From NCBI GenBank assembly GCA_002189035.1, contig CM007989.1, positions 2,480,001 through 2,544,000 on the forward strand: DNA of 64,000 bases, written 5' to 3'. Within the stretch, counting starts at the first letter, position 1. Each line of letters opens with the position of its first letter. This stretch comes from Utricularia gibba (lineage: Eukaryota > Streptophyta > Magnoliopsida > Lamiales > Lentibulariaceae). Shown in pieces: positions 1 to 64,000 of the stretch. Under the pieces are notes generated by a model. It was given only the letters and a program-made list of their open reading frames with translations, searched no databases and had not been told where the DNA came from. A program made the position numbers and the translations under genes.

Positions 1-773
1 CACAGTGACTCCGTGTGTCATGATAAACATTTTGTTCCATTGCACGGTATGTTAAGTTTGTTTATGATGGAAAAATTGATCAATATAAATAATACCTCAG
101 CGTGAAAAATGCAATAAATAAAAAATAATAATAACTATCATTTATGATATTATATTTTTAGTCATAAATATGTCAATCGAAATAACAATATTTTAAATCA
201 TAAACTATTTATATAAACGATTTATAATTTAATTATAAATCAAAGTATGATTGAACTACTAGTTTTTTTAAAATAAATCTCTAAAAAAATATTAAATTAT
301 GATTAAATATTAATGTAAAAAGATTTAAAGATTTGAATTTAATTAATTGTTATTATTTATGATTCAAAACGATTTAATCTTATTTTAATGATTACTTTTT
401 TACTTCCTATGAAATAAAATGTTCGCAATGTCCAAACAAGATAATATTGTGTATGTTTCTTGGTTTTATTCCTGATTTTACTCACAAAATCGGGAGAGAT
501 GATGTGCATTTTGACAAGGAATTCTAAGAACGTTTTGAGTGGTAAAAATTCATTAATTTTTCATATAAAATAAGAAAAAGCAGATTTTGTCTGGTTTCTT
601 ACTTTTTGCGTGTTCTCCGATGATTTTCAGCTGATCATCGTAATCCCAACTCCACAATCTGGATTCTCTGCGTATATCCACTCTTGATTTTCTTTCAAGT
701 TATCACAAAATGCGTTTAAAGCTTACAGACTCAATTCTCTTTTTTCTTCATTTTCTCGGCTATAAATAAGGTG
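1..773. other. Intergenic, AT-rich; upstream region of the Dof gene
   Basis: Very AT-rich sequence with many short A and T runs and no conserved open frame on either strand. The last 100 bases presumably include the promoter and 5' leader of the Dof gene. I see no tRNA, repeat or mobile element here. Confidence 0.6.
761..770 (+). promoter_or_regulatory. TATA-like box very close to the first Dof ATG
   Basis: The run TATAAATAAG ends only three bases before the first in-frame ATG (774). If it is the working TATA box, transcription would start around 790 and the second ATG (798, context GCCATGG) would be the true start. This is inference from spacing alone. Confidence 0.35.
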
Positions 774-1505
774 ATGAATTCTTCAGAGAAAGTGGCCATG
801 GATTCAGGGAAAGGTGTTGGGTCCTTTACGACGGCGGAGAGGAATCGGCCGGTTAGGTCGTCACCTGGGAATTTCCGGGAGGATCGCTTGAACTGCCAGC
901 CGCCGCTGCCGCAAAGTTGCCCGAGGTGTAATTCAGGGGACACTAAATTTTGTTACTACAACAATTACAGCCTCGCCCAGCCGCGCTACTACTGCAAGGC
1001 TTGCCGGCGGTACTGGACTCACGGAGGAAGTCTACGGAACGTCCCGATCGGCGGGGGGAGTAGGAAGAACAAGCGAGGGAAACCTACCGCCGAATGTGAG
1101 GTTCCGCCGACTTCGTCGCAGAGTCTGATGGGGTTGCTACCTGGGGTGCCGTCGATAAGGCGGTTGCCTGCGGCGGTGCCCCCGGTCGGGAACTCTTTCT
1201 TCGCCGGTGGAACGCACATGTCGTTCCCCGCCGTGCCCTCGTTAATGAACCAATCGGTGAAGCTTCTGTACGGCCAGAATATGGGCTTTTTGCAGAGCAC
1301 GAACCTCTGTTTTCGAAATACACCGGCAACGCAGTTTCAAACTCCGGCACCGGATCAGTATACCCCATGGGCACACGAAGGGTATATGGCCTCCGCCGGA
1401 GCCGCCGCTTCGGCAGGTTGCAATTCCGACGCCGGTGGGAATCATGCAAGCTCTTCGTTCATTGCAAATCAGTGGCCTGATTGCGATCATGGGTTCAATC
1501 CTTGA
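774..1505 (+). CDS. Dof-type zinc finger transcription factor
   Basis: A single-exon gene of 243 codons. The Dof domain occupies residues 47-101. Its zinc ligands are C49, C52, C74 and C77, and the family signature [20 protein letters not shown] is followed by the basic stretch GGGSRKNKR. Dof proteins are plant nuclear factors that bind AAAG cores. Outside the domain the protein is low in complexity, rich in Ala, Ser and Pro, with an Asn/Gln/Asp-containing C-terminus, as is usual for the family. The first ATG (774) lies directly after a TATA-like run, so the start may instead be M9 at 798; the domain is unaffected either way. I cannot assign it to a named Dof subgroup. There is no evidence of introns. 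Confidence 0.93.
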
Positions 1506-1976
1506 TAATATTTTTCATTTTATTTTCCCTATTTCCGTTTATTTTAATTTAGGGTTTTTTTCCCCTTTGCTGCTTAATAAATTGTAGATGCTACATTAGT
1601 ATATAATTACTTTATTTTCCATATTGTATTTTAAGTATTAAATTTTGGATATTTTATTATCAAAAATATATTGTGTACGGAAATCATAAGAAATGGCTTC
1701 GTTAATTATCTCAAGTCAGGAGATTAACTACAAATTATTATGAATTAAAAGAAATTTAGTAAATAATTATGGAAAAGCATCATTCCGTTTTATGGTGCAG
1801 AGTGCAAACGCGAAGCGCTGGGAATGCCGGAAGGATTGGATAGGGTTATGGGATCCAAGAAAACTGCATCCCTTCTTTATTGTGTTGCTTTTGTGAGAAT
1901 AAGAAAATGCATCCAATCCAATGCAGCCATTCGTTGATCGTCCATTGTTCGTTTGAGTTTCCCAATACGGGTGTTC
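1506..1976. other. Intergenic between Dof and GH36 gene
   Basis: AT-rich 3' region of the Dof gene followed by the promoter and leader of the GH36 gene. No conserved reading frame or repeat was seen. Confidence 0.55.
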
Positions 1977-4900
1977 ATGGCGGCTGTTGCATCCATCGCC
2001 GTGAGAGCGTTGCAGCTCAATTTTCGCAACGTCCCTTCATTCTTATCTGCTAAATGCCGGGTTTTTTCAAATGGGTTGCGGGGGTTTCGCACGACAGGCT
2101 GCAGGAAATGGTCCATGTTTCTGAAGACGCCGCCGGAGGTAAAAGATGGATTGTTGAGCTTCAATGGAACGCCGGCTCTTGTGGGTGTTCCTGAAAACGT
2201 CGTGCTTACGTCTTTGGAGGATTCCTCGGCTTTCCTTGGGGCTTCTTGCAGTGGCAGCAAGTCTAGACATGTATTCAAGATTGGCGCTTTTGAGTGAGTG
2301 GTGATGAATGTTGTTGTGATGGACTAATTGATCTTCGTGCATGCCATATTATCAAATAGATTCTTCATGATAATATCAGTTCTATCTTATCTTTCTTTGT
2401 ATTTTTTGCAATATGAAAGACGGAGAATCGTCTACTGAGTGTCCTAATGACTTGGGTTTTTCTATGAAGAAATGTACGGTTCTTGTCGCTGTTTCGGTTC
2501 AAAATCTGGTGGATGATTCCCCGTACGGGAAAGTGTGCAAGAGAAGTACCTGTTGAGACCCAAATGTTGCTTCTGGAGACGGTGAACTATGGGAATTCTA
2601 TTGAGCTTAATAACAATGCAGATTATGTACTGTTTTTGCCCATTTTAGACGGTGAATTCAGGAGCAGTCTTCAGGGAAACTCAGCCAGCGAACTTCTTGT
2701 GTGCGTTGAAAGCGGTGAATACTATGTTCTCCATGATTTCAATCCCCTTATTTTAGTTCGATTGCTTGTAGTTGCATCTTAGTTTGGAAGATTTCTTTTC
2801 TGGCAGGTGACAGTTCAGTCACTGGATCGGAGTTTCTCAAATCAGTTTTCATCAACATTGGAGAAAACCCATATGAACTTATCAGGGATTCTATAAAGTA
2901 GGTATTGACTTCCATGGTAATCTAATTTTTTGTCTCACTCTTTTTTTGTTTGATTCCTGCGTAATCTGTCTTTTACAATGAATAAGAATATTGAATGCAC
3001 AAGTATGATGGAATACTCAGGACATTGCACAAGTATACTGGAACCTTTACTCTAAGGGACATGAAGCAAGTGAGTACCAAGAAAATCTGCATCTCAAATC
3101 AAACATGGAAAACGAAGCATTCATTCACATTGAGTAAGAATTTGCATGGCAGATTCCTGGTATGCTGGACGTGTTTGGATGGTGCACTTGGGATGCATTT
3201 TACCAAGATGTGAATGCCCAAGGAATCAGAGATGGTCTAAAAACGTCTGCCTCTTTGTTTTCCACTTATTTTTCATACTGATGCTTCGTTTTTGCACGCC
3301 TACTTTCTGACCTAATCTTGCCCCAATATTAGTTTGTCTGAAGGTGGCACTCCTGTCAAGCTTCTGATAATTGATGATGGTTGGCAAGATACAGCAAATG
3401 AGTTTCGAAAAGAGGGAGAGCCTTTTATTGAAGGCTCACAGTAAATTTTCTCCTTGTTTTGTCTTAAGCCTAATCGTTTTGTAGATTTATAGATAATAAA
3501 CAATAATATGCAGGTTTGGAGCCAGATTAATGAGCATCCTGGAGAATGAGAAATTCAGAAGAACAGCAAATGAAAACTCAAAAAGCATTCCACAAAGTCT
3601 GAAGGATTTCGTTTCAGAAATTAAGGAATCTTTTGGTCTCAAGTACTTGAATATCTTATGCTTCTTCCTTAGCAATGCAGACTACTTGTATGTTTAATGA
3701 GTTCTAATTTTCTCCAGGTATGTATACGTATGGCATGCGTTGATGGGATACTGGGGTGGGCTTCATCCGAGTTCTCCTGGCACGAAAAAGTATAATCCCA
3801 CTTTGAAGTTTCCAACACAATCACCAGGAAACTTGGCACATCAAAGAGACATTGCTATGGATTGTATGGAGAAATATGGTGTTGGAGTTGTTGATCCAGA
3901 CAAGATTTATGATTTCTATGATGATCTGCATAGATATCTAGTCACCCAAGGAGTAGATGGAGTTAAAGTTGATGTTCAAAATTTACCAGAAACGTTAGCT
4001 GGGGGATGTGGTGGCCGTGTCTCGCTTACCAGGAGACACCAAGAAATGCTTGAAAAGTCAGTATTCAATAACTTTAGTGACAACAGCATAATTTGCTGCA
4101 TGGCCCATAACTCAGATACCGTCTACAGGTCAAAATTTTGAGTTCAAATTGCTATATATCAATAGAAAGGCTAACTTCTCATTCACTTCAATTTTCTCAG
4201 CTCGAAAAAAAGCGCTGTCACACGAGCATCTGATGATTACTACCCAAATAATCCTCAGGCACAGACTGTACACATAGCTACTGTTGCGTATAACAGTTTG
4301 TTCTTCGGTGAAGTCTTTGTTCCTGATTGGGACATGTTCTATGTATGAAAATAATCCCTAAAAGTTCATATCATGTGCTGCTCCTCAATAAATGTCTACT
4401 GATCCAGCTCTCTTTCACTTCTAGAGTCTTCATGAAGCTGCTGAATTCCACTCTGTAGCTCGTGCTGTTGGGGGCTGTGGAATATATGTAAGGTGTTACA
4501 TTCTCTCTGCTAAAAGGGATCTTGCTTCTCTGTAGGAGTTCTGAAATGGAAACTTAAACTTGTGTAAAGCCTCAAAGAAATGCTCTTCATAACTTGCAGT
4601 GATAAACCAGGGAAGCATGATTTTAAGATCCTTAAGAGGCTTGTTTTGCCCGATGGTTCCGTGCTAAGGGCAAAGTATCCTGGAAGGCCTTCACGCGATT
4701 GTTTGTTTTCTGATCCGGTATCTGATGGTAGAAGGTAATCCACTAGCTAACTCCTACCCATCATTCAGTATATTGTAAAACTGCTTATATTATTTACTAG
4801 CCTTGTTTGATGCCTTTATTGTTAGTCTTTTGAAGATATGGAACCTGAACAATGTTACCGGAGTTGTAGCCATATTCAACTGTCAAGGGGCCGGATCATG

Positions 4901-5569
4901 GCCTGGCCTCAAGGATCGTCATCCGGAAACCAGTCTTGAGCTCTCTGGACATGTATCTCCTGTAGATGTTGAGTTCATTACAGAAATCTCGCCTGACCCA
5001 TCTGCACAGTTTGCTGTCTTTTCCTTCAAAACGGGTAATAAAGGCTAGCTGCATTGACTTTTCCCTACAAGCACATGAATTTTACCTTTGTTTTCTTGCA
5101 AAGCCCCAAAACTCAATGTATTTCTGCGAAAATCTTCAGGTTCCCTCAGTAAACTCCCATTGACAGGAAAAGTGCATGTTACACTCAAAACCTTAGAATG
5201 TGATGCTTTCACAATATCTCCTATCAAGGCAAGTTGATTCACTTGCTAACACTGTTTTTATCCCCAAAAACGTACCTCAAATGTACCCTTTCTACACAGG
5301 TTTATGATCACAGAGTCCATTTTGCGCCCATAGGACTGATAAACATGTACAATATTGGTGGAGCTGTCACCACGGTTGATTCCATTGCTGGTGGAATACA
5401 AATAACTGGGAGAGGGCAAGGTGTTTTTGGAGGTTATTCTAGTGTGGAGCCAAAGTCTTGCACTGTGAATGCGAAAGAGGTAGAGTTTCAGTTCAACAAC
5501 CAAGATCACCTTTTAACAGTTGATGTTCCAAAAGGAACCAATTCCTGGGACATCACCCTGATCTACTAA
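1977..5569 (+). CDS. Raffinose synthase / seed-imbibition protein (GH36), 14 exons
   Basis: Exons: 1977-2293, 2470-2714, 2807-2897, 3021-3069, 3153-3244, 3333-3440, 3514-3642, 3718-4128, 4201-4342, 4425-4492, 4600-4734, 4826-5034, 5140-5228, 5300-5569. They join in frame to 784 residues. Family blocks follow in order: [49 protein letters not shown] (the presumed nucleophile Asp of GH36), RASDDYYP (the presumed acid/base region), [33 protein letters not shown] and FAPIGLINM. The long insertion typical of true raffinose synthases is absent, so the seed-imbibition (SIP/alkaline alpha-galactosidase-like) subgroup is the better fit. About 48 residues precede the usual start and are rich in Arg, Ser and Ala, like an organelle transit peptide. 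The intron after 5228 has a GC donor. Substrate specificity cannot be read from sequence. Confidence 0.93.
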
Positions 5570-6114
5570 CCTTGTTCCTCCAGTCACCATTACCATCCCT
5601 GTACTACTACTGTTGTACTGAAGAAAGAGCAACACCTTGTTGAAACCATGTCACACTTTCCATGGTTTAGGTTCTCTTCATAGGAGAATCAAACTTGGAT
5701 GTTATTTCTTATATTATATATTGAATTGGAGTCTGTATGAATAAATATGCATTTGGAACAAGATTTATTGGTTTGATTCTGGTTGGTCAACACGGATTAA
5801 GGAATATGACATTGGAATGGTGAAATAGGAGCAAACAATTTAGCTTGTTTACAGGAGTAAAATGCGCAGTTTCATAGGGTCACAACTCACACACGGTGCA
5901 GCTGACTTACAACACTGTGCGTTAATTCAGGATTCTCAATCCAGTTTTGTGTATTTTGATCTCATCCATTTACCATATGATCCAAAGGGGCAAACACAAG
6001 GTCCCCGCAAATCTAGATCCATCATTCATTTGTCTTAGTGATAATGTATATATATGCAGATGCTCCAGAGTATGTTTCCCTGTGTTTTTACTGCTTTGAA
6101 GATTTGAGGAACAG
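5570..6114. other. Intergenic, 3' end of GH36 gene and promoter of the next gene
   Basis: No conserved frame. The first part is probably 3' untranslated region (AATAAA-like run near 5740) and the rest is upstream sequence of the 157-residue gene. Nothing else is evident. Confidence 0.5.
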
Positions 6115-6588
6115 ATGAAGGGAAAGGAGAGTTGCTCGAAGCGGAAGCAGAAGGCAGACAAGGACGAAGAAAGGAAGGCTCCCAAGAGAGGGAAAAGAAG
6201 AGAAACCATGGCCATCAGCTCCACAGAAGATGAAGCTGCTTCTTCTTCATCTTCAACCCACAGAAACATGCCTTTCTCTGATATCTTGTACCCCAATGGA
6301 GTATTCGATTTCCCATGGCTCAAGGATGGGCTTGTTTTCGAGTTTGATAGCTTATCGAAACCCGAAGAAGACATGTTCAATCCCTATGTGTTTCTAGAGC
6401 ATGGCCCTCGGCAAGATCTTGATCAGGCTTGTGAAGAGAACCATACACTTGTGGATATAGACAAAGGTGTTCATCAACATTTTCATGATCCAGCATTTGA
6501 TGATGATATGTTGTGCTCATTCTCAAACATTGATTTCGAGACCTTGGATTGCATTTGGAGATCTTTCTTTGATCAGCCACCCTCTTGA
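6115..6588 (+). CDS. Small unknown protein, basic N-terminus and acidic C-terminal half
   Basis: A single open frame of 157 codons starting at an ATG after a short leader. I do not recognise the family. Residues 1-31 are strongly basic with clusters such as KRGKRRE, a plausible nuclear localisation signal. A serine run follows near residue 45. The C-terminal two thirds are acidic and aromatic, with the patterns FDFPWLKDGLVFEF and CIWRSFFDQPPS at the end. Hydrophobic residues embedded in acidic stretches resemble a transcriptional activation region, but this is inference. No membrane segment and no intron are visible. The base composition is gene-like, unlike the flanks, which supports it being real. 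Confidence 0.6.
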   Translation: MKGKESCSKRKQKADKDEERKAPKRGKRRETMAISSTEDEAASSSSSTHRNMPFSDILYPNGVFDFPWLKDGLVFEFDSLSKPEEDMFNPYVFLEHGPRQDLDQACEENHTLVDIDKGVHQHFHDPAFDDDMLCSFSNIDFETLDCIWRSFFDQPPS

Positions 6589-7054
6589 TCATGATTCAAA
6601 ACCTGAAACTGCTGCAAGCATGAAGGTCCATTTCTTTGATTCTCTTTAGGTGTATTTTGATTGTAAATGTTGAAAGATATACGAAGCGGCTTTCTTTTTC
6701 TGGCCTTCCACAGAATTCTTGCAACCAAATATGAATACAACAGAACTGTATTATAAAAAGCCAATGTGATAGGAAATTCTATCATTCAAGAGGCTAAGAA
6801 AGAACCTGTGAATTTTTTTACATGTCCAAGATAGGTTTGGAGAAGAAATTTTTTGGTCAAGAATGTGAAGTCTCTGTCAATCCAGATACAGAATCCTCCC
6901 TCCGATTTGGCTTTTCATGCTGCTGCTATGGAGGATGGATCTTCGGTTTTCTGATGAAGCCTTTTGCTGATTTGCATTGCAGTGCTCCTTAGGCTGCATT
7001 CCATCACCTGGAGAATGAATCGAAAAAATCAGTATATGACTTGAGCAATGTATC
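6589..7054. other. 3' regions of two convergent genes
   Basis: Lies between the stop of the 157-residue gene (plus) and the stop of the QWRF gene (minus). No conserved coding sequence was found. It probably holds both 3' untranslated regions. Confidence 0.5.
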
Positions 7055-9118
7055 TCAATTTTCACAAGACATGTCGGCTATCTGTCTCTCCAGGGATGTG
7101 AAATTCACCTGAGATAATTGTGCCTTGTTTACTAAAGATCCACACTCTTCAATGAGGGCTCTTTCTCCTCCGACGACCCTGGCCAATTCGGACAGTGATT
7201 TATCTGCTTCTCCAGCCTGTGTAATAGAACCGGATTTTAACACTGTTGTCTGGATATGGGGGTTAAAAGATTCTGACTTTGTCGACCTGTCGAACTACAA
7301 GTACCACAATGCAGCTAATTGACAATGAGTAGTTTTTGGGTCATTAAAAGATCCTTCTTTCCCGACCACAATGGTATTCACGTAGGAAAATCAACATGAA
7401 AAAGGCTCAATTAAGCGAGGGGGTGTGGCAATAGGATCATACTCTTTGTGTAAACCGCCGTATGTGAGAAACTATCAATTCTGCAGTCTCCAAAGCAGAA
7501 CCCATGGCCTCCCGTAGTTCCCAAGGATCAGCCTGGAAAACCAATTGTTATAATCACATAGGAAAATTTTACAAAAATATCAAGTACGTGTAGCAAGATC
7601 CCTACATAAAGGAACAATAAAATGTGGTCTCACCCGCACTTCCCCACTGATCGGTATTCTCACTGAGGAATTGAGCAATGCATCTATTGTAGAGGATAAT
7701 GAAGTTGTGTATTCTTCTTCGAAACTTGTCCATTCTTCAAGATGTGGCATCTTAATCAAGAAAGATGACAATAAGGAAACATACAAATATAATGACAAAA
7801 AAGCTGGAAGTCTATATATTATTCTCCTTGAGGAGGAAACAGAAAGCATGCCAAGGGCTTAAATAAAGCTGATTAATATGTTACCTGAGTTTCTAGCATA
7901 GTCGTCAATGTTTCTATTCTTCGTAGAGCTGCAACTTCGCTCTGTTTTCCTTTTATATTCTCACGCATATCAGCAATCTTTCTGCCTTGCGAATAAAGCT
8001 TCGTCTGAACAAGCAGCATCATAGACAAGAATTTTCATCAAGCTCAAATACTGAGAAATGGTGTAGTACTGTTACAGATGTAACAAGTTATGATGCATCA
8101 ATCTCGAAGTCTAAAACAAAGTGAGGGCTCTGGAAATTACTTGAGTAGCAGCAATTCAGTAGACTCATGTCTTTCAGTACGCAAGGAAAGATTCATCATT
8201 GAAGAGGCACAGTAAACATACCTCAACTTCTTGCTTCTGTGAATGCATTGAGGCTACTGCTTTCGCATTCGCGAACCGCCACTGCAGATAATGGTTAGTC
8301 AACATTTTGAGAGAATGGGCATCTTCCAAGTGATTCGAGATCTTCGTTCCTTTCTTGGCATCTAATCCTGGTTTTACTCCCATAAAAGGATGTGGAGGCA
8401 GGGTAGAATTTTTCCCTGAGGATGAAAAATTCAGGGAGCGCACACAGTCACTCGTAGTTTTCCCAGAAATTCCTAAATTCCTCTCCCCGAGCCATTTATC
8501 TGCTTCCGGCAACGAAGAGCGGATCCCAGTAGTACTTCTCGGCTTAGTGCTCGGCGCAAAAAGTGGAGAATTCGGACAAGAAGAAACTCGATCAGAACAA
8601 ACCGAATCGGAGTCATAGTCAGCTGATGTTGAAACCCGAGAGAGCTTCTTTTCCACAATGGAGGTGGCTTCATGAATTAACCTCGTTGCTGCTGTAACAG
8701 CAGCTGATCCATCGTCGGAACGGCGAATCGCTTTAGGAGTTCGCCTATATCTCGATGCAACAACTCTATCTGTACCCACCGCAATCGGCGTATCCGTCCT
8801 AGGCATAGCCCTAACATCAGAATTGTTTTCTTTCGATGTCTGCTTTCCTCGTTGATTATGGTGCCTGGCTGGCCCAGGTGAAAAGACCGAACACGATTTC
8901 TCAGCGTTGGGCAGGTGATTCTCGTCTATTCTCGATGGTTGGCGTCCGGTAACGGATTTGGATCGCGGAAGATCTGAAGGCCTAGGGGTCAAATTGGATT
9001 GAATCAATGGAGACATGAAGCGCGATTGCACTTCCCGCACTCTAGGGCGGCGAGTCGTTGTCGGAGCAGCCTGTTCCACCATTGAATCGGAAACCCCTCC
9101 CCCGCCGCATTCCGTCAT
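7055..9118 (-). CDS. QWRF motif protein (DUF566, augmin subunit 8-like)
   Basis: Five exons, minus strand: 9118-8222, 8004-7885, 7750-7634, 7532-7443, 7249-7055, giving 472 residues. The N-terminal 260 residues are a Ser/Pro/Arg-rich disordered region. The family signature YLQWRFANAKA begins near residue 284. A helical region follows, with MPHLEEWTSFEEEYTTSL and the final block around AR..GGERALIEECGSLV. Members of this family include augmin subunit 8 and ENDOSPERM DEFECTIVE 1, which bind microtubules and recruit gamma-tubulin to spindle or cortical arrays. The start is the first ATG of the long frame. The last exon could be spliced at CAG-GTGAAT, but reading through to the stop at 7055 matches the family C-terminus better. 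The exact paralogue is not resolved. Confidence 0.9.
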
Positions 9119-9820
9119 TTTTAAGGAACTCAGCCTCTGATTCCTTTCTGTCTAATGGAGAATCGAAAGCGGCGAACAAGGTCACAGAATCCGCCAATGA
9201 AAACCAACAGCAGTTGTGAGAACGAGAGCAACTGGGTAACTAGCCGTTTTACATTCAAATGCGCTAACGGCTATTTTTTTTCCCATTTCTTAATGCTTAC
9301 ATCATCACCCCCTAGCAATAAAAAATTAAATTTATAGTATAAAACAAAACACAAATAACAATTTTCGAAAATCTTTTATTTAATCCAGATTTTTTTTCAA
9401 TAACAAGATTTGATATTTTCATTCATTACTAAATGATATATACAATCATAAATTATATTTTAAAATATAGAAATAATAAAATTATCAAAATAATCAATCA
9501 TAAAAGATTTATTATATTCGAACGATGATTCATTTAAATGTACAGAAACTAAATGAAAATTTAAATATATCAAAATAATATTTAATCTGTTTTTTTTTTG
9601 TAATTAACAACTTCAATAAAATCATAGGGGTATTTTTATCCATTTTCATTAATCAAAAGATATATTAAGAAATAAATATAATCATTTTAGTATACGAGAA
9701 AAATAATCATTCGAGATAAATCGAGTATGGTTACTTTTAGAATTAGTTTTCTAAATGGGGCTTAATTAAAACATTTCTTGTAATAGTAGCAGGAGCTGTA
9801 GAACTGAAAATTGGTGTGTT
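9119..9820. other. Intergenic, promoter of QWRF gene and 3' side of DUF212 gene
   Basis: AT-rich with long A/T runs from about 9310 to 9780 and no conserved frame. The sequence next to 9118 should be the QWRF gene promoter and leader. Confidence 0.5.
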
Positions 9821-10839
9821 TCATGGTGTTTGTAATGAGAGAATGGCAGGGCAGACCGCTAGGCTAACAAAGAATCCTAACAAGGCACCGGCGACGACTT
9901 CTACTTGCGTGTGGCCGATGGATTCTTTCAGCGGACTAGGGCTCACGGCAGCATCAGAATCCACGCTGCTTCTGTTACTCTGTGTCTTCTCCTCCTCACT
10001 CGTCGACTCCTCTGAAGAATGAGTGAACGCAAGTCTGTTGAGTGCTCTTGAATGGTTGCCGACTTCCCTTCTCACTCCCTGCGGAAAGGGGAATGGGGAT
10101 TGTAAGGCAAATCGAATGAGGGCGATGAATTGAGGTAATGGGAGGAGGGGAGCACCTGTGCGTCGTACATTACGAGGCTGGCGTACACTACTGCGAGACC
10201 AAAGATTGAATCTGAAAATCCCCTGCAACTAGACAGTAGTCAGTTTTGTTCAGAGAGTCCTTGGACTACTTGTGTTTTGGTCGAAGGACTGAATCTGGAA
10301 CAGTGTGAACTAGAATGATTCTTGTACCTGTCGAGAAGCAGAGAGGTTGCAGTTGCTACAGCCGCCTGGAAAATGAGGTGCAGATGGAGATGGATTAAGA
10401 TGAGATAAAAAAAATCTTTTGCGATGTCAGTTTGCTAAAGAATTACAGAAGAATGGGTGGACGGGAAGCCCCCAGCTTCAACTGCGGCCTTCCAATTGAA
10501 CTGCTTCCCGTATAGCAAGGAAGAAGTGAAGGGTTTCGAAAATTGCCCAATTGCAGCGGAGATGGCAGCAGACACGAGAACCTGCAACCCCCTCAAGCTC
10601 AAAGTGTGTAGTGAAAAGATCCCATTTTGAATTGGAAAGGCGAAAACCCATTTGGGTCATGAAAGGAAAAATCGAACCTTGTTCTGTAAGACGCCGGAGA
10701 AATCAGCAACTGAACCACTGGTGCAAGCAAGGTCAGAGGAACAGCGAAATGGTTTCCGGGAACTGCCCCTTTTCTTAATGGGTAGCCACAACTTGGAACA
10801 TGTGGGTGTGGATATGGAGAAACCGCAAAGTAGCATCAT
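9821..10839 (-). CDS. DUF212 membrane protein (acid phosphatase / vanadium haloperoxidase-related)
   Basis: Five exons, minus strand: 10839-10678, 10581-10447, 10365-10328, 10222-10156, 10078-9821, in frame for 219 residues. Family blocks are AAISAAIGQFSKPFTS, EAGGFPSTHSS, SLVMYDAQGVRR and IGHTQVEVVAGALLGFFVSL. The N-terminal 50 residues (start MMLLCGFSISTPTC) are Ser/Arg/Cys-rich and look like a chloroplast transit peptide. Two or three hydrophobic segments are visible. The usual family motif GVRRHAG reads GVRREVG here, and a Ser/Glu-rich linker separates it from the last membrane segment. The loss of this His argues against a PAP2-like catalytic activity, though plant members are of unknown function in any case. 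The start was chosen at the first of two adjacent ATGs; a longer upstream frame exists but looks like leader sequence. Confidence 0.87.
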
Positions 10840-12406
10840 CGATTCGAGATCGCAAGAAATGGTGGTACGGATTCGTTTGTTCGGATCCGAGTACCCCGCA
10901 AAAAAGAAATCCTTTTTCCGTGTTCTTTCCGCTTCACGATCCGGTAGTGGAATTGCAATGGTGTTTTTTTCCAGATACAAGATAATTCGGTGGGAACATT
11001 TCAAGTAGTAAGCAGTAAAATGTTTCTCTGTTGCTCCCTGTAAAAACTTGACCCACAACTGAAAAACGAAAAGAATCTGAGAAAACTACGTCGGGCAAGC
11101 AGCATCTCTACAAAGAACAATAATTGCAGGTTTTTCCGATGTGTGTGGAGATTGAAGGCCATTATCGACATTGTGTTCATAATTTTTCCTTCGACTATTC
11201 AATTTGTACCCTGAAAATGGCTTCTGGAATCCTTCCATCCCAAGGCATTCTTCAAATTCCACATGATCAGAAGGCTTCCAAAACTCTCATCACATCCAAA
11301 GAGATGTTGATGAAGAGGAGCAGAAAGATGTTGATGAAGTAAACGACTCGTGAACAAAACCACAGAACATCGGACTGAGGGCTTCTCTCAGTTTAAAAGC
11401 AGCAGTTTGTCATTTCTTTTAAAAATGCAGCACTACTGCTGTGTTGTCTTTATGTTTAGTTTCATTACGAACGCAGCATTTTTCTGATCAAGACATGGAG
11501 GCAAAAAGGCAGAAAGCAACAAAACCAGAAACGAAACATGCTAATCTGCTCCTCCAATCACTAGGATTCCTCACATCAGTGGTAGCTCAACCACCAGGAA
11601 GCTACGGCACAAAAAATCCACCACAGAGCTCGAGACCACATCTTGCTCAGCTCCTCCTTCCGCTAGTCTCGCAGCGTCCGGTTTCCGAGGCTGCCCAAAA
11701 ACCAAGAAGCAAGGCCAACAACAACTTCGGCGAAGAATTTAGCAATCCACCACCACATTTCGAGAAACGACTTCCGTGAGCTTCCAGTAGCAGTGTTATT
11801 ACAAGCAGGTGTTAGAACCGGTGGCATGGTATTTGTAGATGCCCGAAAGGGAGGCTAAACGTCGCGTACGGTATGCGTAACTCGGGAACAACAAATGCAC
11901 CCATTCGAATTCTTAGAGACTCTGTCCTTATTAATGTTGGAATTCCGGATTTGATCCAAACTTGAAATTTTCAAGAATATTTCATTTCAGGAAAATTAAA
12001 AAATCCAAAATTTCGGAAAACTTTATACATTGGTTCTTGTTGCGTTGAATGATGCCGGAGCATCGGACCCCCCTATTCGCCGCTCTAACTGTCAATGGGC
12101 TGGACATGCCGGTTAACGATGGTTGCCTTCACGGACGTCAACCATGGCCCAGATCTAGGATTCCGTTGAGCTATTGTTTCAATGTTCTGGTTGTTCTGGG
12201 TGGTGCGTGGTATCACTGTTCAATATCCTAAGCGTCGAAAGGCGATAGGCTGCCTTCTGCATTCGTGTTCCATTTTAGGGGTGGGTGCTCTCTTCTGTGT
12301 GCAGCTTTTACGGTAAAGAAATTATATTTGTTAAGCATTCGTTTCCATTTCTTTCCCTTGACTGAGCGGGATCTGAAATGGGTGGTTTTGAATTGCAGCA
12401 GCGAGA
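10840..12406. other. Intergenic between divergent genes; no confident gene
   Basis: Holds the promoters of the DUF212 gene (minus) and p24 gene (plus). A plus frame from the ATG at 11495 to 11779 (94 codons, basic, Pro/Ser/Gln-rich) and a shorter one ending at 11342 are open but match no family I know, so I do not call them. Just before the p24 start, a TTGCAG acceptor at 12394-12399 suggests a 5' leader intron whose donor may lie near 12310. Confidence 0.45.
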
Positions 12407-13761
12407 ATGGGATCTAGTCTCCGGTGGGGTTGTGTATCGCCCGCTTGCTTTTTGGTTTGGCTCGTTTTCATGAGGTCGATAAGTCGCATCTCGGCCCTCT
12501 CGGTGACGGTGAACAACATCGAGTGCGTGTATGAGTACGTGTTGTATGATGGAGACACTATTTCGGGGAACTTTGTTGTCGTAGATCACGATATTTTCTG
12601 GGGCTCCGATCACCCTGGAATCGACTTCACTGTAACGCCTCTCCTCTGTTCGCTTCTGTTAGTGTTTGTTATTTGATTGTTTATTAGAGAACGCCAAGGC
12701 CATTTCCGCTTCCTGTCGATTCTATTCTAGCTGTATGTTTGATGAAGCTTCCAAAAGCTTAGATCTTGTGCTTTAGTTTCTATTCAACTTAAGGTTTATG
12801 ACCAGTTTCTCTGGAAAATATTGTTGTACTGTTCATAGTCTTCTATAAAATCTAACCCTCTATTCTCTGCACTAGTTTTTTTTTTGTCATATTTACTCAA
12901 AACTTCTACTAGTGGCATGGTGGTTGCCTGGCTTAGTGGTAGTATAGGGTGGAAAAGAAGTGGTATCCTTCACTGTAGCTTTGGTGTGTGATTTTTAAAA
13001 TCACTTTTGCACTTTTCTGTGCTGGTGGATGATGTGACTGAGGAACAAAGTCACCTACATGAATATTAGGATAAAGTGTTTTCTCGTCTTGCTGATTTTC
13101 CCTTGTGGAACAGGTCACTTCCCCTGCGGGTGATGCGGTGCACACTCTGAAGGGAACATCTGGGGACAAATTTGAGTTCAAGGCCCCCGGAGTGGAATGT
13201 ACAAATTTTGTTTTCACAACCCGTATTCTACTCCAGAAACAGTTTCCTTCCATATCCACGTTGGCCACATTCCTAATGAACATGATCTTGCCAAGGATGG
13301 TCAGTTTGCAGTGCCATTGTCTTGTTCCACATTTCATAGGTGTCTTTCAAATGGCATGCATGCATTTTACCCATTTCTTGTCCACAATTGTTGGATTTCA
13401 GAGCATTTGGACCCTGTTAATGTGAAAATTGCTCGACTTAGAGAAGCACTGGAAGCTGTTATCTCGGAGCAAAAGTACTTGAAAGCACGTGATGAACGCC
13501 ACCGCCTCAGTATGCTCCCTTTTCCCTTCTGCTCATTTTGTAATCCATTTTCTTCAACTGTTTTAAGGGGTGTGGGGGATAAGAAACATCTTGGCTTGTC
13601 TGTATATATTTGAATCTGTTGCTGCAGCAAATGAGAGCACCGCAATCCGCGTGGTCGGCTACTCGGTGATTGAGTATGTGTTGCTAGCTGGAGTGAGCAC
13701 ACTTCAGGCATTCTACATACGGCATTTATTCAGCAAGTCGATTGCCTACAACCGAGTTTGA
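12407..13761 (+). pseudogene. p24-beta cargo receptor (emp24/gp25L/p24), with a 1-base frameshift
   Basis: Exons: 12407-12631, 13114-13299, 13402-13509, 13628-13761. The protein has a signal peptide, then the lumenal GOLD domain (SVTVNNIECVYEYVLYDGDT, FWGSDHPGIDF, GTSGDKFEFKAP, YKFCFHNPYSTPETVSF), the coiled-coil EHLDPVNVKIARLREALEAV, one membrane span and the short cytosolic tail SKSIAYNRV. p24 proteins cycle between ER and Golgi in COPI/COPII vesicles and help sort cargo. In exon 2 the frame breaks: after KAP (13183-13188) only GG remains where a GGG codon is expected, and the conserved frame resumes at AGT-GGA-ATG (13191). Restoring one base gives 217 residues. All splice sites are intact, so a sequencing error or very recent lesion is likelier than an old pseudogene. 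Confidence 0.88.
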
Positions 13762-15686
13762 AACTAAAGAAAGAAGACGACATACGGCAGAGTAGATGGA
13801 ATATTCTTCATCTCTCGTTCCCAGAAATGTGAGAACATACAGCCCACAATACAGAGCAACCAAGAGGTCAGCCAAAGTGCTGATGCTGCCTTGTAGCCAT
13901 TATCTTGAAAGTAAACGGTAGTGTGCCATGTTGGTCCTTGAGTTTAAGAAACGCGATGCCTGATGTTTTCCATTCTGAGAACTGCTACTAGCTTTGTGTA
14001 TTCAAGCATATAAACCTGCTTCTGCTATGTTTCAGAGAAAAGCCCCAGAGGTGGGAATGGCTTACGCTGGGTTTAACCCAACCCCGATTCAGAAAAATGT
14101 CATCCAACTCAATCAATTAGGAATCAAGTAAGAAAAATAGGATTACCCGCAAATAATTTCATCTACTCTCTGAGGATTTAGCTCCCAGTTTTGCAAGGGA
14201 TGATGACATCTGAGGAGATAGAAAATATTCATAGAATGCAGCTTGTAGCTACTTCCAACCCCCTGGTGCTGATGTGCCTCATGCCTTTCTCCAAGTACAT
14301 GCACTTGTTCATGGAACAATGGACTCAAGTTCCATTTTGTCCGAAGTCGCAAACTCCATACACAAGGAAATATCTACTGACTACTGCCTGCAAGTCTTCC
14401 CCACACACGTGAGCAGCAGAGAAACGTACAACAGGAATGCATTAAGCCGTCCTCGCCAGCGTCTGGCCACTGACCAAATCGAGGGATGACCTAGTTTCAC
14501 TCCCCCTTTCATTCTTCTACGGTTGGTGGAACATACAGTTCACCATGTTGCTCCATCACACCACAGCACCAGGAGAAACAAGAAGGGAAGCTCCCAGCTT
14601 CACTCCCACCTTTCATTCTTATGCTTTCTTTTAAATTCCCTCGTCCCAACAGGCGATGGAGAAACTGTTGAAATGTTCCATCTGATGCTCACCTGCCGGC
14701 ATGGTCAGTAATTCAGATGTACGGTGAATAAGCAACAAGGCATGATCCATTGTTTGGACAAAGATTCAGGCTTCCACCGTTTACTGCCCCCGATAGACTT
14801 GCTTTTGCTGCGGGCTCTTTTACAAGGTTTTGTCATCTGTGATCCTGATAGATGCCTGTGTGCTTCACGGTGGACGCTATTCAGAAGGTGGCACGTAACA
14901 TCACCGCATATTATTGCATTCCATCCATAGCTACAAGATAAGCTATTATAATGAAACCACCTCATTCATTCAAACCGCACTACTCCCCGAAACATATATT
15001 GGGTTGATACTAACATATGTGTATATTTAAATAAAATGTAATTGTATATGTATATACTTAATTATATATAACATTTGATATTCGAATATAGAAGTGAGTA
15101 TATGAATTGTATATATATAATTAGTACCCCTTTATTTGTATATATTCATTTCATTTGAATATGTAAATAATATAATTATACAAGATGGATATACATATAT
15201 TAGTTAATTTAATAATGATATATAATAAATTTAAATATAAATTATCTATACTCTCATATGAGACACCTCCTAAAGCGCACACAACTATATGCTTCTACCA
15301 TGGATGAGTGTGCATAGATTTAAATATATTCGTATTTAAAATATAAAAATGAAATAAATTAAAAATATATACTATTATATTTTTTAATATGTGAAGATAA
15401 AAAGGAATTCGTGGAATATCATATTCTAGTGTCACCCTTAAATTCATGACACCATGTGCCCATCGGGCGTAAACGTGGAGGTTTTTGATTGGCCCACCAA
15501 AAAGAACAGCTCCCAATGTGATCATCATCATCATAAACAACCCCAACCCCGGTGCAGTCCAATGCGGTGTGGGCCCCGCCAAAACCAAAACCAAAACCCA
15601 GCAGCGACATTTTCATTCACTTTTCAGCTTTTGTGGCTGCCGCTGCACCAGTACCACATCCGAATCCTTCATATTCTCGCCGTCGA
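13762..15686. other. Long intergenic stretch, no confident gene
   Basis: From 13762 to about 14000 is probably the p24 3' untranslated region. Open frames near 14190-14700 (plus) and 14143-14965 (minus) are short, overlap each other and resemble no family. From 15000 to 15420 the sequence is extremely AT-rich with TATA and ATAT repeats. The last 250 bases are the promoter and leader of the DUF1645 gene; an in-frame upstream ATG (15552) probably lies in the leader. Confidence 0.5.
15000..15420. repeat. AT-rich low-complexity tract
   Basis: Dense runs of TATA, ATAT and AATA units with almost no G or C for about 400 bases. No terminal inverted repeats or coding remnants are visible, so this is listed only as low-complexity sequence. 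Confidence 0.6.
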
Positions 15687-16771
15687 ATGGCGTCGGCGTG
15701 TGTGAACAACGGCGGGGTTGTGACGCAGGAGATCTTTCTTGACTGTCCGACGGCGAGCAGTATGTGGCGGATCCCGCCGGCGGAGGAAGCGATAAGCGCG
15801 CAGAAGCCGCCTGTGGATCGGGAAGAAGATCTAGATCCGGATATTGGAGGGAGTGAGTTTGAGTTTCGTCTTGAGGATCCGGTGTCGTCCGTGCTCCCTG
15901 CGGATGAGCTTTTCTCCGACGGGAAACTTGTTCCTCTGCAACTCGCCGCCACTCGCCAGTCAAGGGAGGCAGTCTCCGTGTCCGCAGGATCTGACGTCAG
16001 GTCGGAGAGGTCTCAGAAGCGCGGCGGCGGCGGCGGCGGTGGCGATTCGCGGTTTATCTACAGGAAAACGCCGAGGAGCGGGAGCAGGTGGAAAGAGCTT
16101 CTTCGGTTGAAGAAACTTAGCATCGCAACGGAGGATTCGACGTCGTGCAGTCAAAACAGCGCCGCGAGAGCCCTGATTCAGCCTTTCCGTCATCGGAGCA
16201 CCAAATCCTCCATGGATTCATCTCTAACGCTCCCATTGTTACAACAGCAAGCCGACCATAACGATCCACTCTCCACCTCCTCCGGAGTCTCCGTCGACGT
16301 CCTCCCCCGCCTCTCCGTGGACTCCGAAAAATCAATCCCCACCACTACCAAACCCGAGTAGCCAAAAAGAAGGCGGTTACGACCGGCGTCGCCGCCGCGG
16401 CGAATCGTGGTAACCGCCGAGTACCACCGGAATGCACATCCGTACAAGGCGTGGGTGTTTCCATCGACAGTCCTCGGATGAATCCGTCGGGGAAAATCGT
16501 GTTCTACGGGTTGGAAAGAAGCTCGAGCAGTCCAAGCAGCTTCAATGGCGGCCCGAGATACAAACACCGCGGAATAGAGCGCTCGTATTCGCACTCAGCG
16601 AGTCTGCGCATCGCGCCGTTTCTGAATGTCCCCGTTCGGTCGCTGCGGGGAGGAAACGGCACTGCATCTTCCAAATCCTCCACCGTCTTCGGAATTCCGA
16701 TCTTCTCATCCTCATCCCATCACAAGAATCCAAATCAATCATCCGTCAAAGGATCCCGTTCCAGTTCTTGA
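15687..16771 (+). pseudogene. DUF1645 family protein, with a 1-base frameshift
   Basis: Intronless. The N-terminal part (15687 to the stop at 16359-16361) carries the family features FEFRL, ADELFSDGKLVPL and a basic GSRWKELLRLKKL block preceded by an eight-glycine run. The C-terminal part lies in another frame and has the diagnostic block MNPSGKIVFYGLERSSSSPS, then FNGGPRYKHRGIERSYS and a VFGIPIF end. Between them the frame slips by one base; the simplest place is 16357-16360, where GAG-TAG would read GAG-GTA if one G were restored. That gives about 361 residues. DUF1645 proteins are plant-specific and stress-associated, with no known biochemical function. No consensus intron fits the gap, so I treat it as a frameshift of uncertain reality. 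The start is the ATG at 15687. Confidence 0.82.
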
Positions 16772-19649
16772 TCCAGGAGAACCAGCTCGGTAGGTATCTG
16801 CTGCATCCAAATTCCAAAAAAGTTGTGGTTTCAATTTCACGAGAAGCGTATGCCGGATCCAGATGGGGAGTGGAGAGGACGCGCGGGTGGTGAGGGTGGG
16901 GGGAGGTGGCTGGTGTAGATGATAACGAACGTCACTTGTAAAATCTGCCCGCATTAAAATGTTGCTTTTGCAGGATCCCTGAGTTTCGATTTTCAATTTG
17001 TCCAGAAGCACGTGGCTCTCACTCGCTCGTGAACTTGATCTATTTATAATATTTTCCGGCGCCTCCGGTCCGCCACCTTTCGCTTTAACCGTCAACCCAT
17101 GTCGACTCAACCTCCGGCAACTCACACGAATTCCCCGCGGCGAAAACAATAATGCCTATCTTTGCCCCACCGGTTTTCCTGTTGACTTGACGCGCTGTGG
17201 ATCATTGTCCCTTTTTTCCCACGCGGAGCAAACAAAAAAAGAAACAAAAAGTAAGATGTAAAAAAAAAAAAAAAAGGCCCCCATTGTCTACTAAACTAAA
17301 GAAAATCACGAACCAAAAAATTTCCGAATTTTGGCATCCAAAAAATCTAATTTTCGATTCAACTTCTAGAAAGTTCTAAAAAAAATCCGACTTTTGAAAA
17401 TTTCGCGAAATTTAAAACATTACGTGGGAATATATAAACATTGGGCCACAGAATTCGATCCGAAATGGGCCGTACGGTATATTCTCTGTATTGGGCCAAT
17501 AAGTTCCTTACGTAGCCCAAGATACCCATCTATTGACCCGTAATGGGCTGAACCCAATTAGCTAATTTATAAACATTGGGCCACAGAGTTCCTTGCCTCT
17601 TCCAATTCATCTTAGACATAATTTATAATTAAAATCACATTTTAAATTTTTAGAAATAGAATAAATTCAATTGCAAGAGAACACTTACTTTGAACCCTTC
17701 AGGTATTAAGAATAAGGCTATCTTTAGTTCTCGTAATTATTAAAAATTATTTCTAATAAAATATAAACAATAGTTCTACAGTGTTTAAAAAATAAAAATT
17801 TCTCCCATATTTCTATTTTTTAGAATAGTATTTGATAATAAAATTATTTATGAATACTATTTTTTTTTGTCTTTTTATTCTAGATAGAATTTACGATGAC
17901 CAGATTTGCAAAAGACCCAAGGTTATGCAGTGTGGAATGGATAGAGATGTTTGATTTTGGGATCACTATAAACACAAAGCAACAACACGTTAACTGTTGT
18001 TAGTCCAATGGATGAGCAGTTAATTAATCATGGTTTGGAGTCGTAGTCACATGAGCTGCTTTATCATATAGAAATAAAAGACTTCACCACTGGAAGAGTT
18101 CGCATTACGTAACTTGCAGCTCCATCCCCAGATAGATCCCTAGACTTTTCAAAACCACGTGCCTCTATCACCACTCCGTCATTCATTCACTTCCAGCATA
18201 CCTCAAAAGCTGCCCTTAAAACCCTAAACTCATCATTCTGTAGATGGATCCAGCACCAAGAAAGCCTGCCTGTGAGTTGATTGTGCATCTGGGTTAAGAT
18301 ACCAGAAGATGTAATGGAGTAAGGAGATCAGGTACAGTGGCATGGAGTAATGACTTAAATTTTATTTCATGTATGTTGGGACAGTCCTTATAAACTATAT
18401 CGGTTGAAATTAAGAATCCAATAGATCGAACGAACATAAATTAAATTCAAATACAAAAAAAACATAATTTATGTTTAAAAATATTAGATTTAATCGATTA
18501 CTATTAATCTACAATATTTTATATATTCATCTCTCTTTCTATCAATGCCAAGACCTCCTAGGCGATCATACAGTATCTCGGTTGTGTGTTGAGTGGGGTT
18601 GTGATGGCTACCACACAACTTAGGTCAACAACAGTATGGAGCAACACGGTTTCTATAACTATGACTGCCACTCTTCAAACCAAACCTTTGACAATTTGCT
18701 GATACGAAAACCCTATTGCTAAGAACCCTAAACCTGGAATCTAGAATCGATTCCTTCAGTTTTATATAGAGGGTGCCTTCATTTTCATTCAGAATGAGAA
18801 TGAAATAGGGAATGATACTTGTAGAATGACTTGGGAGCACGTAATTAGATGATTACAAAACTGGGGTGTGGTGTAGTGATTGGGAGGAGATAAGGATCCA
18901 TCAAAGTTGATAAAAGTAGCCATGGCTGGTGTGTATTACTATTGGAATTTTGACAAAAAAAAGTGCTGGAATGAGACACATTTACTTTTAAACTATTTCC
19001 CCATGTGGAGGAATCTAATGACACACAATCCCCACTGTTCATGCACAGTGTTTGCTCCTTTCCGTCAAAATGTTTTTGGTGAGATCCAAATCGAGTTCCA
19101 GCTCTGCAAGTCAGTCACCGTATCCAGCCAAGCAATCAAACAGTTCAAGTCTGGTTTCCTCTGTCTACTGCTGTTCCTCAAATCCAGCCCTTTCATTGAA
19201 ATGAAACCCATGTACACACGATCACAGTTCTGATACTCGGTTTGTATTGTAAACCCAACTCTCAGATGGTTCTGTGCACATGGGCTCGTCAAAGTCCTCA
19301 TTTTTCCTGTTCCAAGCTGCACACCTGAGCTTTTTTTATGGTTCCTGAATCTCAGTTGCCTTGTTGGACAAACCGAACTCAGTGGATGGGGTGCAATATG
19401 TGACTGCAAGGGGGTGATATACTTAAAAAGAAAAAAACGTTTAGTTATATTTTTGTAATAAGAAAAGTGGTCTTAGGGTTCAAGAGTTGGACCACATTGA
19501 AAAAAGATAGTTGCATTAGAAGTTGGGTGTGTGGTCCATTTCGCTGGCTGGGGATTGAGGCGTGTATCTATATAAAGAAGACAACGTGGGTGCGACTGCA
19601 TTCTAGTTCATCCAGACGACTGCTGTCAAGTCAATACGCAACTCCGTGG
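16772..19649. other. Long intergenic region between DUF1645 and NAC genes
   Basis: No conserved coding sequence on either strand. It contains a 16-A run near 17257, a cluster of TGGGCC/TGGGCT motifs at 17433-17591, and two AACCCTAAA telo-box-like motifs near 18220 and 18727. Short open frames at 18880-19409 overlap on opposite strands and look like chance. The motif cluster suggests a promoter whose transcript I cannot identify. Confidence 0.5.
17433..17591. promoter_or_regulatory. Cluster of site II (TGGGCY) motifs with a 24-base direct repeat
   Basis: TGGGCC or TGGGCT, or its complement, occurs at about 17442, 17467, 17493, 17515, 17544 and 17577. A 24-base unit containing AAACATTGGGCCACAGA occurs at 17433-17456 and again at 17568-17591 with one difference. 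Such clusters mark TCP-bound promoters of housekeeping genes in plants, but no gene start is recognisable within 1.5 kb. Confidence 0.5.
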
Positions 19650-20661
19650 ATGGGAAGCTTGAGCGCGGTGGAGGAACGGCTGCCGCCGGGGTTCCGGTTC
19701 CATCCGAGAGACGAAGAACTCATCTGCGACTTCCTGGGGAAATGGGTTTCTGGGTGCGCCTCTCAAACCGCTCATTTGATCCAAGTCGATCTCAACAAGT
19801 GCGAGCCCTGGAATATTCCAGGTAAACCACAGGCGTCTAGTCTACTGGAGGGTTTTACCATCTTTCTTGACTCTGAATTTTTATGTAAAGCAGAAAGTGC
19901 ATGTGTGGGAGGGAGAGACTGGTACTTCTACAGTCCGAGGGACCGGAAATATTCAACCGGGATACGAACCAACCGGGCGACGGAGTCCGGGTACTGGAAG
20001 GCCACAGGAAAAGACCGAGCCGTTTCCCGGAAAGGAGTCGTCGTCGGACGGCGGAAGACGCTAGTGTTCTATCAAGGCCGGGCACCCAAGGGCCGGAAAA
20101 CCCAATGGGTCATGCATGAGTTTCGTCTCGAGCACCAGCTCTCTGCTCTGCCCCCAGATTTCACTCCTCCCCAGGTTTGAACGCTTAATTTTTTTTTTTC
20201 CTGAATTTCCATGTAAATACTCATTTCCTTTTCCTTTTATAAAATATTGAATTTCTGTCAAATTTTTGTCTCAGCAGGCAGACTGGGTTTTGTGCCGAGT
20301 CTCCTACAAGAGCAGATCGCCGTCTTCTTCTTCATCGAAAAGCAAGCTTGATTCTTGTTTACAGCTTGAGCCGCCATTGTTGGATTTGGGGCAACAGTTT
20401 GTCTTCGATCAAGCGATGCCGTTCGGTTTCGAGCAAGTGCCCTGCTTCTCCATTTTTCAGACGCCGATGAACCAGCCGCGGGACAACCGCCGGGAAATGC
20501 TTCCCGATTGCTGCTATGGAAACGCAACGTTTTCCAACGAAGGAAGCTCCCTGGGGGCTGGAGCCTTGAATCGATTCACCGGAATGGAGGCTTTTACCAG
20601 CATCCCCGCTCTGGGGGCGGCTACATGTACTGAAACTGGACATGTATTTTTCTGTCCATGA
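19650..20661 (+). CDS. NAC domain transcription factor (NAC1 / NAC21-22-like), miR164 target
   Basis: Exons 19650-19821, 19894-20174 and 20278-20661, giving 278 residues. The NAC subdomains read [14 protein letters not shown] (A), [16 protein letters not shown] (B), [20 protein letters not shown] and [10 protein letters not shown] (C), and [12 protein letters not shown] (D), then [11 protein letters not shown] (E). This is a nuclear DNA-binding and dimerisation domain. The C-terminal region is the variable activation part and contains the peptide EQVPCFSIF, encoded by a miR164 target site. Members of this clade act in auxin-dependent lateral root development. Intron 1 is only 72 bases, divisible by three and free of stops. 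The exon 3 acceptor is a tandem CAGCAG, so Q may be inserted or skipped. It converges on the FAD oxidoreductase gene with 71 bases between stops. Confidence 0.94.
20432..20452 (+). promoter_or_regulatory. miR164 target site in NAC mRNA
   Basis: The 21 bases starting AGCAAGTGCCCTGCTTCTCC match the known miR164 target in NAC1/CUC/ORE1-type genes, pairing with the miRNA UGGAGAAGCAGGGCACGUGC family with few mismatches. The position, in the coding sequence after the NAC domain, is also as in those genes. It implies post-transcriptional cleavage. Confidence 0.9.
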
Positions 20662-20732
20662 ACCTGTCTTTCATGTAACTAGGCTTGTTTAAAGAATCTT
20701 CTTGTGTACAATGAATCTACTGGTAAACGGAG

Positions 20733-22712
20733 TCACATTTTGATGAACTTGGAAGCGGCAGCAACACCACTGGATATGGCAGATTCCACGTTTGGCCCTA
20801 CGCAAAAGTCTCCACAGATTGACAGCTTCTTGTTCCCAAACCACAGGCATTTCTCTTCTCCAGCAACGGCAGCTGCAGGGAAAGCGCTACCCCTGAAAAG
20901 AAAACGAGATCGCGTTATCGAATCAACGAGTTCATGGCCCGTTGAATTTGTCATCTCAACTATCTCAGGAAGGAAGTTGAGGTGTGAAAGGACAAGTAGA
21001 TACTGACCATCTATGAGCTTTCATGAAGAATGGCTTTGTAGTGCAAAGACCGGTGCTTTGGAATTCTCGAAACAGATCCTCAGCTACTTTTGACAACAAG
21101 GCATCAGAAGGCTTCTGGAATCCTGTCTGAGATATTACAAGTTCTGAATGTTCTGCTGTGGAATGTAGAACCCAACGTTCACTATACAACAATGAAACTG
21201 AATTAGGAATGACCACCACAAATAGTTGCTGTTTTTTCAATGGCATCACATGTCATTTACTAGTAGTAACAACAACCTAGTCGTTGGACGCCCTGGCTTG
21301 CTGCTATCACAGAATGCCCACTTTAAAGCTTTTGAATTCTTGAACAATAAGCCTTTCCACGGCATCTGAACCATATAAGACAGAATATTTGATTTCGAAT
21401 ATAGAGACAGGAGCCACATAAGAGACCAAGCTCACTAGACCATAAAAATGAGATGGTAAAAGGCATGGGTTGGATGTAAACTCTTTGTGGTTCCATGCAT
21501 GACTTGAGTATTCATCGCTCTCCATTTTTATGCTAGGAAAACTATTTAAGTAACACTGGGGTGCTTATAGTTACCTCGAAAAGGGGCTGTTCAAACGCCA
21601 GCATAAGTGCAAAGCATGGTATGACAGGAATTTCTTTTATCTGCAGGGCCACGTTTGCGGACATCAAGTCTACATTCATAACATTGCATTGAGATGCTGA
21701 GTTTTAACACCAACATCCGTAACATTGGTGTTTGTGGATCTTATAACTCTCTTTTTCAAATTCAAGGTTTCAATTAGTCAAAGCCTTTATACCAATAGGT
21801 GGAGGCTTTCCAGTCACTTCAGTAAACCTAGATAAAAATGTGTTCTTGTCCGATGCAACTACTCCATCGAAACGACCAACATCTTCTCCCACTGAACTGG
21901 TCAGTGACCACATTCCTTCATCTTCCAGCCAATCAATCTTACCGATCCCAATTCCGAATCTGCTCTCAACCCCTAACAGAGCAATGTACTGAGCAACTGG
22001 TGAATTAGGTAAAGAAATATGGGAGGCTAAAATTAGATACCAGGATCAAGGCATAATGCTTTGCAAATGGAGTTCATTCCTGGCACACCAACATATCTCT
22101 TTCCATGATCCTCCTGGATTTAGACTAGTATGCTTTTCATGTTCAAGCTAAGATCCCAACAGAGCAGATTGCAAATGACAACGAATTGATCATATCAAAC
22201 CTCCGATAAAGGGGAAAACTTTTTGGTGAAGAAGTCAAAAGACCCAAAACTTTCTTTCCACTCTGCAACAAGACCTCTTGCTTTCCATTCATGTACTAGA
22301 CTCTGCACCTCCAAATTGGTATCGTTTACCGTAAAATACGGTGCACCGTGATCGAAAACAAGCTCGCGCCCATCGTCGGAATGCTCTCTGGCATTCCAAA
22401 ATCGAACTCAGCCTAACCGAAACTTGAAAACTGATTTCAAAGTATTATATCACGAGCAACCATATTTCAAACCTCCGTTGAGACATGCGGCCACCTGGAC
22501 CTCTAGCCGACTCGAAAATCGTGGCGGATATTCCATTCTTGGCCAAAATCGACGCACATACAGCTCCAGAAACTGCACAACACCGAAACCCTAAAATGTA
22601 ATTCACCGAGAATCATCCCATTGATCAAAGCTAAAATTTCACGGGAAGCATTGAAAACTTGGAGCTCACTCCCGCTTCCTATAACGGCGACCTTCGAAGC
22701 AACACCTTCCAT
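20733..22712 (-). CDS. FAD/NAD(P)-binding oxidoreductase, renalase/amine-oxidase-like
   Basis: Nine exons, minus strand: 22712-22670, 22572-22473, 22387-22201, 22113-22041, 21972-21793, 21669-21575, 21365-21277, 21181-21008, 20892-20733; 366 residues, in frame throughout. The N-terminus is a Rossmann dinucleotide-binding fold (VAVIGSGISGAVCASILAKN, with the GxGxxG split by intron 1), then GPGGRMSQRR and ELVFDHGAPYFTV, typical of renalase-like flavoproteins. Later blocks are GRFDGVVASDKN, RWVLHSTAEHSEL, FFMKAHRWGSAFPA and the C-terminal FAD-binding block ICGDFCVGPNVESAISSG. Plant orthologues exist as single genes; their substrate is not established. No signal or transit peptide is visible. Its 3' end faces that of the NAC gene at 71 bases. 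Confidence 0.9.
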
Positions 22713-24186
22713 GGCGAATGGATGGCGCTTCCTTCGAGCAATTGTTTATTCTTTTATTTTCTTTTAAAAAAAAAAAGAAAATAACTCACATTTATTCCAA
22801 TATTTATTTTCGTGATTTAATTATCTTTTTTTTATTATTTTCCAAAATTTGTGATATTTCTGAAATGGTTTGTTTCAAATTATTCATTATTTTAAATAAA
22901 AAATCAATAATTAAAAACATTAATAAATAAATAATATAAGTTGAATTATCATGCGGAAAATTTAATCACCGAAACATAATTATTGAAATATTCGTAAATT
23001 ACATTGATTGGGTTACCAATAATTCGTATTTCACCTACTTTTTACTCCTTTATCAGTCAAACGTCAACGGCTGAGGTGGCGCAACGTCATTGGCCAATGA
23101 AGTGTGGATGCATCAGGAATTATGAAATGATTATTTTCGGCGTTTTAATTGCATTTTTTTTTTCTCTGTTCAACAGCATGTAGATAATCTGTCAGTCCAA
23201 AGTTGTGTCATCCGCTTCCTTTTCTTTGCGGAACGAGTTTCAGTTTCAACTCCGGACAATTATTGGGCTTTTTTATGTTATGCATCTGCTGTATTCTCTG
23301 ATTCCTGGGAATAAAATATGTTGCATTTACTACTATTTTTTACAGTGTACTGCATACCAGTCGTTGCGGCTCACTCTGACTGGTGAGCCAGCAATTTGTC
23401 TAGTTTGAGGAAGGGTGATCCACTGGTGGTTTTTCCTTATTTGTTACTGAAACGCGAACCATTTCTCTTCTTTTTGTTGGAGATTAGAAAAGAAGTGATT
23501 TTTTTGGAGGGGTTTGATGGAGGAAATAGAAAATCCCAGTTGGATGGATGAAATATAGGGATACTGGGTAACCGTCGACTCAATGTGTTCAGTTTGCTGA
23601 AACTTTGCTTTCTTTTTGTTATTTGTTTAAGCTTTTCACATTTGCTGATGATGAGTGGAGTTTCTCTTCTCTGTGTGGGCCATTGCCCTTGATTTAACTC
23701 GCACGTCTTTTTTTGATGCTGATGGTGGTCCATGCAGGGGGGAATACCTGTTGTTTTTGATTTGGTCGTCTGGGGTTTGGTATTTTTTCACTTATTTCCA
23801 TTTTTATTGGTTGGCATGTATTAAATACTGCCACATAAACAATGTGGAAACATGGTACCTTTTTCTGTTCTGGATTCTTATTTATTACTGTGATCTCTGT
23901 GAAGATAGAAATTTGTATAGGATTCTGTGTTGGGCATGAAGATGCTGGAACTTCGTATGTTTAGGCTGAAAATTTCTTAAACAGAATTGCTTGCTTTGTT
24001 TATTTGGTTCTATGCTCTTGTATCTCGTTGCTTTGAGTACCTTATGTCCGACTGATTCTCTGCAGGATGGCACTTAACTTTGTTTTGTCATCTTCTTATT
24101 TTCATGTGCCGGAAGTAGGCTTGTGACACTGATTCAAAAGTGACGTGGTTCGATATGAGGATCAGATTGCGGTGGCAGGCAATTGG
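22713..24186. other. Intergenic plus T-rich leader/intron region upstream of WRKY
   Basis: AT-rich promoter of the oxidoreductase gene up to about 23050, then T-rich sequence with intron-like character before the WRKY coding region. An acceptor-like TTCTCTGCAG at 24056-24065 suggests a leader intron. The frame at 23655-23939 is hydrophobic, matches nothing and is probably chance. Confidence 0.45.
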
Positions 24187-26386
24187 ATGCCATCCAACGG
24201 AAGCCCGAGATCCATTTTCTCATCAATGATGAATGATAACACGGTAGCAGGAGCACTTGGTGAACCAGTTGTAGATAAAAACCAGCCCCAGTTTGAGGGG
24301 AGAACTGGCTCTGGTAAAACTGATGAAAATGAAACTAGCATTAAGGATAGTGGAGAAATCGAATCAAATGCATTTTCAGAGTCTCGTGCAAGCTCACGAG
24401 GGAATCTTGTGAAGAGAATGGCCACCAGAGCTGGTACTAAAGCTCCAAGATTGAATACTCAAGGTATCGGACCACCTGATATTCCTGACACTTCAGATGG
24501 CCAGCCAAATTTTCTGATGACTATTCCTCCCGGTCTTAGTCCAACAACACTTCTGGAGTCCCCAGTTCTCCTTCATAACTCACAGGTGACTTACACAGTT
24601 TCCATGGAAGAGGAATGGGTTGTTCAATGTGTAAAATGTGATGATTTTTAAATACTGTGACTGAGTTTTTCTGTAGCTCATGCCTTCTCCTACAACTGGA
24701 AAATTTTTCTTCCCACCATTTGGAAGCGGTTGTAGTTTGGCGCCTATAGTAGATAAAGGCCAGGAGAATTCGTTTCATGATAGCTCATCCTTCACTTTCC
24801 AACCTACTGCAGAATCTGGACCTTTGCTTTACCATAATTCCGCTAATAAAGTAAGTACTTTATGCTTAGAAGTTCATTGATTCTTGTTATATGATATAAT
24901 AATGAAATTACCCCCTTTTCGTGTAACATGGAGATGGATTCATCATTGCAAGTGATCTTTGGCAAGTTAGACAGTGCTTGGAACTGATCAACTAAAACTC
25001 CTCTTCACTGAATTGTCTTGGCTTTGCTGCTGATCTTTGTGTTGCTTTTCTGATGATGAGGTCAAAAATTTCAGGGCCGCGACACTGATATGGGTCTGGT
25101 CCCTGTTCATGCAGGAGACTCGAATCCTCAGGAGTCTATAAGCAATGAGTATTATGCAAAATCACTTGGTGAAAAGCCCAGCAACAATGGCACCTCAGAG
25201 ACTTGTCAGGATGAGAATGGGATCAGTACTGCGGTGATCCTAGTGGAAGTCCATGTGATGATGAACATGGTTGGAGAAAATTTGCACAGAAGCAAGTCAA
25301 GGGAAGTGAACATCCTATGAATTACAAATGCACACATGAAAAAAATTGCGCTGTCAAGAGGAAAGTGGAACCTTTTCAAGAGGGAGACATCATACAGACA
25401 GTCTACGATGGCACCCATAACCATTCAAAATCATTGCCTAATCGCAGGGACACGAGTCAGCATGATCCCAGCGTTAACCGTGATCTTGCAAGGTCAACTG
25501 CCCACAAGATGAATACCATCCCACAGGAACACAGCAATGGCTGTGGCTCACAATCTCAAGCTCAGGTTGAACTTGGAGATGGTTTGGGTGGTTCATCTGC
25601 TTACTCAAATGATGAGGATGATGATCGTGCTATGGGAGGCGAAGGGGAGGAGTTGGATTCAAAGAAAAGGTATGCAGTTTTTGTGGCTTAAGTTCTACAA
25701 GTGATATGAAGGTAACATCTGAACTATGTGCAGGAGGCATGAAACTTCTTGCATCCCAGATTTGAGTGTGATCAACAGGGCGGTTGTTAGGGAACCAAGA
25801 GTTGTCCAAACGACAAGCGATGTCGACATACTAGACGACGGATATCGTTGGCGCAAGTATGGACAGAAGGTGGTGAAGGGAAATCCAAACCCAAGGTTCA
25901 CTGAATCCACCTCTTCTTGCCTGCATTCCTTGTGTGAAATCAAGGGGACTAATCGGGAGATCATAACGCAGGAGTTACTACAAGTGCACCAGCCCCGGGT
26001 GCAATGTAAGGAAACATGTGGAGCGGGCTTCTCATGATCTCAAGTGTGTCATAACTACGTATGAGGGTAAGCACAACCATGATGTCCCGGCGGCGAGAAA
26101 CAGCAGCCACAACTCTGGAGGCTTGAACAACCAACAACCTTCTCCGTTGGCTGTTTCAGGCGGCGTTCACCGGCTGGAGCTTTCTCATATCCTTGGTAAC
26201 TCAGCGTGTTTCAGACAACCGGAAACAGGTTCATATGGACTATCAGGAAAGCCCCAGATGAATGCAGGTCCAATGTATGGTTTGGGAGGACTGAACCAGC
26301 CTCCGCATGTTGGACTGCCTGGTCTCCAAAAGTTACCATTACTGCATCCTTACTCAGGAAGCCTGCCTCCACCAATGAATAGATGA
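24187..26386 (+). pseudogene. Group I WRKY factor (WRKY2/20-like) with frameshift and degenerate N-terminal WRKY domain
   Basis: Exons: 24187-24585, 24677-24850, 25075-25669, 25734-25895, 25972-26386. N-terminal family blocks are SPRSIFSSMM, RAGTKAPRLNTQ, LMTIPPGLSPTTLLESPVLL and SPTTGKFFF. The C-terminal WRKY domain is intact: [40 protein letters not shown] and the HNH end, with the conserved intron after the PR codons. The N-terminal domain reads WRKFAQK instead of WRKYGQK, lacks the RSYY segment and has CX5C instead of CX4C. A single base is missing near 25236, where GCG-GTG-GAT is expected, shifting the frame just before that domain. No ATG stands at the usual family start; homology begins at about 24145, so M at 24187 is the first usable one. 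With one base restored the gene encodes 581 residues. Confidence 0.85.
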
Positions 26387-26841
26387 TTCATGCTACCACA
26401 AGTGGAGCCTGTTGCAACTGATTACAGGCTTGCTTTCCGATGATGGTGCTTCTTCTCTCTATCAGCAACTAATCACCCGGTAAACCCCTTAAGTTACCAC
26501 GGGGGTGGTTTTTTTTTTTCTTTTGTAAGTGAAAAATCAGTAAGTAAACAGTCCGAAGGTTTAGTGCTGAACAATGAATAACGTTTACCTGGCTGCCTTG
26601 TTTTCTGGGGAACAGCTTTTTCTCATTTTTCAGCCTGAATAGAGATGATTCATTTTTCAGCAATGTAAATGGAAATGAAAACAGAGAACATGACCCAAGT
26701 GACTGCTTTGTGCTTCATCATTTTTAATTCAACGTACATCAAACTTTCTTTTGTACATGATTTTACACGATCCCACACGAACAAGAGAAATTCTATCTTT
26801 TTTGTACTTCAATATGAAGTTGAGATGTAAACTGGTATGAG
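26387..26841. other. 3' regions of convergent WRKY and pheophytinase genes
   Basis: Non-coding stretch between two stop codons facing each other. Contains a short T run near 26510. No other feature was seen. Confidence 0.5.
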
Positions 26842-28807
26842 CTACAGGGTCCCTTCATTAACCAGAGGTCGAACTCTGAGGTTCGCAAAGGGGTTGAAAT
26901 GAGACCTGACCCAACCCCAGACAGACTTATTGAAGCCATGGAAATGCACATCAACAGATCTCCTGGTGCCTTTTCTGAAGAACTCCACATTCTTGGTCAC
27001 TCCCTGATCTGTGTTTTCCCCCTCCTCGATCAGCGGAAAAGAAACAGAGCTGGTAGATTCGAGATTCTGAATCCAGCTGTGCACAAGAAAGTTCACGACC
27101 TGGACATAAGTGCAGAATGCAAATAAGTCAGTTGAGACAAGTATATTCATGCATAAACCATTGATGGTTATCTTCCATTCCTCCATTAACCATGCTGCTC
27201 ACCTCAGGGACTTCGTCATGTGGGCAATGACCAGCTGGGCTGATCTCGTAGTACAAGGCATTTGGTACTTGCCTTCTTGCTTGCAAACCCCAGATGGGTG
27301 TAACCCAAGGATCTTCCTTTCCATACACAAGACAAACAGGCTTACCAGTCTCTCGACACCTATGATAAGAAGCAAGGTCAATGGCATTTTTAAAGATGAC
27401 ATATGAATAGGAGAGTCTACTGCATATACCTGGATAGAGTGTCGTTGAAATTTAATCTTCCCTGAGGTGCAAACATGATCGAAGCAAAAGATGCAGCAGC
27501 AGCTGGATGTTGTGTAATCTCCACAATGCGGGTGAAGACCTTATCGACATTCAGTGAGTGGTCTGTGTAAACTTGTCCCAATATTTCAGCAATAGTCCTT
27601 GGATCACTTATTTTCTGCCATCTACCATGCAAGCAGGCATTTAGCATTCTTTTTTCGAGCAACAAACTGATACAAAATCTCACAAAACTCATAATTTGAC
27701 AAACGATGAATCAACCGTGAGTTTTTTTTCATCAGAGAAGAAATCTCACAAAACAGGTTTTAGAGAAATTTAAAGGGACTCACAAAATTGAAACCAGCTT
27801 TCTAATTCTAGGTGGAAGAGGGAATGTTCCAGCCCATGGAAAGAGCCTCGACAGTCTTGGGGATCTTTCTGGGTTCGGAAGCAAACCCCAAAAAGGAGTC
27901 GGATTGAGCAAAATGACACCTTTTACTAACTCAGGATTCAGTGCTGCAAGGTAGAGTGCCATGAATCCACCTAGGGAATTTCCAACTACATATGTTGGTT
28001 CCTTGATCACCTGAAATTTATCCATAGTTGTACATCGCTGAGCTACATTCTCCTTAAGCAAAAAGGAGATAGGCAGGATACGAATTAGAGCACATGAAAG
28101 AATACCTCTTCAACGAAATATCGTACTTGTTCGTGCCAAAAATCAACTGAAAAAGCTAATTCCTCCGCCCAAGCCTCACTTTCATCTCCAAATCCCCAAA
28201 ATTTAATTTCTTCATCTAACTTGTTCTTTTCATCATCAGACTGAAAAGTTGGATCTTCGCGTGGCAATGACATCCCTTGGCCAACAAAATCAAGAGCCCA
28301 GGTTCTATAACGGCGACCAAGATCCTTCAACTGCTTTTCGTAATGAAACGACCCTACTCCAAATCCAGGAAGGAAGAGAACAGAAGGGGAATCTAAATTT
28401 TGAGAACCTGCTCTTTCATAATGGACACTTAGCTTTGGTTTCCATTCCCAGTAATGACTAGTAATAGTAGCCACATCATCACCCCTTTCTTCATCAGGTA
28501 AGCCAGGAATCAAAACCTTTTCCGCTGATTGAGAACTAGCCATGGCACTGCTTCCATTCCCTTCAGAATCAAGAGTGTATGAAGCATAAGCACCACTGGG
28601 ATCATCATAACTGTTCAGACAACAAACCAGCGGAGAACGTTTATGTTGCTTGAGCCTTGAAGAGCGGGAGACTGCTTTGATTCTAAGAAACAGGCGTTTG
28701 GGCCCTGCCCTATGATGCTGAGAATAATGAGAACTTGGTTCCTTCGGATCCATATAACTTGCAACATAATTTATGTTTGCAGAAGGGCAAGATACAAGTT
28801 CCATCAT
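26842..28807 (-). CDS. PPH: Pheophytinase, chloroplast alpha/beta hydrolase
   Basis: Five exons, minus strand: 28807-28106, 28010-27784, 27621-27430, 27359-27203, 27099-26842, in frame for 511 residues. The N-terminal 100 residues are basic and Ser-rich, consistent with a chloroplast transit peptide. The hydrolase fold shows VLFLPGFGVGSFHYEKQL (oxyanion region), the nucleophile elbow VVGNSLGGFMALYLA, the Asp region VYGKEDPWVTP and the His region PAGHCPHDEVPE. The lid region DEEIKFWGFGDESEAWAEEL agrees with PPH. PPH removes phytol from pheophytin during chlorophyll breakdown in senescing leaves. A G-box/ABRE group about 570-620 bases upstream fits the known dark and ABA induction of this gene. 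The C-terminal extension after VVNFLVHSW is variable in the family. Two adjacent ATGs at the start are equivalent. Confidence 0.93.
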
Positions 28808-29600
28808 CAGGATTAGCTATCTGAAGGTAGTCATGAAGAGCGACTCAGCAAGCTAGACAATTAACGCTCAACGAAACATCCCACAACCCAAACCATCAAA
28901 TCAAAGCGCAAAAACTTAAAAGCCATTACTGGGAAGTATCAATTAAACAGCAAACTAAACGTACCCTTTTCTAACATAGCATTCGAAAGAACAAAGAGCA
29001 ACAAACACCCAGAAAATTCAGAAACTGAATACTAAAGAAAATCGATTCCACAAACTTGAATACAGCTTCGTACATCAGAGTAGCAGCTCAGAGATCAACC
29101 AAATCGCCGCTCCAGGACAAGGCGAAGCAGCAACCACTTTTTAGGAAAAAAGCACTCGGTCAACTAATCGTTTAAAAGAAAACAAACATAAAAATCTAAC
29201 CATTTGAAATAAAACGCCAGACTGAGTATGCCCCTTACATCTTAGGAGTTGAGTGCACGCCTTTCGTTCCAAACCTGTGAATCCAGTTCTTCAAGGGACC
29301 ACGCGCAGCTTGATATCAACAGTTCTCTTCTTTTTTTTTGTGTTTTTATTAAGATGCCCACAATAATAATCAATGAGATACACGTGTCAAAATTAGACAC
29401 GCGGCTGTAAACGACGGGATACGTGTCTCGGGATCTCTACAAGAAGTGTGGTTGGACGTTTTACAAATAAAGGCGCGAAATTTACAATAAGTTCAAGGAA
29501 TCAGGAAAAAGAAGACAACTTTGAAGCATTACACTGAAGCAGCCCTTCAGGAAAGCATGAGATACTTGTAGCTCAAGAACTTGGCTTCCTGTCGTTTAAA
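28808..29600. other. PPH promoter and leader; 3' side of THO3
   Basis: Non-coding. About 28808-29290 probably holds the PPH 5' leader, possibly with a leader intron. The G-box/ABRE group described separately lies at 29378-29427. The 3' end of THO3 reaches 29601. Confidence 0.5.
29378..29427 (-). promoter_or_regulatory. G-box/ABRE cluster upstream of PPH
   Basis: CACGTGTC at 29381-29388, the near-CE3 element GACACGCG at about 29395-29402, and ACGTGTC at 29421-29427 lie within 50 bases. ACGTG cores are bound by ABI5-type bZIP, PIF and MYC factors, all reported regulators of chlorophyll catabolic genes. Function here is inferred from motif density and position. Confidence 0.55.
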
Positions 29601-31810
29601 CTAAGCACTCTCGAACCCAAATATCCGGAAGACACCTGACCAACAAAACCATCATATAAGCATCGACATCGATATCGTAGTCCAGGAGAGGTTGAGGGGG
29701 TTGATCCCATTTAGTGTGTGGAGTGTTTTGAACAGGCTGAAGATGGGAGGGAGAACTGGGAGGTTCTGTACCTTCATCAGTCTGATACTTGTTCTTATCA
29801 TCTCCCGCGTAGGCAAGCAAGTTGTACTTTGGATTCCATTCCACACTATTCATGGCAGCTCGGCATGGAATTTGATGGACGGACCGGCCAGTTTGTACGT
29901 TGGACTGCCAAGGAATTTGTATTAGAGGATAACAGAAGCTTTACTTGGAGGAGAAACAGACAGGATGTTGTGAAAGCTCACAATATCTATGAACAAATCC
30001 TCACTAGCAGAGGCGATGTACTCTCCGCTGTGGTTAAAGCTTATCGTTCGAACTGGCCATCTGTTTCAGTTACAGGAAACGATTAGAGACTTAGCATACT
30101 TGCAAGAAATGTACTGCCTCCGCTGATCCTTGTATATGCGTTCCAGGCATAGGGTCATCCCAATGGGAATCAGAAAACTTACTCAAGCTTTGTGAATGTC
30201 CGGACGCAGAGCATGTCATTAATATCCCAGAGGCTCACCAAAGAATCAGCACTTCCCACAGCAAAATACCTTTGGAAGAGAAGATTTTCAGAAACAACTC
30301 CTCAAGTTCAAGATTAAGTTCTATTTTCCCGTAAAACAAGCTTAGCATTGCAAATCAAACTGATCGGTTTTGCAGATCACATGAATAATGGAAATAGTGA
30401 ATATCAGCGGCAAACCTTCCCAGTGGATCAATTGCAATGCAGTAGCAACCCGCTGTATGCGCCATGAGGGTTTGAACTGGTTTGAGGGAAGGATATGCAA
30501 GGACTTCCACGGTACCTGAATTGGGGAACAAGAATGTGTAAGAAAACAACCCAAAATCGACCAGGAGCTAAAAGGGTTATAGTCAACCATTTCCAGTAGT
30601 TAAAAAGAACAGATCACCACCCATGTTCCAGGCTATCTCATTCACCTGATAACAAAATAATGACAAAAAAGAATTAAGCATCCGTTAAGTGAGTGCAGCA
30701 TACAGAATATTTCTAGTTAGAGCAGATTTATATTCATGATTTGCATTGATAAAAAATCCATCATAAAACACAGATTCCGTGTCATGGTATCGAAGTAATC
30801 AGTCAGCAAGCGAATGCACCTCATAGCTGAATTTTCGCTTGTGTATGGGCTTATATTTGCGAACATCCAATATTGTTAATTCATCATCCTGTAACAAATA
30901 GGCATGTCTTAACAGATAAACTCTCACAAAAGAAAAGAATGCGGTGCAGGATAACTTTATACCCTGTTACCAACAGCTATGTGAGATCCATCAGGCTTGT
31001 AGGTTATATTAATATTTTCTCCACTAAGTTCGACTTGCTGGGAGCACTTCCCGCCTATAAAAGAACAGATAATAGTTACAAAAGGGTAGCCAAAGCAAGG
31101 ATTGATAGAACAACACATAGAACAACACGCCATGGAAACTAGTGTAACATCTCCGGCCTATTAACTACTGTATTAAAGAAAATAGTAGATGAAGAAGAAA
31201 CTATTACTTACTTCTGGCATCCCATAAACGAACAGTTTTGTCACCCGATGCCGTTGCAACCAAATCAGCGTGTCTGGGGTCCCAGCATAATTGGTCAACA
31301 CTATCTGTGTGCCCCTTCAACTCAATATCCTTGACCTTGCTCTGCATAATGATAAAGGGTTCTAAAACAACAAGAACGATTTTTTTTAACAATTTCGGTT
31401 GCAGGGTTTTCTCGTTCACCAACTAGAAAAAGCGAAATTTCGAGTACCTAAGAAAAAGCACTACAGAAACGCGGATGGGCAAATGGGAAATTTGAACCGT
31501 CATTTAAGCCAGAAATTAGAGCGAGACTCACATGGCCATGAGGTTCGATTTGCCACACACGAGCAGTCTGATCTACTGAACCAGAGGCGAGCTTCGTACC
31601 CGTACAATTCCACGCTACAGAATGCACCTTTCATCCAAAAAAGAAGTGCAAATGTTGCTACAACAAATCCCTACTGAGATAAATCGAAATATAGTATGTT
31701 TAAAGGAAAGAAGACGCTCAAAAGGACGAGCTCTGTGATGATCGCACCTTCTTCTTGTGGCCTTGATACTCTCTGCTGTGAAGGGATTTGAAAGGTATCG
31801 TTTCTTCCAT
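29601..31810 (-). CDS. THO3: THO complex subunit 3 (TEX1), WD40 protein
   Basis: Eleven exons, minus strand: 31810-31748, 31627-31532, 31341-31212, 31054-30963, 30888-30820, 30645-30588, 30515-30416, 30269-30183, 30060-29982, 29904-29772, 29635-29601; 313 residues, the family's usual length. It begins MEETIPFKSLHSREYQGHKK and runs through WD40 blades such as HTDSVDQLCWDP, GDKTVRLWD, HIAVGNRDDELTILD, GCYCIAIDPLGRYFAVGSAD and WPVRTISFNHSGEYIASASE. The end reads KNKYQTDEGVFRIFGFESA. THO3 is part of the nuclear THO/TREX complex that couples transcription to mRNA export and small-RNA production. If the last intron is retained, the tail is replaced by about 59 unrelated residues. Site II motifs lie just upstream. 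Confidence 0.95.
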
Positions 31811-32148
31811 GCCCACTTCTTCCTACGACTACGAATGCAACTTACTCCCTGCTGTTAAAAAGCACTGTAGGTAAAAATAAATAATCAATCAAAATCTTTT
31901 GGGCCAGGACCAACAAAGATGTTGGGCTTCAGACTAGCGGCCCATTTATTGATTTTAATTCATCGAGCCCACACCCCACCAAGGTTGTATTATTTAAATA
32001 GCTACTAAATTATTTTTAATATGTTATTTTCAAGTGTGATGGCGATAATGCGTATGTTTGTAAGGTTTTGGACTTTGGAGCTTTGAAAAAAACACACACA
32101 GAACAAAGTCCCTGCTCAAAGGTAAAAGAAGAGCAGGAGAACTGGGCA
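31811..32148. other. THO3 promoter with site II motifs; 3' side of tail-anchored gene
   Basis: TGGGCC at 31900-31905, TGGGCT at 31923-31928 and GGCCCA at 31939-31944 lie about 90-135 bases upstream of the THO3 ATG. This arrangement is typical of TCP-regulated housekeeping promoters in plants. Confidence 0.6.
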
Positions 32149-33191
32149 CTAAGTAGGAACAATGCTGCGATTGTTTGATAATGTCTGGGAAATGAGTACT
32201 GCTAGAAGGAGGAGGAGGAGCTGGATGATAACATATGATGCATGCTTGCACACTGTTGCAGCATTCACCTCACTGTTGCCAAGAATCACTGCCGCTTCCT
32301 TGGGATACTTGTCTTCTTTATCTGTAAGTTCCTCGAAGTGGCTTGGCAGTTGTGCCTTTTCTTCTCCATAAGTAGTGAAATTGAGGGATTGCACAGTTGC
32401 CGCTATCACTGAATTCACAACTTCAGTCTCGATCTTTTTCGTCAGCTGCTCATCACTTTCAACTCCAATGCCTTTGCTACTCTTTTGTACATCTGTTGAT
32501 TCGGGAGAGTGCTGGAATCCAGAAGGTGAGGAATGCTGAGAGATTTTGAAGTGGAGATCTGATATTGGCTCTTCAGCATCTTTGCTGATTTCCCTTAACA
32601 ACAACAGTTCTACAAGATAATACAGGACACATGCTTAAAAGAGCTTACTTTCATACACACATTTGCGTTCTTTTCTTCATTTGAATAACAATGAAGAGGA
32701 TAAAACCAAAGCATACCTTTTCCCAAAGCTTCTTGTACTGTCTCTAGTTCAAACATAACTTCAAACAAAGGATCCTTGTTTTCCTGGAAACCATGTTCCC
32801 TCTCCTTAACCTCCAAAGATGGCTTTTTTACTTCATCTTCAGGCAACAAGTCTCGGCATCCTCCATCATCATCTTGCTTACCGCTACCTGAAACTTCATC
32901 ATCATCATTTTGAACTCTTACTCCATCTTGGGAACGACGCTCATCATTGTTCCCATCATTGTTCACCGTCACACCCACGAAGTTCCCAGCAATGCAACGG
33001 ACCCTTTGTTCCTGACCATTTTGTGGAGTTTTTCTACCATCAACCATAGATGACTCGAGGCTGCACGAATTACTTGAACCCACGTCTTCATCAACGATCC
33101 CAGATGTCTGGATGAAATCCACTTCAAGGGTCGCTCCAAGTCCTCGAGGGTGTTCATTTTCTGCTCGAGATCTCCCACCTTCAAACTCCAT
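32149..33191 (-). CDS. Unknown acidic protein with C-terminal membrane anchor
   Basis: Two exons, minus strand: 33191-32717 and 32609-32149, 311 residues. I do not recognise the family. The first 270 residues are hydrophilic, acidic and probably disordered, with Asp/Glu/Asn-rich stretches (NNDGNNDERRSQDGV, EVSGSGKQDDDGG) and a possible short helical segment around FELETVQEALGKELLLLREI at the exon junction. A strongly hydrophobic segment, YVIIQLLLLLLAVLISQTL, lies near residues 283-302 and is followed by only nine residues, so the protein looks tail-anchored with its bulk in the cytosol. No catalytic motif or zinc ligand pattern was seen. The splice sites are consensus and the frame closes exactly, so the gene is probably real. 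Confidence 0.68.
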
Positions 33192-34058
33192 TGCGGCTGG
33201 TAGACGAATAAGGACTCAAGTTGAGGGATCAAGACCAAAACAAGCGACAAAAACTCTTTACCATTTGCTGGATCAACAAGCAAGCGGCCAATTATTCTCC
33301 AAAAGCAACATCCAATAAATAATCTTCACCACCAGATCCACGACTCCCATAAACCCAACTCAGTTCCTCCAATTTAACACTGTGAGAGACCCGTAAAAAT
33401 GTTACCTTTGACACGCTGAGAACGGAGAGCGTCCGCCTAGCACAAAACCGCGGACGCAGACCAAATCCCCAAGTAAAATGATGATAAAACCCTAAATAAA
33501 ACTGAATTTGCCTGATGATCTATCTGGATCCCACCACAACGTGGCAGCACAAGGGACCTACAGCCACGCCAATTATTTACTCCAAAAATATATTTTATAC
33601 CCAAAATAAACATATATATATTATCAATAAGTATTTTTTTAATTTTTTGATAGTCAACAGATTTTAAAATACTTAAATTATATTGATATAATAAATTATA
33701 TTTACCGACCCATTAATCATTATCTGTCCTCATGCTGACCCGCCTGGTTATTTACCATCTTTTCTAAAAAAAAAAAAAACATCACATTTGCATATTCATA
33801 TGGAAAAATCTACAAAAAAAACTCATTTAGGTTCATTACAAAATCAGCGACCATTATGACAGCTCACAGTGTCAAGAGTTCGCATTGCAGCCTGAGTTCT
33901 TTGTTATCTGGTGATGCTGATGAAAAACCCCTTGCTTCATTGAGAAATCAGCTGCAGCTGAATCGGCTGGTACAAGGCACACTATAGAGATCTGCTAACT
34001 GGGAATTGGATAGGATCATTTTGTTGGATCATTGCCCCTTGTGTGTTGTAAGCAAACC
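33192..34058. other. Intergenic, AT-rich
   Basis: Promoter of the tail-anchored gene and 3' side of the HAP8-like gene. Very AT-rich from 33580 to 33840. No coding sequence or repeat family was recognised. Confidence 0.5.
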
Positions 34059-37000
34059 TCAGTGAAGAGTAGTCATTGTTTCGCGGAGTAAGACCTGCTG
34101 ATGGAGGCCGGAACCCGAGCATCCACCAAAATCTGTTCTGGAACCAGAGTGATGGTATGGATAAGAATCCATCTGCTGTGGGAATGTACAGTTTCGTGTG
34201 GAACCAGGTGTGGCACTTTGAGACGAGGGACAGTCCTGAGCATTGCTGGTGGAGGGGACGTTTGCAACCAGGTGAGATTCGTTTTTGTCCACTACCATCA
34301 AGTTCTTTCCCATCAACCTGAGAACAGGACTTGGAGATGAACCAAACGAAACACAGTGATCGTAGGTAGAAAACCGGGCGTCTGGTTGACAGGAAGGAGT
34401 CCCACTGGCAATGAAATAAAATGAGGCTGGTGCTGTAGTTGATCCATTGAGGACATTTTTGGATCTCACACTGAAATCATGGCAGCATTCCTTTGTTTGG
34501 CCATGATCCATCTGGAATGTAAAGGGAATCGAAGGCACAAGCATTGGTCGAGGCCATGATTCCAGAGGCACATCCTGCTCAACTCCCTCACATATATATG
34601 ACTCGCCACTCTTGAACCTTGAAGAACCCAACACCGACTTGTGGGACTCTGTTTCATGGCCAATGGATCCGACAACTATGGGATAGCCTAGAGCAACATC
34701 TTGCGGAGTCTCATTATAGCTTACTCCAGATACTCTAACTGTTCCTGCAGTAAAGGGGTTGGACACAAACGAAGTGCCAGAGACTGGAGAATTAGCCGAC
34801 TCTGTATTAGCCAGCTCATGTTCATCTTCTGAAGAATGTACCCTGCAAGTAGTCAGGGATGAATTCCCTTGAGGTTCTTCGGAGCCAACACGCCCTTGGC
34901 TAGGAAGAAACGAGCCCGGTGGCTCTGGTATCTTTATTGGGTCGACATCAAAAGAGTACTTGTCTTGCTCCTCAAAACCATTCATTTCGGTCTCAAAATG
35001 TGTAACTAGATGACCATCCAACAAGTTTCCATGTAAACTGGCAGAATCATGAGAGACCACGGAATCTTCTTTACCTAATCTCTTGGAAGTCGTCTTCTTG
35101 CTTACATTTAACTGCTGAATTTGAGCCTTCTTAAGAGCATCCCGTTTATACGGTGGACTGACAGGACAATCAGTACCCTTTATAAGATGGCAATCCTTCT
35201 CAACTCCACGAGTTTCACGTTCATGTGAAGTATCCAAGTACATAGAAGCGTAATCTTGATCTTTACAAGTATTGGAAGTATCATGCCTTTGCTTACGGAA
35301 CCTGAACTCCAGGCTCTCAACTGACCTGCAAGGGGCATTTTCAAGCTGAGGGGTTTTTTCAAAGTGATTATCGTGCCCTTGAATAGGATTTACTGTTGCC
35401 TCCTCTCCAGAACTCACTGAATGGCAGAGCATAGAACTCTTGGTATCCTTTCCCCTCTTCAACTTTTTTGCCCAACCTTCACCCCCAGAGAACATGGCGC
35501 GGTCTTGTGATTTCTTCTTGCAAAATGAAAATCTTGTTTGAGCAGATCTTTCACTTTCAGACTCAACAAAAGTCCTGCTAATCCTCTTTTGAACCATCAT
35601 TTTCTCCCTAGATTCTGAAATGCAGTTTTTTCCTCTCTTTCTCAGGAGAGACTGTAGTTCAGCAAACTCATGTGAACTTTTACTGCCTTCAGCAGACAAA
35701 GAGATGTCATGGGTAGCCAGAGTTGGGGGAGTTGAACCATTGGTTTTTATTGTAGAACGATAACCCAGCAATGCGGATCTAGTCTTTTTTATTTTCCATT
35801 CATGATTATAAATTTTCAAGTGTCTACTTCTACTTTCTGAACCATGACATGTCACCTGATCACAGGCATTGGAATGACTATGCACATCATCACTCTCATA
35901 TTCTTCATGGTGAGATGATTCTTCATCACCATTACGAGCCTAGACATCATAAAATCAAGCACAAATAATCATTTGTCTCAATAAACAAGCATTGCTGCAG
36001 TACCAGTAATACACTAACATCAAATTCGTAAGCACTCAATACATTTTCTTCTACCAATAGAAATGCAAAATGCCCTCAATGAACTCATTCAACTTTATGC
36101 TGTTTTAGTCATTTTGATACGTTAGCATAGTTGAAATCAAACAAGATTTTAAAGCAATCATTCAACAAAAATCCATGTAAACTGGAACCGCATACCTTGA
36201 GAATGTTTCTAGGAATGCAGGAATAACTTCCTCTAGGAGGGCATTGTAGCATTTTGTGTCTCTGATTAAGATGCTGATTCTTTTTACCTGATACACTTCT
36301 TTTGTCTTTATCATTTTTCACTGTTCCCTTGGATTCACCGTCACCCTTTTGACCTGGTTTCTCTTGAGGAAGAGTCGGCTTTGATAGTATTCGAAGCTTC
36401 CTGCCACTGGAATCAATGTAAACAGCCTCTTCATTTTCATTTACATGACTGATAGAAGGCCTGTTATTCATATCCTCAGAACAAACACCATGGTTGTTGT
36501 CCTCAATATTATCAGGCGAAAGTACAGTATTCTTCTCTACGGATCTTCCCTCCGGCTCCTGATAACCAGAGAATGCAGCTTGGATTATCCCATTTCGTTT
36601 TTCAAGATCCTCCAAGGTACATTGCAGAGAAGTTGCATAGATATCCACCATTAATCTTGTTTTCCTTGCCCTCATCTTATGCTTAATTGCTGAATTTGAT
36701 ATACATTTGTTTGTTGGCTCCACAGAAAGACACTGATCAATATGCGCATTCAAAGTGGTGTTGGATGTAGACGAAAATGTCTTACAGATGGGGCAAATTT
36801 TCGAAGCCATTGCTTGCAAAACCAAAGATGAGTTTCCAGGCAACACTTCCTTTGTCTTTTGCTCAGCAGTGCAGCTCAATTTCAAACCTGAGCCGTACTT
36901 TTTAACAGGATTTGGGATATTGTTTCTTACCGTGTCAGTGGCAGCGTTCAATGCAAGTTCAGGATTTTTTGTCAATTTTTCAGCTTGTGGTTCCAACGAA

Positions 37001-37719
37001 CAGTTTTCTGCTACCAATACTGAATCCCCCTCAAAGCCCGGGGTTTTTCTCAGTTCAAATAACTCCCGAGATGAATCCTCTACTTTTTCGGACACATTTC
37101 CAACCGAAAACTGGTTACCCCCAGAACTGAGAGACTGATATGGTGGCAACACATGCTGCACTCTATGTCTCAAACAAAGTTGCAAACTTTTTTTAGAAAA
37201 TGGCCAGTGATTCTCGAGATCTTTTCCCCTAGTCGTGAACACATAATCCCTGCAGCACCGTCAGAAAACATGAAAAGCAACAAAATCAGTAGGACCTTCA
37301 GTCAACAACAGCATGGCATCGTACAGCTGTGATGTTCTATCAAGTGGGAACCAAAATGATTATTTAAGCTTGTACAATTTAGCGGAGAGCGCATAAAATC
37401 ACCAAAAGGGTTTGTTTACCAAAGATAAATCATATGCCACAGAAAACAACATCAGTTATCCATAATAAGATCTTAAGAAACTGAAGAAGAAAAGGTCTGA
37501 TATTGTCCGCTGAGCAAACCCATTCTGTCACATGAGATAATCTAGCAAACCGGATAATCTTTACCTGATGGAGAACTTGGAAACTGGGTCTTCGTAACCA
37601 AGGTCGGCCTTGGGCAGATCTACACGAATCTGCTGCTGATTATCACCAAAACTAGTTCCATCGCCGTTCACTGTAAATATTTCAGGTGGATCTGAAGAAG
37701 GGAGTACACGGGACAACAT
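34059..37719 (-). CDS. HAPLESS8-like large protein with one C2HC (UBZ-type) zinc finger
   Basis: Three exons, minus strand: 37719-37565, 37249-36196, 35939-34059; 1029 residues. The start is the first ATG in the frame; an in-frame TGA lies 5' of it. The only clear domain is a zinc finger, ICPICKTFSSTSNTTLNAHI followed by DQCL (Cys-Cys-His-Cys, UBZ4/Rad18-like), near residue 190. The conserved DIYATSLQCTLEDLEKRNG follows. The rest is long, charged and Ser-rich with no recognisable fold, including many basic KK/KR clusters suited to nuclear location. The arrangement matches Arabidopsis HAPLESS 8, named from a screen for male gametophyte transmission defects; its biochemical role is unclear. UBZ4 fingers bind ubiquitin in DNA-damage proteins, which is only a hint here. 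Confidence 0.82.
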
Positions 37720-39035
37720 CTGCTGAAATTCTTCTTCTTGCTTCTTGTGCTGTCTAACCAACAGTCACAAGAACTCGATGTATTTCCTTTCGCCTTCAGC
37801 ATAACATTAGCCTATTACGGCAAAAAAAGGATAGAAAAAGAGGAAACTCCACCACCATAGAATTCTTAGACTTCAGACTCAAATCAAACCCCACTCAAAA
37901 ACTTCAACAGGCCATCCTCTGCAAGAAAATATAGTGGAGGAATTAATTTAATAGAAGATCAGAAGTTAAAGAAACGACCCACAAACAATCAGGCAAAGAA
38001 CTGTAGATTCCTAGACCTGAGTGGGTTACATTGAGCTGCATCATTACCAATACAAAAACGAAGGCTGTAAAGAGAAACAACCCACGACAAAACCCTTAAA
38101 CAAGCGTTATTTTATGTGGTAAAAAAATAACCAAGGCCATCAATCTCAGGGGAAAGCGGAAATGACCCATTTCATAAAGCAAGCTAATTGTGTAGAATCA
38201 TGAAGAAACTGGGTAGCCATTCCATCACCAAGCATCGTAAGAGCTTGAAAATAAGTACCAGATCCACACCTCCAGTCAGCAAACATGTGGTTAAAAAAGC
38301 TCTTTGAGGAAGTATGGCGGAGGAAAATAGAAGCCCAAAACATATTCCAGATAAAAACGCGAACACCAGCAGCAATCATAAGTTTCTTCACAAGGAGCTT
38401 AGTTAAACCAGAAAGAATTTAAGAAAGATTCAAATGAAGAGTTTTTCCAAGTGGGTTTGAATCATGGAGCAAGCCCACTGGGAGAACAGAGAATGGAACA
38501 AGGAAAACACACTTTTACCCACCCCACGTATCAAAAAGGGGGTATCTAGTTCTCAATTCAGCACCGAAAAGAGCACTTCGAAAGCACAACACGTTTCTCC
38601 GAGTGAATTTCCCGATCAACCCCAAATTATCGCGAAATGAGGGTGAATATGCTTCTGTGTGAGTGAGAAAGGACAGAGGAAGGCAAGAAAAAATGCAAGG
38701 TGTTGCTTTCAAGTTTCAAACAAGTTTAAAAGGAAGGAAGACAGCAAAACCAAGGATTTTGAGATTGGAAGCTGGAACGGGGGGCAGGCGCCAACTTGGG
38801 GCCCACCGCTAAACCTAACCATACCCTACTGCTCCCACTTCCTCTGAACGAGTTGACCCTTGTACCCTCCTCTTGATTCAAAAACACGCGGGTAAAACCG
38901 TAATTCACGTTTAGAAAAAATTATACTAATTACAGAAAGATTTATGAAATTAAAAAAAAGTTTTATTTTCCGAAATTGGTTTATCGAAATAAAAAATAAA
39001 TAAACTGATCAGAAAATGGTGGTGGTCTGGTGTCA
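37720..39035. other. 5' leader and promoter of the HAP8-like gene; 3' side of DUF868 gene
   Basis: No conserved coding sequence. Minus-strand open frames at 38146-38391 and 38515-38712 are short, unlike any family, and probably lie in leader exons or introns of the HAP8-like transcript. Confidence 0.5.
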
Positions 39036-39866
39036 TCATCCAGTCTTCCAGGCATAAATGAAGTGGCAGAATCCCAAGGCATCAACACCAGAAAAACAAC
39101 CTGGTCGTCGTCCCAAAGCATCCTCCTCCTCTGGCTCGCCCAGCTCCTCCCCTCCTCTCCTGAACACAAAAATCCCTACGCTACAACGACGGGGACTGTA
39201 AAGCCAGTCATGCACGTCCCACAGCACCTCCACCGGGAAATCATCAACGGCAATCGTCTCGTTCCCTCTGAACCTCCAGTGCAGATTCGGCACCCGGAAC
39301 TCGATCTCATCCACCCTGATCCACATCTCGGGATCGAAGGGATCCTGCAGGCACGATTCCAGCACGATGTCGTGCTCCTTGTCGTCTTGCCCCAATGTCG
39401 TTTTGGTGCAGAAGCAGCGCTTGGCGTATACGATCTCCTTCCTGTGCACCAGAAGCGCAGCTTCAGGGGACATCTTGGATTTCGACCGTTTCAGGGCCTC
39501 CTTCTTCTGGTCGCCCAGGAGGAGGACTAACTCCCCTTTCGACACCATCGCCACGTAGTAATCAGAGTCGGGCTCCGGTCTGGATGTGAACTTCGCTCCC
39601 CGGAGATCCCAAAAGACGTCCACCTTTCTCTCCGCCAGTGTTATTTTGAGACCCTTCTTCCCCCAAAACTGCCATGTCTTCAAATCGATCTTGCACGTGT
39701 AGTGATCCTCCCCTGCATCTGGGATCTCCGCCGTCATGTACAGGTAATGCGTCATCAGAGTCTTCGCCCATGTCACCGTCACGGTGAACACCACGTTCTG
39801 AAGGTTCACTCTGTGGATGCAGGAAACGAAGTTGTCCTCTTTTGAATCATGCAGCGCTTCACCCAT
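39036..39866 (-). CDS. DUF868 family protein
   Basis: A single exon of 276 codons. Family blocks include an early VTVTWAKTLMTHYLYM, then IDLKTWQFWGKKG, VDVFWDLRGAKF, DSDYYVAMVSKGELVLLLGD, IVLES, MWIRVDEIEFRVPNLHWRFRG and VLWDVHDWLYSP. DUF868 proteins are plant-specific, around 270-320 residues, predicted to be beta-rich, with no established function. The start at 39866 follows an in-frame TTG; no better ATG lies upstream. The C-terminal 60 residues (after VFRRGG) diverge from the usual acidic end. It is divergent from HSP90, sharing a 549-base intergenic region. Confidence 0.86.
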   Translation of the reverse strand: MGEALHDSKEDNFVSCIHRVNLQNVVFTVTVTWAKTLMTHYLYMTAEIPDAGEDHYTCKIDLKTWQFWGKKGLKITLAERKVDVFWDLRGAKFTSRPEPDSDYYVAMVSKGELVLLLGDQKKEALKRSKSKMSPEAALLVHRKEIVYAKRCFCTKTTLGQDDKEHDIVLESCLQDPFDPEMWIRVDEIEFRVPNLHWRFRGNETIAVDDFPVEVLWDVHDWLYSPRRCSVGIFVFRRGGEELGEPEEEDALGRRPGCFSGVDALGFCHFIYAWKTG

Positions 39867-40221
39867 CAATTCATTCTCATGGTTTTGCTGCGAAGATGAC
39901 GATCAGGATCAAGCAAGCCCCCATACGCGATTCAGCATAAAAGAAGGGGGCTTCAGGAGCCATGAAGATTGAAAGGAGGATTTACAAGCACAATTTTAGC
40001 CCCACGTAAAGCGTTCTCTTCAGCGTACGGTTTTACACCACCTCGAAGTTCGGGAAAAAATTAGTTAATATTAAAATTTTATGTAAGAATATGATTTTAA
40101 TATTAAAATAATGAAAAAAGTTCGTACGACTGTCGGAAATATCCTATCACAAGTAGGTGAAAGTAAATTTTATATTATTTTTTAATCTTGAATTAGCTGA
40201 TTTTGTAGTGATATTTTTAGC

Positions 40222-40237
40222 TTCTAGAGACTTCGAA
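40222..40237 (+). promoter_or_regulatory. Heat shock element upstream of HSP90
   Basis: TTCTAGAGACTTCGAA has alternating TTC/GAA-type units at the required 5-base spacing, with one imperfect unit (GAG for GAA). It lies about 80 bases upstream of the TATA box, a common position for HSF binding in plant HSP genes. Confidence 0.65.
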
Positions 40238-40303
40238 TGGGTTGCCAACATTTCGTCAATGGACCAACGCTAACGAAGGATCTAGAAACCCTACTCTGGT
40301 TTC

Positions 40304-40312
40304 TATATAAAA
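40304..40312 (+). promoter_or_regulatory. TATA box of HSP90
   Basis: TATATAAAA about 105 bases before the ATG, leaving a leader of roughly 75 bases. Confidence 0.7.
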
Positions 40313-40415
40313 GTTCCTTGCTCGTCGTGGCCGTGTATCCTGCGCTGCTCCGTCTGTTCTGTAGATCCGTCTTTCGAGCGTTCCAAGAAGCGTTATACTG
40401 GTTCAAGCGGTGGCT

Positions 40416-42911
40416 ATGGCGGATACCGAGACGTTTGCCTTTCAGGCTGAGATTAACCAGCTTCTGAGTCTCATCATCAACACTTTCTACAGTAACAAGG
40501 AGATATTTCTCCGTGAATTAATCAGCAACTCGTCCGACGTACGCCTCTTCGTCTTCTTCTTTTGTGTTAATTTTGGTGCAGTTCTGACTGATGCTTGTGA
40601 CTTGCTACTTGGTTCTCCGCTATTATGAAGGAATATGAACTGAAATATAGATTTTTATGCGGCTGATTTACTCTCCCTTGCTGTTGAATTATGATTTCCA
40701 GTAGGCTTTGGCGACCTGATGATTATTGCATAATTTTGTGTTACATTTTTTGTGTGCTATATGTTTTGAGGACGGATCTGTCCATTGCAAGTATAGTTTG
40801 TGCTTTTACATAAGCCTAATTTTGTGTTTCATTTGAATGTTGCAGGCTTTGGACAAAATTCGTTTTGAGAGTTTGACTGATAAGAGCAAGCTGGATGGGC
40901 AGCCGGAGCTCTTTATTCATCTTATACCAGATAAGACAAATAATACGCTTTCAATCGTTGACAGTGGCATTGGAATGACTAAGGCTGGTGAGTCGCAATG
41001 GCCTTTTTTTGCATACGCTGCATCGTATATCTTTAATGATGATGTAATTTGTTTTCCTTTCTGTTGTTTACAGATCTGGTGAACAATCTTGGCACAATTG
41101 CAAGGTCTGGGACCAAGGAGTTTATGGAAGCCCTGTCCGCGGGTGCCGATGTAAGCATGATTGGACAGTTCGGAGTTGGTTTCTACTCTGCTTACCTGGT
41201 TGCAGAGAAGGTTATTGTGACCACAAAGCATAACGATGATGAACAATATGTTTGGGAGTCTCAAGCCGGTGGTTCATTCACTGTCACCAGAGACACCTCT
41301 GGCGAGAATCTTGGAAGGGGAACAAAGATCACACTCCATCTGAAGGAGGACCAGCTTGAGTATCTTGAGGAGCGCCGGCTGAAGGATCTTGTCAAGAAGC
41401 ATTCAGAGTTCATCAGTTACCCGATTTCTCTATGGGTGGAGAAGACTACTGAGAAGGAAATTTCTGATGATGAGGATGAGGATGAAAAGAAAGAAGACGA
41501 AGAAGGGAAAATTGAGGAAGTAGATGAAGAAAAGGAAAAGGCTGAGAAGAAAAAGAAAAAGATCAAAGAAGTTTCTCATGAGTGGAACTTGGTGAACAAG
41601 CAGAAGCCTATTTGGATGAGGAAACCGGAGGAGATAACCAAGGATGAGTATGCCGCTTTCTACAAAAGCCTCACGAATGACTGGGAAGAGCACTTGGCTG
41701 TCAAGCATTTTTCAGTTGAAGGGCAGCTCGAGTTCAAGGCCATTCTCTTCGTGCCCAAGAGAGCTCCATTTGATCTTTTTGATACAAGGAAGAAGCCCAA
41801 CAACATCAAGCTCTATGTTCGTCGTGTATTCATCATGGACAACTGCGAGGAGTTGATGCCTGAGTACCTGGGATTCGTCAAGGGTATTGTTGATTCAGAG
41901 GACTTACCGCTTAACATCTCTCGTGAGATGCTGCAGCAGAACAAAATTCTGAAAGTCATCCGGAAGAATCTGGTGAAGAAGTGCATCGAGCTCTTCTTCG
42001 AGATAGCCGAGAACAAGGAGGATTACAACAAGTTTTATGAAGCCTTTTCCAAGAACCTCAAATTGGGTATTCATGAAGATAGCCAGAACAAGACGAAGTT
42101 CGCTGAGCTTCTGAGGTATCATTCCACAAAGAGTGGCGATGAGATGACCAGCTTAAAGGACTACGTTACAAGGATGAAGGATGGTCAGAACGACATCTTC
42201 TACATCACTGGCGAGAGCAAGAAAGCCGTTGAGAACTCTCCCTTCCTTGAGAAGCTAAAGAAAAAGGGCTATGAAGTTCTCTTCATGGTTGATGCCATCG
42301 ACGAGTACGCAGTTGGACAGCTGAAAGAATTCGAAGGCAAAAAGCTTGTTTCCGCCACCAAGGAGGGTCTGAAACTCGACGAGAGTGATGACGAGAAGAA
42401 GAAAAAGGAGGATCTGAAGCAAAAGTTTGAGGGTCTGTGTAAGGTCATCAAGGATGTTCTCGGAGACAAGGTGGAGAAGGTCGTCGTTTCCGACCGTGTC
42501 GTCGACTCTCCTTGCTGTCTGGTTACCGGAGAGTACGGATGGACTGCCAACATGGAGAGGATCATGAAGGCCCAAGCTCTCAGAGATTCAAGCATGGCCG
42601 GTTACATGTCTAGCAAGAAAACGATGGAGATCAATCCCGAGAACCCCATCATGGAGGAGCTGAGGAAGAGAGCCGACGCCGACAAGAACGACAAATCCGT
42701 CAAGGATTTGGTCCTCCTGCTCTTCGAAACCGCCTTGCTCACATCAGGCTTCAGTCTTGACGACCCCAACACTTTCGGCAACAGGATTCACAGGATGTTG
42801 AAGCTCGGGCTCAGCATCGACGATGACGTCGGAGAAGCTGATGGTGATGCCGATATGCCACCTCTGGAGGATGTGGACGCCGAGGGCAGCAAGATGGAGG
42901 AGGTTGATTAA
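40416..42911 (+). CDS. HSP90: Cytosolic heat shock protein 90
   Basis: Exons 40416-40538, 40846-40987 and 41074-42911; 700 residues, the normal length of plant cytosolic HSP90. The N-terminal GHKL ATPase domain shows [44 protein letters not shown] and [13 protein letters not shown]. An acidic, Lys/Glu-rich linker near residues 215-255 is followed by the middle domain ([40 protein letters not shown]) and the dimerisation domain. The terminal MEEVD binds TPR co-chaperones. It is an ATP-dependent chaperone of kinases, receptors and immune sensors. The three-exon layout matches the constitutive/inducible cytosolic class. A heat shock element lies upstream. No ER signal or KDEL is present. Confidence 0.98.
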
Positions 42912-43765
42912 ATATCTCATCTCTTTTTGCGTTTTCTGCCCCCCGTCACTGCCACCCCTTCCTCCTCCTCCTAGTGCTATGATTTTGAATTAGTGCTGTT
43001 ATTTTGGATCTTGCCTTTTGAGCTCAGTGCTGTGGTACTTACTGCTAGTGTAAGGATCACTGGTTTTTTATATTTTAGATCTCTGCAACCCCTTGTGGAA
43101 ACATCACGGAGAATAATCCATTCTTCCCGTCCTGCTTTTTGCTTCCTCGAACGTCGGACACTAGCATTACATACTTGGCATGAAGCCAGTTTCGTGTGAC
43201 AAAGCTCATGACAACCACCATTTGCCATTCTAACGGCAAAACAGTGATGGTAAAAGAAACTGCAGACAGACATGAAAAGTTGCATGTGCACAACCAGAAA
43301 GCATATGCTTACACTCCACTTTATCGCCAATGGGAGCATTTGGATGGAGCGCTGGGAGGAAACCAAGAATTCCACTTTATCATACACAAAGGGAAGATAC
43401 CGATGTACAAAATGTGGGAGTTGTTTGCTAGGACAAAAGGCCTACCCAAAAACTATAAATGGACATTCCCCTTCGACTGTATCCACATTTAGAATGCATC
43501 ACAACTGTTGTCAAGACATCTTTGGTCAAGTAGCATGAAAAGTTAGAGGTGAATCTTACTGTTGGTTAACATCTCATGTCAACTTCTGAAAAAGTGGCTC
43601 ATTAGTGACTAAACACCAGGGCTGTAGTATAAATCTAGTGAAACCTACATCTAAAATCTACCAGTGTATTAACAATCTCACTATGTTTACTATTTATAAT
43701 TGGACTACTCTAACTTCTAAGTTTCTCATTGACCTCTGCCTCCTACTCATGCTGGGAAACTCTCA
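42912..43765. other. 3' region of HSP90 and of the glycine-rich chloroplast gene
   Basis: Convergent 3' ends. A plus frame from 43208 to 43492 (about 94 codons) is open but matches nothing I know and probably reflects chance. No repeat was seen. Confidence 0.5.
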
Positions 43766-45102
43766 TCAATCATCATAAGCACCCTTGCGCTCTTCATCCT
43801 TCAGAAAACTAAGGAACAAAAGGAACATGAAGAGAAAGAATCCACCGTACCAGCCACCTCCACCTCCACCACCACCACCACCACCTCCGTCATCACGTGG
43901 AGGAAATCCTCTCCCAGAATCATCCAGCTCCGGAGACCTTTCATTACCTGGAAGAAGTTTTAGTTAACTGTGTCAACTGCTACGAACATTTTCTATCCAA
44001 GATTCATAAAAAACTCGCACATCTGTGCAAGATAACAATGTAGCAACAGCAATAGAACAAGTTCAGGCTTCAAGGGAATTCAGAAAGAATTCATGCTGAA
44101 ACCCATCCACAGGTATCTTGAATCCAAGGGAGGCAGACCTTAACATACACAGTTTCTTTTCATACCATTATATTTTTTACAAGGATGAAATAGAGAAGTT
44201 TGTTTTACCCCGAACAGGTGCGATGGTTATGGTTGATGATTCCCGTGTTAGAGTTTGCGTCTGCTCTGCAGCACATCTAACCGTCTGCAGTTGAAAAAAT
44301 AAACATGAGGACACAAGAGAATCCCAGGCTGATTCGGAGTCAAGGTACTCTCCATCTCGGAGAGGAACTAGAAAAAAGATATAAGATGAAGAAACCAAAT
44401 CCTCCTTCCAGCTTGAGGATAAAACAGAACTCAACTTAAAAGAGCAGTAGTGAATTTGCGATTTGTAATAAAAATTACCAGAGCAGCAGTGCACATTATA
44501 GCAGAATGCATTGGTCTATAGCCACCTTTGATGCTGTTTCTTATTTCTGGTTGGTGCAACTGCAATCCTGATTGTTTGATAGGAACTGTCCGAAACGAAA
44601 CTTTATTCTTAAACCTTGAAAACTGTCTTTCTGAATGAACTGCCAAGAGATAAAAACAAGAGGAAATAAGTTTAAATTTAGACTGAAACCACTTGGTGAT
44701 CTAAATTATGCAGGCTTCTAGCTTTATGCTCTTGCCCATGTTAAATAGAATAAAGTCCAAGGATGCAACAGTACATACATAAATGAAGAATATCTGTCCA
44801 AGGATTTTCATGACTGGTATCATAATAATTTCCTGAAAAATTCAACGGAGCCACACTTGAGACAGAAATAAACAACATGCTGGAAACATGAACCCTATAT
44901 CGCATCAATGCATGATGATTTTATGAACACTAACAACAGTTTAAAGATGGTTCAGCCTAGCCGCCGTTAAAACTAAGTATTCACTCAAGGAAGGACCATC
45001 TAGAAACCTCGCCATAGAATGTGGTAAATAAATGAAGTGACCCAACATCGCACCTATAGGTAGGGAAATAACTGGACGTGCAATAATGGCAGTCAGAAAC
45101 AT
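43766..45102 (-). CDS. Glycine-rich chloroplast membrane protein, probably YELLOW LEAF 1-like
   Basis: Four exons, minus strand: 45102-45054, 44639-44479, 44284-44209, 43947-43766; 155 residues in frame. The first exon was placed from the phase required by exon 2 and supplies a transit-peptide-like MFLTAIIARPVISLPI. The next region is basic. The conserved part is RESSTITIAPVRGNERSPEL, then GFPPRDD, an uninterrupted run of 12 glycines, and WYGGFFLFMFLLFLSFLKDEE, a single membrane segment near the C-terminus. The pattern VRG-RSPELDD-GFPPRDD-polyGly-aromatic membrane segment agrees with what I recall of rice YELLOW LEAF 1 and its dicot relatives, implicated in chloroplast biogenesis; the name is tentative. 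The glycine run is encoded by a GGT/GGA repeat and may vary in length. Confidence 0.72.
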
Positions 45103-46257
45103 CTTCAAGCTACCCGACAACAAACTGTAACGATGCAACAACATGAATCAAGAAGGAAGGATGATTTTCCGACGACGCAACAAGATTTTTTAGCAAAACG
45201 CAAAGCGAAACTTCTCTAACAAAACCACCCATATTCCATATCAAACAAAAAATAAAGAGGGCTATCATAAAAATAGAATCTTCCTAGCAAACATCGATAA
45301 AAGAGATTGTTGAAAAGGAATTTCTTCTTTCTGACGAATTCTCTTGCATGGACTGCAGGCAACCCTATCGCGCAAACAGAACCAAAGATTCCTTTGAAAT
45401 TCATATTAAGAAACCCAACAACCCCAATATGAGAAGCAGAATTTCGCTACGCCAAACTGATACGCATGAACAATGCGAAATAATATAGAGAATTCATTTC
45501 ACGTAGGAAAATGAAAACAAACACAATACCAAAAAATTTACGTCGAGGAGGATGCTTCCCTTTCACAGGGTGGAGGAACGAGAACTTCAAAGAATCAGAG
45601 ATCAAATACCTTCTGCCACCGCAAATTGGTTATTCCCCTGCTCCAAGGGAATACTACTAATTGGTTCTAATTTTGGAAAGAATGAGATGGTGTAACAAAT
45701 TAATCTTTCCTTAAACTGGCTTTTAAATAATGTTTTTATATTTCGAAAATTTAAATAATATTGGAAATATAATTGATAGACATTTTTTCTCAATATAAAT
45801 TAAAATTATTGTCATCCTTATTGGGCATTTTACTGGGCCATGAGAAAATATGGATCATGATGTCAAGGGCCTTGACCAATAGGCCCAATGGAAAAAACGG
45901 CCATCAGACTTGGGACTGATCAAATCAACACCAACGCGATTTTGACTAAGATTTGCAGCGGCGTCTAGAATTTTCCGTTCATCCACACCGTCGTCCTAAG
46001 GATCTCCGCTGCGGCTACTCTTCTCGATAATAGGTCAAGTCTCGTCCATCCGGCTCTTCTGTAAGAATATGAAGATTTTGATTTTTTGAACCCTATTGTT
46101 TGGCAAATCAAACGGATGTGATGTTTATACATACGCGCGGATTGTTTGATGGTCAAGAATTCACTTTCTTGAATTGTGTTTGATGATCATTGAATTAGCC
46201 ATTAATTGGCTGTGGCTCTTTTTTTTTTTTTCTGAAACAGAATTTTTGTCTTCTGCA
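45103..46257. other. Bidirectional promoter region with site II motifs
   Basis: Leader and promoter of the chloroplast gene (minus), then promoter of the Bet1-like gene (plus). TGGGCC at 45834-45839 and GGCCCA at 45882-45887 lie between the divergent genes. A leader exon on the minus strand probably ends at the GCAGAAG-GTATTT donor near 45610. Confidence 0.5.
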
Positions 46258-47711
46258 ATGGCGGCGCCTAACAGATCAAGGTTTTTTCTTGAATTGGTGT
46301 TGCAAGTTTATGGTATTTTGTTTTTGAGGGGTTTATTTACTCTGTTTTTCGTCACGCTGTGGATGAACTTATCAGAGGAGGGTTAAGCACGAGGCCCGCA
46401 GCATATGGCGGTAGTTCTAGTTCTAATGAGATTCAGTTGCGGATTGATCCAATGCATTCAGATCTCGATGAGGAGGTGACGGGCCTTTACAAACAAGTTA
46501 GAAAGCTCCGAGATGTGAGTAGTTTCTCTATTTGTCGTAGTGTTTGTTTATGACTGGAACCATGTGCAATAGACGTTTTTTTAATAAGGTTAGAATCAAA
46601 ACCTGATCTTTCTGCATTTGAAAAAATATACGACCTTTTGAACTGGTTTTTTTGTGATTTACGCATATCTTACAAGTCATTAAGAATCTTTCGATTTGTT
46701 AATGATATGCATTTTCCATCCCAAGATATAAAAATGGAGTGTTTGAACTTCTCTAACATTGGCTTACTGCATATTTCGTGCAAATAAGTTGAATACTAGA
46801 GACGGAAAATGTACAGTAAAACCGTGTCCCCCTTGCTATGAATGCAGGAGGCTAGCCTGTTGTTAAAACAAACTTAGGCTGTGTCGTTCATGACCCCAGA
46901 TCAAAGAAATTTTTTATGTTCTCTTATGCATGTTAATGTGTTCTGGCATGCTATTTTCCTATTTCCTTCCAGCCTCATGTTTACGCAATTTTTCCTGCAA
47001 ATATTCTTATTTTAATATCTGTATGTATCTCTTATTTTACTCTGGGACCATGTGGTTTGATGTGCTAGCAATTGAACAAACACTTCGTTAAGTTCATTCA
47101 TACTCTTGTTGCCATAGAATGTGTACCTGGCACTTGAACTTACTCAACGTCGTGTTTTTATGTGAAAACTTTCCTTCTGAAAATATCCTTGCGCTGATTT
47201 TATCAGTGTATCTCAATGTAGTATTGAGTTTTTATGTTCGTTTTTTAGCTGTCACAGTTGCAGGAGTAAAGGTGAACCAAGTACTGGTAGCCCTTGGGGC
47301 AGTAACTCTAATTTTGAACCTGCATGTTGTGCATGCTCTGTGAGTTTCAGATCATCAGCATCTAGATTCATTAACGTCTCTCTAAACACGCTGCAGGTAG
47401 CTCAAGAAATAGGGGTAGAGGCAAAGTTCCAAAACGATTTCCTAAGTCAGCTGGTATGCAATAAACCCCTCCCTTCTGTATCCAAACAGCATTCATCAAT
47501 TCCCATCTATTCGTTTCTCTGAAGCACCCCTTCTTGCTTGAAACAGCAATTGACACTAATAAAGGCTCAGGCTGGAGTAAAGAACAACATGCGGAGACTC
47601 GGGTTGAGTGATATCAAAAGCGGATCAAGCCATGTCATGCATGTGGTTCTGTTTGGGCTTCTACTCTTTTTTGGTGTCTATTTTTTGTCCAAGATCTTCA
47701 GAAGAGGATGA
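46258..47711 (+). CDS. Bet1-like Qc-SNARE
   Basis: Exons 46258-46280, 46376-46514, 47397-47453 and 47547-47711; 127 residues. Exon 1 encodes only MAAPNRS plus part of an Arg codon. Conserved blocks are EIQLRIDPMHSDLDEEVTGL, VRKLRDVAQEIGVEAKFQND, LTLIKAQAGVKNNMRRLG, then a C-terminal membrane anchor VMHVVLFGLLLFFGVYFLSK and the tail IFRRG. This matches the plant Bet1-like proteins of the At4g14600 type, tail-anchored SNAREs of ER-Golgi transport, normally about 130-140 residues. The Gln of the ionic layer falls within the coiled-coil region as expected of a Q-SNARE. Intron 2 is long (882 bases) for this region and T-rich, and nothing else was seen in it. Confidence 0.92.
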
Positions 47712-48516
47712 AACAAGATCATCTCTGGGGGTTATGGCTGCGTGCCCTTGTGAAGAATGGTGGAGTATGTGGTACCGTTTAGATACAGAAAGACTCACTC
47801 GACATGGACAATGCTATCAAGGAGAAGCATGTCTTCTTCACCTTGATGAATGTGCGCCAAGCACATTGTACACATGGTGTCTATAACATTAGGAGTGTGA
47901 AGGCAATACCTAATTGATGCTGAATTGATACGGTTTATCAGCTACAGAATTATAAAACTTAATCTGCAAATCCTAAGAATGATGGCTGGGATTCTTTGCA
48001 TTTGCCTCAGACGCTGAAAAAGTGTTTAAACCTCGCTTCTCATGACTACAGAAATCGGTATGAATTCGGTATGATCATCTGGGTGTTGCGTTCGGCGTTC
48101 GCAACGTGAAACTGCAGAAATTGAGATCGTTTTTAAGTTGAAGTTTGTTTCTTTTGCGCTGCAGTATCTTGTACGTGAAACAGGTGAGAAGATTGTTTAC
48201 TTTTTGTCCGTGTTGAATGTATGTACGTTGGTTTGTCTATTAAGTGTTCGAATAAATGTCTCAGAGGTATTCTCTTCGCATTTTACGAGTTGTATATCAA
48301 CATAGCTCCGACGTTTCCTTCTTTGTGCATTTCAGTATTCGCTCTCATCAAGTTTTCATCTGGGGATCTGAATTTCAGCCACTTTAGCTGTTGACTCATT
48401 TTATTGCTTTACAAGTGTTAATGATTTTACTGCTGTTGTATTGTTTCAAATGTTGAGGTGGGCACCGTTTTTTTTTTTTTTTCTCTGCAAGGGAAGTTTA
48501 AGGAACAAACGTAGGC
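47712..48516. other. 3' region of Bet1-like gene and promoter of PORR gene
   Basis: No conserved frame. A 19-base T run ends near 48481, just before the PORR start. No other feature was recognised. Confidence 0.5.
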
Positions 48517-49770
48517 ATGATACCTGGCTTTCAACCGAAATGCCAGGAACTTGGGTTGTTGTGTGTGAAGGGTTCATATGTCGTGAGACATAGAGGCCGT
48601 TCTTTGTGGTCAATGAAGAAGGAACCGGATCTTGAGATAGCTTTGTCTAGAAACCACAGATGGATTTTAAATAATCAGATTAAAAACATAATTTTGAGGT
48701 GTCCGGATCAAGTTGCTTTGGTCGAATTCCTCCAGAAGAAACTCAAGAGCCTCGGTGTACAGGGGAAGGCGCTTAATTGGCTAAAGAAATACCCTTGCTG
48801 TTTTGAAGTGTTCCAGGAAAACGATCAGTTTATGTGTGGATTAACAAAGCAAATGAAGTTTCTGGTTGAGGAGGAAGAATCAGTCAAAGATCAGCAGGAG
48901 CCAGTTTTTGCAGAACGACTGGCCAAGCTGTTGATGATGAGCAAAAACAGGAGGCTAAATGCTCTCAAAATCAATGAATTGAAGAGAAACTTTGGATTTC
49001 CTGATGACTATCTGCTAAGAATCGTGCCCAAATACTCGGACATGTTTCGTATCATTAACTACACAGGGAGAAGAAGTTCAATGGAGATTGAACTTACTTA
49101 TTGGAACCCAGATTTTGCCATATCAGCAGTTGAAAAATCATCAGCAAAGAATGGATGTCAACCTTGTTTCTCATGCTCACTGCCACCAACTTGGGTGAAA
49201 TCATGGGAGAAATTTCGAGACTTCAATTCTTCTAAATATATTTCTCCTTATACTGATATTGGGTCGCTGGTTGATGGATCAGTTGAAATGGAAAAAAGAA
49301 CAGTAGCTCTGGTACATGAACTACTCTCATTGACTTTGTGGAAGAAGGTCTCAATTTCCAAATTATGTCACTTTAGAAGAGAGTTCTGCTTCCCGCACAA
49401 TCTGAATGTTCTGCTGCTCAAACATCCCGGAATTTTCTATGTATCAAACAAGTATCAGATGTACACCGTTCTTCTTCGTGAAGGATACAATGGTTCGGAG
49501 TTGATTGAGAAGGACCCACTTGTTGTTGTGAAAGACAAGTATGGGGAACTGATGCAGCAGGGGCTTCATGAATACAACCGCAGGCATTATCTGATGAACT
49601 TGGAAAAGAAGAAGGCGAAGAAGGAAATGACTGTAACAACCCCCATACTGAAAGGAAACCACATCGACACTCAAGCGCAACATGATCAAGGAGGTGATTT
49701 GGGTGGCATATTTGATCCTGAAGAGAGGAAGCGGTTTTACAAACTTCTTTTTGGTGATGACTCTAAATGA
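48517..49770 (+). CDS. PORR domain (DUF860) organelle RNA-binding protein
   Basis: A single exon of 417 codons. The plant organelle RNA recognition domain begins around residue 30 with KEPDLEIALSRNHRWILNNQ and continues through the repeats LNWLKKYPCCFEVF, LNALKINELKRNFGFPDDYL, YSDMFRI and FCFPHNLNVLLLKHPGIFYV, ending with LLREGYNGSELIEKDPLVVV. The N-terminal 25 residues contain several basic and no acidic residues after the first turn, as in a mitochondrial or plastid presequence. Known PORR proteins (WTF1, WTF9, RPD1) promote splicing of organelle group II introns. Which introns this one serves cannot be told. The C-terminal tail is charged and variable. Its stop lies 99 bases from the stop of the convergent transporter gene. 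Confidence 0.93.
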   Translation: MIPGFQPKCQELGLLCVKGSYVVRHRGRSLWSMKKEPDLEIALSRNHRWILNNQIKNIILRCPDQVALVEFLQKKLKSLGVQGKALNWLKKYPCCFEVFQENDQFMCGLTKQMKFLVEEEESVKDQQEPVFAERLAKLLMMSKNRRLNALKINELKRNFGFPDDYLLRIVPKYSDMFRIINYTGRRSSMEIELTYWNPDFAISAVEKSSAKNGCQPCFSCSLPPTWVKSWEKFRDFNSSKYISPYTDIGSLVDGSVEMEKRTVALVHELLSLTLWKKVSISKLCHFRREFCFPHNLNVLLLKHPGIFYVSNKYQMYTVLLREGYNGSELIEKDPLVVVKDKYGELMQQGLHEYNRRHYLMNLEKKKAKKEMTVTTPILKGNHIDTQAQHDQGGDLGGIFDPEERKRFYKLLFGDDSK

Positions 49771-49869
49771 ATTTCTAGTCATTAATCTGAAATGATAAGG
49801 GGAAAGCAAACGGTAGCCAACTGAATCAGTGAGCATCCTCTTGTTTATATTACAATGGCTAGTCTAATC

Positions 49870-51684
49870 TCAAAGTATACTTGAATCGTCTTCTGCCAGA
49901 GGCATCTCTTCATCTTCATTGGTTTTGGCTTTCATAGTAGGCAAGGTTTGGCCTGGATCATTGGCACTTTCCTCCAGATTCTTTAGATTGAGCGAAGTGT
50001 ATACTGACATCCCAAAGAGAGCAATGACAGCACCACCGATGCTCAAAAACCCCGGATCAGACGCGAAAAGGAAGTATCCTCCTAGCAGGATCACACATGT
50101 CTTAAATTGTCCTAGAACCACATGGGATGTAGCAGAAGTAGCCCTGCACCAGTAGAGATCAAGGGTTAAATTTTGCATTGTGCGTGCGTGTAGCTTGTAG
50201 AGGATGGAGTTCCATACCCCAGTGCTAAGGCTCCGGACCACTGCAAGAGAAAACCAAGTAGAGCCGAGATGAAGATAGCTGAGATATTTGTTAAATCCCA
50301 CTTGAATGTCAGAACTCCGGGGGGATCTAACCAAGGCATGAGGGCTAACAAAAAGAAGATTGTGATGGGAGTAGTCTTCCACATCAACCTGCATTGGCAA
50401 ACACTAATGCTTCATGATACAATGGTATCAGCAATAGGAGGAATGTATTGATTAATGCTTCCTGACTCACGCAAGGGCTGTCCAGTTTCCTTTCTGCTGC
50501 AGGTTAGACCACAATATTTTGTTTACAGCACTTGGAATTATCCATAGCACAGCTATGCAAGCCCCATATGTGTTGAATTCTAAGTCGGTAACAGTTGCAA
50601 TGGCCACACCAACTGAAACTACAACCAGAGTGACAACCTGCGACCATCATAATGAAGTCACTATATGCACACAAATGTGTGAATCTGTGAATTCAATGGA
50701 GATAGGATTCTGTCACCTTGCTGAAAGATGTCTTCTTTCGGAAAAGCAAAAACTCGGCCATGACGATGGTCGGGGTGACAGCAATTTTGGCCATCTGGTA
50801 AAAACCAACGCTGTATTTGAAGAGCAATGCGAGAAGTTGGATTGAGTTTTCACAAAAAAGGAGATGATTACAGAACAAAAGAGGTTAGAGTCTGGAGATA
50901 TATGTACCTGTTGTGCTTTAAGCTGGTGTTTGCAAGTCCGGAAGAGAAAGACATCACCACACCTAAAGCAAAGAGCGACGAATAGGGAGTGGATACGGAT
51001 GGAGGAGATATGGGGAGCATGGAGCACCACTTGAGAATGGCCAGTAGAAACCAAGCTGTTACGTAGTGGATCAGCGTGAGAAATATTGGGTAATTGAAGC
51101 CTACTTTCCCCATCACCTGTTGTTTCACCGCCAAGATCAGATGAAGAACAGGAACTTACTCAAGGAACATTGGAAACCACATACCAGTTTGTTCCCAAGA
51201 ATGATTCCTACAGAAACCATAAAATTGAATGCCATGGCCATGGCTGGTCCACAGTACTGCTGCTGTAAGCGCCTGGCTCCATCCGACGTCCGCAAGTCGT
51301 TATAGAGAGACCCTCTGAGATCCTCCAAAGCACGGGCTGCAGAAAATACAGTGAACCTGATTCAAAGAGGGTACTCCACATTCATTTAAACGAGGCAAGA
51401 AGAACAATTCTCATTCATATTCCAACCCAGTTACGACATTTCTTACCTTTCAGGTGATCAAACCAGAACAAAATCATTCATATCTACAAAGATGAACTTT
51501 TGCAGGATCTCAAGATGAAAATTCAAATGACCATTCAACAGTCTCAGAAGCTGTAATTCATTCTAGTGATGATACCTCAGGGGCCATGTGAAACAGAATT
51601 ACTACCTGTTTCGCTTGCATCACTGTCTTTTCTCTTTATAAAACTCCTGCCATCTTTTCCATGTATGAAAAGCGAAATCCCCAT
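49870..51684 (-). CDS. Nucleotide-sugar transporter, DMT/TPT-NST family
   Basis: Seven exons, minus strand: 51684-51606, 51336-51185, 51116-50908, 50810-50717, 50637-50471, 50388-50218, 50143-49870; 381 residues. A hydrophilic N-terminus of about 50 residues precedes roughly ten membrane segments. Family blocks are FMVSVGIILGNKLVMGKVGF, PIFLTLIHYVTAW, SLKHNSVGFYQMAKIAVTPT, VSVGVAIATVTDLEFN, ATSATSHVVLGQFKTCVILL and GAVIALFGMSVYTSLNL. The VGFYQ and VLG-KTC motifs are typical of plant Golgi nucleotide-sugar antiporters. The transported sugar is not evident; sequence is not close to the UXT or URGT groups as I remember them. The acidic C-terminal tail faces the cytosol. The start was chosen at the ATG in exon 1 that keeps phase with exon 2. 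Confidence 0.88.
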
Positions 51685-52299
51685 GAGAAATTCCTGTTTG
51701 GAGAGCAATGAAATAAGCAGCAGTGTATTCCTCTAGATTCCAGCGGTATCATACATGGTCGAAACCTACCTGAGGTGAAACACTAATCGAATTTAAAGGG
51801 TCGATCACATGACCCTCAAATGTGATAAACCTGAAGGCTATGATGCAAATGTGTAAGAGTGAATCCAAATCCGAAGGAGGTGAAAAACCCAAACAAACCT
51901 AAATATTTTGTGAACCCAAATATCTCCAAGTTTGTTGGTCATGGCTCTTTCGGTTAGAGTTCAAAGATTCAGAGCACTTTTCATGCACATATTTACGTTT
52001 ATTTGCGCTCTTGCTGTTGGTGGTATCGTCTCATTTAAAAATAAATAAACCATCTTTACCAATAAACCAAAGTGCGGTTGAGCCAAGGAAAATAAACAAG
52101 AAAAACTTGATATTTGTTGTGCACAAACCAGGCGGTGGTCCTTACAGGCAATAAAAGACAACCACAACGACACATGTTTGGGTGACAGGGTGATGCGGGC
52201 AACTATACTCCATTCCCTCATTAAAACAACGGCATGTGGCACATCGAGATCAATTTCAACAACAAATGGAGCATTTGTATTCATGAACAAGCCTCTGAA
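51685..52299. other. Promoter of transporter gene and 3' region of CWC15
   Basis: No conserved coding frame; the longest minus-strand frame (51961-52290) overlaps the CWC15 stop in another frame and is a shadow. Confidence 0.5.
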
Positions 52300-53840
52300 T
52301 TACTTCATGTACTTCTGAAGGAACTTTCTGTGAAAATCGTTTCTGATGGTGTCGTTGATAAAGCGCTTGGGAGTTTTTGTCTCGCCGCGAGCCTGGTTCT
52401 TGAAAACCACATCATCATCCCACCTGCATGGAATCAAGGGGAAAATGTGAAGAGTGAAAACAAAGTTAACAGGATCATGGATACGGAAGCCAAGTGAAAA
52501 GAAATTTCATGTTACCTTCTCTTCACTCCAAAGGAAGTTGGATTGTTCATCAGCGGGTTACCATGGAGCAACTGCTCTTCTTTAGCTTTCAGCTCCTCTT
52601 CTTGCCTTTGTCGTTCCTGCCAACAACAGTATCCATGATTTTAATATCAACCATTTGAATTCTAAGTAGCCGATATCAATGCAATTAATAAGGTCCAAAA
52701 CATTTAACTGTCTACGAAAACTGGTAATTCAACTTCCACACCAGACACTAAACATAATGGCCTGGGTGCCAGTCCCATTGTTTTGGTTTTTACAGTAGCG
52801 ATTGAGAAGGCAACATTGGATGTCAATCAAAAGGCACATGTCCTGGGATCAAAAGATCAAAAGACATGTTCTTTCATCTTCTAAGAAACTACAAATCAGA
52901 AGATGTAAAGGCTTTCCGTATATCAAACAGAAAAATTAAACAAATCGGCACTCGGTGATATTCAGCAGAAATACTCCAGGAAACCACCTGAATGAACTAG
53001 TACATGACTAAAAAGATCTTACCTCTCGTTCTTTCTGTTCCGCCTTTTCTTTTTTCAGGCGTTCAAGCTCAGCCAAAAGTGCTTCTTCATCATCACCATC
53101 ATCATCATCATCTTCATCATCATCGCTGACAAGAAAGCAACAGAATCAGTAGAATTACCAGTTTAAACAAAAAAAAATGACGAAATATTCGCTATCAAAG
53201 CAGTTTGAGGAACAGGGCACCAACCTATCAGCAATATGAGCGTCTCCATCAGCATCATCAACGTCTACACTGCGTAAAACAAGCCGATCTGGGATTTCTC
53301 CCTTAGACCCTGCATAGAAAAAACGCGTATATGATTAAGAACAGAGTTAATCCAATGAATTTTTTGGAAGATAATTTCGATCATCATTTACCTTCCAAAA
53401 AAAGTTGGCCACCTCCCTTTCGTCGCTCTCTGTCCTCTATACCAAAAAATCGAGCGATATCAAATATCATTGAAACAAACACGACAATAAAAAAAACTTT
53501 AAATTCGTTTAATTTGAATTATGAACTAACCCTTAGATGAAAAATGCCTCCTCTCACGATCCTCCAATTCATCTCTCAGATTCCTCTTATGCAGCTCATC
53601 TTGCGTATCTTGTCCATCTCTTCTGCACAAAGCCACGCTCAATTGTCATATAAACGTTAAAAAAGATCACAACCAGGCTGAAAATCAACAAAAAGTAAGG
53701 AAACTCTACCGGGGTTTTAAGGTCGTATGGGAAGCGATATCCCTAGACGAATACTTCTGCGATTGACCGAATATACGAGCGCCACCTTGCTCGTTTCCAC
53801 CTTTCGCCGGTGCCCAGGTTGGCCTAGCTGCAGTAGTCAT
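52300..53840 (-). CDS. CWC15: CWC15 spliceosome component
   Basis: Seven exons, minus strand: 53840-53710, 53622-53531, 53436-53392, 53309-53225, 53125-53023, 52616-52516, 52423-52300; 226 residues, the usual length. It starts [20 protein letters not shown], continues with [20 protein letters not shown] and [13 protein letters not shown], has an acidic Asp run in the middle (encoded by GAT repeats at about 53093-53125) and a Lys/Glu coiled-coil, and ends with [39 protein letters not shown]15 is a core protein of the Prp19/CDC5L-associated complex (NineTeen complex) in the nucleus, required for pre-mRNA splicing. All splice junctions keep frame. Confidence 0.96.
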
Positions 53841-54311
53841 ATCCGAACCCTAAATCGTTCAAATCTAATCTGCAACAGAGCCAAAAACCTAGATCAGTCA
53901 CAGAAACCGCTCAGGAAGCGAAGACAAGCCAACAAGAAAGAAAACGAACAGATTAGGCCGCGTAGAATCGATTTCAGGCAACACAAAAATAGCAACACAG
54001 AGAAACGAAAATTAGGTTAAATTAAGAAGGAACACTGTACAACGACGCCGTTTACCTTTGCCCTTTTCACTTGTTTCCTTCAAGTAGAACGACGTCGTAC
54101 GCATTAAGAATATCAGGATTTTATATTTATTTCCCCAATACTATTCTCCACGAATTTCTGATTCTTTCTGAATCTTTAAAATTTCGCATGGATAAAATTC
54201 TCACAATATAAAATATTTAATCAATTTTTTAACTTAATAAATTCAATCTTGCCATAAAAAAACAATAAATTTATTTTATTAGGGATTGAAAACAATGTCT
54301 GTCTTTAAGGC
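53841..54311. other. CWC15 leader and promoter; 3' side of beta-glucosidase
   Basis: Non-coding. Two CGTCG-containing motifs near 54040 and 54090 flank the likely CWC15 leader. The remainder is AT-rich. Confidence 0.45.
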
Positions 54312-56994
54312 TCACGTGGCAAGAAAATAAAACAACCGGACATATTGATCTGTTAAGGAATCAGAATCAATCTTCGGCACCCAAGCGATTCTCCTCCTCC
54401 TGATTCTTGCCAGGTCATTCTGCTCGTCGATCTCCCTGTCCCTCGCTATCTCAATCATCTTCTTCTTCCCCTTCAAGAACTTGGCGAACCAGACAGCCGA
54501 CTCCTTGGGGTACCTCGTCAGGTTGTTCTTGTAATCAATGTACATGATTCCGAATCTCGCCGAGAATCCTTCCGTCCACTCGAAGTTGTCGCAGTAAGCC
54601 CACACAAAGTAGCCCCGCACATCCACCTTGTCCCTGCAGTTTCAGACACCAGGGTAAGGTAAGGCTCCCACTAACCGTCTTCGTTTCGGAATTCGACATC
54701 CTGCGTTTAGGGGGAGGGCTTACTTTACGGCTTTGAGAAGATAGGCAAGGTGGTCTTGGTGATACTTTACTCTGGCTGGATCAGACCTGGCCTGTCTGAG
54801 TGTCAGCTTGGGATCGTTCCTGTCGGAAGTCCCTGCAAAGAAGATCGCTAAAGCAGATCGGTTATGGTTCCCTGAAGTGAGTTGGATGATCTTCGTGGAT
54901 GCTGAAAGGGTACCGTTTTCGGTGATGTACACGGGAGGCAGGTCTTTGTATGTGTTCTTCAGGTAGACCAAGTGCTCGTACAGCCCCCATGGGACACTGT
55001 ACAGCCATGAGGAACCCGACTGCAGAGCAGAGCAAGCATACAAATGCTATTATTACCCCCAAGTCTTTTAGAAATCACGATGAAGTGAAACTGAAACTTA
55101 CTGTTCCTCCAATTAGGTTGCCACTTCTTGAAGCTGGGGAAGAAAACACACAGTCAATCATATGTAAAGAAAAGCCACATTGAAGATATTCGTGAGAGCA
55201 TACATGAAAATGTGAGCTTCTGATGCGCATCATAGCCTTCCCCCTGAAGGTCTGGTGCATTAGCGACATAGTTGGTGGTGTAGTAGTTCAATCCCAGAAA
55301 ATCGATCGAGCCCTTGAGCATATGGGACTCATGGTGTGAGAAATGGGCCAGATTCTCCGGTGGGACGTATTCCGTCATCGACTGCGGGTAACGGCCGTAT
55401 AGCACCGGCTCCAAGTACCTTGTAGATCAATCAACCCAACCATTCATGACAAAGGAATGTTACTAGTTTTACAGTATGTCAATCAGTCACCTACCATCCA
55501 AGCATAAAGTCGATGGCTCGCTTTACTGCAGCTTTGTCATCCTCGGAGTTGGGGTTCTGGGGGACGTGCCAATGCGAATTACACACGATTCCTATCTTCC
55601 CTTCCTGGAAAACCTGAGACACCAACAGCATTTTCACACCAAAAAGCTTATTCTAATTAGTAACATGCGATGAAGCTAATGGCTAACCTGATACTCGGTT
55701 CTATACAACTGAACTGCAGCGGAGTGGGCAAGTAGCATGTTCTTTGCAGCAATGTAGGCATTGGATTCAGGGTCGGATCGATCGAGGCGTGCGTCGGAGC
55801 GGCTAGGCTTGGGGACAGCCGCCACGGACTCCTTCACCATCCTGTGACTAGGGAGATTGTTCACGGCCCGGTCGGCGGTGGTGGTAGGCCTCACGGCGGG
55901 GAAAACGCCGGTGACATAGTTGTTAACGTTGTAAGTCCATGGCTCGTTAAACGTGGTCCAGAACTTGACACGATCACCAAACTCCCAGAAGCAGACTTCT
56001 GCGTACTCCGGAAGTCATCTCTGCACGGAATAATAATTCATTCATTAACAGGCAGAAATTCTAATGCCCAGAACACCATAGCCTCTCTTTCTTACACTAT
56101 CTTCTTGCTCAGAAATCCTTGGTACTCCTTCTGCAGGGCATCGGGAATGTCCCAGTGGAAGAGAGTGGCGAAGGGCTGCAACCCTGTGGAAAGAAGGCAA
56201 AAAGGATTCCGTCACCGGAGACATCCAACATAACCGTCGGAGAGCATGAGGGATGCGGTGCCCAACCCGATGCGATCACCGTGTCTATCAGCTCATTGTA
56301 ATAGTCAATTCCTTCTCTGTTGATCCCCATGGACGCTCTTCCACCTATCACCCGCCACGTGTTAATTCGAAATACTTATTTCTTGTAATAGGTGTTAGAA
56401 ATAAATGCGCTGTCGAGATATTATTGGTTGCTGACCTGGCAGGATTCTTGTCCAGGCGATGGAAAATCTGTACGAATCGAAACCCATCTTCTTCATGTGC
56501 GCAATGTCCTCCTGCAACCAATTAAAACGCAGTATTTTCTCATAATTTCTCTGCTTTTTTAAAAAAAAATAAGTAAAATAAATTATACTCGCCTTGAATC
56601 TATGATACATGTCACATGCCACGTTTCCATTGGACCCATCAGCGATTATATCTGAAAGAAAAATAATATAAAATATTATTATATGCCAATAATTTCATGC
56701 GAGGAGGAAGAGAGAGAATGAGAAGAGTGACTTGGCGTATTGAGGGTCATGGTATCCCAAGTGCTCAGGCCTTTGCCTCCCTGGCTGTAAGCTCCTTCGA
56801 CCTGCGTACATGGAACCACAGCCATTCAAGCTCCGCCCAAGCGGCGACGGCGAGCGGGGATCGAGGCGTACCTGGTAGGCGGAGGTGCCGGTGCCGAAGA
56901 TGAAGTTGGCCGGGAAGTCGGTCCGGCTGATCTCGCTGTTGTCTTGGTCGGCCGGAGTCGCGGGAACGACGGCGGAAGCAGATGCAGAAGCCAT
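54312..56994 (-). pseudogene. GH1 beta-glucosidase, 13 exons, with a 1-base frameshift
   Basis: Exons, minus strand: 56994-56872, 56801-56732, 56651-56593, 56511-56436, 56344-56267, 56183-56096, 56020-55688, 55613-55495, 55418-55204, 55133-55102, 55019-54914, 54832-54724, 54633-54312. GH1 landmarks: [51 protein letters not shown], the acid/base TFNEP, LGLNYYTTNYVANA and the nucleophile YITENG, then [12 protein letters not shown]. In exon 7 one base is missing near 56004-56007 (CGG-AG-TAC where CGG-AGT-TAC is expected). Restoring it gives 576 residues. There is no secretory signal peptide, and the C-terminus is rich in Lys/Arg with a block RIRRRR, reminiscent of the nuclear-targeted glucosidases of alkaloid and secoiridoid defence. 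Intron 3 uses a GC donor. Substrate unknown. Confidence 0.86.
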
Positions 56995-59270
56995 TTGGAG
57001 AGAAACCAAGTCAGAAGTGGAGAGGAATGAGGATTCCGATGGGGAGGTAGCGGAAGGGTCTGGACCGGGTGCTATTTATTTAGGGAGCCTTCCTTACAAG
57101 GACGTTGTTTCTGAATAGTCGCGAGTCAGGCTTCAATAGTTTATTACCAAACTTTGACATTTTTACAGGCATGTTGTAATACTATTCCAAGTGGAGACAC
57201 TGTGTGTATGCATGCCCATGGAATTTCTGAATATGGCATCTGAAGAAGAAGAAGAAGAAGGGAGAGTTGTGCATCAATATTTATCACGAAATAAATCTCT
57301 TTTTATTCCAAAGTAAAAACAAGGATTAAAGCACGATATCCAGGTAGACTTTAGACACTCAATCACGGAAAAAGGGATGGAAAACAACCAAGCACCATTC
57401 CCATTCATTCGTCCCCACATTTAATTCTCAACATTTCTCTGTTTGAAAAATCCACCGTGACACGTTTCTGTCTTTGCCCATTTTTTTTATAATAATGTAG
57501 CATAGCAATAACTCTAATCTTGTCCTAGTTATTGATGCAACAACGCAGACCGTGGATCCGACTCCATGTCCGGGTCGAACGGGACATTTTTAAAAATAAC
57601 CATACATTTTTATCACATACTCAAAATATAATCATTTTTATCACACACGAGAAAATTACAAAAATAATACATCAAGTTTCAATCAGTATAAAAAATTTAA
57701 TCCCAAGTTTTAAAATTACAAGAAAAAAAACACCTCAAGTTATCAAAATCATTTAACGAAAACTCAAATAATTTTCAAACATGAGAAATTAAGTATACAA
57801 TGAATATCTGGAAATAATAAGTTAAAAATAAGAAATTAAATATATAAAAAAGATCAAGCTAATTATCAAAATCGTTCAATGAAAACTCAAATATGAGTGA
57901 TTAAATATGCAATTTCATAAATTAGAGAAAAAATTGTTTACAAAAAATGTAAGTTAAAGGGTATAAATATAATTTTAAAAATTGAGAATTAGATTATTTA
58001 TATTGACAAATCTCATACATTTTATAATATACTCACATCCAACTAACTAGGTGGTAAGGGCTTTCATTTTCCAAGACCGGTTGGTGGATCCCGAGCATGC
58101 TCACGGGGGCCATCCACCCATGTGTTTCAATACCAAGAAAACGCCATCAGATTCCTTTCTCATGGGAATCCGGTGATCCTCATGAAATTAATCACATTTA
58201 ATATTAATGCATGAAACAGAAGATGAAAATGATGGGATTTGTTTTTAGTGGAAGTGAAGCATGTCATTTATTGTGATTATCCACTACAACATTATTATTA
58301 ATTATTAATTGTACCCCACTAGCGAGTAGAGTATCGTTTATTCTGCAAAGCTTTGTATTACATTGCATAGTCAGTTGATGATCCCGTACGGAATATTCCA
58401 AGTCAACCGTGTAATAGTGTACCAGGCAGCAGTCAATAGCCGCCACACGTTTTTTTAATCTCGTTATTACCACACCCATTTCAGAATTTTATATTATTTT
58501 TATTCACTAAAATATCAACAATAAAATATTATTTCAACCGCATTACTGTCAATCAATAACGCAAGTGCCCCTTGGGTTTAATGCTTAGATCCATTCTTAT
58601 GGTATATATTATAAATCTGGCCTTCCTTGATAAATTGTATAAAAAAGTGATTAACTTCAATTAACTCCATTCCTCTATAATCCAAGTGAAATTTTAAGAT
58701 TTGTGTTGTAATTGTGTTATATTTTTTAAAAAAATAAAAATCTAAAACATTTTATTATTTTTAATAAAAATGGGAAGTGGGTGGCACCTTCTAGTTTATT
58801 ATGAACTGAACCAAACAAATCCCTATCTAACACGTAAACATCGTTTATAATCGAATAGGTGTGACACTAGACGGTGGGAAATTAATTATATACCAAGATG
58901 CAGTGATAAGTGGGGTCGGTTTTTTTTAATTAAAAAAAAAGAGTAAACGCCATTTTTTAAGACAATTGGTGCAAGAGTTAGGTCGGATGGATGTGAACGA
59001 GTGTGGGTGCAGTGACGTGTGCGTATGAAACTCAAGTTAAAAAGGCAAAATGATCACTTCTTTAATATAAAAGGTGGATTACTATAAATTATAAACCATA
59101 TTTTCGAAATATAAAAACAATTCTAATTAAAAGTAAATTAAAAACTGATCCATTTTTGTATCGGTGTGATGGGCCGGGCCGTGTCCAAGTGGCGTCCACG
59201 TACAATACAATTATCCATAAAAGTATTTTTGAATACAGAAGAAATATAATTAAATAATTGTGTGGCTGGC
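56995..59270. other. Long AT-rich intergenic region
   Basis: Promoter of the beta-glucosidase gene, then a GAA repeat at about 57241-57259 and AT-rich sequence with short internal repeats at 57583-57900 (listed). A GC-richer patch at 58040-58110 stands out but encodes nothing recognisable. No gene was found. Confidence 0.5.
57583..57900. repeat. AT-rich region with diverged direct repeats
   Basis: A 31-base unit beginning TTATCAAAATCATT at 57740-57770 recurs at 57863-57893 with three differences. A shorter unit, CATTTTTATCACA, occurs twice near 57605 and 57634. No terminal inverted repeats or target-site duplications were identified, so the element type is unknown. Confidence 0.5.
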
Positions 59271-59784
59271 TCATCGGTTTCTCTTGAGCCATTCAAGGAT
59301 GCCCTTTTCCGCGTCTGTGAGTTGGCTCTTGTTGCTGAGGCCTCCTTCCAGCGAGCTGAAGTAGTCGCCGTAGTTGCGCTTGTAGAAGCTATCCAGTCTC
59401 TGTAGGGGAAGGAACACAGGCACAGTTTGTATGCACTTGGATCACAAAAGAAACACACACCAACTAGCGCTACCTCTTTGGCATTCTTCTCCTTGTTCTC
59501 TTGGCTTCTCTTCAGATACTCTTCGAAGGAGAAAAATGGGCTATGAGACAAATTATAGAATCTAAAAGAAGATGAAGTGAAACCAATTCCTAGTGTGTTT
59601 TCTCCATTCCAGATTTGAGTGTAGAGGGAGTTCACGTACGGCTGAGAAGGTCGGATTTGGAGTCGCCCAAAAGCAAGCTGGCTGTTGCTGCGGAGGCAGA
59701 GCCCAGAAGCAGGAACTCCCTCCTTCTCTGTGGTTTCATATCTGGAGCCATGGAGCAGGAGATAGAAGTGAGTAGCTTAGCCAT
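59271..59784 (-). CDS. Small protein with twin-arginine signal, probably thylakoid lumen
   Basis: Three exons, minus strand: 59784-59636, 59540-59474, 59399-59271; 114 residues. The N-terminus reads MAKLLTSISCSMAPDMKPQR, then RRREFLLLGSASAATASLLL, which has the RR-x-F-L pattern and hydrophobic core of a cpTat thylakoid signal, preceded by a short Ser/Lys-rich stretch that could serve as stromal transit peptide. The mature part is helical and charged: FFSFEEYLKRSQENKEKNAK, ERLDSFYKRNYGDYFSSLEG and LTDAEKGILEWLKRNR. I do not know the family name. Exon 1 offers two overlapping donors in GTACGTGA; only the second keeps frame with exon 2. Function unknown. Confidence 0.72.
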
Positions 59785-59965
59785 CTGAGCAGATGCGATT
59801 TTTTTTGTTTGGTTATCGTTTGGTGCTGCTTTGTTTGTTTGTTTTTATCAAGACGATGCATTGCAAGTTGCCTTTTTTTATTAGAAATAAAGAAGGAAAA
59901 AATGAGTTCATTTTGTCGTTTAGGAGAAATTCGTCATCTTTCCAAGATATTACAGCTCCGGATAG

Positions 59966-60153
59966 GTGGCAGATCTTTCTTCTTATGACACCGAGAGAGC
60001 AAAAAGGCAGTTTCTTGCTTCAGTGTTCCTTGGAATACTACTACTTACATGGTTTGCAGAGCTACCCACATCCCCCAAAATGGGTGCTTTTGTGTGGCTT
60101 GTTACGCTTGGAGCCGAAATGTGGTTCGGGTTGTACAGGGTTCTCACTCAGAG
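59966..60153 (+). pseudogene. Inverted exon-1 fragment of a cellulose synthase-like E gene
   Basis: The plus frame reads SSYDTERAKRQFLASVFLGI, then a membrane segment and GAFVWLVTLGAEMWFGLYRV, ending LTQR at a GT donor. It aligns to exon 1 of the intact CslE gene 3 kb away on the other strand (SVFLGIILI, GWFVWMGMFGAELWFGFYWV). The start codon position is GTG, about 25 residues corresponding to the end of exon 1 are missing, and no further CslE exons follow on this strand. It is a truncated relic of an inverted duplication. Confidence 0.78.
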
Positions 60154-60395
60154 GTATCCACTTCTCTCTTTCAATTTGCATGTCTTGTGGTTATCCGCCA
60201 TGGCCAAGCTCCAGCTCTTTAATTTGCCCAGTGTTCGGAATCCAACTAAAAGGGTGACTGTGAATAGGCACTGGTGATGATCTGCAACTAGCACACAAAT
60301 CGTAGATTGTACATAGAAACCCACAGCAGAATCACAATAGAGCAAATATTACAACACCAAATGACTTGTCTCCCACAAAATAGCTCAGCAGAACT

Positions 60396-63300
60396 TCACC
60401 AAGGCATGGAAAAAACAGTACATATGGAAAGAGCTGCCAAAAGAGATTTAGTAGTCACAGAGCTCGGCAGCCTCCCTGGATCCCGCCGGAGAAAGGCGGC
60501 AGAATACAATGGTAAATTTATCAAGACGAGTATCCCACAAGATACTGTTTGAAAAACCATTGGCATATCAAAAACTTTGCTCCGTATCAGTTTGAGCACC
60601 ATTGCTACTGAACAGATGAGATTGATCATGGCGATCGATGAAAGTATGGTTACCATCGGTGAATCGACACCAAACTCCATCATCTCTTGCTCATAACGCT
60701 GCGTAAGTTCCTCATCTGAAACTTTGGATGATATAACGAATCCAGACTCGGAAAAGCCTACCAACTTCAAGAAGGTGTCCATTACAGCAAACAGGTAGGA
60801 ACTTATTCTTTTGTATAGCCACATTCTTTGTTCATTCCACCATCCAAGTGCTGTACCTCCGCATAGTAGAAACTCGGCAAAGCTATAGAGGTTTGCAGAA
60901 ATGATCACATATAAAAATGGATATATCCATGGACTTGAAACCTGAAGCAATAAGAAATAGAGTCAAATATTCATGTGAAGGATGGTGAAAGCAGTTTCTA
61001 CATTAAAGTGCTTGGCTATTGAAGATCCTGTTTGACCACTCTAAACTATCCCTTCTTTTTTATCAGAAATAGGCATGTGAATGAATCAAAAGGATGAGCA
61101 ATTTGCAGTACCAGAGGAAACAGATGAAGGCCTTTTAGCATGTAAAGAGAAGGGATGATGGAGTAGAACAGTGTTGCAAAGGAGTTGGGAGCCCACAGGC
61201 CGTAGACACTGTATCCTGCTACAAGAGAAACATTTGCATGTCTCAATCCTTTCCAAACATGGCCATTTTTTGAGAAGAAAAGCTGCAAATTTCCCTCTGA
61301 CCATCTCTTGTGTTGCACAAGATTTTGATCTAGTGTTGTTCCTGCAAAACCTAAGAAACCTTTCCTTTTAGGGTTGAAATAAACCGATTTCCAACCCCGA
61401 CAATGTATTGACAGCCCGGTCGCTACATCTTCGACATGACAGCCATACATCACTCCCATCTGCATTATATTCACAGGCATATCAGGAGCATGAAAAAAAA
61501 TATGCTTGTGAAGTTCAGAAGAGAAAAACCTCACTGCCCCATTGAGTGTTTTCCTCGTATCTGCAGCTCGCAAGTTCTTTTGCTTGCTCTTCCAAATCAT
61601 CACTGCTCTTCTGATCTCTTGAACCAGTGGTCTTTTTCCATTCAAAAGTCGACCCCCTGCTGAACTTCCGTCCAGAAAGTGTGTCTCTCCGGTGAAAGCA
61701 TCCAGTTCCAATATACATAGGGCCTCCAGAAGCATCCAATCCACAGAATTCAACCTGTAGTTAAAGAATTGACGCTGTCTTTAGATTCAGGATCAAGTAT
61801 TGTTAACAAGAATCGTAAGTAAATGAGAGCTACATTTTAAGCTAAATTGCACCTTTCGGATAACTCTAAGTGAGGATCCATAAAGTTCATTCTTTGTAAG
61901 GTTATGAAAATTCTGCGGGAACTGAACGAAGGCAATCTCATTGCCTTTCCTTTCATCCAGAAGGAAGCAGAGAGCATCTCTGATTGATAGTGAATTATTT
62001 GAATACATGTCGCAGTCCACATTTAGAATTACGGGTCCATTGCTGATTTCAGATGACACCCTTATCTGCAATTTACGGTCACAAACACTCAAGAAATTAT
62101 CACAATGAAAAAAAAAACTGCATACCAGTGAAGATAACAAATAAATAAAAGAAAAACTGACACAGAAAGTTCTTAGGCTTACCAAAGCATTCATAGCTCC
62201 AGCTTTATAGTTGTGAAAATATTCTGGTCGCTTCTCACGAGCCAAATAGACCAGAGTTGGCAGCACGCATCCTTCGACATCCCTGGATTCTGCATCTTTC
62301 CCATCTATTACTATCTGAAAAAAAAAAGAAATAAATAACGATACATATCAGACTCATACGATCCCAGTCAATACTGTCTCCGTAAATAAAGAGAGAAACA
62401 TTGCTCTTTTTACTTGCAAAATGGTGTCATGATCATTTCTGGATGAAAATGAATCCCACTTAGAGAATCCTTTGTGCCCCATAGATGCATTTTTGGATAC
62501 TCTGTCCATATTCTTTGCAAGTTCAATCCTATTTTCCATGTCTTGATAGAGTTTCTTCGTAAATGAAAGGAAAAGTGAGTAATACAGCACATAATAATAT
62601 ATTCATTGATGAGGTAGAGAAAATACCTGGATTGAAGAAAAATGCAGAGCCTGATGCTCATCAAGGTTGTCTGGCACTATCTGAAAGTATGCCATGGGTG
62701 CTCTTGGTTCAACATTGTATTTCTTGCAATATGGGATCCAATGCCTAGCGAAGTGGGAACACTCCAAAAGAGCGTAGAATGTAAGATCAGAACCAGCATC
62801 ATCAGAGAGATAAACGGACAGTTTCTCTGGTGGATAATCATAGGCCATCACTGATAAAACTGTATTCATGACCATCACAGGAGGCTCCGTTTTTGGATCA
62901 GCCGTGCAAACGAAAACATCGACTCCAGGCAAATCATCGCCAAACCTATTCATTATCATCATTCAATTAGCATAAGAAAAGATCAGGCCGACTAAAAGCC
63001 AAGTTCTCATCCCAAGCCTGCTGCTCCAAGTCTTCCAAAACATTCAATTTCATCATAATGACTCTAACCACCTGCTATTACTCAGTTAATTCAAGTCTTT
63101 CAAATTGTGATAAACTAAATTACTCCTCCAGATGTTAACTTCTTCCAAAATAATGCTCTTGACTGAAGTAGTAAACAGCTAGATATAAGAGACTACAGAA
63201 GCAAAACCACTGATCCATAACTTTGGCATATGGTAGGTGTACAATCGCATAAACGAGAAGCCTTCAAGAAAACTGAAATAAAGGGAAGATATACCTTTGT

Positions 63301-63560
63301 GAGAGCCTGTCCTTAAACGTATGGCGATAAACCCGGTTCCAACGATGAGCCTGTGTGAGAACCCAATAGAATCCAAACCATAATTCGGCTCCAAACATAC
63401 CCATCCATACAAACCATCCATTTTCAGGGATATGAGTGGATCTGTAATACCAAATGAGAATAATTCCAAGAAACACTGAAGCTGCAAAAAGTTTGTAGAA
63501 GAAACTGCCTTTCGCTTTCGTAGTTTCAAATAGTGGGGCATATGAAGCACCGCCACCCAT
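60396..63560 (-). CDS. CSLE: Cellulose synthase-like protein E (GT2)
   Basis: Eight exons, minus strand: 63560-63295, 62945-62627, 62554-62414, 62314-62183, 62065-61853, 61754-61530, 61459-61112, 60941-60396; 729 residues, typical of CslE. Two N-terminal membrane segments (KLFAASVFLGIILIWYY; MGMFGAELWFGFYWVL) precede the GT2 domain. Its motifs are VDVFVCTADPKTEPP and YLSDDAGSDLT (first Asp), NVDCDMYSNN (DxD), CHVEDVATGL (catalytic Asp, as ED) and QHKRWSEGN (QxxRW). About six membrane segments follow, starting APNSFATLFYSIIPSLYM. The enzyme is an integral Golgi or plasma-membrane glycosyltransferase. CslE products are not firmly established. The start at 63560 follows the family MG-YAPLFET pattern. 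Confidence 0.96.
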
Positions 63561-64000
63561 TTTGCAACACAAGCTCCAATAAATCTGCGTTCATCTAGAC
63601 GGTATATATCACCATCCAAAGCTATCATCTTGAAAATGATGATGGATGAATTGTCAAACTTGTCTTTGAATCAAAAAAATTTTTAAACGGCACCACACAA
63701 TTTTATATTCAGCCTGTCACACACAAACTGTCGATTGTGAGACTTGAAGAAGCAGCCACCGCCGCCCACTAACCACATGATTCGTGCATCCCACCCTTCT
63801 CGCCAAAATCCCGTCGCTAATGGCGGGAAATATCCTCAGCCGATGAGGGAGTCTCCGGTCGGTCGGCACCACTTTTTCGCTAAAACTAATCACCTGATTA
63901 TTAAATTATTAATAATCCATAAATTCCTTTTTTGTTTTTCAGAATTAAATCTTTAATTAAACCGTTTATTTGACAAACACTCGGAAGAAAACCCAGAAAT
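63561..64000. other. CslE leader and promoter
   Basis: Non-coding as far as visible. The window ends here; the plus frame at 63744-63956 matches no family. Confidence 0.45.

Follow-up and report, generated by a model that had tools for sequence, protein, structure and literature searches.

Single-base deletions in homopolymers are a described error of long-read consensus sequences. The HGAP_3/Quiver consensus of E. faecium ATCC 700221 contained 561 of them in about 3 Mb (PMC4888979). Like the breaks described here, false frameshifts that mimic pseudogenes and stem mostly from homopolymer indels have been reported for Kastor (PMC12007338) and for Plasmodium PacBio assemblies (PMC5964635). The assembly of Utricularia gibba was built with HGAP at 88x (PMC5793159), and no mention of short-read polishing of it was found in a search that did not extend to the genome paper (10.1073/pnas.1702072114). 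The plant assembly analyzed here (100.09 Mb, 516 contigs) appears to derive from PacBio long reads and is consistent with that HGAP assembly. Within it we studied a stretch of 64,000 nucleotides (G000:C1:2480001-2544000), hereafter the window, in which a preliminary description had noted four genes that each lack one base.

Each gene was read and spliced with one unknown base (N) allowed per break, the exon readings served as input for Pfam domain scores, and the break was compared with a duplicate in the same genome; recurrence of the lesion was then sought in unrelated families. All four genes (Table 1) indeed showed a single break, located inside an exon and amounting to exactly one base fewer than the intact copy, and the splice sites flanking all four breaks were good on reading, as had been claimed. 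The frame closed with one base to the end of the p24, DUF1645-like and WRKY genes and over the affected segment of the beta-glucosidase gene, and no second lesion was seen in any of the four on reading and splicing. DNA searches located intact duplicates for all four: a copy of p24 and a GH1 paralogue on contig C414, and copies of the DUF1645-like and WRKY genes on contig C321, about 6 kb apart and ordered as in the window, which suggests a duplicated block. The neighboring HSP90, PORR, Dof, NAM and DUF868 genes of the window have conserved, long domains without breaks. From the sequence evidence set out below, we estimate a probability of about 0.95 that the four frameshifts would be errors of the assembled consensus.

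Table 1. Coordinates of the four interrupted genes and their missing-base sites, numbered from the first base of the window.
Feature	Position	Strand	Details
p24 (EMP24/GP25L) gene	12407..13761	+	exons 12407-12631, 13114-13299, 13402-13509, 13628-13761
p24 missing-base site	13184..13190	+	CCCCC (13184-13188) then GG, one base short
DUF1645-like gene, intronless	15687..16771	+	upstream ORF and downstream ORF separated by the frame break
DUF1645-like missing-base site	16353..16355	+	AAACCC, one base short; C4->C3 fits
Group I WRKY gene, five exons	24187..26386	+	24187-24585, 24677-24850, 25075-25669, 25734-25895, 25972-26386
WRKY missing-base site	25219..25221	+	AATGGGATC (AATGGG), one base short; G4->G3 fits
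Beta-glucosidase (GH1) gene, multi-exon	54312..56994	-	GH1 profile matches exon by exon, C1:2534465-2536526
Beta-glucosidase missing-base site	56008..56011 (+ strand numbering)	-	TTC-CGGAG, C or G run 3->2 fits

The p24 gene as written loses its frame after '...KFEFKAP', and with one N it yields a 217-aa protein that scores 159 bits against Pfam EMP24_GP25L (cut-off 25.9). Aligned with the intact copy on C414 (GCTCCTCGAAGT), the window reads GCCCCC-GGAGT. The preliminary description had placed the gap at 13189 and repaired GG to GGG; it had the right run region, but the loss of one base from a run of six C would fit best, because the intact copy reads GCT CCT CGA AGT (A-P-R-S) and the GGG repair would yield A-P-G-S. 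Past the break, 22 of 23 residues are the same as in the copy, with seven synonymous changes, and by this comparison the downstream part is strongly constrained. Between the p24 and DUF1645-like genes lies a repeat of ~270 bases (15004-15273), with about 38 more copies in the genome at 68–77% identity; it is MITE-like in size and spread.

At the other three sites base runs were likewise present nearby, as had been described, but the placements had been about 3–15 bases off. The DUF1645-like gene, whose name is weakly founded (Pfam DUF1645 16.3 bits, below the cut-off of 25), stops as written at '...TTTKPE*'. Its intact copy on C321 (AAAGTCCGGCTAGCG) reads AAA GTC CGG CTA GCG and aligns with AAA-CCCGAGTAGCC in the window, which moves the gap away from the repair of AGT to AGGT at 16359 to the junction of AAA and CCC; the stretch past the break is too short or diverged to gauge constraint. 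The WRKY gene loses its frame after '...CQDENG' and with one N contains two WRKY domains of 64.7 and 94.3 bits. Here the intact C321 copy (AATGCGGATCAG, AAT GCG GAT CAG) aligns with AATG-GGATCAG, so that the gap falls in AATGGG and not at 25236, where GTGAT had been restored to GTGGAT. The beta-glucosidase gene loses its frame after '...KKIVDDF'; its affected segment reads through with one N, aligning as TTC-CGGAGTAC with the GH1 paralogue on C414 (TTCACGGAGTAC), and solved plant GH1 structures have DDFREF or DDFCEY at this position. The repair of GTA to GTTA (56003-56005) loses the conserved 'EYA' and scores 92.8 bits against the GH1 profile, compared with 97.7 bits for our reading; past the break the sequence is again too short or diverged to judge constraint. 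Since the written repairs were wrong at three of the four sites, the G/C-run context that the sites share had remained hidden.

The preliminary description also proposed looking for the same bias in other conserved genes. Pentatricopeptide (PPR) repeats are 35 codons long (105 nt), so a frame break in an array reveals its own sign. In about 70 PPR genes on many contigs, comprising 116 kb of arrays, there were seven clean breaks one base short (L009, L053, L068, L070 twice, L077 and L084) and none one base long; one locus was doubtful (L067), and three (L022, L054 and L069) were excluded because they were unclear or had several lesions. At all seven, adding one base was better than removing two. 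These breaks were placed only to within 10–20 bases, and several of their contexts are without a long G/C run.

GRAS, HSP70, KCS and UGT genes, likewise spread over many contigs, were examined where abutting profile matches lie in different frames: the net shift was exactly -1 at 16 such junctions, and no junction had a shift of exactly +1. The 17 junctions that were read held 18 deletions, placed by conserved residues, and all 18 touch a G/C run. Among them, C7 became C6 four times in GRAS genes (L087, L090, L091, L094), G7 became G6 at L096 and L104, the HSP70 deletions read ATC CC-ACG and AGG -GAGTC, and a KCS deletion reads ATGGG-TGC within the motif GMGCSAG. Two cytosolic-type HSP70 genes (on C451 and C496) are broken inside the near-invariant IPTKKEQ and APRGVPQI. 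One set of Gly-Gly-Pro-Pro codons, in which G/C runs are almost unavoidable, is the site of the break in GRAS genes on C375, C142, C1 and C244, and a GRAS gene on C2 breaks nearby; independent real mutations would hardly be expected to produce a break shared by so many paralogues.

Altogether 29 breaks were read, 4 in the window and 25 elsewhere, and each was a one-base loss; no clear one-base gain was among them, although L098, a GRAS locus that resembles a pseudogene, may hold one. All 22 sites localized by conserved residues or intact copies touch G/C runs. The observed G/C run was at least 3 bases long at 19 of these 22 sites, whereas such runs hold 4.9% of the bases in sampled coding sequence. 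This contrast is to be read as an order of magnitude only, as placement within the codon was partly chosen and G/C runs seem more frequent in GRAS genes than in the PPR genes sampled. GRAS domains (47 kb) had 13 losses and PPR reading frames (145 kb) had 7, while 4 were read in HSP70 and KCS together (57 kb); overall, the sample has ~1 per 10,000 coding bases, and roughly one GRAS gene in four looks broken. Over 359 kb, G/C runs of at least 7 bases were seen 5 times against about 11.6 expected from a second-order Markov model, a shortage that is suggestive only; A/T runs of at least 8 bases were above the expectation of the same model.

Several loci were set aside. An intron was rejected as the cause of GRAS breaks where two matches overlap or abut, whereas the break of one GRAS gene (C4:1155502, L089) is an intron, that at C1:1229491 is likely one, and a candidate PPR break (L074) also turned out to be an intron. 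An HSP70 gene present on both C304 and C241 (L101 = L102) was left out, as +2 and -1 were not separable there. Its two occurrences (C304:2235549-2237462 and C241:16598-18511) have identical match scores, 101 of 101 identical bases and the same frame break, and C241 (31 kb) is probably a redundant contig. The GRAS locus with the possible C gain (C414:3443952-3445017) also has an in-frame TGA and was rejected as pseudogene-like. Together with two PPR loci (L069, L054) and GRAS loci at C3:261182-262252 and C244:2105347-2106219, it forms a set with mixed stops and shifts, and these multi-lesion loci look like genuine pseudogenes.

The pattern thus supports the earlier suggestion of a systematic consensus error in place of four pseudogenes, because the changes are losses only, occur in the context of G/C runs, recur across the genome and have intact copies. 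In the proposed process, the consensus step would drop one base from a G/C run about once per 10,000 coding bases of the sample, apparently more frequently in genes rich in such runs, and the four genes of the window would each carry one such shortened site. The plant's own DNA would then have the longer run; the four frameshifts are almost certainly not biological, and the four genes are most likely intact in the living plant. Against this reading, real slippage likewise favors runs, and some of the runs are short (2–4 bases).

The alternative that survives best, which we consider unlikely, is that one gene, most plausibly WRKY or beta-glucosidase, is a recent true pseudogene, redundant to its duplicate, while the rest are consensus errors. 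All four genes of the window have duplicates, and multi-lesion pseudogene-like loci do exist in the genome (L069 and the GRAS loci on C3 and C244). The N-terminal WRKY domain (window 25240-25410) has moreover diverged in frame: it has WRKFAQK for WRKYGQK and an altered Cys spacing, three bases have been lost and three gained relative to the C321 copy near the first zinc-ligand cysteines, and over 32 codons 10 of 12 differences lie in non-synonymous codons, a stretch too short or diverged to judge constraint. Because of this divergence, WRKY is the least secure of the four and, if any single site were genuine, could be the most plausible one. Against a single pseudogene stands the finding of one lesion per gene, of exactly the type of the genome-wide artefact, in genes with intact splice sites and ends.

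Far less probable is that all four are real frameshifts, acquired as a small genome rapidly lost genes. The Lentibulariaceae genome has reportedly shrunk through the deletion of redundant genes (summarized in PMC10663240), but real mutation would have to have produced the same one-base loss in G/C runs, and not once a gain, in HSP70 and KCS genes and in roughly one GRAS gene out of four, and would have to be reconciled with the near-identity of the p24 protein beyond its break. Genuinely shortened G/C runs in the DNA of many conserved genes, with the frame restored by programmed frameshifting or RNA editing, are extremely improbable. The breaks that recur at a single GRAS motif could resemble a conserved slip site, but the duplicates can be read without any correction, the reading frame runs uninterrupted through that motif in many GRAS genes, and the sites have only G/C runs in common.

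Consensus error as the preferred reading carries a warning for users of this reference assembly. If the rate holds throughout its 100 Mb, errors of this kind would number around ten thousand, and before a gene is called lost or truncated on the basis of a single one-base deletion in a G/C run here, accurate reads or cDNA are needed. The truncation of U. gibba DCL3 was considered as a possible victim of the artefact and rejected, as its authors verified it by RNA-seq and 5' RACE (PMC8333044).

The lesion is most likely a known technical artefact. With ordinary unitary or duplicate pseudogenes it shares a frameshift within an otherwise recognizable gene, but it differs from them in having no mixture of lesions and in its genome-wide bias to the loss of one base from a G/C run. 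The Plasmodium PacBio errors lie mostly in long homopolymer tracts, whereas the runs here have 2–7 bases, and the main Kastor examples are from nanopore data and include insertions, whereas no clear insertions occur here. The closest parallel is the HGAP/Quiver consensus of E. faecium. Its errors were proven by Illumina reads, whereas our case is built on reading frames and duplicates, with localized sites that favor G/C; both nevertheless show single-base homopolymer losses, at ~1–2 per 10,000 bases, from the same type of assembler.
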